Assembly: GCA_028284935.1 (NCBI GenBank)
Contig: JANQQQ010000036.1
Location: forward strand, 62,001-126,000
Length of the DNA stretch: 64,000 bases
Origin: Croceivirga sp.
Lineage (GTDB): Bacteria > Bacteroidota > Bacteroidia > Flavobacteriales > Flavobacteriaceae
Direction: 5' to 3'
How positions within the stretch are numbered: the first letter of the stretch is position 1; each line of letters begins with the position of its first letter. The notes under the pieces are model-generated. The model was not told where the DNA came from, searched no databases, and was given only the letters and a program-made list of their open reading frames with translations. Below, piece after piece: positions 1 through 64,000 of this stretch. The position numbers were made by a program, and so were the translations under genes.

Positions 1-1717
1 CCTTTACCGTTTGCCCAAGTGGGTTTTCAAACCCCATGAGCTTTACCGCTGACTCATTGAGGATTGCTGCAGTGGAATCTGTTGGATATTTTCTTAGATC
101 AAAATCGCGACCCTCCTTTAGGCGCAACCCCATGGTCTTTATAATGGCATCATCTGCTACCATACGGTGGACCAGGGTTTTGTTTTCTAGGCTCTTTCCC
201 GGCCACTCAAACCCCCAACTATTGCTCCAGCTCTCCGAAATGGGCGAATTTGTTTTTGAGACGGATGCCGCAATACCGGTGTCCAGCAGCTCTGTCTTTA
301 TGCTTCCATAGTTGCTTTCAATTGCCCCTTCCATGTTTACATAAATCAATTGGTCCTTGTTATACCCAAGTTTGCGATTTTGAACATTACTTATCTGTTG
401 CTTCACCACTATGGTTGCGGTAATCAAAACAATCGCGATTGAAAACTGTATGACAACCAGTACCTTACGGGGGGTGATAAGGGTATTGATTTTATTGAAA
501 GTGCCCTTGAGTACTGCAGAGGGTTTGAATGCGGATAAATAAAGTGCCGGATAACTTCCGGCCAGTACCCCCGTGAAAAGTATGATGGCTAGGATGGCAA
601 CCCAAAACCAAGGGTTTGACCAATCTATATGTAGTTCCGTGTTGATCAATTCCGAGAAGGAGGGAAGTACCAGTACCACCACTACCAAAGCAACGATGGC
701 AGCAAGAAGGGAAATTAAAATAGACTCACCCAAAAATTGCCAAACCAATGCTTTTTTCCTAGCACCAACCACTTTTCTTACCCCAACTTCCTTGGCACGT
801 TTTTCACTTCTGGCCGTACTAAGGTTCATGAAGTTGATGCAGGCAATGACCAAAACAATAATGGCAATGATGGTAAACAAGCGTATGGTGTCAATAAGTC
901 CGCCGACCTCAACGCCATTTTCGAACTCGGAATAAAGGTGCGAACGGGTGTACGGGTAGAGGTAGGTCACCATATCAGGGGCATCCTTATCATGCGCTCT
1001 TCTCAACGTTTTGATTTTTTCTGAAAATGCTTGATAGTTGGTACCCTCTTGCAATAGGACATAGGTGGCAATGGAGTTGTTTCCCCAATATTCATCATCC
1101 CAACCCCTTTGTTTTGCATATGCCCATGGTAAGAGATACTCAAAATTAAATTCAGTGTTGGAAGGAAGATCTTTCAATACGCCTGTGACTTTAAACGTAT
1201 CAGTATTGTCCATTTTAACGATTTGTCCAATGGCGGGAGCGCCACCAAACATTTTTTTGGCAAAGGTTTCAGTAACGACCAAGGCGTTCACATCATCCAA
1301 CACCGTTTCTATATTTCCTTCTACCAAAGGGAAACTGAAAATTTTTAAAAAACTTGGGTCAACAATGGTTCCTGTGGACTTTAAGTTTTTATCCCCTTGA
1401 CTGAACAAAAAAGTGTTATTATAAAAATAGCGGGAGATTTCCTCTACTTCAGGATAGTCGCTTTTAATGGCTGACGCCATCACCTTAGGAGTGGAATTCC
1501 AAGTCCAGATTTCCCCATCAACCGGGTATTTGTTGTACACTTGATAGATACGGTCTTTTTTTTCGTGGAACTGGTTGAAGCCCATTTCATAATTGACCCA
1601 TAGCAGAATGAGTGCTGTTACCGTTAAACCAATGGACAGGCCAAAAATATTCAACAACGAAAAGCTTTTGTTTCGAACTAGGTTCCGCCAAGCAACTTTT
1701 AAATAGTTTTTTATCAT
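1..1717 (-). CDS. FtsX/MacB-type ABC permease 1 (cut by left edge)
   Basis: From an ATG at 1715-1717 an open frame of 572 codons runs to the window edge with no stop, so the C-terminal third lies outside. The protein begins MIKNYLKVAWRNL, has a first membrane segment at about residues 20-42, a first periplasmic domain to about 285, three membrane segments around the coupling motif RAKEVGVRKVVGA, a fifth near 425-445 (VIQFSIAIVLI) and the start of a second periplasmic domain. This is the first two-thirds of the double MacB-PCD/FtsX permeases that fill this region; the family belongs to the MacB/LolCE/Bce type of ABC transporters that move or extract substrates from the outer leaflet or periplasm. 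It starts 21 bases after the stop of the preceding permease, so the two are almost certainly co-transcribed from the sigma-54 promoter near 4,160. Substrate unknown. Confidence 0.9.
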   Translation of the reverse strand, partial: MIKNYLKVAWRNLVRNKSFSLLNIFGLSIGLTVTALILLWVNYEMGFNQFHEKKDRIYQVYNKYPVDGEIWTWNSTPKVMASAIKSDYPEVEEISRYFYNNTFLFSQGDKNLKSTGTIVDPSFLKIFSFPLVEGNIETVLDDVNALVVTETFAKKMFGGAPAIGQIVKMDNTDTFKVTGVLKDLPSNTEFNFEYLLPWAYAKQRGWDDEYWGNNSIATYVLLQEGTNYQAFSEKIKTLRRAHDKDAPDMVTYLYPYTRSHLYSEFENGVEVGGLIDTIRLFTIIAIIVLVIACINFMNLSTARSEKRAKEVGVRKVVGARKKALVWQFLGESILISLLAAIVALVVVVLVLPSFSELINTELHIDWSNPWFWVAILAIILFTGVLAGSYPALYLSAFKPSAVLKGTFNKINTLITPRKVLVVIQFSIAIVLITATIVVKQQISNVQNRKLGYNKDQLIYVNMEGAIESNYGSIKTELLDTGIAASVSKTNSPISESWSNSWGFEWPGKSLENKTLVHRMVADDAIIKTMGLRLKEGRDFDLRKYPTDSTAAILNESAVKLMGFENPLGQTVK

Positions 1718-1738
1718 GATAATTGGTTTGTTGATTGA

Positions 1739-4123
1739 TTATTCGGTTCTCAAACTCTTTACCGGATTGGCCATAGCTGATTTTACTGCCTGGAGACCGA
1801 GCGTAAACGAGGTGATAAGCAAAGCAATAAGACCGGCCACCAAGAACATCCACCATTGAATGGAAATGCTGTAGGCAAAGCTATCCAACCAGGATCGCAT
1901 CAGGTACCAAGCCACTGGAAAAGCAATCAATGCCGCAATACCCACCAAAATAATATAGTCTTTGGACAGCAGCACGATTATTTTAGAAACTCCGGCACCC
2001 AAAACCTTTCTGATTCCTATTTCCTTGACCTTTCTTTTGGCCAAGAAGGAAATCAACCCAAATAATCCCAGGCATGAAATAAAAATGGTTAAAATGGCGG
2101 TAATGTTGACCGACTGTAAAATTCCTTCAATCAACTGGTATTGGGCACTTACCTTATCGGTCAGGCGTGATTGCTCATAACCCCGTCTCGAGGAAATGGA
2201 GTTGAATGCTGCGGCAATGATACTTTCCACCTGTTTTTCTTGCCCCTCAACGACCTTAACGGACAGAAACCGATGCCTTTCCAGTTGATTTTTATCGCGG
2301 TAGATGTGTACCAAGGGTTCTACCACATTTTGAAGGTCTTGGTAGTGGAAGTCTTTGATTACCCCAACAATGGGATGACCTGAATCTTTGGAGTTTTTGA
2401 ACTTCAACCTTCTGCCTTCAATGCTGTTCCATCCAAAGGCCTTCATGGCCGCCTCGTTAATGATGACGGGATATTCCTCGGCAATGTCCTTGTTTCGGTC
2501 AAAGTTGCGTCCCATCACCACAGGGACCTCCAAAGTTTCAAAATAACCGTCATCGGCATACGAACGGCGTATGCGAACATCGGTTTTGGTTTCCGGGTCA
2601 TAGTAGTTTGTATAATTAAAGTAATAGTCAGAAGGTACGGCTTGGCTTGTCGCAACACTTTTTACATAGGGGTTGGCCTCCAGGTCGTTTAACAAGGCAT
2701 TGAATTTTGATTTGGCAGCGTCAAGGTCTTTATAATCTAGGTCAATGTTACCTACTAGGATATTATTCCGTTCAAATCCCAAATCTGCATTTTTCATGAA
2801 CCCAATTTGCTGGTTTAAGATCACGGCAATGCAGATAAAAAGAATGGCTATGGTAAATTGTAGGATGATAAAGGAATTTCGCAATAAAAAATTACGCCGT
2901 ATCTGGTCTACCTTTCCTTTTATTCCCAGGATTAAGGGCACTTTAACAAAACGCAGTGTCGGAAATATGCCTACGACCAAAGTCGCTACAACACCAATAA
3001 GAATAATCCCCAATACTACGGGGTAATCCTTAAAAATATCAAAGGATATCCGTCCAAATTCGGGTCCGAAGGTGTCATTCAATCTAGGTAGGTTAACGGT
3101 AATGAACAGAATTCCAGAGATTAAAATGGACACAAAAACCAAAATGCCGTTTTCCACACAGAACTGTGTGATGACCCCCTTTTTACTGCTTCCCAACACC
3201 TTGCGTACGGCAATGTCCTTTGTTCTTTTGTAAAGCGTTGAAGTGTTGAGGTTGAGGAGGTTCACTAGAATGATGAGCAATACAAAAAAGGATGCTGCTA
3301 TGGAGCCACTGATAATGGTATCCACGACAGGAATAATATCAGTACGCATTTCGCCATAGGGCATCATTTTCACATAGTCGATAAGAGAAGGATCGGTATA
3401 ATTGTTTTGCACAAGTTGGGCAATTTGACCTTCTACCGTTGCAATGTTGGTGTTAGGGCGTAGTTTTAAGAATACAGGGGAAAAACTATTGCCCCAATTG
3501 GTTTGCCGCTTAAATGTTGGATTGTCTTTCAGCAAGGTATTGGGGAGCACCACCCCCAGCCTGAAGGACGAATAGGGACTAATGGGCTCAAAAACCCCCG
3601 TAACCTTTAAGTTAAGGGTATCGGCACCGATTAACGTTTTACCCACCGGATTTTCATCACCATAAATTTGCTGGCTTACCTTATCGGTAAGAATGATGGA
3701 GTACTTTTCCTTTAGGGCGGTTTCCTTACTGCCATATTTTAAGGGCAGATCAAAGACTTCGAAAAATTCGGGATCGGCATAATCGGTTCGGTGTTGTATT
3801 TCTTTGACCCCATTGTCCAACCAAATGTTGCCCCAACCATGTAGGTGGGTGCCTGCCATGACCTGGGGGGAGGTATTGATAATCTCGTCCAAAAGGGGAT
3901 ACGGTACCTCGCGATACCCCGTACCATCTTTCAGTTGGGTCTTTAGATAAAAAAGCTGTTCTTGATTGGGAATGTTGTTGTCTGCAGTATAGTAGGCATA
4001 AACAGAAAACAATAGGGCCAGCACACTGGAGACCCCAATGCTCAACCCGATGAGATTGAGCAAAGAAAGGGTCTTATTTTTCCAAAGGTTTCGTAGCGAA
4101 ATTTTGAAATGGTTCTTCAGCAT
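1739..4123 (-). CDS. FtsX/MacB-type ABC permease 2, divergent first coupling motif
   Basis: A 794-residue inner-membrane permease with eight predicted membrane segments (one near residue 20, three near 280-400, one near 430, three near 680-785) and two large periplasmic domains. The first coupling motif is KDIAVRKVLG preceded by LVNLLNLNTST, unlike the INFMNLSTA...KEVGIRK of most neighbours; the second is ordinary (KEIGIRKVLGAG) and the C-terminus is NPVKSLRTE. I place the start at the ATG 4121-4123 (MLKNHFKISL) and not at in-frame ATGs further upstream (4147, 4195). The family N-terminus is MLKN/MFKN, and the upstream ATGs would fall inside or right behind the -24/-12 promoter at 4156-4172. 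It is the first gene of the fifth transcription unit. It may form a functionally distinct branch, but the cargo is unknown. Confidence 0.93.
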   Translation of the reverse strand: MLKNHFKISLRNLWKNKTLSLLNLIGLSIGVSSVLALLFSVYAYYTADNNIPNQEQLFYLKTQLKDGTGYREVPYPLLDEIINTSPQVMAGTHLHGWGNIWLDNGVKEIQHRTDYADPEFFEVFDLPLKYGSKETALKEKYSIILTDKVSQQIYGDENPVGKTLIGADTLNLKVTGVFEPISPYSSFRLGVVLPNTLLKDNPTFKRQTNWGNSFSPVFLKLRPNTNIATVEGQIAQLVQNNYTDPSLIDYVKMMPYGEMRTDIIPVVDTIISGSIAASFFVLLIILVNLLNLNTSTLYKRTKDIAVRKVLGSSKKGVITQFCVENGILVFVSILISGILFITVNLPRLNDTFGPEFGRISFDIFKDYPVVLGIILIGVVATLVVGIFPTLRFVKVPLILGIKGKVDQIRRNFLLRNSFIILQFTIAILFICIAVILNQQIGFMKNADLGFERNNILVGNIDLDYKDLDAAKSKFNALLNDLEANPYVKSVATSQAVPSDYYFNYTNYYDPETKTDVRIRRSYADDGYFETLEVPVVMGRNFDRNKDIAEEYPVIINEAAMKAFGWNSIEGRRLKFKNSKDSGHPIVGVIKDFHYQDLQNVVEPLVHIYRDKNQLERHRFLSVKVVEGQEKQVESIIAAAFNSISSRRGYEQSRLTDKVSAQYQLIEGILQSVNITAILTIFISCLGLFGLISFLAKRKVKEIGIRKVLGAGVSKIIVLLSKDYIILVGIAALIAFPVAWYLMRSWLDSFAYSISIQWWMFLVAGLIALLITSFTLGLQAVKSAMANPVKSLRTE

Positions 4124-4155
4124 GCCTACATGTTTTTTGATTGACATACTATCGA

Positions 4156-4172
4156 TACAAATTATTGTGCCA
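4156..4172 (-). promoter_or_regulatory. sigma-54 type -24/-12 promoter for permeases 2 and 1
   Basis: On the minus strand TGGCAC is followed by AATAAT and TTGTA. This is the least canonical of the five: the -12 G lies one base too far from the -24 GG. It is supported by its position: 34 bases separate the -12 G from the ATG, 12 bases lie between it and an 11-bp palindrome TTGATAATCAA at 4185-4195, and a tandem 17-bp palindrome pair lies 53 bases upstream, as in the other four modules. Confidence 0.6.
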
Positions 4173-4224
4173 AAACACAACAAATTGATAATCAAATATT
4201 TGAAATCATACCTGTTCCCTATAG

Positions 4225-4263
4225 TGTAAAATATTTTGACAAAGCCTGTACAAAATATTTACA
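4225..4263. promoter_or_regulatory. tandem 17-bp palindromes, putative activator site (module A)
   Basis: Plus-strand TGTAAAATATTTTGACA (4225-4241) and TGTACAAAATATTTACA (4247-4263) are separated by 5 bp, so the centres are 22 bp apart, two helical turns. Both are imperfect palindromes with TGT...ACA ends. The same arrangement precedes four other sigma-54-like promoters in this locus. Binding by the NtrC-type regulator encoded at 39,160 is inferred. Confidence 0.8.
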
Positions 4264-4281
4264 AATACTTTATAATGCCTT

Positions 4282-6711
4282 TTACTCAGTCCGCAAACTC
4301 TTTACGGGATTGGCCATTGCTGCTTTTATACTTTGCCAACTTATTGAAACCAATGCTATAACAATGGCCAGCATGGCTGCCGATAACAAGGCCCACCAAG
4401 GAATGTTAATTCGGAAAGCAAAATCTTCCAGCCAACGGTCCATGGTAAACCAACCTAAGGGCAGGGCAACCATAATTGAAATGCCTACCAGTTTTAAAAA
4501 GTCGACTGAAAGCCGGTAGGTAATCTGTCCCACACTTGCTCCCAACACTTTTCGCACTCCAATTTCCTTAACCCTTTTTTGCGCATTAAAAGTGGCGAGA
4601 CCAAAGAGACCTAAACAGGCGATAAGGATGGAGAGTAAGGTAAAGGCCATAAAAATTTGGCCCAAACGTTGCTCCGCCTGATAACTATCGTTAAAGGAAT
4701 CATCCAAAAAGTAATAGGAAAAGGGCTGCCCGGGAGCCATTTCTTCCCAAAGGGTCTTGACCTGCAAAAGTGCTTGCTCTAAATTGCCTGATTTAAGTTT
4801 AATATTCAACTTACTGGCATTGCTACCTGGCATGATGCTGAGCGCATTAATTTCATTGCGAAGAGACTCATAATTGAAATTTTTGATGACCCCTATTACG
4901 GTATAAACACGTTCTACACCAATATTGTAAACTAACTGTTTTCCCAAAACCTCCTCAGGAGTACTTCCCAAAATAGAGACAGCAGTTTCATTCAACAATA
5001 TTGCCGTAGAGTCGGTCGCGAATTGTGAATCGAAATTTCGTCCCGCTATAATCTCAAGACCCATAGTGGGCACATAATCATAATCGGCCAGCCATTCTTG
5101 CATACTAATGGCTTTTTCTTGGTCCCGGTTTTCGGCCCTTAAAAATGTAGTATTGCTTCGTGATGAAGGCGTGGGCAAGAAACTACTTAGGGTCGCATTT
5201 TTTACTTGAGCCAAATCTTTTATCGATTCTTTAAAAGACTGCTGCCTTTTGTGATCCATACTGTACACATCGTCAACAACAAGCACCTGTTCTTTGCCAA
5301 AACCAACATCCTTGTTTTTTATGTAGTTCAATTGCTGATATACCACTAGTGTTGCGATAATCAAAAAAACGGAAATAGCGAATTGAAAGATGACCAAAAA
5401 ATTTCTCGTCTTACCACCGCCCAAGCTATGGTCACCACTGCCCTTTAATACTTTTATTGGGACAAAGCGAGACATGAAAAAAGCCGGATAACTTCCTGAT
5501 AGCAAACCTAATATAAAGGTGGCTGTCACTAGAATCGTCCAAAAAATAGGACTAGTGTAGGGTATTTGTAGTGCTTTGTTTGATAGCCCATTGAAAAACG
5601 GAAGGGATAAGAAGGCAATGAGCAATCCTAGAATCAATGACCCGAAAGCAATAAGGCCGGATTCGGTCAAGAATTGACGGATAAGCCCAATTTTGGCTGA
5701 TCCTAGGGTTTTTCGAATACCTACCTCTTTTGCCCTTCTTAATGACTGTGCTGTGGATAAGTTCATAAAATTAATACTGGCAAGTACAATCAGGAACAGA
5801 CCGATAGCCCCTAAAATATAGAGGTTTTGAACGCTACCATTCTGGCTAAATTCTGGATACCTATGGGAATGTAAATGAATGTCGGTAAGCGGTATAGTGC
5901 TGAATTTGATGTAGTTACCCGAGTCTTCGAACTGTGTTCTTGTGGTTCCAGGAAAATATCGCTGGAGATATGGTATCACATAGGTGTCAATCATCTTATC
6001 CATACCTTGTTCAAGGTCTGCAACTTGTGTTCCGGGTTTCATTTTGACCAAAGTGTAGTAGTTGTGACCTACCCAGGCCCCTCGTTGGGCATGCAAATAC
6101 CCTGGCATTGCCAAAAAGATGTTGCGGTCACTCAAAAAGGAGTTTTTAGGTAGATCCTTAATTACCCCGCTTACCGTATACACCTGATCATTTTCCAAAA
6201 TCATGGTCTGACCTACGGCTTCACTGGTTGGGAAGAACTTTTCAGCCATACTTTGTGAAATGACCATGGTATTTGGTAGGTCCAAGGCGGTGTTTACGTC
6301 CCCATAGATTAACTCCAATCCCAACATTGAAAACATGCTGGTCTCTGCATAGGTCACTTTGGGCTCCTTTATGTTGTTCGGGTCATCGGCTTTTTTTATA
6401 AGTACGCCGCCAATATTACGAAATCGTGTGGTCAATTCCACTTGGGGTAAATCGGTCATCATGGCTTGCCCCATCGGCGCGGAAACTTCGGGAGTGTTTG
6501 TTATTTCTCCTCCAAATTTAACGTTGGCATTTATACGATGTATTCGGTCCGCATCAACAAACATGTTGTCGTAGTTCAACTCATCATAAATGAACAGGCC
6601 AATGAGCAGGGCCCCAGCCATCCCAACGGCAAGGCCAAAGGTGTTTAGAAAAGTAAAGAAAGGTTGCTTTTTTAGGCTTCGCCAAGCGATTTTTAATTGG
6701 TTTTTAAGCAT
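4282..6711 (-). CDS. FtsX/MacB-type ABC permease 3 (KKQPFF subfamily)
   Basis: An 809-residue permease starting MLKNQLKIAWRSLKKQPFF. Membrane segments lie near residues 21-42, 297-318, 350-372, 388-412, 437-458, 690-710, 738-758 and 775-797. Coupling motifs are KEVGIRKTLGS and KEIGVRKVLGA; the C-terminus is NPVKSLRTE. Its second periplasmic domain carries SFLPTPSSRS, shared only with the permeases at 6,761 and 16,540, with which it forms a clear subfamily that also shares LNTFGLAxGMAGALLI in the first membrane segment. It is the last gene of the six-permease unit driven from the module near 19,100. It follows its upstream neighbour by 49 bases that contain a 20-bp repeat-like element. Subfamily duplication looks recent; the common cargo, if any, is unknown. 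Confidence 0.94.
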   Translation of the reverse strand: MLKNQLKIAWRSLKKQPFFTFLNTFGLAVGMAGALLIGLFIYDELNYDNMFVDADRIHRINANVKFGGEITNTPEVSAPMGQAMMTDLPQVELTTRFRNIGGVLIKKADDPNNIKEPKVTYAETSMFSMLGLELIYGDVNTALDLPNTMVISQSMAEKFFPTSEAVGQTMILENDQVYTVSGVIKDLPKNSFLSDRNIFLAMPGYLHAQRGAWVGHNYYTLVKMKPGTQVADLEQGMDKMIDTYVIPYLQRYFPGTTRTQFEDSGNYIKFSTIPLTDIHLHSHRYPEFSQNGSVQNLYILGAIGLFLIVLASINFMNLSTAQSLRRAKEVGIRKTLGSAKIGLIRQFLTESGLIAFGSLILGLLIAFLSLPFFNGLSNKALQIPYTSPIFWTILVTATFILGLLSGSYPAFFMSRFVPIKVLKGSGDHSLGGGKTRNFLVIFQFAISVFLIIATLVVYQQLNYIKNKDVGFGKEQVLVVDDVYSMDHKRQQSFKESIKDLAQVKNATLSSFLPTPSSRSNTTFLRAENRDQEKAISMQEWLADYDYVPTMGLEIIAGRNFDSQFATDSTAILLNETAVSILGSTPEEVLGKQLVYNIGVERVYTVIGVIKNFNYESLRNEINALSIMPGSNASKLNIKLKSGNLEQALLQVKTLWEEMAPGQPFSYYFLDDSFNDSYQAEQRLGQIFMAFTLLSILIACLGLFGLATFNAQKRVKEIGVRKVLGASVGQITYRLSVDFLKLVGISIMVALPLGWFTMDRWLEDFAFRINIPWWALLSAAMLAIVIALVSISWQSIKAAMANPVKSLRTE

Positions 6712-6728
6712 AATTATTCGTTTTTTGA

Positions 6729-6748
6729 CCCTTCGACTTCGCTCAGGG
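6729..6748. repeat. dispersed repeat-like element between permeases 3 and 4
   Basis: The 20-bp sequence CCCTTCGACTTCGCTCAGGG lies in the 49-base gap between two permease genes. From general knowledge, closely similar CCCTGAGCGAAGTCGAAGGG-like sequences are scattered through intergenic DNA of many bacterial genomes. Its arms are partly self-complementary (CCCT...AGGG). Only one copy was seen here, so the call as a dispersed repeat rests on recognition of the motif. Confidence 0.5.
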
Positions 6749-6760
6749 CAGGTTGATGAT

Positions 6761-9193
6761 TTATTCGGTACGAAGACTCTTTACCGGATTGACCACAGCG
6801 GCCTTAATACTTTGATAGCTTACCGTTAGCACTGCTATGAAGATGGCAATAAAAGCGGCCAAAAGCAATACCCACCATTGCACTTCAATGCGATAGGAAA
6901 AATCTTCCAACCATTTGCCCATAACATACCAACCAATTGGCAAAGAAATAAGGATGGCCAGAACTACCATTTTAAGGAAATCGGTTGTCAGCCGATAGGA
7001 AATCTGACCAACCGTTGCCCCCAAAACCTTACGTACGCCAATTTCCTTGGTGCGTTTTTGGGCATTGAACGTAGCCAAACCAAACAACCCTAAGCATGCT
7101 ATTAAAATGGAAAGTACCGAAAACACCAAAAATATGCGGCCCAGTCGCTGTTCCGCGTCATAAACGGTATTGAAAGAATCATCCATAAAACGATAGTTAA
7201 AAGGTTGACCTGGGGCAAGCTTTTTCCAGACCCCTTCAATGCCTGCTATGGTCTTTGAAAAATCCCCCGGTTTTAACTTTACAGCCATGTTTCCGGTAGA
7301 TTGGCCCATTACAAGGCACAAAGCCCCAATATCATCACGGAGTGATTCGTAATGAAAGTTCCGTACCACTCCTATAATGGTGTAATATTCCGGCTCTTGA
7401 GAATCGATATCTTGGGAAATGGGCAGGCCCAATGCTTCTTTGGTTTCTACCCCCAAAACGGGTAACGCTGCTTCGTTTATGATTACGGCACTGGAATCAG
7501 TACCAAACCGATTGTCAAAATTGCGTCCCGCAACCAACTCCATATTCAAGGTTGGGATATAATCCTCGTCAACGTTCCAAATCTGCATCTGAATGGCATT
7601 TTCCTGCTCCCTCGAACCTTCCCTGAAGAATGAGGTGTTTGACCGTGAGGAGGGGGTTGGTAAAAAACTGCTAAGTGTAGCGCTTTCAACTTGACTTCGT
7701 TTTATGACCTCTTCCTTGAATGTATTCACCTGATTTCCGGCAGCAAATGCATCGTCAATGAGCACTACTTGTTCTTTTTTGAAACCAAGATTTTTGCCTT
7801 GAATAAAATTTAGCTGTTGAAAGACAACCAGAGTAGCAATGATTAAGAGTACCGAAATAGCAAATTGAAAAACCACCAGGGCATTTCTTATGCCTGCGCC
7901 ACCAACACTTTTTTGTCCACTACCCTTTAACGTTTTGGCCGGCATAAAACGTGACATGAAAAAGGCGGGATAGCTTCCCGAGAATAGCCCCAATACAAGT
8001 GCGGCGACAAACAAGATAGACCAAAAAGAGATATTGTCATAAGGAATGGAAATTGCTTTGGCTGCTAGATTATTGAACAGGGGAAGCATCACAAAAGCTA
8101 AAACCAAAGCTAAAAGCAATGAAATAAAGGAAATCAGCCCTGATTCAATCAAAAACTGACGTACAAGGTCCAGTTTCTTTGAACCCAATGTCTTTCTAAT
8201 ACCTACCTCTTTTGCCCTTTTCAAAGAATGGGCCGTTGAAAGGTTCATAAAATTCACACTGGCCAAAACGATAAGGAAAAGTGCAATGAAGGAAAGGATG
8301 TACACATTTTGAATGCTACTGTTGGCACTCATTTCTGATTGTCGGTTGGAGTGAAGATGGATATCGGTCAGGGGCATAGTATGGTATCTGTAATAATTGC
8401 CGGACGCTGCAAACGATTCCATGGTTAGGCCGGGAAAAACTTGTTGTGCCCATGGGAGCAAATACTTTTCAAGTATGGATGCCAAAGGTTCCTGAAAATC
8501 CTGGATATTAGCTGTGGGTATGAGCTTAATGAAGGTGTAATAGTTTGTGTTACCCCAAAGATTCTCTCGGGAGTCCGCCAGTCCAGCCATAGCCATAAAT
8601 ACGCTGTGTTCCCTTAGGAAAGAATTTTTAGGCAAATCATGAATGACTCCAGCTACTGTATAGTTGTGCGTATTGTTCAAAATAAGGTTTTGGCCCAGTG
8701 CATTTTCAACTTTAAAGTGTTTTTCCGCAGCTGTTTTGGTCAATACCAAAGTATTGGGTTGGGTAAGTGCGGTTTTGACATCGCCAACCAATAATTTGAT
8801 ACCGAAGAAATCAAAGAATGTAGAGTCCGCGAATGTGGTTTGGAGTTCTTTAATATTGGTTTTGGCATCAGTTTTTCTAAGGAGCATGCTCCCCTGGTCG
8901 CGAAATCGAACTGTGGATTGCACTTGTGGAAAATCACGCTTTAAGGTTCCTGCCATTGGGGCCGAAGTTTGCGAAGCGTCAATTTCGGCACCACCAAATT
9001 TGATGTCAGCATCAATCCGATAAATACGTTCGGCATCGGCAAACATTTTATCAAAACCCAATTCATCATGGATATATAAGGAAATCAATAGGGCTCCGGC
9101 CATACCAATGGCAAGGCCAAAGGTGTTGAGAAAGGCAAAAAAGGGTTGCTTTTTTAGACTTCTCCAAGCAATTTTCAAATAGTTTTTGAACAT
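6761..9193 (-). CDS. FtsX/MacB-type ABC permease 4 (KKQPFF subfamily)
   Basis: An 810-residue permease starting MFKNYLKIAWRSLKKQPFF, with the eight-segment double-FtsX layout (segments near 21-42, 297-318, 350-372, 388-412, 437-458, 690-710, 738-758, 775-797). Coupling motifs KEVGIRKTLGS and KEIGVRKVLGA; C-terminus NPVKSLRTE after AAVV. Very close to the permeases at 4,282 and 16,540: all three share SFLPTPS in the second periplasmic domain, a DxxDxD-like RIYRIDADIKFGG start of the first domain, and GQISYRL/GQITYRL after the second coupling motif. Fifth gene of the six-permease unit; 42 bases separate it from the upstream gene. No own promoter was seen. Confidence 0.94.
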   Translation of the reverse strand: MFKNYLKIAWRSLKKQPFFAFLNTFGLAIGMAGALLISLYIHDELGFDKMFADAERIYRIDADIKFGGAEIDASQTSAPMAGTLKRDFPQVQSTVRFRDQGSMLLRKTDAKTNIKELQTTFADSTFFDFFGIKLLVGDVKTALTQPNTLVLTKTAAEKHFKVENALGQNLILNNTHNYTVAGVIHDLPKNSFLREHSVFMAMAGLADSRENLWGNTNYYTFIKLIPTANIQDFQEPLASILEKYLLPWAQQVFPGLTMESFAASGNYYRYHTMPLTDIHLHSNRQSEMSANSSIQNVYILSFIALFLIVLASVNFMNLSTAHSLKRAKEVGIRKTLGSKKLDLVRQFLIESGLISFISLLLALVLAFVMLPLFNNLAAKAISIPYDNISFWSILFVAALVLGLFSGSYPAFFMSRFMPAKTLKGSGQKSVGGAGIRNALVVFQFAISVLLIIATLVVFQQLNFIQGKNLGFKKEQVVLIDDAFAAGNQVNTFKEEVIKRSQVESATLSSFLPTPSSRSNTSFFREGSREQENAIQMQIWNVDEDYIPTLNMELVAGRNFDNRFGTDSSAVIINEAALPVLGVETKEALGLPISQDIDSQEPEYYTIIGVVRNFHYESLRDDIGALCLVMGQSTGNMAVKLKPGDFSKTIAGIEGVWKKLAPGQPFNYRFMDDSFNTVYDAEQRLGRIFLVFSVLSILIACLGLFGLATFNAQKRTKEIGVRKVLGATVGQISYRLTTDFLKMVVLAILISLPIGWYVMGKWLEDFSYRIEVQWWVLLLAAFIAIFIAVLTVSYQSIKAAVVNPVKSLRTE

Positions 9194-9235
9194 GATTTCT
9201 TGTTTTATACTTTGACTTCCACTAATACGGGTAGG

Positions 9236-11623
9236 TTACTCCGTACGTAAACTTTTTATTGGATTGGTCATTGCCGCCTTTATACTTTGAATACCAATGG
9301 TTGCAGCGGCAAGGGCAATTGAACAGAAACCAATCATTACCAATGTTGGCCATTGAATACCGCTATTGTAAGCAAATCCCTGAAGCCACTGGGACATTAC
9401 ATAGTAGGCTATTGGAAATGCTATTGCAATTGAAATTAAAACAAACCTTATATAGTCCTTGGTCAATAGGGTAACAATTGAAAATATAGAGGAGCCCAAA
9501 ACCTTTCGAATCCCAATCTCTTTTGTCCGTTGGGTGACCCGAAATGAAACCAGTCCCACGAGACCTATGGCTGCAATGAAAAGGGCCAAAAAAGTAAATA
9601 CATTCAAAACGGTTCCAAGGCGGTTTTCACTGTCATACAATTGGGCATATGAATTTTCCATGATTTCGACTTCGAAAGGCACATATGGCGCAATATCATG
9701 CAATGTGGCTTTTATGAAGTTTCTAGTCTCTGCAAAATCTTCCATGTTTATTTTCATAATTATTTGACCAAAAGTTCTGTCCCAATCTCCAGCGCCCAAC
9801 GACATGTATAACGGTTCAATACTAAGATCTAAAGTTTGGAGGTGGAAGTCCTTAACGACCCCTATTACTTTTCCGCCGTTGAACCCTTTTCCAATGGGGT
9901 TTTCCCACCCTAACTTTCTTACCACAGCCTCATTGATTAAATAAGCTTCCGAGGAGTCGGTTGGAAAGCTTTTTGAAAAACTTCGCCCCTGAATGAGCTC
10001 AATTTCAAATAAGTCCGTGAAGTCATAGTCAACATTGCTGCGATAAAGAAAAAGTTGGGAATTATCCTCATTGCCTTCCCACTTATCAATTGGTCCCTGG
10101 TTAAATAGGTTCATAGGTAATTGTCGGCTAATGGACACCTTTTGGATTTTTGAGTGTTTTAATAATTCATTCTTGATTACTTCGGTTTTCTCACCAATCT
10201 TTTTCTCCCAATAGCCAACGTGTACTACACCATCCTTGTTGTAACCTAGATTTTTGTTCTTGATATAGTCCAGCTGTTGATGAATGACAACACTGCCAAA
10301 AGCGAGTACAATAGCTGATGCAAACTGCCCAATTACAAATACCCCCCTTAGTTTACCCCCTTTTTGACCATTTTGTGAAATGGCTCCTTTGAGCGCTTTG
10401 ACCGTATTAAGCTTTGACAGGAACAATGCAGGATATAGGCCAGAAAGAACCCCGATGCAGAACGCCAATAGTACCATGCTGGGAAGCACCCACCACACCC
10501 CTAAAATATCCAGGGGGATTTCCTTGCTTAATACTAAATTGTAGTAAGGCAGTATTGCAATGGTCATGACTAAACCCAGTAAAAAGCTGATAAGGGTTAT
10601 TAAAAATGATTCTCCTAGAAACTGTAGCATAAGATGAACCTTTTTTGCACCGAGTACTTTGGTAATGCCCACTTCCTTACCCCTCTGCATGGACTTGGCA
10701 GTGGCCAGGTTGATATAGTTGATTGCTGCAATTAAAAGGATCACAAAAGCAATCAAAGTATAGAAATATACATACCTAATATCCCCATTTGAAGACAGTT
10801 CAATATTTATGTTTGACTTGAGGTGGATATCCCTTAAAGACTGTAGTTCATACTCAGGATGAAAGTATAGGCCAACTGAAGCATATTCCGGTTTACTAAG
10901 TTTTTCATATGTTTTTATTTTGGCCGTCAGTTCATCCGTATCAGCTCCATCTTCCAACAGGACATAGGTATAGTAATTATTGCTTACCCATCTATCGAAA
11001 TCATTTGCATAACCTCTTTGGTTCTTAATGGAGGCGATAAAGGAATATGTAAAATGTGAATTTTTTGGCGGATCTTCTATTACGCCCTTTACTATGACTT
11101 TACGATCGCCATTATAGTTCAATTGCTGGTCCAAAGGCGACGTATCTCCAAATAGTTTTTTGGCCAATGAACGCGTAAGTAATATGGTATTCGGGTCTTG
11201 AAGTGCTTCCTTTGGTTGTCCACTTATGATGTTGATCGTAAAAACATCAAAAAATGCGGGATCTGTAAAAATACCCTTTTCCGAAAAGGCCGTCCCACTA
11301 TTTCGCAGAAGTACGCTCCAGCTATCGAGATTGGTGAACGTCTTTACTTCTGGAAAATCCCTTTTCATTGATATCCCAATAGGCCGGGAAGAAACAGCAT
11401 AATAGTCGGTTCCACGATATTCGTTCCCAGATTGCTTTTGGATCAATCTATAGACGTTTTTGGCTTTTTCATTATGGGTGTCATAGCTTAATTCATATTG
11501 CACAAAAAGCGCGATCAAAATAAAGCAAGTAATACCAACGGAGAGACCACAGATATTTATAAGCGAATACAGCTTATGGTTGATAAGACTTCTCCAAGCT
11601 ATTTTTAGATAATTATTAAACAC
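9236..11623 (-). CDS. FtsX/MacB-type ABC permease 5, GTG start
   Basis: A 795-residue permease beginning at a GTG (plus-strand CAC at 11621-11623), giving MFNNYLKIAWRSL; all other permeases here use ATG. Eight membrane segments. The first coupling motif is KEVGITKVLGA within SMQRGKEVG (Arg to Thr in the usual GIRK), the second KEIGIRKVLGS; the C-terminus is NPIKSLRTE. The periplasmic domains are tyrosine-rich and show no close resemblance to the KKQPFF subfamily that flanks it on one side. It lies 48 bases downstream of permease 6 and 42 bases upstream of permease 4 in the six-permease unit. The weaker start codon may lower its expression relative to neighbours; this is inference. Confidence 0.93.
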   Translation of the reverse strand: MFNNYLKIAWRSLINHKLYSLINICGLSVGITCFILIALFVQYELSYDTHNEKAKNVYRLIQKQSGNEYRGTDYYAVSSRPIGISMKRDFPEVKTFTNLDSWSVLLRNSGTAFSEKGIFTDPAFFDVFTINIISGQPKEALQDPNTILLTRSLAKKLFGDTSPLDQQLNYNGDRKVIVKGVIEDPPKNSHFTYSFIASIKNQRGYANDFDRWVSNNYYTYVLLEDGADTDELTAKIKTYEKLSKPEYASVGLYFHPEYELQSLRDIHLKSNINIELSSNGDIRYVYFYTLIAFVILLIAAINYINLATAKSMQRGKEVGITKVLGAKKVHLMLQFLGESFLITLISFLLGLVMTIAILPYYNLVLSKEIPLDILGVWWVLPSMVLLAFCIGVLSGLYPALFLSKLNTVKALKGAISQNGQKGGKLRGVFVIGQFASAIVLAFGSVVIHQQLDYIKNKNLGYNKDGVVHVGYWEKKIGEKTEVIKNELLKHSKIQKVSISRQLPMNLFNQGPIDKWEGNEDNSQLFLYRSNVDYDFTDLFEIELIQGRSFSKSFPTDSSEAYLINEAVVRKLGWENPIGKGFNGGKVIGVVKDFHLQTLDLSIEPLYMSLGAGDWDRTFGQIIMKINMEDFAETRNFIKATLHDIAPYVPFEVEIMENSYAQLYDSENRLGTVLNVFTFLALFIAAIGLVGLVSFRVTQRTKEIGIRKVLGSSIFSIVTLLTKDYIRFVLISIAIAFPIAYYVMSQWLQGFAYNSGIQWPTLVMIGFCSIALAAATIGIQSIKAAMTNPIKSLRTE

Positions 11624-11671
11624 TATTTTCGTCTTTGATTGTTGATTCGATTAATGTGCAACATAGTTTAT

Positions 11672-14035
11672 TTATTCTGCCCTTAAACTTTTAACTGGAT
11701 TCACAATAGCAGCTTTGATAGAATTGAAACTAACAGTAAGAAGGGCAATTAAAATGACCAAAAGTGCCGATGCACCAAAGGCCCACCATGGCATATCGAT
11801 TTTGTATTTATAATTTGTTAGCCACCTTTCCATAAAATACCATGCAATGGGGGAGCCGACCACGATGCCTAAGAGAACTAATTTTATGAAGTCTTTAATC
11901 AGTAAGTTGGTTATGGCAATTACGGAAGCACCTAATGCTTTTCTAATACCAATCTCTTTCACCTTTTGCTGAGCCGTAAACATAACCAAACCCAAAAGGC
12001 CAAGGCATGAGATAAATATGGCCATGATTGAAAAGTACTTCGAAAGTCTAAAAAAAACGGTTTCACTTCGATACATACGATCATAGATTTTATCTGAAAA
12101 CACATAATCAAAAGGAATTTCAGGATGTATTTCTGTAAAAAGCCCTTTAAGATTATCCATGGTTTTCATTACATTATTAGGTGCTATTCTGGCCATTACA
12201 ATTCCCGTATTATTGTTCTCTCCATTACGTATAATCAAAGGGGAGATTGATGTTTTGACTGTATTAATGGGAAAGTCCTTTACAACACCAATAATCGGAG
12301 CCTTCCCATCCCAAAAACTTATCGATGTTCCTATTGGATTCTCAATGCCCATGACTTTTAGGGCAGTTTCGTTCAGAATATAACCAGAATTGTCAGCTAC
12401 ACTTTTATCTGAAAAATCTTTGCCGAGAAGCATTTCAGTCCCCCAAGTTTTTGTGAAATCTGCACTCACCGCCATAGTCATGAAAACCGTTGGGTCGTTT
12501 TCTGGTTTTCCTGGCCATTCAACACCGGTGAACCCATTGGAAAAACCTAAGGGAGAGTTGGATGAAATGGTTAAAGACTCAACGCCAGGCAATTGCAAGG
12601 CTCTTTTCTTGAAACCTGAAAATGAGCGAATTGAATCTCCTTGAAAGGAAAAAAGTAATACGTTATGTCTGTCAAAACCTAAATCCTGGTCTTTTATATA
12701 ATGAATCTGACGTGATGTGATGATCATTCCTGAAATTAAAATGACCGATAATGAAAACTGAAAAACAACAAGCCCTTTGCGTATTATTTGTGTTTTGGGG
12801 TTTTTATCGGTCTTGAAAATATTGATTGCTTTAAATGAAGCAAGTACAAATGCAGGATAACTACCGGAAAAAATACCCGTGAACACCGACACAGCAAGAA
12901 TACCTAGCCAAGAAAGTGCCGACAAATTCCAAAGACTTAGTTCTTTCTCCGCAAGCTCATTAAATAGGGGAAGCAACATTAAAATCAATACCAACGAGAA
13001 TGCGGTACTTATGAACGAAAGCAAAAGTGCCTCTCCTAAAAATTGGGAAATCAAACTTCCATTTTTCGCGCCCAAGGATTTTCGCACACCAACTTCCTTG
13101 GCTCTTTTCAATGAACCAGCCGAAGCCAGATTCATAAAATTGATACAGGCAATAAGTAAAACAAAAAATGCGATACCTCCAAAGATGCGTACATTATCGA
13201 TACGACCACCTGAAATAATACCGTTTTCAAAGTTGCCATGTAAATAGCTCTCACCATAAGGTTGTAGTCCCAATTCTACGATAAAGTTATCATCTTCCCC
13301 GGCTCTGTATGGTTCCAGAAAATCCTTGATTTTGGTATTTACTTCGGCAACGTTCGAATTTTCCTTGAGCATTACAAACGTTCGTGGACCACTGTTTGTA
13401 ATATCGGGCGCCCATCCGTTTTCTTCCAAGAAAATATCCCAATGCAGGAAGAAATCGCTTTTTCTGGAATTGGCAGGGTTGGCATCCTTGAGTACGGCAG
13501 ACACTTTCAATGGACGCCTATTCTCATAGGAAATCGCTTTTCCAATAGCGTTTTTGGCACTTCCAAAAAACAGTTGTGCCATTTCTTCCGATATCGCAAT
13601 ATGATCAGGGGAATTCATTACGGACGCCAAAGTACCTTCCAAGAATTCGTACGAAAACATGTCAAAATAATCCTCGCCTACAAAAAACCCCTCTTGCGTA
13701 AAAGATGTATCATTGAAAACAAAAGTTTTGGCACCTTTCCAACTCATGGGGGAGGCTTTTTCAATTTCGGGAATCTTATTCTTTAACTCCCTGTAAAGTA
13801 CAGCAGGGGTGAAATATCCCGCATCTATTCTACCTTCAAAAATCTGCTTCTGGTATACGGAATACAATTGGTCTATGTTCTTGTGATAGTTATCTATGGC
13901 GAGTTCATCGGTCACCCATAGGTAAATCAGCAAACTGGATAAAAGTCCTGTTGCTAGGCCCAAAATATTCAGAAATGCAAAAACTCTATTTTTTACAATA
14001 TTCCTCCAAGCTATTTTAATATGATTCTTGAACAT
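11672..14035 (-). CDS. FtsX/MacB-type ABC permease 6
   Basis: The shortest complete member (787 residues), starting MFKNHIKIAWRNIVKNRVF. It keeps both coupling motifs (KEVGVRKSLGA and KEIGIRKALGA) and all eight membrane segments, so the shortening lies in the periplasmic domains. The C-terminus is NPVKSLRAE, with Ala for the usual Thr. Third gene of the six-permease unit, 69 bases behind permease 7. That gap contains a weak -24/-12 look-alike at 14058-14073 but no palindrome pair. Substrate not predictable. Confidence 0.93.
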   Translation of the reverse strand: MFKNHIKIAWRNIVKNRVFAFLNILGLATGLLSSLLIYLWVTDELAIDNYHKNIDQLYSVYQKQIFEGRIDAGYFTPAVLYRELKNKIPEIEKASPMSWKGAKTFVFNDTSFTQEGFFVGEDYFDMFSYEFLEGTLASVMNSPDHIAISEEMAQLFFGSAKNAIGKAISYENRRPLKVSAVLKDANPANSRKSDFFLHWDIFLEENGWAPDITNSGPRTFVMLKENSNVAEVNTKIKDFLEPYRAGEDDNFIVELGLQPYGESYLHGNFENGIISGGRIDNVRIFGGIAFFVLLIACINFMNLASAGSLKRAKEVGVRKSLGAKNGSLISQFLGEALLLSFISTAFSLVLILMLLPLFNELAEKELSLWNLSALSWLGILAVSVFTGIFSGSYPAFVLASFKAINIFKTDKNPKTQIIRKGLVVFQFSLSVILISGMIITSRQIHYIKDQDLGFDRHNVLLFSFQGDSIRSFSGFKKRALQLPGVESLTISSNSPLGFSNGFTGVEWPGKPENDPTVFMTMAVSADFTKTWGTEMLLGKDFSDKSVADNSGYILNETALKVMGIENPIGTSISFWDGKAPIIGVVKDFPINTVKTSISPLIIRNGENNNTGIVMARIAPNNVMKTMDNLKGLFTEIHPEIPFDYVFSDKIYDRMYRSETVFFRLSKYFSIMAIFISCLGLLGLVMFTAQQKVKEIGIRKALGASVIAITNLLIKDFIKLVLLGIVVGSPIAWYFMERWLTNYKYKIDMPWWAFGASALLVILIALLTVSFNSIKAAIVNPVKSLRAE

Positions 14036-14104
14036 AATGCTTCGTTTTTTAACCTTTTGCTTCGTCCATGCCTTCCATAAACTGGCCTGGGCTTGTTTGA
14101 TATT

Positions 14105-16516
14105 TTATTCGGTTCTTAAACTTTTCACAGGATTGGCCAAGGCTGATTTGGATACTTGAAAAACAATGGTCAACAGCCCAATTAAAAAGGTCGCCATAGC
14201 AGTTTTCACAAATAAGGTCCAATCCATTTCAATTTGATATGAAAAGCCTTGAAGCCACTGGTTTCCTATATAATAAGCCAGAGGGCTTGCAATTAAAATG
14301 GCGATAGCCACTAGTTTTAAAAAGTCTTTTAGTTGCATCAGTGTAATCTCGCTTATCTTGGCACCAAGAACCCTTCGTATACCCACTTCCTTTTTGCGCT
14401 GTTCGGTAGTAAAAAAGGCCAAACCAAAAAGGCCAACACATGCTATAAATACAGCAATCAGCATAAAAACAAAAACTATCGTGGATATCCTTCGTTCAGT
14501 CACATAATTTTTATCAAAGTCATCACCTAAAAAGGAATACTCAAAAGGCGCTTCAGGATTGATAATTTGCCATACGGATTGGACATGTGTTATTGCCTCA
14601 TCCAAATCTCCCTTAATATTGGATATGAAATAATTGGGTTGGCTCTGTATTATCCTTACCAATCCATAAGGTGAAATGGCTTCATGCAGGCTTTGATGGT
14701 TAAAATCCTTGACCACCCCAATTATGGTAAGATCGTTGCTTTCATCACCAAATTGATAGGTTACTTTGCGCCCCACGGCATTATCAAGATCGTAGCCAAA
14801 GTTTCTCACTGCAGTTTCATTGAGAATGATGGATTCGGAATCGGCGTCCGTGTTTTTTGAAAAGTTGCGGCCTCTTAGAATTTCGTATTCCAAAGTTTCA
14901 ATATAGTCTTGATCCACTTGCGCAAATTTCATGTACACATTTTCTTCCATCGACTTGCCTTCCGCATAAAAAGACATATCAGATACCAATTCAAAACCGG
15001 GATAGGTTGTACCAACCGTTACCGAAGCGATGTTTGAATTTTTTAGCACTTCATTTTTAAGTGCCAAATAGTTTTTTGCGGAATGCTCATTGCGAAAGGG
15101 AATCACCAGTTGCTGCTCTTTTTTAAATCCCAGGTCCTTGTTCTGTAAAAAATCCATTTGATTCCAGATAATTACGGAAACCAGAATTAAGGCAACAGAA
15201 ACACTGAACTGAAAAATCACTAGGCCTTTTCGTAAGAAAGCAGCCGAAAGATTGTTCTTGATTCTGCCCTTTAATACGATGACCGGTTTAAAGGAGGATA
15301 GATAAAATGCAGGATACAACCCAGATAAAACACCCGTTAAAAGTGTTATCATAAAAATCCACACAAAGGTTTGTGGATGTTCAAAGACACCAAGATTTTT
15401 CTGGACAAAGCTGTTGAAAAAAGGAAGTATTGCCAGTACAAGAAAAAAAGAAAGCCCCAAGGAGAGAAAGCTAGACAAAATGGATTCACCCAAAAATTGG
15501 AATATGAGAGAATCCTTGTTTGCTCCCATGACCTTTCGCACACCTACCTCTTTAGCCCTTTTTTCAGAACGTGCCGTTGAAAGGTTCATAAAATTGACAC
15601 AAGCGATAAGAAGAAGAAAGAAAGCAATTGAACCAAAAACATAAAGGTGCGTCATGCTCCCGTTCGATTCGATTTCATTCCCTATATCCGACAAAAGATA
15701 AATATCCTTTAAAGGCTGTAGAAACAGATTTTTTTTGATGTTGTAGGAAGTAAGTTCCTCACCCGCATAACGTTCAAAGAATTGAGGCAGTTTGGATTTG
15801 AAGTTATTGGTACCACTACCCTTTTTTAGTTTAACATAGGTATGGAACAGATTGTTGTTTGCCCAGCTGACCTGACCGCTTACCCATTGCCCGATATCCC
15901 CATTCTGCATTGACATGACAAGATTGGGCGAAAGGTGCGATTTGGTTGCATTGTTTTTGAAGACCCCTTTTACGGTATAATCCAATTTACCGTAAGGAAT
16001 TTCAATGGTTATCGTTTTATTGACTGGGTTTTTATCGCCAAATAACTTCTGCGCCACGTCTTCAGAAAGAACCACACTATTCGGATTCGAGAGGGCTTTT
16101 GAAAGAAGCCCATACTTTGATTCATAGGAAAATAAATCAAAGAAAGTAGAATCAGCGTAGTAGCCCTTCTTTACATAAAACCTGATATCTTGTTCAGGGT
16201 TCTCCAACAACAGGTTATCAGTATTGGGAAAATTGAGTACGCGAACAACTTCTTCTACCTCGGGGAAATCCGATTTTAATCCCTGGGCCAAGGGAGCGGG
16301 TGTAGCAGCCCATTTCTTTTCTTCCACCTGGGTAGCTACCCTAAAAATTTGCTCCACCCCATCATGATGCTTGTCGTAGCTTGTCTCATCAAGAACATAC
16401 ATGATTAAAAGCATGCATGAGGCCAGGCCAATGGATAAACCGACTATGTTGACGAATGAAAAGGCTTTTTTATTCATCAAATTTCTCCAGGCTATTTTCA
16501 AATAGTTTTTAAGCAT
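14105..16516 (-). CDS. FtsX/MacB-type ABC permease 7
   Basis: An 803-residue permease starting MLKNYLKIAWRNLMNKKAF. First coupling motif RSEKRAKEVGVRKVMGA, second KKEVGIRRVLGA (Arg-Arg in place of Arg-Lys); C-terminus NPVKSLRTE. The first periplasmic domain is lysine- and asparagine-rich. By its RSEKRAKEVG motif it groups with permeases 1 and 13 rather than its immediate neighbours, showing that related copies are dispersed along the array. Second gene of the six-permease unit, only 23 bases after permease 8, so transcriptional coupling is very likely. Confidence 0.93.
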   Translation of the reverse strand: MLKNYLKIAWRNLMNKKAFSFVNIVGLSIGLASCMLLIMYVLDETSYDKHHDGVEQIFRVATQVEEKKWAATPAPLAQGLKSDFPEVEEVVRVLNFPNTDNLLLENPEQDIRFYVKKGYYADSTFFDLFSYESKYGLLSKALSNPNSVVLSEDVAQKLFGDKNPVNKTITIEIPYGKLDYTVKGVFKNNATKSHLSPNLVMSMQNGDIGQWVSGQVSWANNNLFHTYVKLKKGSGTNNFKSKLPQFFERYAGEELTSYNIKKNLFLQPLKDIYLLSDIGNEIESNGSMTHLYVFGSIAFFLLLIACVNFMNLSTARSEKRAKEVGVRKVMGANKDSLIFQFLGESILSSFLSLGLSFFLVLAILPFFNSFVQKNLGVFEHPQTFVWIFMITLLTGVLSGLYPAFYLSSFKPVIVLKGRIKNNLSAAFLRKGLVIFQFSVSVALILVSVIIWNQMDFLQNKDLGFKKEQQLVIPFRNEHSAKNYLALKNEVLKNSNIASVTVGTTYPGFELVSDMSFYAEGKSMEENVYMKFAQVDQDYIETLEYEILRGRNFSKNTDADSESIILNETAVRNFGYDLDNAVGRKVTYQFGDESNDLTIIGVVKDFNHQSLHEAISPYGLVRIIQSQPNYFISNIKGDLDEAITHVQSVWQIINPEAPFEYSFLGDDFDKNYVTERRISTIVFVFMLIAVFIACVGLFGLAFFTTEQRKKEVGIRRVLGAKISEITLMQLKDFLKLVAIAILIASPLAYYIGNQWLQGFSYQIEMDWTLFVKTAMATFLIGLLTIVFQVSKSALANPVKSLRTE

Positions 16517-16539
16517 GATTTCTTCCCTTTTTTGATGTT

Positions 16540-18978
16540 CTATTCTGTTCGAAGACTTTTCACGGGATTTACAATAGCCGCTTTAATGCTTTGGTATCCT
16601 ACCGTTAGCACGGCAATGGCAATGGCCAAAAAGGCAGCCAACAACAACATCCACCATTGCACCTCAATACGGTACGAAAAGTCTTCCAACCACTTGTTCA
16701 TCGCAAACCATCCTATTGGGAGTGCAATAAGGATAGACCACCCCACCATTTTTAAAAAATCGGTGGTCAAGCGATATGATATTTGACCTACACTGGCCCC
16801 CAACACTTTTCGTATACCTATTTCCTTGGTGCGTTTTTGTGCATTGAATGTAGCTAGCCCAAATAGCCCCAAACAAGCTATAAGTATGGAAAGGAAGGTG
16901 AAAACGGAAAATATTTGACCCAAACGCTGTTCTGCCTCAAAACTGCGGTTAAAGGAATCGTCCATAAAATAGTAATTGAAAGGTTGGCCAGGAGCAATAG
17001 TGTTCCAGACATCTTCAATTACAGCAACGGTTGTAGCTACATCTTGGGGTCCTATTTTTATGGCCATAGAAGCTGGGAAACGACCAATATTTAGAAAAAG
17101 GGCTTCAATATTATGACGCATCGAACTGTAATGAAAATCCTTTATTACTCCGACAATGGTTTGATAGGAAACGTCGTCGTCACTGGCCCCCAAATCTGAT
17201 GAAATTCGTAAGCCTATGGCTTTTTCGGCACTAACGTTTAATGTTCTGAGCGCCGCCTCATTGATGATTACAGCACTGGAGTCGGTGGGAATCGTTACAT
17301 CAAAATCCCGGCCAGCAACCAGTTCCAATCCCAAGGTGGATAGGTAGTTGTAATCCACCCTCCAATTTTCAACGTTGATGGCATCTTCTTGATTTCTTGC
17401 ACTTTCTTTAAAAAAGGTTTGCCCCGTTCTTGCCGAAGGGGTAGGTAAAAAACTGCTCAAAGTGGCGTTCTGTACCTGTCCCAAGCGCAGTATTTCGCTT
17501 TTCAATGCCAGTTCTTGACCATTGGCGTTATTGACATCTTCCAGGACCAAGATTTGCTCCTTGTCATACCCCAATTCTTTGTTTTGGATAAAACTTAGTT
17601 GTTGGTAGACCACTACGGTGGCAACGATCAAAAGAATGGAGACGGCAAATTGGAAGACAACCAATGAGCTTCTAATAGAACTCCCCCCTACATCAGACGT
17701 CCCGCTTCCTTTTAGCACCTTTACCGGAATAAACCGGGACATAAAAAATGCAGGGTAGGTCCCTGAGAGTACTCCTAGGACCAGGGTTAAACCTCCTAGA
17801 ATAATCCAAAACAATGGATTCGTAAAAGGGATGGAAATAGCCTTGTCTGCTAAGTCATTGAACAACGGAAGTGCCATAAATGCTATTGCTACTGCGAGCA
17901 ATAAGGACAAAAAACAAATTAGTCCGGATTCGGTCAAAAACTGCCGCACCAAATCAATATTGTTGGAGCCCAAGGTCTTTCGCACCCCAACTTCTTTTGC
18001 CCGTTTCAAGGAGTAGGCAGTGGAAAGGTTCATAAAATTGACAACAGCCAATATCACCAAGAAAAGTGCGACAAAAGATAAGATATAGATGTTCTGAATA
18101 CTTCCATTGGGACTTAACTCTGACTTCATATCCGAATACAAATGAATATCGGTCAAGGGCATTGCACTATAATTAAGAAAATTACCTGATTCCCTAAAGG
18201 ATTCTTCGGTCAACCCAGGATAGAAATCCTGTATCCATGGAATTAGGTAGCGTCCCAACAAAGAATCCAGTCCTTCTTGAAAGGCCACCATATCTGCTCC
18301 GGGAACCATTTTAACAAAGGTGTAGTAATTAAGACTTCCCCAATGGCCAATCTGTGCAAACCGAAAACTGGGCATGGAGATAAAGACGGTATGGTCGCGT
18401 AGTAAGGAGTTCTTGGGCATGTCCTCCATTACCCCCGTGACCGTAAATGTCTCCCCGTTATTGACCACCATATTTTGCCCCATGGCATTGTTGACTCCAA
18501 AGTGCTTTTCAGCAGCCTTACGGGTGAGCACCAAAGTATTGGGCTCTTTTAATGCTGTTTTGGCATCACCATCAATCAATTGAATACCAAACATCTTGAA
18601 AAAAGTAGAATCGGCAAAGGCGGTACGTTCCTCCTTTACATTGGTATTGACATTTGATTTTCTAATGAATAGGTTGCCTTGATCTCTTATACGAGAGGCC
18701 AATTCCACTTGGGGATAATCCCTCATCAATGTTTCGGCCATAGGTTCAGGAGATTCTGCAAGTTGCTCGGGCAGCCCACCAAATTTTACATCAGCATCAA
18801 TGCGGTAAATACGGTCTGCATCAGCAAACATTTTATCATAACCCAATTCATCATGGATGTATAGACCGATTAGTAGTGCTCCAGCCATTCCAATAGCTAG
18901 GCCAAAGGTGTTGAGAGAGGTAAAGAAGGGCTGTTTTTTTAAGCTCCTCCAAGCGATCTTAAGGTGGTTCTTGAACAT
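16540..18978 (-). CDS. FtsX/MacB-type ABC permease 8 (KKQPFF subfamily), first of a six-gene unit
   Basis: An 812-residue permease starting MFKNHLKIAWRSLKKQPFF, third member of the subfamily with the genes at 4,282 and 6,761: LNTFGLAIGMAGALLI in segment one, SFLPTPSART in the second periplasmic domain, and GQISYRLTTD after the second coupling motif (KEIGIRKVLGA). First coupling motif KEVGVRKTLGS; C-terminus NPVKSLRTE. It is the promoter-proximal gene behind a full sigma-54 module (module B) with a leader of about 25 bases ending CAAAAAACGAATAATC. Three unrelated permeases separate it from its two closest relatives, so duplication was followed by insertion or rearrangement. Confidence 0.94.
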   Translation of the reverse strand: MFKNHLKIAWRSLKKQPFFTSLNTFGLAIGMAGALLIGLYIHDELGYDKMFADADRIYRIDADVKFGGLPEQLAESPEPMAETLMRDYPQVELASRIRDQGNLFIRKSNVNTNVKEERTAFADSTFFKMFGIQLIDGDAKTALKEPNTLVLTRKAAEKHFGVNNAMGQNMVVNNGETFTVTGVMEDMPKNSLLRDHTVFISMPSFRFAQIGHWGSLNYYTFVKMVPGADMVAFQEGLDSLLGRYLIPWIQDFYPGLTEESFRESGNFLNYSAMPLTDIHLYSDMKSELSPNGSIQNIYILSFVALFLVILAVVNFMNLSTAYSLKRAKEVGVRKTLGSNNIDLVRQFLTESGLICFLSLLLAVAIAFMALPLFNDLADKAISIPFTNPLFWIILGGLTLVLGVLSGTYPAFFMSRFIPVKVLKGSGTSDVGGSSIRSSLVVFQFAVSILLIVATVVVYQQLSFIQNKELGYDKEQILVLEDVNNANGQELALKSEILRLGQVQNATLSSFLPTPSARTGQTFFKESARNQEDAINVENWRVDYNYLSTLGLELVAGRDFDVTIPTDSSAVIINEAALRTLNVSAEKAIGLRISSDLGASDDDVSYQTIVGVIKDFHYSSMRHNIEALFLNIGRFPASMAIKIGPQDVATTVAVIEDVWNTIAPGQPFNYYFMDDSFNRSFEAEQRLGQIFSVFTFLSILIACLGLFGLATFNAQKRTKEIGIRKVLGASVGQISYRLTTDFLKMVGWSILIALPIGWFAMNKWLEDFSYRIEVQWWMLLLAAFLAIAIAVLTVGYQSIKAAIVNPVKSLRTE

Positions 18979-19012
18979 GATTATTCGTTTTTTGATTGGA
19001 TAATTGATAAAA

Positions 19013-19028
19013 AACGATTATCATGCCA
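19013..19028 (-). promoter_or_regulatory. sigma-54 type -24/-12 promoter for permeases 8 to 3
   Basis: Minus-strand TGGCATGATAATCGTT keeps GG at -24 and G at -12 at the canonical distance (consensus TGGCACG-N4-TTGCW; here T for C at two places). The -12 G lies 36 bases before the ATG. An 11-bp imperfect palindrome CTGATATTCAA at 19042-19052 lies 13 bases upstream of the -24 box, as in the other modules. Confidence 0.78.
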
Positions 19029-19081
19029 AATTCATAAATAGCTGATATTCAAATTTTTAAATCTACTGTGACAGCATCCCT

Positions 19082-19120
19082 TGTAAAATATTTTGACAGT
19101 GTTTGTCTAATATGTTTACA
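19082..19120. promoter_or_regulatory. tandem 17-bp palindromes, putative activator site (module B)
   Basis: TGTAAAATATTTTGACA (19082-19098) and TGTCTAATATGTTTACA (19104-19120), 5 bp apart. The proximal copy is base-for-base identical to that of module A at 4225-4241. Distance from the proximal edge to the -24 box is 54 bases. Confidence 0.82.
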
Positions 19121-19136
19121 ATAAAAAAGAGGTCGT

Positions 19137-21590
19137 TTATTCGGTTCGCAAGCTATTGACCGGGTTGGCCCGTGCCGCTGATAGGGTACGTACGCTGACT
19201 ACAATAAGGGCAATGAGTAACATGCCCAATCCTCCACTAACGAAAATCCACCAACTTAGGTTGGTTCTGAAAGCAAAATTTTGGAGCCAGTCATTAAGGC
19301 CGTACCATGTTACAGGTACGGCAATGACAAATGCAATGCCGACCAACCAAACGAATTCCCTACATAACAGCGTATTTAATTGGACCAATGAAGCACCCAG
19401 TACTTTTCGGATACTGATTTCCTTCATCCTCCTTTCCGTACCATGGATGACTAAACCAAGCAATCCTAAACAACTGATGATGATGGCAAGGACTGTGGCC
19501 CATTGAAGCAGTTTTACCGTTCGCTGTTCTCTTTGGTAAAACCCTTTTATGGTATCGTCCATAAATTGAATTTCGAGATCTTCCTCGGGATAAATGGACG
19601 TCCAAGCTTGCTCTATTGCTTTAATACGCCCTGACCACTGTTTTGAATCAGGACCTAAATCAAAATGGATACTTGTAAAGTTCGAATATCGGTTACTGCT
19701 CCAATCGCCCGTCAGTACCATAGGTCTGATGGAAGAATGTAAAGAGTGTTGATTAAAATTGGCAATGACACCAACCACTTGAATATTTATGGAGTCGTAC
19801 TTTAGATGGGTGCCAACAATATCCTTGGGATGTTCGTAACCCAAAGCCTTAACCATAGTCTCATTGGCCACAAATTCCATTATACTGTCATTGAGCCTTT
19901 CCCTACCAGCTATCAAGGGTATACCATATGTTTTTGTGTAGTTCAGGTCTCCAATTAACATTTGGGTATCTTGGAACACTTCTTTTTGATCATCATAATA
20001 GCCCAGCATAGTGGTCCAAATATTGGTTGAAGCTGGCGTGGCACGACCATAGCTAATGTTGGATAGACCTTGGATGTCTTTTAACGTTCTGAACAGTCGT
20101 TCTTTTTTTACCTGAGGCGTGTTATTTGGTCGAGGGATATTGATGTAAGCAATGTTTTCAGTTTTAAAGCCCATGTCCGTATGCATGATATAATAGAGTT
20201 GTTTTCCAACCACCAAAGTGGCAATGATAAATACTTGAGCGACCATAAACTGAAAAACGGTCAATCCTTTTCGTAATCGGGTTCCTTTATTGCCTTTGAC
20301 CATCTGACCTTTTAATACGGAAACGGGTTTAAAGTTGGAGAGTACCCAAGCAGGATAAAAACCGGAAATTAAACTGATTAAGAAAATCAAGGCCATAATA
20401 CCTAAAACACCTTGCCACTGATACAACACATTTATAGTGATACCTGCAGGCAGTTGGTCTTGAAATTGAAACAATAATAATGGAGCGATGAGTAGTGATA
20501 GTATAGCGGCAATGGTAGTCAATATTAAGGTTTCATAATAAAACTGTTGGATGACCTGTCTTTTGGAACTGCCCAAGGTCTTTCGTATACCAATATCCTT
20601 TGCCCTTTTTAGGGCTTGTGCCGAGTTGAGGTTTACAAAATTGGCGCACCCCAGTAGCAATAGGAATAATGCAATAAAACCTAAAGCCCTAAGAACTTTA
20701 ATGTTTGATTGGTAAGGCACACTTCCAGGTGGGGGGACATCAAGTTGTGTCCCAAACCTAAAATCGGATAAATGCTGTAACTTAAAGGAGCGCTTAAAAC
20801 TCTGGGCCCAATCCGCATCATTCTTATGTTCCAGTGCCAAGGCATCCAAACGGGACTGTACAGAACTGACGCTAGCTTGGTCCCTTAGTTTTATGAAGAG
20901 TTGATTGTCGGAACTGGTGTTGTCCCATTCTGAGGAGGTCTCCACATTTTCCTTTCCGAATAGTTGGGTCGAGGACAACGAAATAAACTCCTTAAAGGTA
21001 AAATCACTTTTTTCAGTAAACGCGGACACAATGCCACTTACTGTAAGGTAAATGGAATCGTTATACACCAAGCTTTGTCCTAAGACTTGCCGTACTTTTG
21101 TATTTGGAAAGTATTTTTTGACCGTTTCCTTGGTCAGCACAATTTGTCCGGGTTGCGAGAGCGCTGTTTCCCGATTTCCGGCAAGCCACGGATATTCCAA
21201 TAGCTGGAAGTACGATTCATCAGTAAAAAGCACATCTACTGGATTTTTAAACCTAGCGCTGGCTTTTTGGTTTTCGACGGTTTCAATATGGGCCCTAATA
21301 GCTGGGACGGCCAATTCTACTTCCGATGAATTGTCCCTTAATGCTTGTATCAATGGAAGGGATATCCCACGGTTATAAAAGGTGTCATCTCCGAATGTAA
21401 TCTCACTGGAAATCCTGTATATGCTGTCTTTATTCTTATGGAAGTTATCGAAGGAAAAGTCGTAATACACAATGGCCCCGATGACCATGGCGGCGCATAA
21501 CCCTATGGATAGGCCAATGATATTGATGATTGAAAACACCTTGCTTTTTAGAAGGCTTCTCCAAGCTATTCTTAAGTGATTCTTTAACAT
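19137..21590 (-). CDS. FtsX/MacB-type ABC permease 9, variant motifs
   Basis: The longest complete member (817 residues), starting MLKNHLRIAWRSLLKSKVF. The first coupling motif is KDIGIRKTLGS in ALKRAKDIG, preceded by GCANFVNLNSA instead of INFMNLSTA. The second is KEISIRKVLGA in ERRMKEIS (Gly replaced by Ser). The C-terminus reads NPVNSLRTE. It is the second and last gene of the two-permease unit behind module C, 17 bases after permease 10, the tightest spacing in the array. Both genes of this unit deviate from the consensus coupling motifs. That could mean a different ATPase contact or a dedicated pair, but this is inference. Confidence 0.92.
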   Translation of the reverse strand: MLKNHLRIAWRSLLKSKVFSIINIIGLSIGLCAAMVIGAIVYYDFSFDNFHKNKDSIYRISSEITFGDDTFYNRGISLPLIQALRDNSSEVELAVPAIRAHIETVENQKASARFKNPVDVLFTDESYFQLLEYPWLAGNRETALSQPGQIVLTKETVKKYFPNTKVRQVLGQSLVYNDSIYLTVSGIVSAFTEKSDFTFKEFISLSSTQLFGKENVETSSEWDNTSSDNQLFIKLRDQASVSSVQSRLDALALEHKNDADWAQSFKRSFKLQHLSDFRFGTQLDVPPPGSVPYQSNIKVLRALGFIALFLLLLGCANFVNLNSAQALKRAKDIGIRKTLGSSKRQVIQQFYYETLILTTIAAILSLLIAPLLLFQFQDQLPAGITINVLYQWQGVLGIMALIFLISLISGFYPAWVLSNFKPVSVLKGQMVKGNKGTRLRKGLTVFQFMVAQVFIIATLVVGKQLYYIMHTDMGFKTENIAYINIPRPNNTPQVKKERLFRTLKDIQGLSNISYGRATPASTNIWTTMLGYYDDQKEVFQDTQMLIGDLNYTKTYGIPLIAGRERLNDSIMEFVANETMVKALGYEHPKDIVGTHLKYDSINIQVVGVIANFNQHSLHSSIRPMVLTGDWSSNRYSNFTSIHFDLGPDSKQWSGRIKAIEQAWTSIYPEEDLEIQFMDDTIKGFYQREQRTVKLLQWATVLAIIISCLGLLGLVIHGTERRMKEISIRKVLGASLVQLNTLLCREFVWLVGIAFVIAVPVTWYGLNDWLQNFAFRTNLSWWIFVSGGLGMLLIALIVVSVRTLSAARANPVNSLRTE

Positions 21591-21607
21591 GATGATTCGT
21601 TTTTTGA

Positions 21608-24028
21608 TTACTCATTTCGTATGACCTCTACGGGGTTGGTGGTGGCTGCTTTATAGCTCTGCCATCCCACCGCAAACAGTGCAATAAAGAGCGTGACAAA
21701 ACCTGAAAAGGCATATACCCACCAACCAATGGTAACCTTATACGCGAAATCTTCCAACCATCGGTTCATAAAGTACCACCCTAGCGGCACTGCAACGGCA
21801 ATCGCAATCAAAATCAGTTTGATAAAGCTCATGGTCAACAAGCTCACAATATCCAAGACAGATGAACCAAGGACTTTTCGAATGCCAATTTCCTTAAGTC
21901 TTTGGGAGGTGGCAAAAGCGACCATCCCAAGTAGACCTAAACAGGCAATGACAATGGCGATGATTGAAAAATAATTAAATAAAGACCCAATAAGCAATTC
22001 CCTTTTGTACAACTTTTCAAAGGCACTATCCAGGAAAAAATAATCAAAGGGCCTGTTCGGCGCAAAGGCCTTCAATTGTGCCTCAACTTCTTCAATGACC
22101 AGAGGGATATCTTTACTGGATAGCTGTATGATGATGTTATCAATGAAATAACTTTTTGGCGAAATGGTAAGAATTAAAGGTTCAATTTCCTCATGTAAGG
22201 ATTGAAGATGGAAATCCTTGACAATTCCGATAAGATTCCCCTGTTTTGGTTCTGAAGAAGTGATACTTTGCATGGTCAACTTTACATCCTGCAAGTTCTG
22301 CACATCAAACTTCCTGGCCGCCGTCTCATTCATGACGAAGGCCATTGTAGAATCCGTTCCATGTGTAGCCGAGAAACCCCTACCCTCAACAATGGTCATT
22401 CCAAGGGCAGGGATTATATTATTATCCACCAAAAGGGCCTTTGTGTTGGCTTTGGTTTCGAAACCTTTATTGTTTATCAAGGTTTCAAAATCATAAAACC
22501 CTTTTTCCCAAGGGAAATTGGATATTGCTGAGACCTCCTTTACCCCATTTATTCCTGAGAGTTGGGTCTTTACGGATTCGAATCTATTTTGGATGGATTC
22601 ATCAAAAACGGGTACGACAAGTGTTTGGGTTTTTTGAATGCCCAAATTCTTGGTTTTGATGTAGTGCATTTGTGACTGTATGATTACCGTTGAAATAATC
22701 AGGGTAACGGCAACAATGAATTGAAGGACCACCAGTACGGATTGGGTGGATGATGTTTTGTTCTGGGCAAACATGTCCCCCCCCTTTCCCTTTAAAAAGG
22801 CAATGGGTTTAAAACGGGAGATGAATATGAGCGGGACAACGGAAATGGCCAAACCAATCAATAACAACAGGGCAACGAGGTAGAGAATAACACCATTATC
22901 AAAAACTGCCCAAAGGGTTATTTCCGTTTCCATGCGTGCATTGAAAACAGGAAGAAAAATGGTCGCCCAAACCATCGCCAATATCAAAGACAGAAAAAGG
23001 TATAGGAGGCTTTCTGTTAATAGCTGACGCCATACGTTTCTATTGTTGGCCCCCATTACTTTTTGAATCCCTACCGACTTTAAGTGCAATACTATTTTGG
23101 CAAGGAACAGATTAATGAAATTAAAAGCTGCTATGAACAAGATGACGATTCCTATGGCAACAAATAGGTAAAGCACGTTTTTGTTTATGGTGGGGTGCAG
23201 ATCGTTTTCGAGATTGGCAAAGTGGATATCACCTAACTTTTCTAAGGAATGTGAACGTGAATCGGTAATATATTGCGGGACGTGTTCAGCTTCAATTTTA
23301 CGAAGCGCCTCAGTCAGGTGCTTTTCAGTGCTATTTGAGCTGAGCTTTGCAAAACTGTAGATTGGGGGATAATACCATGTTTTGGTCATGTCACCTACCC
23401 ATGGCCCCCAGAGGTCTTCGGCGGCCTTCATGGGAACAAGAAAGTCAAACTTTATGCTGGACTGGGAAGGGGCATCTTTAAGTATTCCTGAAATTGTAAA
23501 TAAGTGCTCTTTCTCAATATTAAGTACTTTTCCCACAGCATTTTCTGAACCAAAGTATTTTTTGGCCATGGATTCCGTAATCAAAATATTATTTGGATTG
23601 GCCAATACCGTTTCCCGATTACCCTGAAGCAATGGAAAGGAAAACATCTCCAAGAAATTGGGGTCTACGTAAAAAAACCGTGATTCTTGAAAAACTTTGT
23701 CTGTTTCGGCATACCCCACACTTACACTTTGGGGCAACATACGAACGGTTTCTTTCACTCCAGGGAGATGGGAACCCAGCAAGGGTGGAAATGACAAAGA
23801 AGTGCTTGCAAAACTTCGTGTTATGCCCTCTTCCGTCTCATGGGTGTTGACCCGATATATTTTATCCGTGTCCTTATGAAATCTGTCGTACCCCAACTGA
23901 TTGTTGACAAACAGTAAAATGATGATACAACAAGCTATGGACACCGAAAGTCCAAAAAGGTTGATTAAGGTATTAAGACGATTTCTGGTTGCCCTTCTAA
24001 AAATGGTTTTCAAATAGCTTTTTAACAT
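21608..24028 (-). CDS. FtsX/MacB-type ABC permease 10, most divergent paralogue
   Basis: An 806-residue permease with an atypical N-terminus (MLKSYLKTIFRRATRNRLNT) lacking the KIAWRN/KIAWRS motif, an altered first coupling motif (KSVGIQKVMGA) and an altered C-terminus (NPVEVIRNE instead of NPVKSLRTE). The second coupling motif KEIGIRKVLGS and the eight-segment layout are kept, so it should still be membrane-inserted and probably active. It is the first gene behind module C and is followed after 17 bases by permease 9. It is the outlier of the array by sequence and may descend from a separate acquisition rather than local duplication. Confidence 0.92.
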   Translation of the reverse strand: MLKSYLKTIFRRATRNRLNTLINLFGLSVSIACCIIILLFVNNQLGYDRFHKDTDKIYRVNTHETEEGITRSFASTSLSFPPLLGSHLPGVKETVRMLPQSVSVGYAETDKVFQESRFFYVDPNFLEMFSFPLLQGNRETVLANPNNILITESMAKKYFGSENAVGKVLNIEKEHLFTISGILKDAPSQSSIKFDFLVPMKAAEDLWGPWVGDMTKTWYYPPIYSFAKLSSNSTEKHLTEALRKIEAEHVPQYITDSRSHSLEKLGDIHFANLENDLHPTINKNVLYLFVAIGIVILFIAAFNFINLFLAKIVLHLKSVGIQKVMGANNRNVWRQLLTESLLYLFLSLILAMVWATIFLPVFNARMETEITLWAVFDNGVILYLVALLLLIGLAISVVPLIFISRFKPIAFLKGKGGDMFAQNKTSSTQSVLVVLQFIVAVTLIISTVIIQSQMHYIKTKNLGIQKTQTLVVPVFDESIQNRFESVKTQLSGINGVKEVSAISNFPWEKGFYDFETLINNKGFETKANTKALLVDNNIIPALGMTIVEGRGFSATHGTDSTMAFVMNETAARKFDVQNLQDVKLTMQSITSSEPKQGNLIGIVKDFHLQSLHEEIEPLILTISPKSYFIDNIIIQLSSKDIPLVIEEVEAQLKAFAPNRPFDYFFLDSAFEKLYKRELLIGSLFNYFSIIAIVIACLGLLGMVAFATSQRLKEIGIRKVLGSSVLDIVSLLTMSFIKLILIAIAVAVPLGWYFMNRWLEDFAYKVTIGWWVYAFSGFVTLFIALFAVGWQSYKAATTNPVEVIRNE

Positions 24029-24062
24029 GATGGCACGGATTTTTGATTGACATCATTCGAAA

Positions 24063-24078
24063 AACGATAACCATGCCA
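24063..24078 (-). promoter_or_regulatory. sigma-54 type -24/-12 promoter for permeases 10 and 9
   Basis: Minus-strand TGGCATGGTTATCGTT, the same pattern as at 19013-19028. The -12 G is 36 bases before the ATG, and an exact 11-bp palindrome CTGATAATCAG (24091-24101) lies 12 bases upstream of the -24 box. Confidence 0.78.
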
Positions 24079-24129
24079 CAATTTAAATCACTGATAATCA
24101 GAAAAATAAATTTTTTCTTTCCTGTTCTC

Positions 24130-24168
24130 CGTAAAATATTTTGACAGTGCTTGTATAAGATATTTACA
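24130..24168. promoter_or_regulatory. tandem 17-bp palindromes, putative activator site (module C)
   Basis: CGTAAAATATTTTGACA (24130-24146) and TGTATAAGATATTTACA (24152-24168), 5 bp apart, proximal edge 52 bases from the -24 box. One end base (C for T) departs from the TGT...ACA frame. Confidence 0.8.
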
Positions 24169-24184
24169 AAAACAGTTTGAGTAT

Positions 24185-26569
24185 TTATTCTGTTCGCAAG
24201 CTTTTTACCGGACTTTTCAAGGCCACTTTGATGGTTTGATAACTTATGGTAATCAATGTAAGTGTTAATACTGTCAATATAGCAATGGCAAAATACCACC
24301 AGTGAATTTGGGTTCTATAGGTGTATCCTTGCAACCAATAATCCATAAAGTACCAAGCAAGAGGAACGGAGATGGCTCCAGCGATAAGAATCAGTTTTAA
24401 AAAATCAATTGAAAACAAAGCAAGAATGTCCGCAATGTTGCTACCCAACACCTTTCTGATACCCACTTCTTTTTTTCGTTGTCCCACGAAGAACAGAATA
24501 AGACCGTAAAGCCCCATACAACCTATAAAAATGGCCAAACCGGAAAACACTTTGGAAAGGGATAGGTATCGCTGTTCAGTTTCGTACTGTGCGGCAACCC
24601 GTTCATCCAAAAAACGATAGTCAAAAATATGGTTGGAAAAGGTTTGCGACCATTCTTTTTCCAGCTGCATTAGAGTGGTCTTTGTATTTAAATGGTTGAT
24701 TTTAATTCCCAGTTCATTGTACCATCGTACCGTAGGAGCAATAAATACAGGCTTTATCTCATCCGTAAAGCTACCATCGTGAAAATCCTTTACCACACCA
24801 ACAATAGCGGCTTCAATACGCTCTCCGTTCACTGCCAGTGTCTTGCCCAACAGTTCCTCCGCTGAGGAGGCCCCCACTTTTTCCGCAAATTTTTCGTTGA
24901 CGAGCATTTCAGTTATAGAGTCGTTCTTAAAGAAATTGCGCCCTGCAACCAAAGGAATATTAAACGCGTCCAAATAATCTTCATCTCCTACCTTTATGGA
25001 GATGCTGAAATCTTCACGTTCCGGTCGGTTATTATACTTTACCGTGGTGTCCCAAAATGTGTTCCCTGCCCCTGGACTTGTCAAACAACCAGAAACCTGT
25101 TGCACACCTACTACTTGTTTCAAGCGCTCCTTTAGCTCATAAAACCCACCGGAATCCATGGTTTCAGGGACTTCGAGCATCACTATGGATTCCTTTTCAA
25201 AACCTAGATCGGTTTTGGTGGCATATTCAATCTGTCTTGAAATGACCATGGTGGCCACAATAAGCGATATGGAAATAACAAACTGTGCAACCACCAAGAC
25301 CTTTCTTGTGGTGGCCCCACCGGTATCGTTGTGGTTAAGCGTTCCCTTTAGCGCTAAAATGGGGACTATTCTAGACAATAATATTCCGGGGTAACTTCCC
25401 GATAAGAAGGAAACCAACACTAACAACATAAACAAGAAACCAATAAATCGCAGACTAATTAAACTTTCCATGGTCAATTGTATTTCAAATAACGCATTGA
25501 AAGCTGGCAAAAAGAGTAAGGCGATTACAATTCCCAATAGTATGGCGAACAGACTGATGAGGAAGGTCTCGCTTAAGAATTGCCAAAAAAGCTGCTTTTT
25601 AAAACTGCCCAACACTTTTCGGATACCAATTTCCTTGGAGCGATAAAAGGCCTGGGCCGTAGAAATGTTTATGAAATTGATACAGGCAATGACAATTAAG
25701 AATAGGCCGATGATGCCAAACACAATTAAAAAGGTTGGATTCAGCCCGCCATACTCATAATTCAAATGAATTTTTGACAATGGCTGAAGTTTGTAAACGT
25801 GGGTGTTCCTACTGTTGGGTCTATGTTCTTTGGGAAGTTCCAACAAAGCCGTTTCTATACCGTTGATGTCCTGATTGGGTTTTAATAGGGCAAAACATTG
25901 TAGATTGGTGGTAATGCCTCCCCAGTTTTCTCCATAGGCAAAAGACGAATATTCCTCAAGATTTTCAAAGGCAATAAAGATACCGTGGTTCAAAAAGGAC
26001 GTGTTTTGAACATCCTTTAGCACCCCAGTAATTTCAATGGTTTCATTGTTTTCCAAGACAAAAGTCTTGCCTATTACTTCGGTACTTCCGTAAAGTTCAA
26101 GTGCCTCACTTTGGGTGATTACTGCGGTATTGGGTGCCGAAAGGGAAATATTGTTGCTACCATTACTAAGGGGAAAATTGAAAATTTTGAAGAAATCCTC
26201 TTCAGCAAACATAACATCCTTTCTGTATTTATGGAGCTCTCCGTTTTGTTCAACATCAATAATCAAGCCCTCCCTATTTACAATCTTGGCCACTTTTTCG
26301 GCATAAGCATAGTCATCTCGAAATACTTTGGCAAAGGCTGGAGGAACGCTGGCAGAATAGGTAACGTCATCCATATGCTCTTCTGTAGCCATTCTATAGA
26401 TGCGGTCTTGGTTGGGATGAAAATCATCAAAAGAAAGATGGTAGCTTAAAAAGAGATAAATCAATATGGCACTTCCAAAACCTATGGCGAGGCCCAAAAT
26501 ATTGATTGTGGCAAAAACCTTTCTTTTTAGTAGGTTTCTCCAAGCAATTTTTAACTGATTTTTAAACAT
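24185..26569 (-). CDS. FtsX/MacB-type ABC permease 11, own promoter
   Basis: A 794-residue permease starting MFKNQLKIAWRNLLKRKVF. Coupling motifs KEIGIRKVLGS (in FYRSKEIG) and KEVGIRKVLGS; the C-terminus is SPVKSLRTE after KVALK, lacking the usual Asn-Pro. The second periplasmic domain contains a two-cysteine-free, acidic stretch and the family GRNFF strand. It is flanked on both sides by regulatory modules (D upstream, C downstream), so it is predicted to be the only permease of this array forming a single-gene unit, which allows independent dosage. The leader (GTCAATTAGATAGCTAGC) lacks the poly-A run of the other leaders. Confidence 0.93.
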   Translation of the reverse strand: MFKNQLKIAWRNLLKRKVFATINILGLAIGFGSAILIYLFLSYHLSFDDFHPNQDRIYRMATEEHMDDVTYSASVPPAFAKVFRDDYAYAEKVAKIVNREGLIIDVEQNGELHKYRKDVMFAEEDFFKIFNFPLSNGSNNISLSAPNTAVITQSEALELYGSTEVIGKTFVLENNETIEITGVLKDVQNTSFLNHGIFIAFENLEEYSSFAYGENWGGITTNLQCFALLKPNQDINGIETALLELPKEHRPNSRNTHVYKLQPLSKIHLNYEYGGLNPTFLIVFGIIGLFLIVIACINFINISTAQAFYRSKEIGIRKVLGSFKKQLFWQFLSETFLISLFAILLGIVIALLFLPAFNALFEIQLTMESLISLRFIGFLFMLLVLVSFLSGSYPGILLSRIVPILALKGTLNHNDTGGATTRKVLVVAQFVISISLIVATMVISRQIEYATKTDLGFEKESIVMLEVPETMDSGGFYELKERLKQVVGVQQVSGCLTSPGAGNTFWDTTVKYNNRPEREDFSISIKVGDEDYLDAFNIPLVAGRNFFKNDSITEMLVNEKFAEKVGASSAEELLGKTLAVNGERIEAAIVGVVKDFHDGSFTDEIKPVFIAPTVRWYNELGIKINHLNTKTTLMQLEKEWSQTFSNHIFDYRFLDERVAAQYETEQRYLSLSKVFSGLAIFIGCMGLYGLILFFVGQRKKEVGIRKVLGSNIADILALFSIDFLKLILIAGAISVPLAWYFMDYWLQGYTYRTQIHWWYFAIAILTVLTLTLITISYQTIKVALKSPVKSLRTE

Positions 26570-26604
26570 GACTGCTAGCTATCTAATTGACGGTAATACA
26601 TGAA

Positions 26605-26620
26605 ATCGATTTCCATGCCA
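26605..26620 (-). promoter_or_regulatory. sigma-54 type -24/-12 promoter for permease 11
   Basis: Minus-strand TGGCATGGAAATCGAT with canonical spacing; -12 G is 37 bases before the ATG. A degenerate copy of the 11-bp element (TTGACAATTAA, 26634-26644) lies 13 bases upstream of the -24 box. Confidence 0.75.
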
Positions 26621-26673
26621 AATACGTAAACAATTGACAATTAAGTATATAAAATGTGTTGACACTTCTGGTG

Positions 26674-26712
26674 TGTAAAAAATTTTGACAGCCTGTGCTT
26701 AATTTGTTTACA
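26674..26712. promoter_or_regulatory. tandem 17-bp palindromes, putative activator site (module D)
   Basis: TGTAAAAAATTTTGACA (26674-26690) and TGCTTAATTTGTTTACA (26696-26712), 5 bp apart, proximal edge 54 bases from the -24 box. The distal copy is the most degenerate of the set. Confidence 0.78.
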
Positions 26713-26732
26713 CCCCTGATGTCAACGGGACA

Positions 26733-29123
26733 CTATTCCGTTCGCAAGCTTTTAATGGGGTTGGTGATGGCTGCAGCAATGGCTTGAAAGCTAACGGTGA
26801 ACAAAGCAATGAAAATGGCGGTGACCCCGGATACGGCAAAAACCTCCCAGCCAACATTAATTTTGTAGGCAAAGCCTTCAAGCCATCTAGACATTGCCCA
26901 AAAAGCCAAAGGGAAAGCGATGAACAATGCCACCACCACGAGTTTTAAGAAGTCTTTGGATAACATTTGGGTTATTCCCACAACACTGGCGCCCAAGACT
27001 TTCCGTATACCAATTTCCTTCTTTCGCTGTTCTGCCGTAAAGGCTGCCAAACCGAATAATCCCAAACAAGCTATAATGATGGCCAATAGACTGAACATTA
27101 CACTTACCTTAGCAGTTCTCTGTTCACGGCGATACAATTGTTCCAAACTTTGATCCAAGAAGGAATAGTTGAAATCAAGATCGGGTGCTACTTTTAAAAA
27201 GGCGCTCTTTAGTTGGGACAATGTATTGGTCAAATCTTGGGAGCCTATTCTAACCAATACGTAAGACTTTCCTTCATTGGTATGGTTGTGAAAGGCATAT
27301 GCCCCTATAGGTTGGTGCAAGGAGGCAAAATTAAAGTCTTTGACCACTCCTCTAATTTTGCTGGTTGCTCCATAGAATAGGGTAATCTCCTTTCCTATGG
27401 CCTCCGATGGGGAATATCCCAAGTAATCAATGGCTTTTTTATTCAAAATAACATCCACAATGGTGTCGCCTTCATTTTTAAATTCGGGGAGTCTTTCTCC
27501 AGCCAAAAGGTCCAATTGCAATACATCGGTAATATGGGCATCTGCCGTGTTGGCTTGAATGCCCATCCCCTGTTCTTCCAGGGATTCTTCTTTTTGAAGT
27601 ACGTAACCGCTAACATCCCTTCCTGGATATCCCTGGGCAAAGGAGATTGATTTTACATTGGCATTAGCTTGTAGTTCTTGCATCAAAGCATTGGTGTTTT
27701 CTGCCCCCCTAATACCCCTGGTTGAAATGGCAAGCACATTTTCAGGGGAGAAACCCAAATCTTTATTTTGAAGGTATTTGGTCTGTTGGTAAATGACCAA
27801 AACGCCCACTATGAGAGCGGCAGAAGCCGCAAATTGAAATATGACCAGTCCTTTTCGAAACAACACACTTCCTTTCCCTTGTTTCAATGAAGGGGAAAGC
27901 ACTTCTCTTGGTAGAAACTTCGATAGATAGAGCGAAGGATATAGCCCCGAAATCATCGTGGTGAAAAACCAAATGCCCAATATGGCCCAAAAGAAATTAC
28001 CATTGACCAGGAGGGATATGGTCAGATTTTGGTTGGTTATCGTATTAAAAACAGGAAGTAAAACGAGGGTTAGAACAATGGCCAAAATAATCGATATACT
28101 CGTTATCAATGCGGTTTCAGTATAGAATCTTGCAGCCAGCGATTTTGATAATGCACCCAAGGTTTTGCTTATACCTACTTCTTTTGAACGTTTCTGTGAC
28201 CGTGCCGTAGTAAGGTTCATATAGTTAATACAGGCAATTAGCAGAATAAGTACGGCGAGGTAGCCTAGATTTCGCACTTCATTGATGCTACCGATATATG
28301 AGGCATATGAATTCTGATAGGAAGTGGAGTACAAATGTACTTTTTCCAAGGGTTGCAACGACAAACTGTACCACTGATTTTCTTTGGCGACATTATCGTC
28401 CAACATTTTCCCCATCTGAGCAATAGTAGGTTCCAAAGCAGCATTGTTTTTAAGCAGACAATAGGTTTCAAAACTGACGTTTCCCCAGGAATGTCTCTCA
28501 TAAAACCAGGAACCATTGCTAGAGGCCATAATGTTGGCATCTAATGTGGTATTGTAAGGGAAGTCCTTGTAAACACCCGTGACCTGTAACTGAGTTCTAC
28601 CATCCACCTTGAGGGTCTTTCCCACGGGATCAAGAGTGTTGAAATACTTTAGCGCAGCGGATTCAGAAAGGATGACGGTATTTGGTGCATTGAGTGCCCC
28701 CTCAGGGTCCCCCTTTACCATCTGGACATCAAAGATGTTCAACAATTCCTTATCTACCCAAAAAAAGAGGTCTTCCGTATAATTTTGGTCATTTGCACGA
28801 ATGGAAGCCGTTTTTCCAAAATTGTGTTTATAAATCCTAGCAGCAATTTCAACATTGGTTACATTTTCCTTTAATGCAGATGCCATGATGGGAGCAGCAG
28901 CGGCCCACGTTTCGTTATCAAATTGATCATTGGTTTTTGTAAGAACCCTATAAATACGATCCTTTTTAGGGTACATGGTATTAAAGCTAAGTTCACTTGA
29001 AATAAAGAGAAACAACAGCATTGTGATGGTCAATCCAATGGATAGGCCAATGACGTTAATCAGTGTAAATAACCGATTTGTTTTAAGGTTGCGCCAGGCG
29101 ATTTTCAAATAGTTCTTCAACAT
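26733..29123 (-). CDS. FtsX/MacB-type ABC permease 12
   Basis: A 796-residue permease from the ATG at 29121-29123 (MLKNYLKIAWRNLKTNRLF). An in-frame ATG seven codons upstream (29144) is less likely because the intervening bases, CCAAAAAAGAATAATT, match the A-rich leader seen before other permeases. First coupling motif KEVGISKTLGA (Ser for Arg), followed by an unusual LSKSLAARFYTE; second KEIGIRKVLGA; C-terminus NPIKSLRTE. Last gene of the first transcription unit, which also encodes the TolC, HlyD and ATPase proteins. The 126-base gap before it shows no palindromes or -24/-12 box. Confidence 0.93.
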   Translation of the reverse strand: MLKNYLKIAWRNLKTNRLFTLINVIGLSIGLTITMLLFLFISSELSFNTMYPKKDRIYRVLTKTNDQFDNETWAAAAPIMASALKENVTNVEIAARIYKHNFGKTASIRANDQNYTEDLFFWVDKELLNIFDVQMVKGDPEGALNAPNTVILSESAALKYFNTLDPVGKTLKVDGRTQLQVTGVYKDFPYNTTLDANIMASSNGSWFYERHSWGNVSFETYCLLKNNAALEPTIAQMGKMLDDNVAKENQWYSLSLQPLEKVHLYSTSYQNSYASYIGSINEVRNLGYLAVLILLIACINYMNLTTARSQKRSKEVGISKTLGALSKSLAARFYTETALITSISIILAIVLTLVLLPVFNTITNQNLTISLLVNGNFFWAILGIWFFTTMISGLYPSLYLSKFLPREVLSPSLKQGKGSVLFRKGLVIFQFAASAALIVGVLVIYQQTKYLQNKDLGFSPENVLAISTRGIRGAENTNALMQELQANANVKSISFAQGYPGRDVSGYVLQKEESLEEQGMGIQANTADAHITDVLQLDLLAGERLPEFKNEGDTIVDVILNKKAIDYLGYSPSEAIGKEITLFYGATSKIRGVVKDFNFASLHQPIGAYAFHNHTNEGKSYVLVRIGSQDLTNTLSQLKSAFLKVAPDLDFNYSFLDQSLEQLYRREQRTAKVSVMFSLLAIIIACLGLFGLAAFTAEQRKKEIGIRKVLGASVVGITQMLSKDFLKLVVVALFIAFPLAFWAMSRWLEGFAYKINVGWEVFAVSGVTAIFIALFTVSFQAIAAAITNPIKSLRTE

Positions 29124-29249
29124 AATTATTCTTTTTTGGCCCATCCAGCCTCCCCCAATGAGAGGGAAACCTGTTTGGTAATTAATGATTTCACATCTTT
29201 TCCTTCCTTTCCGAGGAAATACACAATCAAAGCGGGCAGAGGGCGGCTT

Positions 29250-31649
29250 CTATTCCGTTCTAAGACTTTTCACGGGATTTTGCTTTGCAGCACGAATGGC
29301 TTGAAAACTGACCGTTAAAACGGTAATGCCAAAGGCTCCCAACATGGCCAAGGCAAAAATCCACCACTTTAAAATGACCCGATAAGGGTATTCCTGCAAC
29401 CACCCGTTCATTACATAATAGGCTATGGGTACTGCAATAAAGCAAGAGATGACCACAAGTTTTAAAAAGTCCTTGGAAAGCATGTTCCAGACATTAAAGA
29501 CCGTAGCGCCCAAGACTTTTCGAACCCCAATTTCCTTGGTACGTTGTTCTGCGACAAAAGAAGTAAGACCAAAGAGGCCCAAACAGCTGATTAAAATGGC
29601 CAGTGCAGTAAAAATTCCGGACAATGTTCCTACTCGCTGTTCAGCTGCAAACTTTTCTGCATATTCGTCATCAACAAAGTCATATTCAAATGGGATAGCA
29701 GGAAAGTTCTCTTTAAAAACACGCTCTATAATGGCAATGTTCTGACTGGCGCTTTGATTGGGATTCAATCTAAGGTTGTAATAGCTAAAGTTTTCATACC
29801 GATCATAAACATACCAAGCCTGTTTCACGGGCTCATATGGGGATTGGGCAATCATATCCTGAACTACACCAATTATTTTCATTGTTGGTCCGGGGTCTTC
29901 TTCATCTGAATCACGAATGAGCATACCAACGGGGTTTTCTACCCCCATATACTTTACGGCCGTTTCATTAATAAGGATTCCCAAGGAATCTGAGGCGATA
30001 TCCCTGGAGAAGTCCCTCCCTTGAACCACTTTAAGATTGAGGGTGCTGGCATATTCGGGCGAGACCTCGGTCCAAGCAAAATCTTCTTGGAACCCGTCGG
30101 GTTTCCCCTCCCAGGTATATCCACTTCTATTGGACCAAATTCGTGTTGTTGGGCTACTTGAGGTGGCCATGGCTACTGCCGCTCCGGACTTTAGGAATTG
30201 TTCGCGCATGAGGTCGGTTTTGCCTTCAAAATCGACGGACCAGGTTGGAATTTGAATGAGGCCTTCCCGGTCATATCCAATCGGCCTGTTTTTGGCATGG
30301 TTGATCTGTTGCATCACGATTACCGTACCAATGATAAAGGCAACGGAGACCGTAAACTGGAGAACAACCAATATCTTTCTGGGCAGACTGGAATACCTAC
30401 CGCCCTTGAAAGTCCCCTTCAATACATCCACCGGCCTAAAGGAGGAAAGATATAAAGCGGGGTAACTTCCGGCCAATAATGCCGTAAATAAGATAAAGCC
30501 TATGGAAATCAACCAAAAAAAGCTGCTTGACCAAGGGAATGGGATTTCTTTTCGTGATAGTTCATTGAAACCACTGAGCGATAGAAGTACTATGGCAACC
30601 GCAACTACAAAAGCAAAGACCACCACCAAAAAGGATTCACTTAAAAACTGATTGATCAATTGTCCTTTTTGTGATCCTATTGACTTTCGTATACCCACTT
30701 CCTTGGCACGCTTTTCTGAACGGGCTGTGCTTAGGTTCATAAAGTTGATACAGGCCAAAAGCAGCACGAAGGCACCGATAATACCAAACAACCATACGTA
30801 TTTTATACGACCCCCAACCTGTTTCCCCTGTTCAAAATTGTTGCGCAAATACCAATCTTCCATGGGCAATAGGAACAATTGTGGATTGAATTCAGCAGTA
30901 TCTTCATTGAGGTCTTTTTTGACGTTCCTAATTTTTTCTGAAACCACTTCCATGTTCACGTTATCTGCCACCTGTACGAACATTTGAAAGGAATTGTTAC
31001 CCCAATTGTCCAAGGAATTCTGAATCCATTCCCGATTGGCCACATAATGGTCCCAAGGAATGATATAATCGGTATCGTTGAAGGTGTTATTGAAAGGGAT
31101 GTCTTCATAAACAGCTGATACTGTTAAGTCATATTGATTGCCGATTTTCACCACCTTTCCAATAGGATTTTCATCTCCAAACAATGCTTTCGCCGTGGAC
31201 GCTGAGAACATAATTGAATTAATTTCCCGGAGCCCATCTTTTTCCCCTTGTAGAATTTCTAGGTTGAGCATTTCTGGGGCCATGGACTGCATATAATTCC
31301 CAGTTCTGGAAATACTATTTTCCTGGTACTTGATATAGCTATTTTGAGTCCATGAAGCCATCATCAGATGTTTGAAATTGTCACCGTATCCTTCACGAAG
31401 TGCCGGTTCCAACGGCAAGGGGATGGCCGGACCTGTTCCAACATTGCCATTAAAGGTCTGCGACTGGAATACTTGGGCAATTTTATCTTTGTTTTTATAG
31501 TAACTGTCACGGGATAGTTCATCATACATCCAAAGGCCGATGATCAATGTAACGGCCATTCCCAAGGCCAATCCTCCAATATTGATAAGGGAGTACCCTT
31601 TGTTTTTCAATAGGTTTCTCCAAGCGATTTTTAAATAGTTTTTAAACAT
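29250..31649 (-). CDS. FtsX/MacB-type ABC permease 13
   Basis: A 799-residue permease starting MFKNYLKIAWRNLLKNKGYS. Coupling motifs RSEKRAKEVGIRKSIGS and KEIGVRKVLGA; C-terminus NPVKSLRTE after AAKQ. Its first 30 codons are almost identical at protein and DNA level to those of the next permease upstream (31,729): 35 bases at 31573-31607 recur exactly at 34055-34089, while the periplasmic domains differ strongly. That mosaic suggests gene conversion or a partial duplication. Seventh gene of the first unit, 79 bases behind permease 14. Confidence 0.93.
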   Translation of the reverse strand: MFKNYLKIAWRNLLKNKGYSLINIGGLALGMAVTLIIGLWMYDELSRDSYYKNKDKIAQVFQSQTFNGNVGTGPAIPLPLEPALREGYGDNFKHLMMASWTQNSYIKYQENSISRTGNYMQSMAPEMLNLEILQGEKDGLREINSIMFSASTAKALFGDENPIGKVVKIGNQYDLTVSAVYEDIPFNNTFNDTDYIIPWDHYVANREWIQNSLDNWGNNSFQMFVQVADNVNMEVVSEKIRNVKKDLNEDTAEFNPQLFLLPMEDWYLRNNFEQGKQVGGRIKYVWLFGIIGAFVLLLACINFMNLSTARSEKRAKEVGIRKSIGSQKGQLINQFLSESFLVVVFAFVVAVAIVLLSLSGFNELSRKEIPFPWSSSFFWLISIGFILFTALLAGSYPALYLSSFRPVDVLKGTFKGGRYSSLPRKILVVLQFTVSVAFIIGTVIVMQQINHAKNRPIGYDREGLIQIPTWSVDFEGKTDLMREQFLKSGAAVAMATSSSPTTRIWSNRSGYTWEGKPDGFQEDFAWTEVSPEYASTLNLKVVQGRDFSRDIASDSLGILINETAVKYMGVENPVGMLIRDSDEEDPGPTMKIIGVVQDMIAQSPYEPVKQAWYVYDRYENFSYYNLRLNPNQSASQNIAIIERVFKENFPAIPFEYDFVDDEYAEKFAAEQRVGTLSGIFTALAILISCLGLFGLTSFVAEQRTKEIGVRKVLGATVFNVWNMLSKDFLKLVVISCFIAVPIAYYVMNGWLQEYPYRVILKWWIFALAMLGAFGITVLTVSFQAIRAAKQNPVKSLRTE

Positions 31650-31728
31650 GACTGATGGTTTTTGATTGATTCGTTTTTTTGGCTATTGAACCTGCTCCAA
31701 TTAAAGACTTAAAAAATCTTAAATAGTT

Positions 31729-34131
31729 TCACTCTGTACGCAAACTTTTCACCGGATCGGCCGTGGCCGACTTTATGGATTGAAAGCTCACGGTAAAAAA
31801 GGCTATGGCAAGGGCCAATACACCCGAAAGCGCAAACACCCACCATTCAACGTCAATTTTATAGGCGTATTTGTCAAGCCATTGTTCCATCACGTACCAA
31901 GAAAAAGGGATGGCTATGAGAATGGCAATGCCCACAAGTTTTATAAAGTCCTTGGATAAGAGCGTTACGATGGTAGCTAAGTCCGCTCCCAAGACCTTTC
32001 GAATACCAATTTCCTTGGTGCGTAGCATGGCGCTGTAGGTGGCAAGTCCAAAAAGGCCCAAACAGGCAATAAAAATGGCCAAGCAAGAGAATAGGGTAAA
32101 AAGTCTTCTAAATCGAACGTCAGCCAAATATTGCTCATTGAATGATTCATCCAAAAAACTGTATAAGAAAGGTCGATGTGGTGCCAATTCGCTCCATTTT
32201 TTTTCAACGGAAGCCAATGCCTCTTGGTAATTGTTCGATTGCATGCGCAATGAAAAATACCTCCCGTAAGGAACCTGCCTGAGGGTCAACGGAGCCACTT
32301 TTTGATGCAATGACATGTAGTTAAAGTCTTTTACCACACCGATTATGGTTCCTTCCCTGCCCCATTGCTGGAATTTTTTTCCTAAAATTTCTTGGGGATT
32401 GCTATAGCCAAATGATTTTGCGGCGGCTTCATTAACAACCAATGAACTGGTACTGTCAGCGGGGAAATCAGGAGAAAAGGCCCTGCCGGCAACCACTTCT
32501 ATTTTATAGTGTTGGATAAAGTTGTTGTCTACCTCATAGATATAGGGAGAAAAATTTTCCATATTGCCCTTAGGGGTTTCTATATCTGTGCCTGCTGCGG
32601 GGAAATGGCTACTGGGCACAGTCCGGGAAAGGGAAACCGAACGGACGTCAGCAAGGGACAAAAGCTCGCTTTTAAAAGCCTCTGCATTGCTCAGCACGGT
32701 ACCGTCCCAGTTAAAATCCAAAATCAACTGTTGTTCCTTATCAAAGCCCGTGTCCTTATTGAGCATAAATCCAAGTTGGTGGTACACTACCACGGTACTG
32801 GCAATCATGGCAATGGACAAACTAAACTGAAATACCACTAGCCCCTTTCTTAGATTGGTTCCTTGTGCCGAAGTTCTAAAGGCCCCTTTTAAAACACTTA
32901 CAGGTTTAAATCCAGATAAAATAAATGCAGGATAACTGCCAGAAAAAAGACCCGTTAAAAAGGTTATACCAAAGTAGAGCAGGAGTACGGGCAAGGTAAA
33001 AATGGAACCAAATTCAAAGGTTCTGTTGGTAAGGTTTCCGAGCCATGGCAACGAAATGAAGGCAAGTAGAAGTCCAAGAATGGAGGCGACCAGGACCAAG
33101 ATCAATGATTCTCCCAAAAACTGATGGATAAGACCTCTTCTTTCCGCACCGATGACTTTCCGTACCCCTACTTCCTTGGCCCGTTCCATAGATCGGGCGG
33201 TAGCTAGGTTCATAAAATTTATACTGGCTATCACCAAGATAAACAACCCTATGATTGAAAAGATATAGATGTTGGACAAGCTACCCGTCTCTCCAGGTTG
33301 GCGGTCCGAGGTGGAGTGCAGATAGATGTCATTAAGGGATTCCAAAGAAAAGTTGTAGTAGTATTCTTTTCTTTCTTCGGGGTCGATATGCTTGTCTAAG
33401 AACCCTGGGATTTTTGTTTCGAATGCCTTTTGGTCAAAATTATCGGCAACTACGATGTAGGTATAAAAATCTACATAGCCCCACCAGTCAAAAATTTCTG
33501 GCCTTGTTTGGTAAAAACTGCTCATGGACATGAGCACATCAAAAGTAAAATGGGAATTCTGTGGAATATCCTTAATCACACCTGTTACGGTATACTCGCC
33601 ATCTGCGGCCCTTCCCCCAATGCCATTAAGGGTTTTGCCGATGGGATTTTCATTTCCAAAGTATTTCTTCGCCGTGGTCTCCGTAAGTACTATGGAGTAC
33701 GGTGCTTCCAGAGCGGTCTGTGGATTGCCTGATACCAATGGCCAGCTGAAAACGTTAAAAACAGAAGCATCTACATAAAAGCATTCACTTTCTTGAAAGG
33801 ACCGATTGTTGTATTCCAATAGAATATCACTGATACCGGAGAATTGTACTTTTTCCACGATTTCGGGAAAATCGGATTTGAGTGCTGGTCCAACTGGCGC
33901 ATTCCCCCATATCCATGTTTCCGTTGGATCTTGTTCACTTCTGTGATGCACTAAGCGATAAATGTTATCCTTTTTTTTATGATAGCTATCAAAAGAAAGC
34001 TCATCCGATATAAAAACGGCAATCAATAAAAAACAGGCTAGGCCAATTGCTAGGCCTCCAATATTGATAAGGGAGTACCCTTTGTTTTTTAAAAGGTTTC
34101 TCCAAGCGATTTTTAAATAATTTTTGAACAT
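31729..34131 (-). CDS. FtsX/MacB-type ABC permease 14, promoter-proximal member
   Basis: An 800-residue permease starting MFKNYLKIAWRNLLKNKGYS, with membrane segments near 20-42, 285-307, 335-360, 375-400, 425-447, 680-702, 730-750 and 765-788. Because both FtsX halves are in one chain, one molecule should equal a MacB dimer or a LolC-LolE pair and recruit two ATPase subunits (established for the family; inferred here). Coupling motifs SMERAKEVGVRKVIGA and KEIGIRKVLGA; the C-terminus is DPVKSLRTE (Asp for Asn). It follows the GIN-domain gene by 25 bases in the unit that also encodes the only ATPase, and is the best candidate for the ancestral permease of the array. Confidence 0.94.
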   Translation of the reverse strand: MFKNYLKIAWRNLLKNKGYSLINIGGLAIGLACFLLIAVFISDELSFDSYHKKKDNIYRLVHHRSEQDPTETWIWGNAPVGPALKSDFPEIVEKVQFSGISDILLEYNNRSFQESECFYVDASVFNVFSWPLVSGNPQTALEAPYSIVLTETTAKKYFGNENPIGKTLNGIGGRAADGEYTVTGVIKDIPQNSHFTFDVLMSMSSFYQTRPEIFDWWGYVDFYTYIVVADNFDQKAFETKIPGFLDKHIDPEERKEYYYNFSLESLNDIYLHSTSDRQPGETGSLSNIYIFSIIGLFILVIASINFMNLATARSMERAKEVGVRKVIGAERRGLIHQFLGESLILVLVASILGLLLAFISLPWLGNLTNRTFEFGSIFTLPVLLLYFGITFLTGLFSGSYPAFILSGFKPVSVLKGAFRTSAQGTNLRKGLVVFQFSLSIAMIASTVVVYHQLGFMLNKDTGFDKEQQLILDFNWDGTVLSNAEAFKSELLSLADVRSVSLSRTVPSSHFPAAGTDIETPKGNMENFSPYIYEVDNNFIQHYKIEVVAGRAFSPDFPADSTSSLVVNEAAAKSFGYSNPQEILGKKFQQWGREGTIIGVVKDFNYMSLHQKVAPLTLRQVPYGRYFSLRMQSNNYQEALASVEKKWSELAPHRPFLYSFLDESFNEQYLADVRFRRLFTLFSCLAIFIACLGLFGLATYSAMLRTKEIGIRKVLGADLATIVTLLSKDFIKLVGIAILIAIPFSWYVMEQWLDKYAYKIDVEWWVFALSGVLALAIAFFTVSFQSIKSATADPVKSLRTE

Positions 34132-34156
34132 GGCCAGATCGCTTTTTTGACTTTTT

Positions 34157-34906
34157 CTAAAGGGGCCTGATGGATGCTTTCCCTATGATAATCCCCCTAT
34201 TGATATTAGGATTGCCATCGTAACGAACTAAGGCCTCACCGAAGGCGGTAAGTTTAATTTTATCAGTAACGTTTAGCTTAAACGCGCTTTCGCCATAGGC
34301 GGTAATCCGCGTAACATCGTTTTCAACCCCTAAGGTATTGACCCTACTTTCGCCATAGGAGGTATATTTTTGGTTTTCAATGGAACCTGATTTAATGTCC
34401 AATTCACTTGCTCCATAGATGGAAGTACGTAGTTTGTTTAATTTGGCCTCTTGCAATACTACTTTTGACTCCCCGTACAGCACCAAACGGAATTTTTGTT
34501 GCTCCAAGGGGCTCTCCATAGTGATGGTCTGCTCCCCGCGAACAGAAAGCCGCTTTAACGTCCTATAGTTTACGGTAACGACAGCTTCCGTTCTATGATA
34601 GATAGGACGTTTGCTTTTACCATACTCCGTTTTGTACTTTTTGCGTTTGGTAAGGAATTTGGCATCTTCAAGATAGATTCTCAAGGTTTTGCCTTTGACC
34701 TCTACCTTGACTTTTTCCAGAGGTACGTCAGTTTCATCAATCGTAACCTCTTCCTTGTCACTTTCTATAAATGATACTTCAACGTGCGGACTTATGATTA
34801 CTTTATCAAAAGATTTCACATCGATGGTTTTTAGCTGGGCTTGTATCCCCGATGTAAGGGTAATACCAGCTAAAAAAGCCAATAAAAAGGGTGTTCGTTT
34901 TTTCAT
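34157..34906 (-). CDS. GIN-domain (DUF2807-type) secreted protein
   Basis: A 249-residue protein with a signal peptide (MKKRTPFLLAFLAGITL, cleavage near AQA/AQ at about 23) and the head-GIN fold typical of Bacteroidota. From residue 125 on it consists of short strands repeating a Y-G-E-S-like turn (LYGES, IYGAS, SYGES, AYGES, AFGEA) every 18-20 residues, consistent with a beta-helix or stacked sheet. It lies between the ATPase gene (32 bases upstream) and the first permease (25 bases downstream), inside the sigma-54-controlled unit, so it probably works in the periplasm with the transporters or with envelope stress. GIN proteins have no agreed biochemical role; none is assigned here. Confidence 0.85.
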   Translation of the reverse strand: MKKRTPFLLAFLAGITLTSGIQAQLKTIDVKSFDKVIISPHVEVSFIESDKEEVTIDETDVPLEKVKVEVKGKTLRIYLEDAKFLTKRKKYKTEYGKSKRPIYHRTEAVVTVNYRTLKRLSVRGEQTITMESPLEQQKFRLVLYGESKVVLQEAKLNKLRTSIYGASELDIKSGSIENQKYTSYGESRVNTLGVENDVTRITAYGESAFKLNVTDKIKLTAFGEALVRYDGNPNINRGIIIGKASIRPL

Positions 34907-34938
34907 GACTGTTTTTTGATTGATGAATAAACCATTTT

Positions 34939-35634
34939 TTATGCCATAGCGCCTATGGCCCTGTTTTGACTTTCCGTTACAATTTGACCATCGAATAGAT
35001 TGATCACTCGATGTGCGTAATGGGAGTCCCTATCAGAGTGGGTAACCATAACGATGGTAGTACCCTCTTGATTCAATTCTGTAAGCAAGTTCATTACCTC
35101 AATGCCATTTTTGGAGTCGAGGTTTCCTGTAGGCTCATCTGCCAAGATGAGTTTTGGATTGGTTACAACGGCCCTGGAGATAGCTACTCTTTGTTGCTGA
35201 CCTCCAGAAAGTTGTTGGGGGAAGTGCTTTTCCCTATGTGCGATTTTCATTCGCTCCAAAACAGTCTTTACTTTTTCCCTGCGTTCCGCTTTTCCCATTT
35301 TTAGATAGATCAGTGGCAACTCCACATTTTCATAAACGGTCAATTCGTCGATAAGGTTAAAGCTTTGGAAAACAAAACCTAAGTTTCCTTTTCGTAGTTG
35401 GGTTCTTTGACTCTCCCGCAAACCAGCTACTTCATGACCGGCAAAATTGTAGCTTCCCTCAGTAGGATTATCCAACATTCCGATAATGTTCAGTAAGGTG
35501 GACTTGCCGCAGCCAGAAGGCCCCATGACTGCAACAAATTCACCTTCTTCAACATTTAGGTTGACCCCATTAAGGGCTAAGGTTTCTACTTCTTCTGTTC
35601 TAAAACTCTTTTTTAAATTTTGAATCGTAATCAT
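34939..35634 (-). CDS. MacB/LolD-type ABC ATPase, the only ATPase of the array
   Basis: A 231-residue cytoplasmic ATPase with Walker A GPSGCGKST (38-46), Q-loop FVFQ (Q90), signature LSGGQ (142-146), Walker B with ADEPTGNLD (165-173) and H-loop His199. The ADEPTGNLD form is characteristic of the MacB/LolD/FtsE branch. It powers FtsX-type permeases; here it is encoded between the repeat protein (30 bases upstream) and the GIN protein. No second ATPase accompanies any of the 14 permeases in the window, so all of them probably share this one. Start at ATG 35632-35634 gives MITIQNLKKSF, the expected start for the family. Confidence 0.95.
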   Translation of the reverse strand: MITIQNLKKSFRTEEVETLALNGVNLNVEEGEFVAVMGPSGCGKSTLLNIIGMLDNPTEGSYNFAGHEVAGLRESQRTQLRKGNLGFVFQSFNLIDELTVYENVELPLIYLKMGKAERREKVKTVLERMKIAHREKHFPQQLSGGQQQRVAISRAVVTNPKLILADEPTGNLDSKNGIEVMNLLTELNQEGTTIVMVTHSDRDSHYAHRVINLFDGQIVTESQNRAIGAMA

Positions 35635-35664
35635 TTTCTACGGTTATTATTTTTTGTTAATCAG

Positions 35665-36285
35665 TTAAAAAGGTTCTTCTGCTTTACAAACCACTTCTGG
35701 CAGTATTGGAAAATCAGCATCTAAATCGTTGTCCATTTCGATATATTCAATGGAGTTCAAATCAAAATAAGGCTCATAAGGAGAAAATCCTTGTGGAAGA
35801 TATTTCTCCGGATTAAAATCGAGGATACTATCTTCCTGCTCAATAAAATGTATTGATGTCAGATTCGTTGATTCCTTATGAGCATCAAAACCTACCGGAA
35901 GGTACTTTGATGGATCAAAGCCAAGGCTATGGTCCTCCTGATCAATAAATTCAACACTGGCCAAGTCAAAGTAAAAGGTATGTGGGTCAAAATTCTCCGG
36001 TAAATAATCATATGGGTCAAACCCCAATTCAATGACCTCCTCCTCTATGTATTCAATTTTACTAATGTCCAAATCGAAAGTTTCCTCCTCCTCATTATTT
36101 GTAGGGTTTGAAAAAAATTCCGGTTTGTCCATCGAATGGTCGACAGCTGCAATAAGGCTTTCAAACGTATCCCTATGCTGTAAGGTTTCTTGTATGGGTG
36201 TTACCTCCCAAGTACTTTGTTGTACTGCTGCTATGGCGGAGCTTGATAAGAGCACACATCCATAAATTTTCATTAATCTGTTCAT
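35665..36285 (-). CDS. acidic secreted repeat protein of unknown function
   Basis: A 206-residue protein with an N-terminal signal-like segment (MNRLMKIYGCVLLSSSAIAA) and a strongly acidic body. From residue 70 it contains three full and one partial copies of a 34-36 residue unit starting near 70, 106, 140 and 174. Each unit has a F-D-L-x-S-I-E-[YF]-I strand, an acidic E-x-E-D turn, L-G-F-[DN]-P-x-x-Y-L-P and G-F-[DS]-P. I do not recognise an established family. Its place between adaptor and ATPase genes, in a tight operon (20 bases after the adaptor stop), implies a periplasmic or surface partner of the efflux machinery. A single Cys near the C-terminus (VVCKAEEPF) is notable. Confidence 0.75.
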   Translation of the reverse strand: MNRLMKIYGCVLLSSSAIAAVQQSTWEVTPIQETLQHRDTFESLIAAVDHSMDKPEFFSNPTNNEEEETFDLDISKIEYIEEEVIELGFDPYDYLPENFDPHTFYFDLASVEFIDQEDHSLGFDPSKYLPVGFDAHKESTNLTSIHFIEQEDSILDFNPEKYLPQGFSPYEPYFDLNSIEYIEMDNDLDADFPILPEVVCKAEEPF

Positions 36286-36305
36286 TTTTTGATGATTTAT
36301 AATAC

Positions 36306-37556
36306 TTATTTTAATACAATTCGTTCTGCTTCTCCAAAGCTGTCATAATTACTGGTAATTACTTGTTCTCCAGGTTGAAGTCCCTCAAGAACCTCAAAAT
36401 ATCGTGTATTTTGTTTCCCTACTCTAATATTGCGTTTAATGGCCTCGTTTCCGTTGGGATCTACAACAAAAACCCATTGACCTCCGGTACTTTGAAAGAA
36501 TCCCCCCTTAGGTAACAATAAAGCATCATTGGACGCCCCCAACTGCAGTCTTATGTTATAACTTTGACCTGCACGAATGGTTTCCGGTTTGTCACCAGTA
36601 AATACTAGATCTACATTGAACCGGCCATTTCTTACCTCCGGATATACTTTTCGTAAACGCAGTTCGTATTCTTTACCATTTCGTTCCAAGGTAGCGGATA
36701 AGTCGCGTTTTACACGGTCGATGTAGTGCTCGTCAATGGCCGCTTCAATTTTAAAATCGGTAAGCACATTGATCTGTCCAATACGTTGACCTTGCGAGAT
36801 GTTCTGTCCGATTTCAGCATCCAAAAAACCCAATTGCCCATCTGCGGGGGCCCTAACATTTAAGTGGTCCAGTCTTTCATAAACCATTGAGAGTGTTTTT
36901 TTCATGCGTTGCAAATCAGTATCCAATCCAGCCAAAGAGGTTTTTCTTAGTTCATCATCCTGTTCGGTCTGTAACTTTACAATCTCAAATTGTTTCTGGG
37001 CCAATTGGTAGTTTTCCTTTGAAGTAAGGTATACTTCTTTGGAAATGAGTTCATCGGCATAAAGCGCCTCATTTTGCTCGTAGTTCCTTTTTAGCCGCTG
37101 CAAATCGGTACTTGTTGTTGCCAAGGAACGGCGGCCTTCGACCTGACGCGCATCGAAAGTCAGACGAGTGGAACGTAGGTCATTCTGCTTGAGCGCCAAG
37201 TTGCTCTCACTTGCCAAAATCTGTTCATAGAGATTCATGTTCTCCAGCGTTAGTATGATGTCTCCTTTTTTGACCATGGCTCCCTCTTCGATTAATTTTT
37301 CAGAAACCCGTCCCCCTTCATAGGCATCCATATAGATAGTGGCAATGGGTGCCACGTTTCCATTAATGGTGATGTAGTCGTCAAACTTTCCACTGGCCAC
37401 CTCAGAAATGGAGAGGCGCTCTTTTTCAGTTCTAAATGTGGATTTGGAGCTGCCAAAGGCCAACTTCCATCCTACGAATAGCAGTAGTGCCCCCAATGCA
37501 ATATATCCGTAGTGCTTTGGGCGAAGTCCTTTTTTCTTTTCCAGTTGTATATCCAT
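36306..37556 (-). CDS. HlyD/MacA-type periplasmic adaptor protein
   Basis: A 416-residue membrane-fusion protein: N-terminal cytoplasmic tail, one membrane anchor at about 17-35, a split lipoyl/barrel-sandwich domain (GGRVSEKLIEEGAMVKKGD near 80-100 and VRAPADGQLG near 240), a long alpha-hairpin (about 110-235) and a beta-barrel plus membrane-proximal domain (LLPKGGFF, GLQPGEQVI). It links the inner-membrane permeases to the TolC-like channel. Its gene sits 2 bases from the stop of the upstream tolC-like gene, implying translational coupling. MacA-like proteins usually begin with a similar single transmembrane helix; length is normal. Confidence 0.93.
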   Translation of the reverse strand: MDIQLEKKKGLRPKHYGYIALGALLLFVGWKLAFGSSKSTFRTEKERLSISEVASGKFDDYITINGNVAPIATIYMDAYEGGRVSEKLIEEGAMVKKGDIILTLENMNLYEQILASESNLALKQNDLRSTRLTFDARQVEGRRSLATTSTDLQRLKRNYEQNEALYADELISKEVYLTSKENYQLAQKQFEIVKLQTEQDDELRKTSLAGLDTDLQRMKKTLSMVYERLDHLNVRAPADGQLGFLDAEIGQNISQGQRIGQINVLTDFKIEAAIDEHYIDRVKRDLSATLERNGKEYELRLRKVYPEVRNGRFNVDLVFTGDKPETIRAGQSYNIRLQLGASNDALLLPKGGFFQSTGGQWVFVVDPNGNEAIKRNIRVGKQNTRYFEVLEGLQPGEQVITSNYDSFGEAERIVLK

Positions 37557-37558
37557 CT

Positions 37559-38902
37559 CTAATTGATATTAAATATTGGTAGGCCTCGATAAAAATCAAG
37601 GGTACTATTATTAACTCGTAATCGTAATTGTGCTTGTAAATTTTGGTTTTGTGCCGTAGCAAAAAGGGTCTTGGCCTGTCCGAGCTCAATGGCGTTGATC
37701 ATCCCTTTTTCATAACGTTTCTGTGCAATGGAAAAAGCCAAACGTTGGGATTGCATTCCCCTTTCCGTCTGGGCCGTCTCCGAGACAAGCGCGTCATGTT
37801 CCTGCACCAATTGCTGTATGATTTGAAATAGCTCCTGCTCGGTAACCTTTGCCGTATTTTTGGCACGCTCCAAGGCTATCTTCTGCTGTTTGACCTGTGA
37901 ACGTGAGGCCCATCCGTTAAAGATGGGCACATTGAGCCTTGCCCCAATAAATCTAAAAGTGTTGTCCCGGAACTGGTCTCTGAACGGAACCGTATTCCCT
38001 AAGGTGTCCACGATGGTTTCAAAATATCCCGTACCAATACCACCATTTAAAGTTATGGAGGGGTAAAGATTGCCCCGGGTAGCGGCCAGTTGCTTTTTTG
38101 CAGCCTTAACTCGATACGTCTGGGCCTTTATGGAAGGCATAAAACCTTTGGCCGTTATAAAAATGGAATCGGACACTACGGTTTCCATTCCCTCGCTAGG
38201 ACCTGCAGAAATGAACTCGGGCTGCACGGAAATATCACTTTCCCCTTCAACATTCATGGCCTGAAGTAAGATGAGTTTTGCCGCTTTTAACCGGTTTTCA
38301 TTTTGGGTGAGCAACAGTTTATCTGCATAGAGCAAGGATTCAGCCTCGTAAAGGTCTGCCCCCGCCATAACACCGAGTTCCACCTGTTTTTTGACCAAAT
38401 CGTAATTGGTCTGTGAAATTTCAACCTGTTCCTCTGCAATGACAATCAACCCTTCAATAAATTGAATGTCGTAATAGGCGGTCATTACCCGAAAAGCCAA
38501 TAGATACTTTTGCTGTAGGCTTTCTTGCTGAGTGGCCTTGTACAAAAATTTTGACGCTTTGATGTTATTTATCTTTTGGAACCCTTGGAAGACATCAAAT
38601 GAGGATTGCAAGGAATAGTTGTTCGAAAAGAATTCCGTGTTGACAAAACTGTTGTCCTCTGGGTTGATGGATCGTCCAAAGTTAATGGAGTAATCTGCAA
38701 ATCCATTGATTACCGGAAGTAAATTTCGAATGGATTGCCTATAGGTTTCCTTGTTGGATTGCGTATTAAACTCAAATTCATTCAATTGCAGATTATGCTC
38801 AATGGCATACGTAATGCATTCGTCCAAAGTCCAAACTTTCTGTGATATGCCTTTCGAAAAAAGAAGGAAGGCGATACTAAAAAAAAGCAGTTTACTGTTC
38901 AT
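37559..38902 (-). CDS. TolC-family outer-membrane channel
   Basis: A 447-residue outer-membrane efflux protein with a signal peptide (MNSKLLFFSIAFLLFSKGIS) followed by the TolC start motif WTLDECITYAIEHN. It shows the two-fold repeat of long helices with AGADLYEAESLL near 185 and the second repeat near 390-440 (GMINAIELGQAKTLF). It provides the exit duct for the tripartite pump formed with the adaptor and the permease-ATPase complexes. First gene of the main transcription unit, starting 16 bases or so after the predicted sigma-54 transcription start; its regulatory region is shared with the divergent activator gene at 39,160. Confidence 0.93.
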   Translation of the reverse strand: MNSKLLFFSIAFLLFSKGISQKVWTLDECITYAIEHNLQLNEFEFNTQSNKETYRQSIRNLLPVINGFADYSINFGRSINPEDNSFVNTEFFSNNYSLQSSFDVFQGFQKINNIKASKFLYKATQQESLQQKYLLAFRVMTAYYDIQFIEGLIVIAEEQVEISQTNYDLVKKQVELGVMAGADLYEAESLLYADKLLLTQNENRLKAAKLILLQAMNVEGESDISVQPEFISAGPSEGMETVVSDSIFITAKGFMPSIKAQTYRVKAAKKQLAATRGNLYPSITLNGGIGTGYFETIVDTLGNTVPFRDQFRDNTFRFIGARLNVPIFNGWASRSQVKQQKIALERAKNTAKVTEQELFQIIQQLVQEHDALVSETAQTERGMQSQRLAFSIAQKRYEKGMINAIELGQAKTLFATAQNQNLQAQLRLRVNNSTLDFYRGLPIFNIN

Positions 38903-38927
38903 TTTTTGATTGCTATGCCAAAGTAGT

Positions 38928-38943
38928 TGCTATTCCTATGCCA
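38928..38943 (-). promoter_or_regulatory. sigma-54 type -24/-12 promoter for the tolC-hlyD-ATPase unit
   Basis: Minus-strand TGGCATAGGAATAGCA has GG at -24 and GC at -12 with canonical spacing, the best -12 box of the five. The -12 G is 27 bases before the tolC-like ATG. The 11-bp element TTGAAAATCAA (38957-38967, within a longer TATTTGA-AAA-TCAAATA palindrome) lies 13 bases upstream of -24. Confidence 0.8.
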
Positions 38944-38988
38944 TTATTTTAAGTATTTGAAAATCAAATAATTGAAAGTATTGCAGGT

Positions 38989-39045
38989 TGTACAGTATTT
39001 TTACATTGTAAAATATTTATACAAGATGTGTCAAAAAAATTGACA
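38989..39045. promoter_or_regulatory. three 17-bp palindromes between tolC-like and activator genes (module E)
   Basis: TGTACAGTATTTTTACA (38989-39005), TGTAAAATATTTATACA (39007-39023) and TGTCAAAAAAATTGACA (39029-39045). The last two form the standard pair with a 5-bp gap; the first is an extra copy 1 bp from the second. The pair is 64 bases from the -24 box, one helical turn further than in the other modules, and the extra site is at 46. The distal site lies about 115 bases before the activator start, so autoregulation is possible. Confidence 0.82.
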
Positions 39046-39097
39046 GATTAATTTTAATTTAGTCTTTAAGCGCTTCTTAAATGTAGACTTTACTGGG

Positions 39098-39113
39098 ATA
39101 CCATATTTGGTAT
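39098..39113. promoter_or_regulatory. 16-bp imperfect palindrome upstream of activator gene
   Basis: ATACCATATTTGGTAT (14 of 16 positions symmetric) lies 46 bases before the activator ATG. Its half-site differs from the 17-bp palindromes, so it may bind another factor or be part of the promoter. No clear -33/-7 pair was found for the activator. Confidence 0.35.
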
Positions 39114-39159
39114 GGATTTTGACCGCCCAAAATAGTACGCATCATAATAAACAGTAGCC

Positions 39160-40533
39160 ATGCTTGACGCCAAAATCTTAGTGGTTGACGACAACAAAAG
39201 TGTTCTAAGTGCCTTGGAAATTCTTTTGCAGTTCGATTATAAGAGTGTTAAAACGCTTTTCAATCCCAATCAAATATCTTCTTTCCCGAAGTTGGAGGAG
39301 ATAGACATTATTTTGTTGGACATGAACTTTTCAGCAGGAGTAAATACGGGAAATGAAGGGTTATTTTGGCTAAAGGAAATTAAAAAGAGATCTCCAAACA
39401 CCTCGGTGATAATGATGACCGCCTATGGTGCGGTAGATCTAGCTGTGAGAGCGCTCAAAGAGGGAGCATCGGATTTCGTTCTTAAGCCATGGAACAATGA
39501 ACGTCTTATGGCCACGGTGAAATCCGCATATGAACTTCGAAAATCACGAAAAGAGATACATCAACTCAAAAAGAAGGAGAGCCATCTGAAGCAGGTGATC
39601 AATGAGGACAAAAACAATATTATTGGCAATTCAAGAGCGTTGACCTCGGTTTTGAATTTGGTTAAAAAAGTCGCCAAGACAGATGTCAACGTTTTAATAA
39701 CTGGAGAAAATGGTACAGGAAAAGAGTTGATAGCTAGGGAACTCCATCGACTTTCTTCTCGAAAGAACGAAGTATTTATCAATGTGGACATGGGGTCCAT
39801 TGCTGAAAACCTCTTTGAAAGTGAGCTGTTTGGGCATACCAAAGGATCTTTCACTGATGCCAAGGAAGATCGTGCTGGTAAGTTTGAAGCGGCGCATCAA
39901 GGAACCCTATTTTTGGATGAAATAGGGAACCTGTCCTTACAGACGCAAGCAAAATTATTATCGGCCATTCAAAATAAATCCATTGTTAGGGTGGGATCCA
40001 ACAAATCGATCACAGTCGATATTCGACTCATTTGTGCTACCAATTGCAATTTACAGCAGATGGTAGCAGATGGTCTTTTTCGTGAAGATTTGTTGTATCG
40101 CATCAACACCATTCACATTGAGGTGCCTCCCTTAAGGGAACGAAAGGGCGACGTTGTGGTCTTGTCCAATTTTTTCCTAAAGAGGTTTGCGAATAAATAT
40201 GACAAGCCCGGATTGCGAATTAACAACGTAGCACAAGAAAAATTAGAGGTATATCCATGGCCCGGTAACATTAGGGAATTACAGCATACTATGGAGCGCG
40301 CGGTCATCCTATCTGAAGGCAATGTCTTGAAACCAAACGATTTTCTATTGCACCCCAAAACCTCCCAGTCCTTTGATGAAGGACCCAAAACCTTGGATGA
40401 GATGGAACTTCATATGATAACAAGGGCACTTGAAGCACATGATGGTAATTACAGTGCTGCTGCTGAACAATTAGGGGTTTCCCGCCAAACGCTATACAAT
40501 AAAATGAAACGGTTAAAAGTAGATGGCCAGTAG
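39160..40533 (+). CDS. NtrC-type sigma-54-dependent response regulator
   Basis: A 457-residue activator: receiver domain (acidic pair D10-D11, phosphoacceptor D54, T87, K109), AAA+ domain (about 150-375; Walker A GENGTGKE 182-189, Walker B FLDEIG 251-256) and a Fis-type helix-turn-helix (about 428-452, NYSAAAEQLGVSRQTLYNKM). The sigma-54-contacting GAFTGA loop reads GSFTDA (229-234); Thr and Phe, the critical residues, are kept. Dimeric Fis-type readers bind palindromes, matching the 17-bp sites of the divergent efflux locus. It overlaps the downstream kinase gene by 11 bases. Direct control of the five sigma-54 modules is inferred from proximity, type of regulator and type of promoter. Confidence 0.95.
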   Translation: MLDAKILVVDDNKSVLSALEILLQFDYKSVKTLFNPNQISSFPKLEEIDIILLDMNFSAGVNTGNEGLFWLKEIKKRSPNTSVIMMTAYGAVDLAVRALKEGASDFVLKPWNNERLMATVKSAYELRKSRKEIHQLKKKESHLKQVINEDKNNIIGNSRALTSVLNLVKKVAKTDVNVLITGENGTGKELIARELHRLSSRKNEVFINVDMGSIAENLFESELFGHTKGSFTDAKEDRAGKFEAAHQGTLFLDEIGNLSLQTQAKLLSAIQNKSIVRVGSNKSITVDIRLICATNCNLQQMVADGLFREDLLYRINTIHIEVPPLRERKGDVVVLSNFFLKRFANKYDKPGLRINNVAQEKLEVYPWPGNIRELQHTMERAVILSEGNVLKPNDFLLHPKTSQSFDEGPKTLDEMELHMITRALEAHDGNYSAAAEQLGVSRQTLYNKMKRLKVDGQ

Positions 40534-41869
40534 AAATTTTTATATACAACTTATTATTAGGGTTGTTTTTTTGAGCTTGACCAGTGTTGGAATTGGGTTT
40601 TCATTTGTATATGCATCCTATATTGCCTTGGGCTTCCTACTCTTAATATTGGTTGCTCAAGTATTTTCATTGATTAAATTCATCAACAGCACCAATCGAA
40701 AAATTGCCTACTTTTTTGATGCCATAAAAAATGAGGATTTTACACTACGCTTTCCAGAACGTGTCAACATAAAGTCCTTTAAGGAACTCAACCAAAGCCT
40801 TAATAGGGTAAATGGGTTGATTCAAGAGGTGCATTTGCAGTTGCAGATTCGTGAAAATTATTACCAAGAAATTTTAAAGCAGGCCAATATTGGCATTATG
40901 TCCTTTAATGAAAAAGGCCATATTCTATTTGCCAATCCTACCCTTGAAAAACTTCTGAATTACAGCCCTTTGAACCACATCAAACAACTCAACCAAATTG
41001 ACAAGGGGCTGTATGCTATTTTTAAACCCTTTGAGTCTTTCGAACGAAAATTGTTCCAACTGACCAATGAACGGGAGCAAAAGCAATTGGCATTGAAATG
41101 CACTCCCATGACACTGGATAAAAACCCACTCCTTCTTGTGGTTGCACAAGATATACATCATGAATTGGACGAAAAGGAAACGGATTCCTGGGTAAAGTTG
41201 ATACGGGTATTGACCCATGAAATCATGAATACCATTACGCCCATCACGTCTATTTCCGATTCCATCTTAAAACACTTCAAGTCCGTAGCATCAGAATCCT
41301 CGCAAACCGTGGAAATAGAAAAGATGACAAGTTCCATTCGGGGGCTGAAAGTGATTCGAGATCAGGGGACGGATTTAATGGAATTTGTGCAATCCTATCG
41401 TAGCTTTTTGAATGTTCCCAAACCGGATAAAACCCTAATCCCAGCGTATAAATTATTTGAAAAAGCACGCGTCCTTACCTCTAAGGAAGCCAATCCTACC
41501 ACTAAAATAAGCTGGTCCATACAACCCAATGGCCTGGAGTTATTTGTTGATGAAAAGCAAATAACCCAAGTATTGATCAATTTGGTCAAGAATGCTGCGC
41601 ATAGTTTGGAAGGAAAGGAAAATGGAGTTATTCAGGTTTTGACTTCCGTGGATGAAAATGACAGAAAATTCATTGAGGTCAAGGACAATGGTCCGGGGAT
41701 TCCTGAAGATTTGGCAGATGAAATATTTGTTCCATTCTTCACCACAAAAGACAAAGGAACCGGAATAGGGCTGAGTTTGTCCAAGCAAATTATGCAAAGA
41801 CATGGAGGAAGTTTAAAGTTGCATTCCATTCCCAATAAAGAAACCACCTTTACCCTTCTTTTTGAATGA
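40523..41869 (+). CDS. sensor histidine kinase without periplasmic sensor domain
   Basis: A 448-residue kinase with two membrane segments (about 5-25 and 29-50) joined by only a few residues, a HAMP-like linker (about 52-95), a PAS-like region (about 105-190), the H-box VLTHEIMNTITPI with His232 and a HATPase domain (N-box NLVKNAAHSL, G1 DNGPGIP, G2 GTGIGLSL). It should phosphorylate the regulator encoded just upstream, whose gene it overlaps by 11 bases. The absence of an extracytoplasmic domain argues for sensing in the membrane, through a partner protein, or in the cytoplasm by PAS. The kinase resembles the NtrY/AtoS group. Confidence 0.93.
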   Translation: MASRNFYIQLIIRVVFLSLTSVGIGFSFVYASYIALGFLLLILVAQVFSLIKFINSTNRKIAYFFDAIKNEDFTLRFPERVNIKSFKELNQSLNRVNGLIQEVHLQLQIRENYYQEILKQANIGIMSFNEKGHILFANPTLEKLLNYSPLNHIKQLNQIDKGLYAIFKPFESFERKLFQLTNEREQKQLALKCTPMTLDKNPLLLVVAQDIHHELDEKETDSWVKLIRVLTHEIMNTITPITSISDSILKHFKSVASESSQTVEIEKMTSSIRGLKVIRDQGTDLMEFVQSYRSFLNVPKPDKTLIPAYKLFEKARVLTSKEANPTTKISWSIQPNGLELFVDEKQITQVLINLVKNAAHSLEGKENGVIQVLTSVDENDRKFIEVKDNGPGIPEDLADEIFVPFFTTKDKGTGIGLSLSKQIMQRHGGSLKLHSIPNKETTFTLLFE

Positions 41870-42321
41870 TTCCAATACTCAAAGAGGAAGTACATGCCTT
41901 TTGCTTGAATTATGTTGATTCTAGGTTGGAGCGTATTCATTCAGAAATACAAAAACTTAATGAAGGACTGCGGTCGGAGACCAAAAGTACTGCTGGGGAC
42001 AAACATGAAACGGGGAGGGCCATGTTGCAGCTGGAGCGAGAGAAACTGGGCAAACAACTTTTGGAAGTGGAAAATATGAAAGTTGTAATGAGTCGCATCT
42101 TTCCAAATCAAAAAAGGGAAAAAATAGCTTTGGGAAGTTTGGTTAAGACCGATACAGCCACTTATTTTATTTCAATTTCAGCGGGTAAATTCAAGCTCAA
42201 AGATATTGAGGTGTTTTGCATTTCCACGTCCAGTCCAATAGGTAAGGCATTACTTGGAAAAAGGGATAGCGATGTAATCATGTTCAATGGAATTGAACAG
42301 CTAATTTTAGAGGTTGAATAG
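41866..42321 (+). CDS. Gre-factor-like small protein, coupled to kinase gene
   Basis: A 151-residue protein with an N-terminal helical hairpin (about 5-35 and 50-78) whose tip carries acidic residues (STAGDKHETGRA), and a C-terminal domain with the GreA/GreB-like pattern IALGSLV...ISTSSPIGKALLGKRDSD. Gre factors insert such a hairpin in the RNA polymerase secondary channel and stimulate transcript cleavage; whether this one does is unknown. Such proteins are often labelled 3-oxoacyl-ACP synthase in Flavobacteriaceae, which the sequence does not support. Its ATG overlaps the kinase stop (ATGA at 41866-41869), so it is translationally coupled to the two-component system. Confidence 0.75.
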   Translation: MIPILKEEVHAFCLNYVDSRLERIHSEIQKLNEGLRSETKSTAGDKHETGRAMLQLEREKLGKQLLEVENMKVVMSRIFPNQKREKIALGSLVKTDTATYFISISAGKFKLKDIEVFCISTSSPIGKALLGKRDSDVIMFNGIEQLILEVE

Positions 42322-42395
42322 CTTGACTTCATTTAACCTTTCCTTAAATTTTTGAGTGGAATTCTGTATTATCTTTAGGAGGTTAACCAATAAAG

Positions 42396-42776
42396 ATGAA
42401 CATCATGACAACACTAGAAGTCGCCAATCAGTTGGTAAAACTGTGCCGTGAAGAAAAGTATCAAGAAGCGTATGACCTATATGCTGACGATGCTGTTAGC
42501 ATTGAAATGGACGGCATGCCGGGGGAGAAAATAACTACGGGCAAAGAAAACATTTGGAACGGGTATTTACAATGGGCAGAAGGTATTGAAGAAATCCATG
42601 GAGGATCAATTGGAGATCCCATGGTGGCTGCCAACCATTTTGTGGTGCCCATGTCCATGGACGCTACATTTAAGGAGGGAGGCCGCTGGGCCTTTGACGA
42701 ACTCTGTGTTTACCAAGTAGAAAACGGCAAAATCAAACAAGCACAGTACTTTTATGAGGTGCCAGAAATGGGATGA
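42396..42776 (+). CDS. SnoaL-like/NTF2-fold protein
   Basis: A 126-residue cytoplasmic protein with the alpha+beta cone pattern of the NTF2-like superfamily (helical start ANQLVKLCREEKYQEAYDLYADDAVSIE, then strands ending QAQYFYEVPEMG). Such folds bind small ligands or act as isomerases or hydrolases; no catalytic set is certain. An unusually good AGGAGG lies at 42377-42382, 13 bases before the chosen ATG; a second ATG at 42405 (MTTLEV) is a possible alternative. A paralogue lies at 57,943. It stands alone, convergent with the esterase gene at 42,803. Confidence 0.8.
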   Translation: MNIMTTLEVANQLVKLCREEKYQEAYDLYADDAVSIEMDGMPGEKITTGKENIWNGYLQWAEGIEEIHGGSIGDPMVAANHFVVPMSMDATFKEGGRWAFDELCVYQVENGKIKQAQYFYEVPEMG

Positions 42777-42802
42777 TTTTAAAAGTGCATTTTGGAGGTT
42801 TA

Positions 42803-44296
42803 TTACTCTATGACCAATTCATTTTTTAAAAGGAAGTCTTCGGTCAATCTTTTTCGTTCATCGGCATCTTTTTGGGTAGTTTCCCTAAAGTAAAAATGCC
42901 CTGCATTGGGATAGGAACGAAATGTAAAATCGTTTTTGGTTCGTAACATCTTGTCCCTAAACTGTTCAAACTCTGAAAAATCCACCATATCATCCGCTTC
43001 CCCGTGGAAAGCAAGTATGGGCGGAAGGTTGTTTCCAATCAAATGAAGCGGGGATAGGGTATTGGTATCGTAATCTATGGTGTATACATCCCTGCCCTCA
43101 ATTTCATAGGGAGTTGAACCCAATGAAACCGCGTTGGGTTTTGTACTGAATTTTGATGCGACACCAAAGTCTTTTGGATTGTTAATCATCGCGGAGACAA
43201 GTGCCAAGTGTGCCCCTGCCGAAAACCCTTCTGCTAAAATCTTATTGGATTCTACGCCCAGTTCGTTGGCCTGCTCCCTGACCCATGCAATAGCGGTTAA
43301 TGCATCGCTTACGGAGGCTTTAATGTCCGTGCCATGGACATTACGCAATCGATAATCAAATGTAATGGCTACCCTGCCCTCCTTTGCTGCATTTTTACAG
43401 GAGCCATAGCTCCATTCAGGGAGACCGATCGCCCATCCCCCTCCATGAAAAAAAAGATGTGCCGGCTTTTTGTGATTTGGGGTGTGATTTTCGGGGTAAA
43501 AAATATGGGCATAAAGCGTTATACCATTTATGCTTCTATAGGTTTTGATCTCACTGGCATCATTTCTTCGGCCATGTCCCATTTGGTATTGAGCCTTGAC
43601 CTCCTCAACATAGGCCTTGTTTTTCAGATCTTTGAGCGCGTTTTTGTAACTATAATCAAAGGCTTCAACACGGTATGTCCAAATGTTGGTATTAAAGTGT
43701 TCTTTGATGAAAAAGTCCTTAATTTCTTGATGGGCATTTAGTCCCACAATCGCATCATACCGATTGTCGATTCGTTTCAGAGGTACTGGTTCCAGGTTCA
43801 AAAACTTATATTCTTTTGCAGAGAGGATATCAAAATACTTGTTCATGCACCTCACATATTCTTGGTAACCCAAAAGTGATGGGTCCCTAAAACTCTCGTT
43901 CAGTACTCTTTCATAATAGTTGTTGGGAACATCAGCTTTCTTTTGCATATTGGAATACCTGTGAAAATTTCCGGGATATAGCAATTGGTATCTTTTGTGT
44001 TTGTAAATGGTTTCGGTTTTAAGGCTGTCTGCCAATGCCTTGAAACCAGCTCCGACATTTTTTTTATGTCCAGCTATCAATTTGAATTCGCAATCCTGCA
44101 ACGAATCGATTCGGGTTTTAAAATCATCCATTTCAGCACTGAAAATGGCTTCGTGGTTGGCTTCCAAAAATTGTTGATTCCTATCGATTAATCCCTGATA
44201 GGTATTCAGTAAGGATATGTCGGAGTCATTCCTTTCTTGGCCTTGTGCGCCAACGGATAAGATGATTAAAAGAACGAATACTGTTATTCTTGTCAT
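42803..44296 (-). CDS. secreted esterase/lipase with N-terminal helical domain
   Basis: A 497-residue protein with a signal peptide (about 1-20, ending VGAQGQ). Residues 250-495 form an alpha/beta-hydrolase of the carboxylesterase/hormone-sensitive-lipase type: oxyanion HGGG (284-287), nucleophile GFSAG (Ser359), acid near Asp435, His467 in NAGHFYF. Residues 25-240 are helical and resemble the region that precedes the thioredoxin domain in Bacteroidota TlpA-like proteins (YQEYVRCMNKYFDIL). That resemblance is my reading, not a database match. Its ATG lies 12 bases after the stop of the beta-lactamase-like pseudogene, with which it was probably co-transcribed. Substrate unknown. Confidence 0.85.
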   Translation of the reverse strand: MTRITVFVLLIILSVGAQGQERNDSDISLLNTYQGLIDRNQQFLEANHEAIFSAEMDDFKTRIDSLQDCEFKLIAGHKKNVGAGFKALADSLKTETIYKHKRYQLLYPGNFHRYSNMQKKADVPNNYYERVLNESFRDPSLLGYQEYVRCMNKYFDILSAKEYKFLNLEPVPLKRIDNRYDAIVGLNAHQEIKDFFIKEHFNTNIWTYRVEAFDYSYKNALKDLKNKAYVEEVKAQYQMGHGRRNDASEIKTYRSINGITLYAHIFYPENHTPNHKKPAHLFFHGGGWAIGLPEWSYGSCKNAAKEGRVAITFDYRLRNVHGTDIKASVSDALTAIAWVREQANELGVESNKILAEGFSAGAHLALVSAMINNPKDFGVASKFSTKPNAVSLGSTPYEIEGRDVYTIDYDTNTLSPLHLIGNNLPPILAFHGEADDMVDFSEFEQFRDKMLRTKNDFTFRSYPNAGHFYFRETTQKDADERKRLTEDFLLKNELVIE

Positions 44297-44308
44297 GGTT
44301 GATGTATT

Positions 44309-45234
44309 TTATTTTGGGTAGGTTGGATGAATGCCCAAGAATTCTTTGAGTACCTTATTGAGTTCGTCCCCTTTTTTGGTGTTCACAAAGAAGGCATAGC
44401 CAAATTGGTTTTGCCTGCTGAACAACATTTGCGATTGAAAATCGTTATGTGTTCCGCCATGTACATATAGGGTGTCGCTTGCCATGGGAATCATGCCAAA
44501 ACCAAGACTCCAATGGGTAATGCCATCTTCTTTATACCTACTGCTCGATTTTTCCACTTTAGCGTGAGGGGAAAGCATTTCCTTATAAGTCTCCGGAAGC
44601 AACCCTTTGCCATGCATCACGGCAATTAGAAATTGCGCATAGTTTTCGGCATTGGTATGTAAGGCTCCGGCAGCGCTGAATTTAAAGGAGTTTTGGTACG
44701 GAAGTCCTGAACCCCAGCTCCTATTGGTAGCTTTGCCTTTGCTATGACCATACACTATATGAACATATAAAAATTCGTCCCATGTATAGTACATATGTTC
44801 AATTCCCAAGGGTTGCTTCACAAGTTCATGTAACAAATCACTGAGTTCCCCCATGTTTCGATTGGTGTTTTGGGCAATGACACGCGCCAAATAATCATAG
44901 CCTTCCCCGGAATAGGTAAATCCTTATAGGCGAAGACCGGTTTGGAGAGTGAGGCTGCCTCAAAGATGGAGTGTTGATCTAACTCCTCTCTTGTGTCCAG
45001 GTTGGCATAACCCAAGTTTTGATTGTATACTACTTCGCCTTTATTGATAAGGGCTATTGAGAGTCCAGGAATACCCAAAGAATCCATTTGTTGCCTTAAA
45101 AAGGCGGTAAAGCTTTCTTGAGAAACTTCATTTCCTTTGAAAGTTTGCAAACAGCACTGATATCCTTCCTTACTTCCTTTACAGGAAAGCAAAGCTATCC
45201 CGGCCCATAAAATCAGGGGCATTAATTTTTTCAC
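44309..45234 (-). pseudogene. beta-lactamase-family (serine hydrolase) pseudogene with internal deletion
   Basis: An N-terminal piece (45234 to about 44920) has a lipoprotein-like signal (LLSC), the nucleophile motif SLSK and then VFAY. A C-terminal piece in another frame (44922 to 44309) starts YSGEGYDYLARVI and holds VHGGTH, the equivalents of the second and third active-site motifs. Intact relatives have roughly 60-70 residues between SLSKPVFAY and YSGEGY; here the two are almost adjacent and out of frame by one position. So a deletion of about 200 bases has joined the gene out of frame. The N-terminal piece continues for about 30 unrelated residues. Function is almost certainly lost. Confidence 0.82.
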
Positions 45235-45372
45235 GGTATCCTTTTCGCTATAGACAACCCATTTTTGAAATGGTTACAGGGCAGGGATACTTTTTTCAAT
45301 TCAACCCAATTTCCTTCTAATACCGCGATTCCGAGCTCCAGTCTTTGGACATTAATGAACGTTTTTACCTGC

Positions 45373-46734
45373 TCATTTCAATGAAATCCCACTAAGGTCT
45401 TCCAGTTTGGCAATGTATCCCCAGTTAAATTTCTGACGATTGTCCCCGGATAGCAAAAAGACCAGATCATTGGTGCCTTTGGACAATTTTAGCGTAACCT
45501 GTTCGTCATCCACGAATACTCTTCCTTCCGTTCCCTTTTCAGGGGGCGGCCTAAAGCTCATTCCCTCATCGAACAAGATTTCGGAATTGAGGAAAATGAC
45601 CAAATGATCGGCATAATCAAAATTCAGGATGACCTCCTTACTGGCATCGGCTACGATTCTGCTGGTAAGTACGACCGTTTTATCCATGTCATCATAAAAT
45701 CGACTGATATTAATAAGCCCGTCCATATCGGCCTCTACTGTTTTAAATCTTTCCCGTTGCTTCAATATGGAATCGACTTGCTGCCCAAAGTTGACAGAAT
45801 CCTTTATGAACATTTCAGACATGCGCCATTCCGTAAGATAGTTGGGGGAAATATGCTTTCCATTGTTTTCTGGACTTATAGTATTCTGAACTTTGGTCTC
45901 GGTAATGGAAAAATTGCTATAATAAACGTTACCAAAATCGCTGTATAGGCTTATTCCACCTGCCTGGGGATCACGCTTTAAATTTTCGACGACAAAGGAC
46001 GGGGTCTCCATATCGTCAACATAAACGGACATTTTTTCTTCCATAACGGCGACCTTGATACGAATCCAGGTACGGACATCCAAAAAGGCGAAGCCCTCTC
46101 CTCCTTTTTCAAAAATCAATGCATTGGCACTTTGTGGATCATAAATGTAAGCTGGGCTTCCATCTGGAACATCCACAAAGGATTCCTCTGAGAACAGGAC
46201 GCCAGCTTTCTTTAGGGCGGTCAAAAGATCATCACTGGCCTTACCGCCTACCAGTTCCTTCTCCATGGAAAGGGGTAGGGTGGCCACTTCCCTTCTTGGA
46301 TATGTGGCATTGCCTTCATACAACGGATAATTGTAGAGCTGCCACGGCAGGCTTCCGTTATGGATGGGGAGATACTGTATTGCATCCCTTTTTCCGCTCA
46401 TGAACGTACGCAAATACAGATAGTCATAATTCTTTTTGTCATGAACCCGAAACCCCAAACCCGGGGTTTGGCCATTACAATAAAATTCAAGGATAAAGTT
46501 CTTGAAGGTACCACTCTTCAAATAGGCCTTTTGACCGGGATTAAGTGCTAGGGATTGCCTTCCCTGATATGGCACAATCGTTATGGAATCCGATGAACCG
46601 TCCGTATTTTCTATCTGCCAATGCTCGTCATTGAACGCATATGCTTTGGCAGAATCATTGTTTTTGTTTTCTTGACAAGAGGCCATCACAATGCCCAATG
46701 CCAGTATGATGAAGGTGAAAATACTTTTTTTCAT
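45373..46734 (-). CDS. large lipoprotein of unknown function
   Basis: A 453-residue predicted lipoprotein (lipobox VMASC, Cys20). Residues 30-270 look like a concanavalin/LamG-type beta-sandwich as seen in sugar-binding or 3-keto-disaccharide-hydrolase-like proteins (ILEFYCNGQTPGLGFRVHD, WIRIKVAVMEEKMSVYVDD). The C-terminal 150 residues have a second beta-rich domain ending NWGYIAKLEDL. No catalytic residues are recognised. It is followed by a 138-base spacer before the pseudogene and starts 125 bases from the divergent membrane-anchored HTH-like gene at 46,860, which could regulate or partner it. Likely outer-membrane-attached. Confidence 0.75.
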   Translation of the reverse strand: MKKSIFTFIILALGIVMASCQENKNNDSAKAYAFNDEHWQIENTDGSSDSITIVPYQGRQSLALNPGQKAYLKSGTFKNFILEFYCNGQTPGLGFRVHDKKNYDYLYLRTFMSGKRDAIQYLPIHNGSLPWQLYNYPLYEGNATYPRREVATLPLSMEKELVGGKASDDLLTALKKAGVLFSEESFVDVPDGSPAYIYDPQSANALIFEKGGEGFAFLDVRTWIRIKVAVMEEKMSVYVDDMETPSFVVENLKRDPQAGGISLYSDFGNVYYSNFSITETKVQNTISPENNGKHISPNYLTEWRMSEMFIKDSVNFGQQVDSILKQRERFKTVEADMDGLINISRFYDDMDKTVVLTSRIVADASKEVILNFDYADHLVIFLNSEILFDEGMSFRPPPEKGTEGRVFVDDEQVTLKLSKGTNDLVFLLSGDNRQKFNWGYIAKLEDLSGISLK

Positions 46735-46859
46735 GCTAAAAATCTATTTTTGATAAAATTCATTTCCGTCGTTCGAATGTAAGGTTACCGCTTCCTTTTT
46801 TATGTGCAGTGACCGTTCATCTTCGTTCAAGTTTATTCACAGGGGTCATGGGACTATAA

Positions 46860-48113
46860 ATGGAAAGATTTAAGGAACAAATTGCATCTTGTTTTCAACT
46901 GTTGGAGGAAAAATTAGGTAATGGACCTATAAGTAGTTGGGACACCAATGATTTTGGAATACTTAGCAAGGCCATTCACGAAGAGACAGGCACCCTCTTG
47001 AGCGTTTCGACCTTGAAACGGCTCAGCGGAAGGGTGGGCTATACATCAAAACCGAACAAAACCACCTTAAATGCCTTGGCCAAGTATGTTGGGTTTGAAG
47101 ATTGGAGTGCCTTTGCCAATCACTGCGAAGGCAAGGTTCATAAAACCAAAAAGGAAATCAAGATAAGAACAACAAAAAACTATTTGATACTTTTTGTTTT
47201 GTTGGGCGCAGCGTTATCGTTGTTTGTTTTTTTTCCTTTCACCAAGAGTACCACCACCTATGACCCGAATGATTTTTCCTTTAATGTCAAATCGGTGGGC
47301 ACAGGACTCCCAAATTCTGTTATTTTCAAATATGATGCGACTCCTGCTAATGACAAAGCGATAATAGAAATCCAACAGGATTGGGATGAGCGCAAACGGG
47401 TACTCGTGAGCAAGAACGACAGTGTTTCCACAAGCATTTACTATCACCCTGGTTATTTTAAATCCAAGTTGGTGGTGGATGGAACCATTGTTAAAGAAAA
47501 GGATGTTTTGATTCCTACCCCTGATTGGGTGGGGGTCATTGAAACGGATTCCATTCCCATTTATTTGGACCGTTTGGATTACCAAACAGAAGATGGCCTG
47601 TCCATTAAAGCAGATTCGCTAGGAAAATATGGGGTTGATCCGCGGGCGTCAAGGGTTCCGGTAGGATTATACCAGATAAAGGATTTCGGGGCGTTTTATA
47701 CGACCGATTTTGAAATGACGGTTTCCGTACGTAATGACTTTAAATCGGGCAAGAGCCACTGTCAAACGAGTCAGATAACCCTTATGCATGAAGATGGACC
47801 CATCAGCATCGTCTTGACGGACAAAGGCTGCGTTTCCGATATTATGCTGTACGCTTTTGATCGAACAATTGATGGGAAAAAGGCGGACCTTTCCAATTTT
47901 GGAGTGGATTTTACCGATTTTGTAAGCTTACAATGTATTTCAAAAGATGGAATACTGGATATTTTGTTGGATGGCATATCCTTATTTTCATTTGAGGTTC
48001 CAGAGACCCCAAAAAAAATTCTTGGTCTAAGTGTTCATTTTGAAGGGGCAGGGAGCGTTGAGAAAGTTGAGCTTAAAAACAAAAATGGAATAGTGTATGC
48101 ATCCACTTTTTAG
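46860..48113 (+). CDS. membrane-anchored HTH-like Bacteroidota protein
   Basis: A 417-residue protein with an N-terminal helical domain (residues 1-92) of a type common in Bacteroidota (LSVSTLKRLSGRVGY...LNALAKYVGFEDWSAF), which looks like a DNA-binding helix-turn-helix, then one membrane segment at about 107-127 and a beta-rich extracytoplasmic part of about 290 residues. That topology suggests a one-component transmembrane regulator or a signal transducer. The neighbouring divergent lipoprotein gene (45,373) shares the intergenic region and also carries a beta-sandwich, so the pair may be functionally linked. No ligand is predicted. Confidence 0.75.
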   Translation: MERFKEQIASCFQLLEEKLGNGPISSWDTNDFGILSKAIHEETGTLLSVSTLKRLSGRVGYTSKPNKTTLNALAKYVGFEDWSAFANHCEGKVHKTKKEIKIRTTKNYLILFVLLGAALSLFVFFPFTKSTTTYDPNDFSFNVKSVGTGLPNSVIFKYDATPANDKAIIEIQQDWDERKRVLVSKNDSVSTSIYYHPGYFKSKLVVDGTIVKEKDVLIPTPDWVGVIETDSIPIYLDRLDYQTEDGLSIKADSLGKYGVDPRASRVPVGLYQIKDFGAFYTTDFEMTVSVRNDFKSGKSHCQTSQITLMHEDGPISIVLTDKGCVSDIMLYAFDRTIDGKKADLSNFGVDFTDFVSLQCISKDGILDILLDGISLFSFEVPETPKKILGLSVHFEGAGSVEKVELKNKNGIVYASTF

Positions 48114-48188
48114 AAGGGAAGCAATACAGGCTTTGGTCGTTTGTTTATGTTAAAGACAGTATGTTTGATGATACGCGACAAGGGCTTT

Positions 48189-48593
48189 TCAAAAGAGGTC
48201 CGGTTTATTTCGATTCGTCTTTTTCTCCGAAAGTCTTTTTTTCGATTTCAACCGTTTTTCGATGGAACTTTTAGAAGGCTTTGTGGGTTTTCTTTTTTTG
48301 GGAATACGCAAAGCCTTGTTTAAAACCTCAAAAAAGCGTTTGGTGACCAAGTTTTTGTTTTGATGCTGGCTACGGGCTTCATCGCATTGCAGTAGTAGAA
48401 CACCTGCTTTTGTCAGCCGATGTTTTAGTTTCAAGAGCAACCGTTCTTTTTCTGTCTGGGTCAACCCTGACGAGTTACTAATGTCAAAACTTAGTTCCGC
48501 TTTAGAGGAAACCTTATTTACGTGCTGACCACCTGCCCCACCACTTCTAACAGCTTTAAACCGTAGTTCCTTGGAAATGATTTCAGGATTCAT
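48189..48593 (-). CDS. arfB: alternative ribosome-rescue factor, peptidyl-tRNA hydrolase type
   Basis: A 134-residue protein (from ATG 48591-48593; two residues more if 48599 is used) with the GGQ catalytic motif in RSGGAGGQHVNKV at the N-terminus and a strongly basic C-terminal tail (KRKPTKPSK...KKRLSEKK), the hallmark of ArfB/YaeJ. The tail enters the empty mRNA channel of stalled ribosomes and the GGQ loop hydrolyses the peptidyl-tRNA. Its start overlaps the stop of the ATPase gene at 48,583, so both are co-transcribed. Tail and catalytic motif are intact. Confidence 0.92.
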   Translation of the reverse strand: MNPEIISKELRFKAVRSGGAGGQHVNKVSSKAELSFDISNSSGLTQTEKERLLLKLKHRLTKAGVLLLQCDEARSQHQNKNLVTKRFFEVLNKALRIPKKRKPTKPSKSSIEKRLKSKKRLSEKKTNRNKPDLF

Positions 48594-49578
48594 TTTCATT
48601 GAGGGGTTTTAGTCGGGAATTTACCAATTGCAACGAAATATTTAAGAATACCTTAGTATGTACTTGCAAGGAGCTTTTATTGTTGAAAAAAATGAGCTGT
48701 CCATTTTCAGATACCCCCTCGATGAGATAAAAATTCCCCTTGAAATGATTATTTGCAACGTAAACCACCAAACCCGATTTGTTCGAAATTTCAAACTCAT
48801 GGGGATATACCAAAATTGAGATATTTGATTTGGCGTATTCTTTTAGGGCATTTAGCGGAACTTCATTAACTACCCCGAACAGTGAAGCGACATACTTGTT
48901 TTTTGGATTTTTAAATAGGTGTTCCGTTGGTTGATAATCTTCTATGCGGCCATCTTTTAGCACTAATATCCCATCGGCAAAGGATAGTATATCATTGCTA
49001 TCATGAGTGGCGGTTAAGACTGAGATGCCCTTTTCCCTTAGGTATGGAAATAGGCGGTAGCGGAGTTCATTTTTTTTGAATTGATCAATGTTGCTAAAAG
49101 GCTCGTCAAGCAAAAGCACTTCTGGTTCTTGGGCAATGGCCCTGGCCAAGGCTACACGTTGCTTTTGACCGCCGCTAAGGTTCTTTACTTTTTCAGAGGC
49201 ATAGTCTTCCAGACCAATTAAACGTAACAGTTCAGCAATTCGACTTTCGTGTGATTCTTGTTCAAAAACAGAAAGGTGTTCCCCAATATTTTCGGACACT
49301 GTGGTATAGGGCATCAAGTCAAAGTCTTGGGAAACATATTTCATAAAGGACTCCCCCGGAATTAAATTGTAGTTAGGTCCAAGCAGCGGTCTCTCCTTCC
49401 AACTGATGGTGCCTTCATTCAAATGCAATTCTCCAAAAATGCCCTTGAGCAAGGTACTTTTTCCAGAACCGCTCTCCCCCATAATGGCCAAATGATTCCC
49501 TTTATCCACGTTAAAGGAAATATTGGAAAGCACTGGGTGGTCTTTATAGGAGAATGTAATTTTAGTTACTGCCAACAT
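48583..49578 (-). CDS. orphan ABC ATPase, FbpC/polyamine type
   Basis: A 331-residue ATPase from the ATG at 49576-49578 (MLAVTKITFSY). Walker A GESGSGKST, signature LSGGQKQRV, Walker B LLLDEPFSNID and H-loop HD are all present, and a C-terminal TOBE-like region (about 245-330) resembles importers such as FbpC. No permease or binding protein gene is nearby, so it is an orphan here. A hairpin at 49586-49623 lies just before its start, so it seems not to be co-transcribed with the prolyl oligopeptidase gene upstream. It overlaps arfB by 11 bases. Confidence 0.88.
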   Translation of the reverse strand: MLAVTKITFSYKDHPVLSNISFNVDKGNHLAIMGESGSGKSTLLKGIFGELHLNEGTISWKERPLLGPNYNLIPGESFMKYVSQDFDLMPYTTVSENIGEHLSVFEQESHESRIAELLRLIGLEDYASEKVKNLSGGQKQRVALARAIAQEPEVLLLDEPFSNIDQFKKNELRYRLFPYLREKGISVLTATHDSNDILSFADGILVLKDGRIEDYQPTEHLFKNPKNKYVASLFGVVNEVPLNALKEYAKSNISILVYPHEFEISNKSGLVVYVANNHFKGNFYLIEGVSENGQLIFFNNKSSLQVHTKVFLNISLQLVNSRLKPLNENES

Positions 49579-49585
49579 GGTGCCC

Positions 49586-49623
49586 AAAAAAGGAGAAATC
49601 CGCTTACATGCTAAACGGATTTC
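49586..49623 (-). terminator. hairpin terminator between prolyl oligopeptidase and ATPase genes
   Basis: Arms GAAATCCGCTTA (49595-49606) and TAAACGGATTTC (49612-49623) pair with one G-T wobble around a 5-base loop. On the minus strand the hairpin is followed after a few bases by a run of six T. It sits 20-45 bases after the oligopeptidase stop. Confidence 0.7.
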
Positions 49624-49644
49624 CTAGTACAAATATTTTGAAAG

Positions 49645-51798
49645 TTAATCTTTAAACTCCTTCAACACCCCTTGATTGGGAAGTTCGTCATAACCCATGT
49701 TGAAGAATGTAAACCCAAAAATATCGGCATACTGTTCTATGGTTTTACTCACTGGAGTACCCGCACCGTGCCCAGCATTGGTTTCAATTCTAATGAGTGT
49801 AGGATTATCGCCCATCTGTTTTTCTTGGAGCTCTGCTGCAAATTTAAAACTATGGGCAGGTACTACACGATCGTCATGATCTCCAGTAGTAACTAGCGTA
49901 GCCGGGTATTCCACTCCACTCTTGACATTGTGCACCGGAGAGTATCCCTTTAGGTATTCAAACATTTCCTCACTTTCTTCAGAAGTACCATAATCATAGG
50001 CCCATCCTGCACCAGCAGTAAATGTGTGGTAACGAAGCATATCCAGAACGCCTACTGCCGGAAGCGCTACTTGCATTAAATCCGGACGTTGGGTCATGGT
50101 AGCGCCAACCAAAAGCCCACCATTGGAACCTCCACGAATGGCCAAATATTCTTTGGAAGTATAGTTGTTATCAATCAAGTATTCCGCAGCGGCAATAAAG
50201 TCGTCAAAAACATTTTGCTTTTGCATTTTGGTACCAGCAATGTGCCATTTTTTGCCATATTCCCCGCCCCCTCTAAGGTTGGGAACAGCATAAACGCCAC
50301 CCTGCTCCATCCAAACGGCATTGACGATGCTAAAAGAGGGGGTAAGACTGATATTAAAGCCACCATATCCATAAAGAATGGTTGGATTCTTACCATTGAG
50401 TTCTATCCCTTTTTTATGCGTGATAATCATGGGTACTTTGGTTCCATCTTTAGACTCATAAAATACCTGTGTTGATTCATAATCTTCAGGGTTAAAGTCA
50501 ATTTCTGGCTTCCAGTATTGTTCGTATTTTCCTGTTTCCACATTGTATTTATAGGACGACCCCGGGGTGTTGTAATTGGTAAAGGAAAAGTAAAATTCCT
50601 TATCCTCCTTTTTGCCGCCGAAACCACCTGCGCTGCCAACTCCGGGCAGTTCTACCTCTCGCACCAAATTCCCTTCATAGTCGTATTGCATTACTTTGGA
50701 GATAGCATCCACCATATACTCCGTAAAAAAATAACTGCCACCGGTACCCGCAGTCAAGACATGTTCGGTTTCTGGAATAAAGTCTTTCCAGTTGTCCGGT
50801 GTGGGATTGGAGGCATTGGTAACAACAATCTTCTTATTGGGTGCATTTAGGTTGGTGACCATCCAAAGCTTTGCCCCTTCATTTTCGATGACATAGGTGT
50901 CCGAATCCGTGGTATCCAAAATGGTGACCAATGGACTATTTTCCTTAGTTAAGTCCTTCATGAACAATTTGTTACCTGAAGTAGAGGTAGAGGCGCTAAT
51001 GAACAAATAGTTGCCATCTTCGGATACAGAACCTCCTACATAGCGGTGTTTTTCGGCTTTGGTACCACCAAAAATCACTTCATCTTCGTCTTGGGAGGTC
51101 CCTAGCTTGTGATAGTACAATTTGTGCTGGTCGGTTTTAGCCGAAAGTTCACTGCCTTTGGGCTTGTCATAACTGGAATAGAAAAAACCTTCATTACCTT
51201 TCCAAGAAATACCGCTGAACTTAATGTCAACCAAGGTATCTTCTACTTGCTCCTTTGTTTCTGCGTTGATAACGATTCCTTTTCTCCAGTCACTTCCCCC
51301 TTCCGAAATTAAGTAGGCCGCTTTTGAACCATCTTTTGTGAAGCGCAATCCCATAAGCGAAGTGGTACCATCTTCTGAGAAGGTATTGGGGTCTAGAAAA
51401 ACCTCTTCTTCTGCGTCATCTTTTTTTCTGTAGACCACATATTGGTTTTGGAGTCCATCGTTTTTATAGAAATAGGTATAATCACCTTCCTTAAAAGGGG
51501 AACCCAATTTTTCATAATTCCAGAGTTTTTCGAGCCTATTTTTCAGGGCTGACCGGAAGGGAATTTTGTCGAAATATCCAAAGGTAGCTTGGTTTTGCTC
51601 TTTCACCCATGCTTCTGTTTCTGGGCTCATATCGTCTTCCAACCAGCGGAAAGGGTCTGGAACTTCAGTTCCAAAATACGTATCTATGGTATCTACTTTG
51701 GCAGTGGTAGGATAGTTCACGGCAATAGGTTCTCTTTTGTTTTCAGTTTTGCAAGATGCTAAAATAAGCAGTCCCGCCAGGAACGAAAGTCGTTTCAT
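49645..51798 (-). CDS. prolyl oligopeptidase (S9A), lipoprotein
   Basis: A 717-residue serine peptidase from the ATG at 51796-51798 ([16 protein letters not shown]); a further in-frame ATG at 51816 would lengthen the signal needlessly. A lipobox (LASC) predicts periplasmic or surface attachment. The N-terminal propeller begins [10 protein letters not shown]; the C-terminal alpha/beta-hydrolase has the nucleophile motif GGSNGG, the acid in GDHDDRV and the His in NAGHGAG. It cleaves short proline-containing peptides after Pro. Length is normal for the family. Confidence 0.95.
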
Positions 51799-51882
51799 GA
51801 TTTTAGGATTAGTCAATCCCTAAAAATAAACCGATAGCATGTTAACCCAGTGAAGCTTAACGTTTTTTAACGAAATTGGAGC

Positions 51883-52872
51883 CTAAACCAAGTTGTTGTC
51901 CACTAGATACTCCGCAATCTGAACCGCATTGGTGGCCGCCCCTTTTCGAAGGTTGTCAGAGACAATCCACATATTTAAAGTATTGCGTTGGGTTTCATCC
52001 CTGCGCAAGCGGCCTACGAACACCTCATCTTTATCATGGGCATAAATAGGCATGGGGTAGGTATTGGTATCCGGATTGTCCTGTACCACAACACCTGGGG
52101 TTTCGCTTAATATTTTACGAACCTCGTTCAACTCAAAATCATTATGGAATTCCACATTTACGGATTCAGAATGTCCGCCCGCAGTTGGAATTCTAACCGC
52201 GGTAGCAGAAACGGAAAACGTCCGATCATCCAATATCTTTTGGGGCTCACGAGCCAACTTCATTTCTTCTTTGGTATAGCCATTCTCCAGAAAAACATCG
52301 CAATGGGGCAATGCATTTCGGTTGATGGGGTAAGGATATGCCATTTCACCTTCAACTCCAGCCATCTCATTTTCCAGTTGTCTCACTGCTTTAACCCCCG
52401 TGCCGGAAACGGATTGATAGGTAGAAACCACCACACGTTTCATTTGGTATTTTTGGTGCAAAGGATGTAGGGCCATTACCATTTGAATGGTGGAACAATT
52501 GGGATTGGCAATAATTTTATCTTCAGTGGTTAGGTCCTTGGCATTGATTTCGGGCACTACCAATTTCTTGTTAGGATCCATGCGCCACGCAGAAGAATTA
52601 TCAATAACCGTAGTGCCTACTTCGGCAAATTTCGGTGCCCATTCCAAAGAGGTACTTCCTCCTGCTGAAAAAATGGCAATATCCGGTTTGGCTTCAACGG
52701 CCGTTTGTAGGCCAATAATCGTATACTCTTTTCCGTGGTACTGCAATTTCTTGCCAATAGAGCGCTCGGAAGCGACCAATAATAGTTCCGAAATGGGGAA
52801 CTTGCGTTCTGCCAATACTTTAAGCATCACCTCACCAACCATTCCGGTGGCACCAACAACAGCTACTTTCAT
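51883..52872 (-). CDS. asd: aspartate-semialdehyde dehydrogenase
   Basis: A 329-residue enzyme of lysine, threonine, methionine and diaminopimelate synthesis, reducing aspartyl phosphate to the semialdehyde with NADPH. The NADP-binding loop GATGMVGEV opens the protein, the catalytic Cys126 lies in NPNCST, and the substrate/His motif AGGHSES follows. Length is the usual one. It is transcribed alone: about 260 bases separate it from mscL, and the oligopeptidase gene starts 84 bases beyond its stop. Confidence 0.97.
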   Translation of the reverse strand: MKVAVVGATGMVGEVMLKVLAERKFPISELLLVASERSIGKKLQYHGKEYTIIGLQTAVEAKPDIAIFSAGGSTSLEWAPKFAEVGTTVIDNSSAWRMDPNKKLVVPEINAKDLTTEDKIIANPNCSTIQMVMALHPLHQKYQMKRVVVSTYQSVSGTGVKAVRQLENEMAGVEGEMAYPYPINRNALPHCDVFLENGYTKEEMKLAREPQKILDDRTFSVSATAVRIPTAGGHSESVNVEFHNDFELNEVRKILSETPGVVVQDNPDTNTYPMPIYAHDKDEVFVGRLRRDETQRNTLNMWIVSDNLRKGAATNAVQIAEYLVDNNLV

Positions 52873-53060
52873 TTTTTTTTGCTTCTAATCCCATTTGAGA
52901 GAGCAAATGTAGCCCACTTCCCATAGTAAACAAGCTTTTTGATTACAGATTTCAAAAAACAACAAATTGTTTGTTTTGTAACAAATGAATAACATGGAAA
53001 CGTCAACTGCCCTTTGGATAGGTGCTAGGATGCAGTTTCGTTGAAGAATTGCCATTTCAC

Positions 53061-53095
53061 AAAAAAACCGCTTACTGGAATTCCAGCAAGCGGTT
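53061..53095 (-). terminator. rho-independent terminator after mscL
   Basis: Perfect outer arms AACCGCTT (53066-53073) and AAGCGGTT (53088-53095) with an inner CTGGAA/TTCCAG stem. On the minus strand a run of seven T follows directly. It ends the tdk-alr-mscL direction. Confidence 0.85.
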
Positions 53096-53112
53096 CAAGT
53101 TAGTACATGGTG

Positions 53113-53128
53113 TAGCGGCCTGCCGCTA
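53113..53128. terminator. second small hairpin behind mscL
   Basis: TAGCGGC (53113-53119) and GCCGCTA (53122-53128) are perfectly complementary around two bases, only 7 bases beyond the mscL stop. No T-run follows, so it may protect the mRNA end or assist the terminator at 53,061. Confidence 0.4.
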
Positions 53129-53135
53129 AGGGCAA

Positions 53136-53543
53136 TTATTTTTTAAGGGCGTCCCGGATTTCCATGAGTAGATCTGTCTCTGAAGGTCCTGGATCTGGAG
53201 CTGGTACTTCTTCCTCTTTTTTCTTCATTCTATTGACACCTTTGACGACCATGAACATGACAAAGGCCACAATAAGAAAGTCAATTACATTGGTCAGGAA
53301 CGTTCCGTATTCCAAATACACTTCCCCCACCATTTCGCCGGCATCGTTCAGTGCGCCATCTTTAAGTTTCATACGCAAGCTTTTGAAATCCGAATCAAAA
53401 ATCAACCCAATTAAAGGAGAAACAATTCCCCCGGTGAACGAGGTAACTACTTCCTTAAAAGCAGCACCCATGACAAAACCTACGGCAATGTCCACGAGGT
53501 TTCCTTTCATGGCAAACTCCTTGAATTCGCTAATAAATCCCAT
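53136..53543 (-). CDS. mscL: large-conductance mechanosensitive channel
   Basis: A 135-residue channel from the ATG at 53541-53543 (MGFISEFKEFAMKGNLVDIAVG). The amphipathic N-terminal helix and first membrane helix VDIAVGFVMGAAFKEVV, a periplasmic loop and a second helix (NVIDFLIVAFVMFMVVKG) followed by an acidic C-terminal bundle (ETDLLMEIRDALKK) are all present. It releases solutes on osmotic downshift. The alr gene ends 66 bases upstream of its start, so the two could be co-transcribed. Confidence 0.97.
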   Translation of the reverse strand: MGFISEFKEFAMKGNLVDIAVGFVMGAAFKEVVTSFTGGIVSPLIGLIFDSDFKSLRMKLKDGALNDAGEMVGEVYLEYGTFLTNVIDFLIVAFVMFMVVKGVNRMKKKEEEVPAPDPGPSETDLLMEIRDALKK

Positions 53544-53609
53544 TTTTATAGTTTTTAAGTGGTTACTGGGGAACAAAGTACAAAATTCCCCTCGTTCCGA
53601 TCAAAAAAT

Positions 53610-54716
53610 CTAGGGTTTAATGACTCTTCGCACTCGTGAAGAAATAGCCGTCAAAAGCTCATAAGAAATGCTCTGAGCGGTATTTGCAAAACCTTCTGCG
53701 GAGTTTCCTTTACCAAAGACAATGACCTCATCCCCTTCCTTACATTCAATATCGGTCACATCAACCATGATCATATCCATACACACGTTACCAATGATTG
53801 GAGCTTTTTTCCCCTTGATGGTCACAAAGGTCTTTCCTCCTCCGTACTGTCTTCCAATGCCGTCTGCATGCCCCAAAGGCAATGTGGCCGTTATTCGATA
53901 TCCATCTGACTTGAAGGCCCTATTGTACCCCACACTTTCCCCCGGTTCAATTTTGTGCCGTTGGGAAATCACCGTTTTTAAAGTAGCCACCGGTTTAAGC
54001 ACTTGATCAAAATGGGGATGGTTACCATAGCCATAGAGTCCAATACCACTTCTTACCATATTAAATTGCGCTTCAGGATAGTTTAAAATGCCAGACGTGT
54101 TCACCATGTGAAGGGTAGGGGAATAACCCAATTGGTTTTTGAGTTTGGTTGCGATTTCTTTGAAAGTGTCGATTTGATTTAAACTAAAATCCCGTTCATT
54201 TTCATCTTCTGACGCAGCTAGGTGGGAGAGCATCCCCTTAATTTTTAACACAGTGCTTCCATTAAGTTGTTTGAAGATAAATTCCACATCATTTTCCCAA
54301 AAGCCCAGGCGGTTGAGCCCTGTATTAAACTTGATATGAACCGGATATTTTTTTTGCCCTTGCTGCTCAGCAATGGCTAAAAATTCCCTCAAAACTCTCG
54401 GAGAATATAGACTTGGCTCAAGACCATGGTCAATCAACGCTTTGAAATGGGTGGGTTGTGGGTGAAGGACCAAGATAGGTGCGGTGATACCTGCCTCCCT
54501 CAACAAAACGCCCTCCTTAACATAGGCAACGGCTAGATAATCAATACCTAAGGATTCCAATTTTTTTGCAATGGCAACCATATCGCTGCCATAGGCAAAG
54601 GCTTTCACAACACCCAAAAATTTTGTGTCTGGCTCCAATCTTGCCTTTAGGAAATGAAAATTATGGGCTAGGGCAGAAAGGTCAATTTCTAGGGTAGTTT
54701 CGCCAATATCAGCCAT
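53610..54716 (-). CDS. alr: alanine racemase
   Basis: A 368-residue PLP enzyme making D-alanine for peptidoglycan. The PLP-binding Lys38 lies in [10 protein letters not shown] (Flavobacteria-type variant of VVKANAYGHG); the second catalytic Tyr lies in the [10 protein letters not shown] region and [11 protein letters not shown] follows. I chose the ATG at 54714-54716 ([13 protein letters not shown]); upstream ATGs exist within the end of the thymidine kinase gene. This start overlaps the tdk stop by 8 bases, implying translational coupling. Confidence 0.95.
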
Positions 54717-55353
54717 TGGCACTCTTTTTTTTGGGAAGGATCTCTTGGGCATCAACGTCCATCTTTCCTATTTTTTCCCTTAACATAGCCTTATAAAACG
54801 CCGCTCTACTTAAAGGTTCATATTCTTCGTTTTCTCCAAGGAGCACCAACGTATCATCATCCGATTTTCTGAAACTATAGTTGGCTAAATTCCCCGTTCG
54901 GGTACAAACGGCATGTACTTTGGTTACATATTCTGCAGTAGCCATTAAAGCAGGCATCGGACCAAAGGGGTTTCCCTTAAAATCCATATCCAGCCCTGCA
55001 ACAACAACGCGAACACCGCGATTGGCCAGATCATTGCAGACGGAAATGATTTCCTCATCAAAGAACTGGGCCTCATCGATACCTACAACGTCGCAGTCGT
55101 CTGCCAGCAATCGAATGTTGGCTGCTGCAGGAACAGGAGTGGAGCGAATTTCATTGGCGTCATGTGAGACCACCATCTCCTCATTATATCGAGTATCCAC
55201 CAAAGGTTTGAAAATCTCTACTTTTTGCTTGGCAAATTGAGCCCGTTTTAAACGCCGAATGAGCTCTTCGGTCTTTCCAGAAAACATAGAGCCAGTAATG
55301 ACCTCTATCCATCCAAACTGTTCTTTTGGGTTGACCGTGTTTTCTAGGAACAT
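54709..55353 (-). CDS. tdk: thymidine kinase
   Basis: A 214-residue kinase that salvages thymidine. The P-loop is [12 protein letters not shown] (about 21-32), the catalytic DEAQF motif follows near 100, and [11 protein letters not shown] and a CTRTG zinc-lobe-like region are present. The lobe keeps one Cys (VCTRTGN) while the Cys-rich second half of the classic zinc site is reduced (YSFRK), as often in Bacteroidota. First gene of the tdk-alr(-mscL) string; 151 bases separate it from the divergent gene at 55,514. Confidence 0.96.
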
Positions 55354-55513
55354 GTTGTACTTTTAAACGAAATTAAGGGGTTTGTTCGTTCTACTATAGC
55401 AGAAGCACTAAAATTAGTAAAAATACCCTGGTACCTTAACCGAAAAATTTAACCTTTTGTTTTTAAAAGGGCACGGATTTTGGTAGTACATTTAATATTC
55501 TAAATTGGGGGTT

Positions 55514-56188
55514 ATGAAGCGTAAATTAAGGGAGGAACTCATAAAAATTTCCACAGATATAATTACCTCTCGGGAAGACAAAGAACTGACCGAACTGTAT
55601 GAAGTGGCTAAAGAACTGTACGAAAAACTTGCAGTTTTGAAGTTCATAGATGAAAAACTAAAGGATGTAGAGGTCGATGTTTCGAAGAACGTTGTTGCAG
55701 CCAGATTTGAAAAGATGGCAAATGCGGTAATGAGCGGGAATAGGGCAGTTCCTGAAAATAATCCTCACGAGGAGGACATTATTACCCCGGGAATGCACAC
55801 TATAAAGGAAATGGTTTCTGAAATGCCCAGCGAAGCGGTTGAATATATCTTCGGGGATTTTATTGCCAAGCCGGAAGTCATGAAAGATGAAAAAGAAATT
55901 TTATCCCCAGAGCCTACTGTAGAAAATACAATTCCAAAATCCTTGAACGATAAGTTGACCAAAAACCTAAGTATCGGGTTGAACGATCGTTTGGCTTTTG
56001 TAAAGCATCTTTTTGATGGGAGCATGGACGACTATAGCAGGGTCATATCCCAATTGAATACCATCGACACACTGGAAAGGTCCAATTCCTTTATTGAAAA
56101 CATGGTGAAGCCCGAGTACAATAATTGGGAAGGTAAAGAGGAATATCAAGAGCGGTTCATGGCAATTGTAGAGCGCAAGTTCGCTTAA
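55514..56188 (+). CDS. conserved Bacteroidota protein of unknown function
   Basis: A 224-residue cytoplasmic protein from the ATG at 55514. Its first 70 residues are charged and helical (ELTELYEVAKELYEKLAVLK), the middle is acidic and likely disordered, and the last 75 residues form a compact helical domain (IGLNDRLAFVKHLFDG...TLERSNSFIENMV). I recognise the C-terminal part as recurring in hypothetical proteins of Bacteroidota, without a known function. No other domain is visible. Confidence 0.75.
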   Translation: MKRKLREELIKISTDIITSREDKELTELYEVAKELYEKLAVLKFIDEKLKDVEVDVSKNVVAARFEKMANAVMSGNRAVPENNPHEEDIITPGMHTIKEMVSEMPSEAVEYIFGDFIAKPEVMKDEKEILSPEPTVENTIPKSLNDKLTKNLSIGLNDRLAFVKHLFDGSMDDYSRVISQLNTIDTLERSNSFIENMVKPEYNNWEGKEEYQERFMAIVERKFA

Positions 56189-56233
56189 ACCATGGTAATG
56201 TGTAATTTTGGGGGATAACCAATACCATATCCC

Positions 56234-56587
56234 ATGCTACAGAAGATTCTCTTTTGGACGTCAACAGGGATTTTGACGCTCATCATGCTTTTTTCAGTTT
56301 ACAACTATTTCTTCAACCACCAAATGGTAGCTGATTTTTACGTGGCTATGGGATATCCGACCTATTTGATTTATCCTTTGGCGATTGCAAAAATTTTAGG
56401 CTTGGTGGCCATTTGGGGGAACTTTTCAAAATCATTGAAAGAATGGGCTTACGCCGGTTTTTTCTTCAACACGGTCTTGGCCTTTTTTGCGCACGTTATG
56501 ATCAGTGATGGGCAACATATTGGAGCGGTTATTGCTTTTGTCGCAGTGATCATTTCCTATTTCATGGGGAAAATGGTCAGACCATAA
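56234..56587 (+). CDS. DoxX-like small membrane protein
   Basis: A 117-residue protein with four predicted membrane helices (about 8-28, 42-62, 70-90 and 95-113) and the DoxX-like motif YPLAIAKILGLVAIW. Members have been linked to redox or thiosulfate metabolism and to resistance, but this short form is uncharacterised. It lies 45 bases after the preceding gene and 10 bases before rsmI. Confidence 0.8.
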   Translation: MLQKILFWTSTGILTLIMLFSVYNYFFNHQMVADFYVAMGYPTYLIYPLAIAKILGLVAIWGNFSKSLKEWAYAGFFFNTVLAFFAHVMISDGQHIGAVIAFVAVIISYFMGKMVRP

Positions 56588-56597
56588 TTTTTTGGTC

Positions 56598-57269
56598 ATG
56601 GGGAAATTGTTTTTAGTGCCCACACCTATTGGAAATCTGGAAGATATGACCTTTAGAGCCATCAAGGTATTGAAAGAAGCAGATTTGATTCTTGCCGAGG
56701 ATACAAGAACCAGTGGTAAATTGCTTAAGCACTTTGCTATTGAAAGTCCCCTTCAGAGCCACCATATGCATAATGAACATAAAACAGTGGATACCTTGGT
56801 GGCCAAATTACATACGGGAAGTACACTGGCCCTGATTTCAGATGCGGGAACACCAGCTATTTCGGACCCGGGCTTTTTATTGACCCGGGCTTGTATTGAA
56901 AACGGCATAGAAGTGGAGTGTTTACCAGGGGCGACCGCTTTTGTGCCTGCGTTGGTCAATAGTGGACTGCCCAATGATCGTTTTGTATTCGAAGGGTTCC
57001 TGCCAATTAAAAAAGGAAGACAGACGAGATTGCAACAATTGGCCGAAGAAACCCGAACAATGGTATTCTATGAGTCGCCCCATAAATTGTTGAAAACCCT
57101 GCTTCATTTTTCGGAATATTTTGGCGTAGACAGACCGGTCTCCATATCTCGCGAATTGACCAAATTGTATGAGGAAACCATTCGTGGTACGCTGGGTGAA
57201 GCCATTTCCCATTTTGAAAAGAAATCGCCTAAAGGTGAGTTTGTAATTGTGGTAGCGGGTAAAAAGTAA
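56598..57269 (+). CDS. rsmI: 16S rRNA C1402 2'-O-methyltransferase
   Basis: A 223-residue SAM-dependent enzyme from the ATG at 56598 (MGKLFLVPTPIGN). The family motifs PTPIGNLEDMTFRA, DAGTPAISDPG and GFLPIKKGRQTRL are conserved. It methylates the ribose of C1402 in 16S rRNA. The stop TAA shares a base with the ATG of the next gene at 57,269, so the two are coupled. Confidence 0.95.
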   Translation: MGKLFLVPTPIGNLEDMTFRAIKVLKEADLILAEDTRTSGKLLKHFAIESPLQSHHMHNEHKTVDTLVAKLHTGSTLALISDAGTPAISDPGFLLTRACIENGIEVECLPGATAFVPALVNSGLPNDRFVFEGFLPIKKGRQTRLQQLAEETRTMVFYESPHKLLKTLLHFSEYFGVDRPVSISRELTKLYEETIRGTLGEAISHFEKKSPKGEFVIVVAGKK

Positions 57270-57841
57270 TGGAGCGCTTACTTAATGAAATAAGGTCGTG
57301 TATGGTGTGCTCTAAACACTTACCCTCTGGTCCAAGACCCATCGTTTCCGGACATCCAGAATCAAAAATTGCGCTAATTGGACAAGCTCCGGGAAGTAAG
57401 GTGCATGAAACAGGAATTCCTTGGGATGACCCCAGTGGCAAGCAACTTCGAAAGTGGTTGGGGGTAAATAACGAGCAATTTTATGATGAAAAGTGTTTTG
57501 CGTTGATTCCAATGGGGTTTTGTTATCCAGGAAAGGGAACATCTGGGGATTTGCCGCCGCGACCGGAATGTGCCCCTTTATGGCATAAAAAACTATTGCA
57601 CCAAATGCCCCATCTGAAATTCACCATTTTGATTGGTCAATATGCACAACGGTATTATTTGGGAGATAAAAAGGAAAAGAATCTGACGGATACGGTCAGG
57701 AACTACCAAAAGCGCTTGCCGGACTATTTTGTGCTACCGCATCCATCACCTAGAAATCGTTTTTGGCTAACCAAAAACCCATGGTTTCAGGAAGAAGTGG
57801 TGCCGGCACTTCAAGAACATATAGCGAAGTACTTGATATGA
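57269..57841 (+). CDS. uracil-DNA-glycosylase superfamily protein
   Basis: A 190-residue protein with motif A GQAPGSKVHETG and motif B HPSPRN characteristic of the uracil-DNA glycosylase fold. Cysteines CMVCSKH near the N-terminus recall the iron-sulfur-binding family 4, but a full four-cysteine set is not seen. Substrate range unknown. It is coupled to rsmI by a one-base overlap. Confidence 0.82.
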   Translation: MERLLNEIRSCMVCSKHLPSGPRPIVSGHPESKIALIGQAPGSKVHETGIPWDDPSGKQLRKWLGVNNEQFYDEKCFALIPMGFCYPGKGTSGDLPPRPECAPLWHKKLLHQMPHLKFTILIGQYAQRYYLGDKKEKNLTDTVRNYQKRLPDYFVLPHPSPRNRFWLTKNPWFQEEVVPALQEHIAKYLI

Positions 57842-57875
57842 GATAAACGCTATGATGTCATAAATCAAAGTTAAA

Positions 57876-57893
57876 CATTTGTATATACAAATG
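57876..57893. promoter_or_regulatory. perfect 18-bp palindrome upstream of SnoaL-like gene
   Basis: CATTTGTATATACAAATG is a perfect inverted repeat, 50 bases before the ATG at 57,943. It lies 18 bases upstream of a -7 box, so a repressor bound there would cover the -33 region. Confidence 0.6.
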
Positions 57894-57911
57894 TTGTGTA
57901 GGAAAATAATA

Positions 57912-57919
57912 TACATTTG
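57912..57919 (+). promoter_or_regulatory. Bacteroidota-type -7 box
   Basis: TACATTTG matches the Bacteroidota -7 consensus TAnnTTTG, 24 bases before the ATG. A TTG at 57894-57896 lies 15 bases upstream, slightly short of the ideal spacing. Confidence 0.55.
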
Positions 57920-57942
57920 AGCTTATCAAAAAACAAAAGACA

Positions 57943-58302
57943 ATGACGTATAAAGAAAAAGCACAGGACATCTACATCCAACTACAACAAGGGAACTTAT
58001 TGGAGGCATTTGACAGGTACTATGCCGAAAACGTTACCATGACCGAACCAAGGGGAACCCGAACCGGAAAAGCCGAATGCCGTGCCTATGAAGAACAGTT
58101 TTTGAGCAATATTGAAGCATTTCACAGCTTGGAAATTAACAATGTGGGATCAGATGAAGCTAAGGGTACTTCATTTGTGGAATCCACTATGGATGTTACC
58201 TTTAAAGGAGGACATCGAGCGAAAATGGAACAGGTTGCGGTGCAGCAATGGGAGGGAGATCACATTGTACATGAGCGGTTTTACTATGACAATGCCCAGT
58301 AG
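57943..58302 (+). CDS. SnoaL-like/NTF2-fold protein 2
   Basis: A 119-residue protein with the NTF2-like pattern (LLEAFDRYYAENVTMTEPRG...SFVESTMDVTFKGG...VHERFYYDN). It is a distant paralogue of the one at 42,396. It has its own promoter with a perfect palindromic operator and a strong terminator at 58,327, so it is a single-gene, regulated unit. Ligand unknown. Confidence 0.83.
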   Translation: MTYKEKAQDIYIQLQQGNLLEAFDRYYAENVTMTEPRGTRTGKAECRAYEEQFLSNIEAFHSLEINNVGSDEAKGTSFVESTMDVTFKGGHRAKMEQVAVQQWEGDHIVHERFYYDNAQ

Positions 58303-58326
58303 CAAAGGATTCCCTTAAAAATTATG

Positions 58327-58355
58327 AACCCATCATTTTTATGGTGGGTTTTTTT
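58327..58355 (+). terminator. rho-independent terminator after SnoaL-like gene 2
   Basis: AACCCATCAT (58327-58336) pairs with ATGGTGGGTT (58341-58350), one G-T wobble, four-base loop, followed by a T run (58351-58355). Confidence 0.85.
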
Positions 58356-58391
58356 AGTTAAAGTTGTTTGGTTACGGAAAGAAGTAACCAG

Positions 58392-58607
58392 TTAATACCG
58401 AACCGATTCCCTTAATCTACTGAATGTTTCGGGTTTCATGCTGAGGTAAGAGGGCAAATACTTTTGGGGAATCACTTTTAATCCTTCAGGACAGCGTTGC
58501 ATAAAGGCCCCATAACGCTCTTCAGCGGAAAGGGTTAATGGTTCCATTGGGGTCAAAAGTTGATACAGGTCAAGAAATAATTTTTTAGATGTTAGACCGC
58601 TTCGCTT
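58392..58607 (-). pseudogene. remnant of a Crp/Fnr-family regulator (C-terminal part)
   Basis: A 71-codon minus-strand frame bounded by stops and without a start codon encodes a recognisable C-terminus: LDLYQLLTPMEPLTLSAEER followed by YLPSYLSMKPETFSRLRES. This is the end of the sensor domain, connecting helix and helix-turn-helix of small Bacteroidota Crp/Fnr-type regulators. The nucleotide-binding N-terminal two-thirds are absent, so the gene is a dead fragment. It may once have regulated a neighbour, perhaps the palindrome-controlled SnoaL-like gene. Confidence 0.7.
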
Positions 58608-58670
58608 TTAGAGGTAAGACATAAGATGATTTGCGATTAGTAGTGGATGTCTTCCTGTGAAGGCAGAAAT

Positions 58671-58859
58671 CTACCTCCCTTTTCTTTGAAATAAATTAAT
58701 GATTAAACCAAAGAGGTTTTTGAATGGAAGCTTTCCAAAGAAGTTTCCTATGGAATTTATTTTATTGTCTGGCAGTGATTTTAGCACAAGCACCATTAGG
58801 GTTACCCAAATTAAAAAAGCTAAGAAACAAAGGGCTAGTATTAAAACTATCGTTTCCAT
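58671..58859 (-). CDS. small membrane protein, hypothetical
   Basis: A 62-residue frame (METIVLILALCF...), or 67 residues from an upstream ATG at 58,874, with a single hydrophobic helix (about 4-28) and a basic C-terminus (LINLFQRKGR). No family is recognised. It lies between a regulator remnant and a sequence-poor spacer, so it may be a degraded or unimportant gene; composition is nevertheless compatible with coding. Confidence 0.4.
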   Translation of the reverse strand: METIVLILALCFLAFLIWVTLMVLVLKSLPDNKINSIGNFFGKLPFKNLFGLIINLFQRKGR

Positions 58860-59043
58860 TCTTTGAATTTTCAACCAATTTAAATGGCCTTTATTTCTGA
58901 AAAAAGGACAGTTAAATCATGATAGAAAATTACAAAACATTAACTTAGACTAAATCTAAATTAAGTATGTCAACTAGATGCAGGCATTACTACACAGACT
59001 AATAAGAACTAAAGTAGAAAGAGCTATATTAAAGTATCTAAAC

Positions 59044-59646
59044 TCAGTATCTAGAGCCATCATGTTTCCCCTTTTCCCAGCCATATTTCCCCAAATATTG
59101 GTCGGCACTTTCTACGGCACCTTCTTCAATGGAAGTGCCCATGGAGTCGTTCCAGCGGTTGAGGTAACCAAACAACGAAATCACCCCAAGCATTTCCACA
59201 ATTTCCCCATCGTTCCAGTGCTTGTGTAACCGTTTTTTGATGTCGGCATTAACAGTATTGGGCACTTGTGAAGCTGCTAGCGAAAAATCCAAAGCAGCGC
59301 GTTCAGCTTCTGAAAAAGCCGGATGGGTACGGTATTCCCAAATATTGTCCAGTTGTTCCTGCTCCGCTCCATAACGTTCCGCAGCCCTAATGGAATGGGC
59401 TTGGCAATAACGGCAGCCAGTCGCATTGCTACTTACCCATGCAATCATTCGTTTTAAAGCCGAGGTAACCCGCCCCTCATTGGCCATAACGGCTTTGTTT
59501 AAATTAATAAAGGCTTTTGAAATGGCGGGCCTGTGTTGCATGGTCAAAACGGAATTTGGACAAAAACCAAGGGTTTCGTTAAAGAATTCCGCCAATTTTT
59601 TTGTATCCGGATCGTGGTTAGGGTCAAGTGGTTCTACAAGTGCCAT
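59044..59646 (-). CDS. AhpD-like/carboxymuconolactone decarboxylase-family protein
   Basis: A 200-residue protein from the ATG at 59644-59646 (MALVEPLDPNHDP), typed by the redox motif CRYCQAHS (Cys-x-x-Cys-x-x-His) in an alpha-helical context, as in AhpD peroxidase-like proteins. It probably handles peroxides or acts as a thiol oxidoreductase. It is divergent from the OsmC-like gene (47 bases apart), another peroxide-related protein, suggesting a joint oxidative-defence control region. Confidence 0.88.
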   Translation of the reverse strand: MALVEPLDPNHDPDTKKLAEFFNETLGFCPNSVLTMQHRPAISKAFINLNKAVMANEGRVTSALKRMIAWVSSNATGCRYCQAHSIRAAERYGAEQEQLDNIWEYRTHPAFSEAERAALDFSLAASQVPNTVNADIKKRLHKHWNDGEIVEMLGVISLFGYLNRWNDSMGTSIEEGAVESADQYLGKYGWEKGKHDGSRY

Positions 59647-59693
59647 TCTGCTTTGATTTATTGTATTTTTAACCCTTACAAGAAACAAAAATT

Positions 59694-60125
59694 ATGGGAG
59701 ACATAAATCACATTACCACAAAATGGGTGGGCAATATGGCTTTTGAAAGTAACAATCCTTCGGGACATGATTTACGTATTGATGCAGGACCGGATGATGG
59801 GGGTGATAGCAGTGGATACCGACCTAAGGCCTTAATGCTATCTGGACTGGCCGGTTGTTCGGGCTTGGATGTGGCTTCCCTTATCAAGAAAATGAAATTG
59901 GAGGTGGATGATTTTCATATGGAGACCATTGCAAATCTGACCGATGAACACCCTAGGTATTATGATAAGGTAAAAATTGAATACCATTTTCATGGCAATA
60001 ACTTGGATGAGAAAAAGCTCCAGCGGGCAGTTGACCTCTCCGTTGAAAAATATTGCGGGGTTATGGAGATGTTCAGACGCTTTGCGGAGTTGGAAATAGA
60101 AACGCAATTTCATCATTCAAACTAA
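59694..60125 (+). CDS. OsmC-family peroxidase-like protein
   Basis: A 143-residue protein of the OsmC/Ohr fold. The two active-site cysteines lie in AGCSGLDV and EKYCGVM, consistent with organic hydroperoxide reduction. Divergent from the AhpD-like gene. It ends 5 bases before the recJ start. Confidence 0.9.
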   Translation: MGDINHITTKWVGNMAFESNNPSGHDLRIDAGPDDGGDSSGYRPKALMLSGLAGCSGLDVASLIKKMKLEVDDFHMETIANLTDEHPRYYDKVKIEYHFHGNNLDEKKLQRAVDLSVEKYCGVMEMFRRFAELEIETQFHHSN

Positions 60126-60130
60126 TTCCT

Positions 60131-61819
60131 TTGCGCTGGACCATAAAGCCCATTCCTGAACCAAAAGAAATTGAAAACCTATCAAAAGAATTGAAGGTTG
60201 AACCGTTGATTGCCCATTTACTGCTTCAGCGTGGTATTACGAATTACAGGCAGGCGAAGTCTTTTTTTCGTCCTCAATTGGCAGACTTACATGCACCATT
60301 TCTTATGAAAGACATGGATAAGGCCGTGGCTAGGATTGAGAGCGCAATGGAGAACCAAGAAAATATTTTGGTTTATGGCGATTACGATGTGGATGGCACC
60401 ACTGCGGTGGCTTTGGTTTCCTCATATCTACAGGAATCGTATGCCAACGTTGCTACCTATATTCCCGATAGGTATTCCGAAGGATATGGAATTTCGTTTC
60501 AAGGAATTGATTTTGCTGAGGACAATGGATTTACCCTAATCATTGCATTGGACTGTGGGGTAAAGGCAATAGATAAGGTGGAATATGCCACAGTAAAGGG
60601 GATAGATTTTATCATTTGTGATCATCATCGGCCTGGAAATGAACTGCCTGATGCGGTGGCCGTTTTGGATCCAAAGCGGGAGGATTGTAACTACCCCTAC
60701 AAGGAATTGTGTGGTTGTGGAGTGGGCTTCAAATTAATACAAGCACTGGCTTCCAAGAATGGAGAAACGGTGCAGGATCTACTACCCTATTTGGATTTGG
60801 TGGCCACGGCCATTGGTGCGGATATTGTTCCTATGACAGGAGAAAACCGGGTGCTGGCCTATTACGGTCTACAGGTGATGAACTCAAATCCAAGAATCGG
60901 TTTTCAGGCCATCATCAATCAACTAAAGAAAAAACAACTGTCCATAACCGATGTTGTTTTTATTGTTGCTCCACGCATTAACGCAGCTGGCCGTATGGAA
61001 CATGGGCAGCATGCCGTAAACCTGTTAAAAGCAAATGATTTGGAAGAGGCCCAGAAATTTGCTGCTGAAATCGAACAATTCAATTCAGAAAGGCGGGGTT
61101 TAGATCAAGAAATTACCGAAGCTGCCTTACAACAGATTCAGGAAAACAAAGAGGAAGACCGATGTACTTCTGTAGTCTTTAAGGAGAATTGGCATAAAGG
61201 GGTCATTGGAATTGTGGCTTCCCGAATGATGGAGACCTATTACCGACCCACGTTGGTATTCACCAAAAGTGGTGAAAAATTGGCCGCCTCCGCGCGATCG
61301 GTAAAGGGCTTTGATGTGTATGAAGCTTTACAAGGTTGTGCTCCATATATTGAACAATTCGGTGGCCATAAATATGCAGCCGGATTGACACTCTTGGAAG
61401 AACAGTACGAAGGTTTCAAAAAGCAGTTTGAAAAGGTAGTGGCAGAGACAATCGATCCTAAACTCTTAACACCTGAAGTGCTTATCGACGCTAGGATTTC
61501 GCTTAACGATATTAGCCCCAAACTTATGCGCATCCTTAAACAATTTGCACCTTTTGGCCCTGGAAACATGCATCCTATTTTTATGAGCGAAGGGGTAATC
61601 GATACCGGTTATGGAAAAGGGGTTGGAGAAGGGGAAAAACATCTAAAACTATGTGTTTCCCAAAAGGGCTCAAAGACCATTGGCGCCATTGGGTTTAGTT
61701 TGGGAAACAAATTGGACATCATTAAAAACCAGCAACGCTTTGATATGGCCTATACCTTGGATGAAAATGAGTGGAACGGGACCATTAGTCTGCAATTAAA
61801 ACTAAAAGACCTTAAATGA
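60131..61819 (+). CDS. recJ: single-stranded-DNA-specific exonuclease
   Basis: A 562-residue 5'-3' exonuclease with the DHH phosphoesterase motifs DYDVDGTTAVALV, DCGVKA and DHHRPGN and the C-terminal DHHA1 and OB regions. I choose the TTG at 60131 (then RWTIKPIPEP), five bases after the OsmC-like stop. An ATG at 60,053 exists in frame but lies inside the preceding gene and would add unrelated residues. It acts in recombination and mismatch repair. The stop overlaps the next ATG by 4 bases. Confidence 0.93.
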   Translation: MRWTIKPIPEPKEIENLSKELKVEPLIAHLLLQRGITNYRQAKSFFRPQLADLHAPFLMKDMDKAVARIESAMENQENILVYGDYDVDGTTAVALVSSYLQESYANVATYIPDRYSEGYGISFQGIDFAEDNGFTLIIALDCGVKAIDKVEYATVKGIDFIICDHHRPGNELPDAVAVLDPKREDCNYPYKELCGCGVGFKLIQALASKNGETVQDLLPYLDLVATAIGADIVPMTGENRVLAYYGLQVMNSNPRIGFQAIINQLKKKQLSITDVVFIVAPRINAAGRMEHGQHAVNLLKANDLEEAQKFAAEIEQFNSERRGLDQEITEAALQQIQENKEEDRCTSVVFKENWHKGVIGIVASRMMETYYRPTLVFTKSGEKLAASARSVKGFDVYEALQGCAPYIEQFGGHKYAAGLTLLEEQYEGFKKQFEKVVAETIDPKLLTPEVLIDARISLNDISPKLMRILKQFAPFGPGNMHPIFMSEGVIDTGYGKGVGEGEKHLKLCVSQKGSKTIGAIGFSLGNKLDIIKNQQRFDMAYTLDENEWNGTISLQLKLKDLK

Positions 61820-62202
61820 ATATAGAACATTTGGCCATTTGGGTCAATGATTTGGAGAACACAAAAAAGTTTTATGAGACGTATTTTGGGGGCCGAAGTG
61901 GAGAAAAATACCATAACCCCAATACTTTGTTCACATCGTACTTTCTCACTTTTCAAAGTGGTCCCCGATTGGAATTAATGCACCGGCCCGATATTTCAAA
62001 ACGCCTTCAAGAGGGTCAGGAAACTATGGGCCTTACCCATTTAGCCATAAGTGTGGGATCAAAAGAAAAAGTAGATAAGCTTACCCATCAACTTAAAGAT
62101 GACGGCTATGTTGTGGTTGGGGAACCTCGAACCACTGGGGATGGGTACTACGAGAGCGTGATATTGGACCCAGAAGGGAATCGTTTGGAAATTACCATTT
62201 AG
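61816..62202 (+). CDS. glyoxalase/VOC-family protein
   Basis: A 128-residue protein made of two beta-alpha-beta-beta-beta units. Likely metal ligands are His5 (MNIEHLAIWV), Glu near 55 (RLELMHR), His near 75 (GLTHLAIS) and Glu near 125 (NRLEIT). Lactoylglutathione-lyase-like, but the substrate is open. It overlaps recJ by 4 bases (ATGA) and is followed by the MFS gene after one base. Confidence 0.88.
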   Translation: MNIEHLAIWVNDLENTKKFYETYFGGRSGEKYHNPNTLFTSYFLTFQSGPRLELMHRPDISKRLQEGQETMGLTHLAISVGSKEKVDKLTHQLKDDGYVVVGEPRTTGDGYYESVILDPEGNRLEITI

Positions 62203-62203
62203 T

Positions 62204-63475
62204 ATGACGGAGAAAATGGACCCGTACGCCGCACTGCGTTACAAAGAATTCAATGTTTTCTTATTGGTCCGTTTTGCCATGGTCTTTGCATGGAGCATGC
62301 AGTTTATTGTCATAGAATGGCAGGTTTATTCCTTGACCAAAGACCCTTTATCACTTGGAATTATTGGATTAATGGAAATTATTCCTGCTGTTAGTATCGC
62401 TTTATTTGCAGGACATTTTGTGGACCAAAATGAAAAACGTAACCTCTTGGTAAAGTGTATTCTTGGTTTTTCCGTGGTCAGTCTAGGTCTATTTTTGGTC
62501 ACTTTGCCATCGGTAGAGACCTCCTATTCTTCAAAAGCCATCCTTTATACCATTTATGGGTTAGTATTCTTGGGAGGGTTGGTACGGGCTTTTATCGGTC
62601 CTACAATTTTCTCGTTGATTGCATTGATTGTGCCCAAAAAACTCTATCCTAATGCAGCCACTTGGAGCAGTTCCACTTGGCAGGTGGCGTCGGTTTTAGG
62701 GCCAGCTTTTGCAGGTTTTTCCATTAGTTGGATTGGGGTACATTGGTCGCTGTGCATCATTTTTGGTTTTTCCATACTCGCTTTATTGTTTCTATCACAG
62801 ATATCGAAAAAACCTATTTTGAATCCCAAACTTGGGGAACCCGTACTTCAAAGCCTGAAGGATGGTTTGAAATTTGTGTTCAATACAAAAGCCATTTTGG
62901 GGGCACTTTCGTTGGATATGATTGCCGTGCTGTTCGGTGGTGCCATAGCATTGCTTCCCATTTATGCACAAGACATCCTTAAAGTGGGCTCAGAAGGATT
63001 CGGAATCCTAAGGGCTTCTCCAGCAGTGGGTGCTTCTATTACCATGATACTTTCAACCCGTTTTCCGCTTCATAAAAATGCCGGTAAAAAGTTGCTTTGG
63101 GCCGTATTTGGTTTTGGGGTCTGTATTATTGTGTTCGGGCTTTCCAAGCTCTTTTGGTTATCGGTCATTGCCCTATTCGTGAGCGGTGCGGTTGATGGGG
63201 TATCCATGATTATCCGGCAGACCATTCTTCAGTTGAAAACACCTGATAACATGCGGGGACGTGTTGCCTCGGTAAATTCCATATTTGTAGGTTCCTCCAA
63301 TGAACTGGGAGCTTTTGAAAGTGGATTGACGGCCAAACTGATGGGCACCGTAACCGCAGTGGTCTTTGGTGGGTGCATGACCTTGCTTACCGTTGGGGGT
63401 ATGGCCGCTTTTTTCCCGAGTTTTAGAAAGTTGGATTTGACAGAAGACATTCGAGAACATAAAAAGGAACAGTGA
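62204..63475 (+). CDS. MFS transporter
   Basis: A 423-residue major-facilitator protein with about 12 membrane helices and an EntS/MFS-3-like signature (AGHFVDQNEKRNLLVKC in the loop between helices 2 and 3). Probably an exporter; substrate unknown. It starts one base after the glyoxalase-like gene's stop, so it belongs to the same operon as recJ. Confidence 0.9.
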   Translation: MTEKMDPYAALRYKEFNVFLLVRFAMVFAWSMQFIVIEWQVYSLTKDPLSLGIIGLMEIIPAVSIALFAGHFVDQNEKRNLLVKCILGFSVVSLGLFLVTLPSVETSYSSKAILYTIYGLVFLGGLVRAFIGPTIFSLIALIVPKKLYPNAATWSSSTWQVASVLGPAFAGFSISWIGVHWSLCIIFGFSILALLFLSQISKKPILNPKLGEPVLQSLKDGLKFVFNTKAILGALSLDMIAVLFGGAIALLPIYAQDILKVGSEGFGILRASPAVGASITMILSTRFPLHKNAGKKLLWAVFGFGVCIIVFGLSKLFWLSVIALFVSGAVDGVSMIIRQTILQLKTPDNMRGRVASVNSIFVGSSNELGAFESGLTAKLMGTVTAVVFGGCMTLLTVGGMAAFFPSFRKLDLTEDIREHKKEQ

Positions 63476-63696
63476 CCCTTTGCAAATGATTCAAGTAAGG
63501 GACTCTATTTCTGAAAAACCAGTAGTTTTTCGCATTCAGGTCGAACTTAATTAAACCTAAAACAGTGTTTCCAAAACATGAAGTTTTCGTTATGAAAGAG
63601 AGTGGTTGTTCCTTTTCCTGACTTTTGTCATGAAAACCCTTGTGGTTGGTTTATAATTTCGAACCGTAAAAAAATTTGAATGCAAAAACTGTATCT

Positions 63697-64000
63697 ATGG
63701 AAACAATTTTGAAGACCAAGAAGCAAGTGTACCATTTTGGCGCCCAAAAGACCGATGGTGACCGAAGCATGAGGAATCTATTGGGAGGAAAGGGAGCAAA
63801 TCTGGCCGAAATGAGCAATTTGGGCATTCCAGTACCACCGGGCTTTACCATTACCACTGAGGTGTGCACGAAATATAATGAGGTAGGTCGCGAACAGGTG
63901 ATCACATTGCTTAAGGATGAAGTGGAAAAAGCGGTGGCATCCATTGAAAAGGAAATGGAAACTTCTTTTGGAGATAGCGAAAACCCCTTATTACTATCTG
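63697..64000 (+). CDS. ppdK: pyruvate, phosphate dikinase (start only)
   Basis: The first 101 codons of a gene that runs off the right edge. METILKTKKQVYHFG followed by LLGGKGANLAEMSNLGIPVPPGFTI is the N-terminal ATP-binding start of PPDK, which interconverts pyruvate, ATP and phosphate with phosphoenolpyruvate, AMP and pyrophosphate. The 221-base spacer before it shows a weak GAAAAAC/GTTTTTC hairpin (63513-63531) but no clear promoter. Confidence 0.93.
   Translation, partial: METILKTKKQVYHFGAQKTDGDRSMRNLLGGKGANLAEMSNLGIPVPPGFTITTEVCTKYNEVGREQVITLLKDEVEKAVASIEKEMETSFGDSENPLLLS

Follow-up and report, generated by a model that had tools for sequence, protein, structure and literature searches.

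We propose, with a probability of roughly four in five, that a stretch of the genome of the marine bacterium Croceivirga sp. (GCA_028284935.1) holds a dedicated sigma-54 regulon in which a neighbouring NtrC-type regulator would bring about the co-expression of a TolC-type pump core and many duplicated permeases. Regulator binding and RpoN dependence are inferred here from the DNA alone. The window, i.e., the whole stretch that was analysed, comprises 64,000 nt of contig JANQQQ010000036.1 (positions 62,001-126,000, forward strand), and the features on which the proposal rests are the following.

1739-4195, minus strand: permease 1, with two MacB_PCD and two FtsX domains (open reading frame list, domain search)
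4157-4172, minus strand: P1 putative -24/-12 promoter TGGCACAATAATTTGT, its -12 G one base late
4178-4190, minus strand: P1 IHF-like site WATCARNNNNTTR, 9 of 9 specified bases
4225-4263, minus strand: P1 dyad pair (presumed enhancer) of the unit starting with permease 1
4282-18978, minus strand: permeases 2 to 7, six genes, gaps of 23-69 nt without a module in between
19013-19028, minus strand: P2 putative -24/-12 promoter TGGCATGATAATCGTT
19035-19047, minus strand: P2 IHF-like site, 9 of 9
19082-19120, minus strand: P2 dyad pair, unit of permeases 7 to 2
19137-24028, minus strand: permeases 8 and 9, gap of 17 nt
24063-24078, minus strand: P3 putative -24/-12 promoter TGGCATGGTTATCGTT
24084-24096, minus strand: P3 IHF-like site, 9 of 9
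24130-24168, minus strand: P3 dyad pair, unit of permeases 9 and 8
24185-26569, minus strand: permease 10
26605-26620, minus strand: P4 putative -24/-12 promoter TGGCATGGAAATCGAT
26627-26639, minus strand: P4 IHF-like site, 8 of 9
26674-26712, minus strand: P4 dyad pair, unit of permease 10, with a third, weaker dyad at 26648-26664
26733-34131, minus strand: permeases 11 to 13, assigned to the core unit; gaps of 105 and 79 nt without a module
34157-34906, minus strand: GIN-domain (DUF2807) protein (domain search)
34939-35634, minus strand: ABC ATPase, 231 aa, with Walker A and LSGGQ motifs; DarD is its highest-scoring NCBIfam model but stays under the cut-off
35665-36285, minus strand: protein of 206 aa, apparently with a signal peptide and roughly three repeats (domain search), without a Pfam or NCBIfam match
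36306-37556, minus strand: HlyD/RND-type periplasmic adaptor (domain search)
37559-38902, minus strand: TolC-family outer membrane protein (domain search)
38928-38943, minus strand: P5 putative -24/-12 promoter TGGCATAGGAATAGCA, at 63 bases from the pair (long register)
38950-38962, minus strand: P5 IHF-like site, 8 of 9
39007-39045, minus strand: P5 dyad pair, flanked by the TolC-led core unit and the regulator; a third dyad at 38989-39005
39160-40533, plus strand: NtrC-type response regulator with receiver, sigma-54 AAA+ (GSFTDA loop) and Fis-type HTH_8 (domain search)
40523-41869, plus strand: histidine kinase with two predicted transmembrane helices, a very short loop, HATPase and a PAS match below cut-off

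All five modules (P1 to P5) present the same order upstream of an array unit: two 17-bp dyads separated by 5 bp, an IHF-like site and a -24/-12 promoter. A first, sequence-only reading of this DNA had placed the five pairs exactly where they are listed above, and they are indeed the sole matches to the dyad-pair pattern in the window (at up to 3 mismatches), 100 dinucleotide-preserving shuffles yielding none. From the pair edge to the T of TGGCA we count 52, 53, 51, 53 and 63 bases in P1 to P5, respectively; the spacing previously given, 52-54 bases in four modules and 64 in one, matches these values within the counting convention. The 11-bp element of that reading recurs in all five modules and, as far as its letters tell, is best read as part of the IHF-like site; the divergence of the NtrC-type regulator from the TolC-led unit was likewise borne out. 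The -24/-12 promoter it described could be recognized in the modules, with the reservation that the -12 G of P1 lies one base farther from the -24 than in the other four, which is a weak point of the proposal. As the TTG start listed for permease 1 sits upstream of the P1 -24, the true one is probably below 4157. No known structured RNA was found in the window by an Rfam search at gathering scores.

The pairs are rare in the whole genome (4.23 Mb). The search for paired 17-mers that had been suggested as a check returned, at up to 3 mismatches, 7 sites against 1 control site: the five of the array and two ahead of lone permease genes. Single 17-mers, which we discarded as a marker, are only weakly enriched, both in the window (33 vs. 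18.5 expected) and genome-wide (118 vs. 81 for the reversed control), so that specificity would reside in the pairing and in the promoter spacing; one exact dyad with TGGCA at 50-66 bases occurs at four sites in the genome, all of them in the array, and nowhere in the control. Counting against the proposal, two of the four lone long permeases of this genome have no detected module. The permease array continues to the left of the window, reaching 24 permeases in total, and its far end is occupied by a second ATPase; this extension, the adjoining histidine kinase and the further modules of the genome had no place in the sequence-only reading.

What the comparison with relatives shows, at the level of sequence, is that the modules exist, keep their spacing, go with the regulator gene and stand ahead of permeases. 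Among 296 Flavobacteriales genomes, the pair (up to 1 mismatch) is found in 7 of the 8 that encode a regulator of 63% identity or more and in 0 of the 288 others (Fisher p 2e-13). The test treats genomes as independent, one of the seven positives being the window's own genome, and the 63% line was chosen after inspection of the data; it is post hoc because 47 other order-mates with regulators 46-57% identical lack the pair. In 75 of 80 relatives a pair lies less than 400 bases from the regulator gene, the other five loci being without one by that criterion. No pair was detected at 1 mismatch in G327, whose regulator is 77% identical, or at 2 mismatches in G012 (reached through locus L030); these absences count against the proposal.

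This association bears directly on the possibility that the pairs are the sites of a different DNA-binding protein, a repressor or another sigma-54 activator, and that the regulator is a mere neighbour. There are no binding data, and the genome holds four other strong matches to the sigma-54 activator domain, with the loops GAFTGA, GTFTGA, GAFTSA and GAFTGA. Against such a binder, however, stand the restriction of the pairs to genomes with the regulator (7/8 vs. 0/288 at up to 1 mismatch), their adjacency to its gene in 75/80 loci and the stretches of 4.5-5.5 kb around the other four activators, where no pair closer than 7 mismatches was found; moreover, G307, a genome of the same genus, is at once without a close regulator, pairs and a long-permease array. 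We consider this explanation improbable.

In the sequence examined, 127 distinct modules were collected: 79 at the regulator/pump core, 43 ahead of a MacB/FtsX permease, 1 ahead of an ABC ATPase (L090) and 4 elsewhere. These last four stand ahead of other genes, which counts against the proposal, although two of them are probably due to chance. L101 and L102 each contribute one overlapping register to the collection, and close strains contribute near-identical sequences. The pair search at 2 mismatches covered 36 genomes from 37 of the 80 loci, L006 being left out, and among the matches listed were 5 of the 10 sites of G026 and 0 of the 5 of G024; two distal sites of G002 (C1:71414 and C33:104905), resembling two G001 sites that were taken in, were left out. 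In relatives the proposed regulon also takes in a single GIN-domain gene and a single ATPase gene.

TGGYA stands at 50-66 bases in 118 of the 127 modules, where 11.6 would be expected, and the distances fall mainly into two registers separated by roughly one DNA turn; the nine modules without it in that range count against the proposal. In 74 core promoters the T.G at the -12 position is near-invariant and the IHF-like site keeps a fixed register; the 76 core rows aligned for the promoter include two registers of L048, and the 44 distal promoter sides include at least one that belongs to a core promoter (L031) and one taken on the wrong side of its module (L102). The counterparts of P1 in L091, L096 and L120 also have a poor -12, which counts against the sigma-54 reading. 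A conserved TTTGGCACAG is found 22-24 bases below the first -24; it was rejected as a second full sigma-54 promoter, there being no conserved -12 behind it. Taken with the shuffles, the controls and the order-level co-occurrence, the TGGYA spacing led us to reject a chance origin of the modules.

Could the five modules be unselected leftovers from the tandem duplication of promoter and permease? The permeases are paralogous, and the promoter-proximal dyad is identical or nearly so in P1 to P3. However, permeases 1, 7, 9, 10 and 13 (unit heads and core) share only 24-38% identity, and yet the dyads, the IHF-like site and the -24 have been kept, unlike the bases in between, which differ; the same layout recurs ahead of distant lone permeases in other genera, and the spacing shifts by about one helical turn. 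On account of the distant permeases and of this recurrence the explanation was rejected, and we regard it as very improbable.

Returning to the dedicated sigma-54 regulon, its regulator matches PF00158 (Sigma54_activat, 229 bits), PF00072 (receiver, 72 bits) and PF02954 (Fis-type HTH, 54 bits), all above cut-off; of 93 NCBIfam matches, the 25 listed are all below theirs. By far the closest match of the receiver domain is a solved structure, the response-regulator receiver 2qr3. The recognition helix RQTLYNK is conserved in 78 of 80 orthologues. Instead of GAFTGA, the window's regulator and those of 80/80 relatives carry a G[AS]FTDA-like contact loop, F and T being kept and the second G replaced by D. 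GAFTGA is termed invariant in the accessible part of a survey (PMC12316311). The deviating loop was counted against the sigma-54 regulon reading. Two transmembrane helices with a loop of at most 13 residues are predicted in 71 of 78 kinases and a single helix in 7, by a hydropathy scan only, and the genome has a single rpoN gene, recognized by one Sigma54_DBD match of 177 bits.

From these elements a course of events can be inferred. The kinase (40523-41869) would phosphorylate the NtrC-type regulator (39160-40533), which would bind the paired 17-bp dyads; an IHF/HU-type protein may bend the DNA at WATCARNNNNTTR, just upstream of the -24, and the looped activator would open RpoN-RNA polymerase on the -24/-12 promoters. 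The TolC-HlyD-ATPase core with permeases 13-11 would thus be switched on jointly with three other permease units of the window, with the P1 unit as a fifth and with the two lone permease genes elsewhere in the genome. The extents of the operons are inferred as well; the P1 unit probably continues, left of the window, through 11 more permeases to the second ATPase. The sequence-only reading had spoken of a dedicated regulon of tandem ABC permeases: the comparative evidence sustains a dedicated one under the NtrC-type regulator, but it would be wider than the tandem array, taking in lone permeases and the pump core.

To our knowledge, how duplicated MacB/FtsX permeases without an ATPase of their own are energised and controlled is an open question. 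The permeases carry two MacB_PCD and two FtsX stretches per chain and no ATPase (domain search, three of three tested), and the core unit encodes together a MacB-type permease, a separate ATPase, an HlyD adaptor and a TolC channel. As the genome-wide site pattern groups the permeases with one ATPase, adaptor and channel, it provides a concrete partner and regulator to test. It is conceivable, and we advance it only tentatively, that this is an exporter with exchangeable permeases: a constant TolC/HlyD/ATPase core would serve dozens of array and lone permeases, alike in their ATPase-facing parts and divergent in the periplasmic ones, and an intramembrane kinase would sense the state of the envelope, perhaps through permeases as in Bce, calling up the whole repertoire.

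That the permeases serve one pump core is inferred, and there is close to an even chance that the modules regulate while the permeases use other ATPases or act as ATPase-free sensors, co-expression reflecting a common stress only. A second ATPase closes the array, the L090 module stands ahead of another ATPase gene, and ADOP-type duplicated permeases are named as orphans (by the model name). In turn, over 26 permeases the coupling regions, presumed to contact the ATPase, are 49-54% alike and thus conserved far more strongly than the periplasmic parts (24-25%), which speaks for a shared partner; well-kept coupling regions are also a general signature of the MacB/FtsX family. In that comparison, arr20 is truncated at the sequence end and arr18 is the longest open frame of its stretch.

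MacAB-TolC is a tripartite exporter whose MacB permease has a fused ATPase. MacB is among the matches to solved structures, and the MacB_PCD and FtsX domains, the HlyD-type adaptor and the TolC-type channel are shared with the present system; unlike in MacAB-TolC, the permease here is a duplicated single chain, the ATPase is a separate gene, unfused to the permease, and 24 permeases stand in one array, the MacB equivalog score remaining far below cut-off. Two MacB/FtsX halves per chain are also found in ADOP (TIGR03434), whose model matches at full length below its cut-off of 622 (270 and 306 bits in two of the 13 window permeases tested); here, in contrast, ATPase, adaptor and channel belong to the regulon. 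The NCBIfam models of the darobactin exporter all fall short: DarB (124 and 166 of 700 bits), DarD (302 of 375) and DarC (193 of 450).

As for the regulatory side, NtrC, ZraR and AtoC are NtrC-family two-component activators of sigma-54 regulons. The proposed regulon resembles theirs in the regulator with receiver, AAA+ and Fis-type HTH, the paired upstream dyads, the IHF-like site and the -24/-12 promoters, and departs from them in its targets, a duplicated MacB/FtsX permease array plus lone copies, and in the G[AS]FTDA loop. The Bce-type response regulator is OmpR-type. Bce-type modules of Firmicutes, as outlined in the accessible portion of PMC3023708, set an intramembrane-sensing kinase beside an ABC transporter with a large extracytoplasmic part in its permease; the kinase with two transmembrane helices and a very short loop, next to ABC transporter genes, is a common trait, but phylum, NtrC-type sigma-54 regulator, TolC with HlyD and the many permeases are not. 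The MsmK-type ATPase shared by several sugar importers (PMC4519317, available in part) offers an analogy for the proposed pump, limited in that MsmK acts in sugar uptake and not in MacB-type export, and that sharing is here unproven. With the iron-responsive transporter genes of PMC10434189, no link could be established from what is accessible of it.

The sequence-only reading knew of no published description of such a system. Our literature search found none of this regulator, its sites or the permease array; nevertheless, a promoter-matrix survey of 2025 (PMC12316311) already predicts sigma-54 control of COG0577/FtsX permeases in Bacteroidia, while naming, in the part available, no such regulator, enhancer pair, array or lone-permease regulon and treating Flavobacteriia as a separate class.

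These promoters constitute a natural set for the study of enhancer phasing, with two spacings that differ by about one helical turn and an IHF-like site in register with the promoter. A shared core, if true, would mean an exporter that swaps its substrate-facing part.

The window (bases 62001-126000 of contig C2, in a genome of 4.23 Mb) holds 13 complete genes, all on the minus strand, for permeases about 800 aa long; each of the three permeases tested has two MacB_PCD and two FtsX stretches. Upstream of them lie genes for a GIN-domain protein, a separate ABC ATPase, a 206-aa repeat protein, an HlyD adaptor and a TolC protein and, divergent from the latter on the plus strand, for an NtrC-type response regulator and a histidine kinase. 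Beyond the left edge of the window the array has 11 more permeases, the first of which overlaps window bases 1-1717, and it closes with a second ATPase that shares 52% identity with the one in the core. Altogether, 24 permeases, all in the same orientation, form a single row of about 65 kb, in which operon extents are inferred.

Paired sites and flanking features (window coordinates, except the last line)
4225-4263, pair P1, ahead of permease 1
19082-19120, pair P2, ahead of permeases 7-2
24130-24168, pair P3, ahead of permeases 9-8
26674-26712, pair P4, ahead of permease 10
39007-39045, pair P5, ahead of the TolC-led core and permeases 13-11
39160-40533, plus strand, regulator
40523-41869, plus strand, kinase
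C2:36248-63717, left of the window, array extension with 11 permeases and the second ATPase

The 206-aa protein (35665-36285) appears to have a signal peptide and contains about three repeats, each roughly 40 residues long; it matched no family, and paralogues 38-40% identical are encoded on contig C30 (28024-28332 and 28665-29486). A leader like CAAAAAACGAATNATNATG recurs ahead of several permease genes, e.g., in the gaps 6711-6761 and 21590-21608, and is also present within units, without a promoter. GIN-domain (DUF2807) genes are recurrent with the system, also in the core units of relatives: the window's gene was matched in 17 of the 80 loci of regulator relatives, and in another stretch (L085:5175-6038) such a gene is preceded by its own module, i.e., a pair of 17-bp dyads 5 bp apart, an IHF-like site and a -24/-12 promoter.

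The five pairs proposed by the sequence-only reading were all found in place, and the paired pattern matches nowhere else in the window (0 matches in 100 shuffles); the remaining 13 intergenic gaps of this gene set, none above 105 nt, contain no pair. By its own criterion, that reading would have been refuted had the 17-mers been equally common elsewhere; single 17-mers are indeed only mildly enriched, but the pairs are very specific. Genome-wide, allowing 3 mismatches, there are 7 pair sites against 1 control site, while a strict composite (one exact dyad plus TGGCA) retrieves 4, every one in the array, against 0; P3 and the two lone sites outside the array fail it through one dyad base each. 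Third dyads adjoin some modules (window 26648-26664 and 38989-39005; also stretches L101 and L102), extra dyads being present on 25 of 254 module sides within 30 bases vs 7 at 80-110 bases. One locus carries two modules (L067:4043-4081 and 4869-4907) within a single divergent TolC/regulator region.

At the promoters, 118 of 127 modules have a TGGYA 50-66 bases away from the pair on one side or both (10 on both), where 11.6 would be expected. Its distances fall into two clusters, 51-54 (15 occurrences) and 62-65 (105), which differ by about one turn of the helix. Among core rows, 74 of 76 have it at 60-66, and in those 74 the -12 T.G carries 1.9 bits per base. The 11-bp element described previously makes up the left part of a longer sequence, WATCARNNNNTTR, which is the E. 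coli IHF consensus. In the 74 core promoters, and in one register, this scores a mean of 7.72 of 9 (5.68 in the next best register and 5.12 for mononucleotide shuffles); on 44 distal sides the mean is 6.16 in precisely that register and 7.39 when a shift of one base is allowed (shuffles 5.01). The distance of the IHF-like site is constant to -24, not to the pair; the window's five sites, scoring 9, 9, 9, 8 and 8 of 9, begin 18-19 bases above TGGCA under both spacings. A second TTTGGCACAG-like box (window 38911-38922), 22-24 bases below the first -24 and near the expected start site, is present in 52 of 67 core promoters, where no conserved -12 was found after it. On the regulator side, TAnnTTT[AG] occurs exactly 28 bases from the module in 55 of 67 core loci, though it is missing at that place in the window. 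It resembles the Bacteroidota -7 box; as such, it would enable the bound activator to act on its own gene.

The pairs co-occur with the regulator. Its nearest named relatives belong to Flavobacteriaceae such as Croceivirga and Flagellimonas/Allomuricauda, although records very close to the window may be missing from the set. Of 80 relatives (56-89% identical), 75 have a pair no more than 400 bases from the regulator gene; among the remaining five, L031 does show one under a later pattern. Membranihabitans and the Bacteroidales records L077 and L080 likewise have pairs beside the regulator. The recognition helix is RQTLYNK in 78 of 80 orthologues and RQTLYNR in one, a further copy being cut short. 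With up to 1 mismatch, 7 of 296 genomes of the order (the window's own included) carry pairs, all within the 8 whose regulator is at least 63% identical, against 0 of the 288 others (Fisher p 2e-13, relatedness ignored); the exception, G327, has a regulator 77% identical and no pair. More distant regulators (46-57%) without a pair exist in 47 of the 288, and the 63% line was therefore set after the data were seen. In a genome of the same genus as the window's (G307), close regulator and pair are both absent, and only 2 long permeases appear, by open frame, among its 7 matches with E of 1e-10 or lower.

Modules are not confined to the array. Two extra sites in the genome (C9:3362 and C13:91291) each precede the gene of a lone permease (831 and 792 aa, respectively); no module was found there for two more lone long permeases (C30, C37), the latter coming after a gene that, from reading its sequence and not from a search, we presume to encode a PadR-type regulator. 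With up to 2 mismatches, pairs occur in 35 of the 36 genomes that represent 37 of the 80 loci, with 85 sites vs 5 for the reversed control (rows summed). Distal stretches were chosen among the sites listed, minus two of G002, by pattern alone and blind to gene content. Of 127 distinct modules, 79 belong to the regulator/TolC/HlyD core and 43 precede a permease (41 when overlapping registers count once); 1 more precedes an ABC ATPase, and 4 had no match. Two of these four, with TGGCA in register, precede a GIN-domain gene and a GldB/DUF2268-like gene; the others (L128, L131), probably due to chance, lack a TGGYA in range.

The regulator retains the receiver aspartate and Walker A motifs, as read from its sequence. 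In the kinase, two TM helices are predicted, joined by almost no loop; 71 of 78 relatives are predicted to have two helices with loops of at most 13 residues, and the other 7 one helix. In this the kinase is like the intramembrane-sensing kinases of Bce systems, in which, according to PMC3023708, the transporter is required for kinase signalling. In 80 of 80 regulator relatives the loop that contacts sigma-54 is G[AS]FTDA-like; the genome's other four activators have GAFTGA, GTFTGA, GAFTSA and GAFTGA. GAFTGA is treated as invariant in a 2025 survey (PMC12316311), which might therefore miss regulators of this family.

Would the permeases share one pump core? Among the 26 own-genome permeases (24 in the array, 2 lone), the two coupling regions show 49% and 54% mean pairwise identity and the two periplasmic parts 24% and 25%; the N-terminal stretch (51%) and the last TM regions (45-49%) are likewise well conserved. 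This contrast fits one ATPase partner with varied substrates. Nevertheless, the coupling signature is general across the MacB/FtsX family, so that its conservation is weak evidence for a single ATPase. Pump assembly is inferred, and a pump with exchangeable permeases remains a tentative idea, rather less than an even bet.

PMC12316311 predicted that COG0577/FtsX permeases have sigma-54 promoters in Bacteroidia and two further classes, presenting this as the first evidence of such a link. Within open-licence PubMed Central, no paper was found on this regulator, its paired sites or the array. Altogether, the interpretation as a dedicated sigma-54 regulon is supported and widened, lone permeases and other targets lying beyond the array. 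The mechanism looks like that of a classical enhancer-dependent regulon, in which regulator-DNA binding and RpoN dependence are inferred; its target set and its reach, in Flavobacteriaceae, Membranihabitans and the two Bacteroidales records, are new as far as searched.
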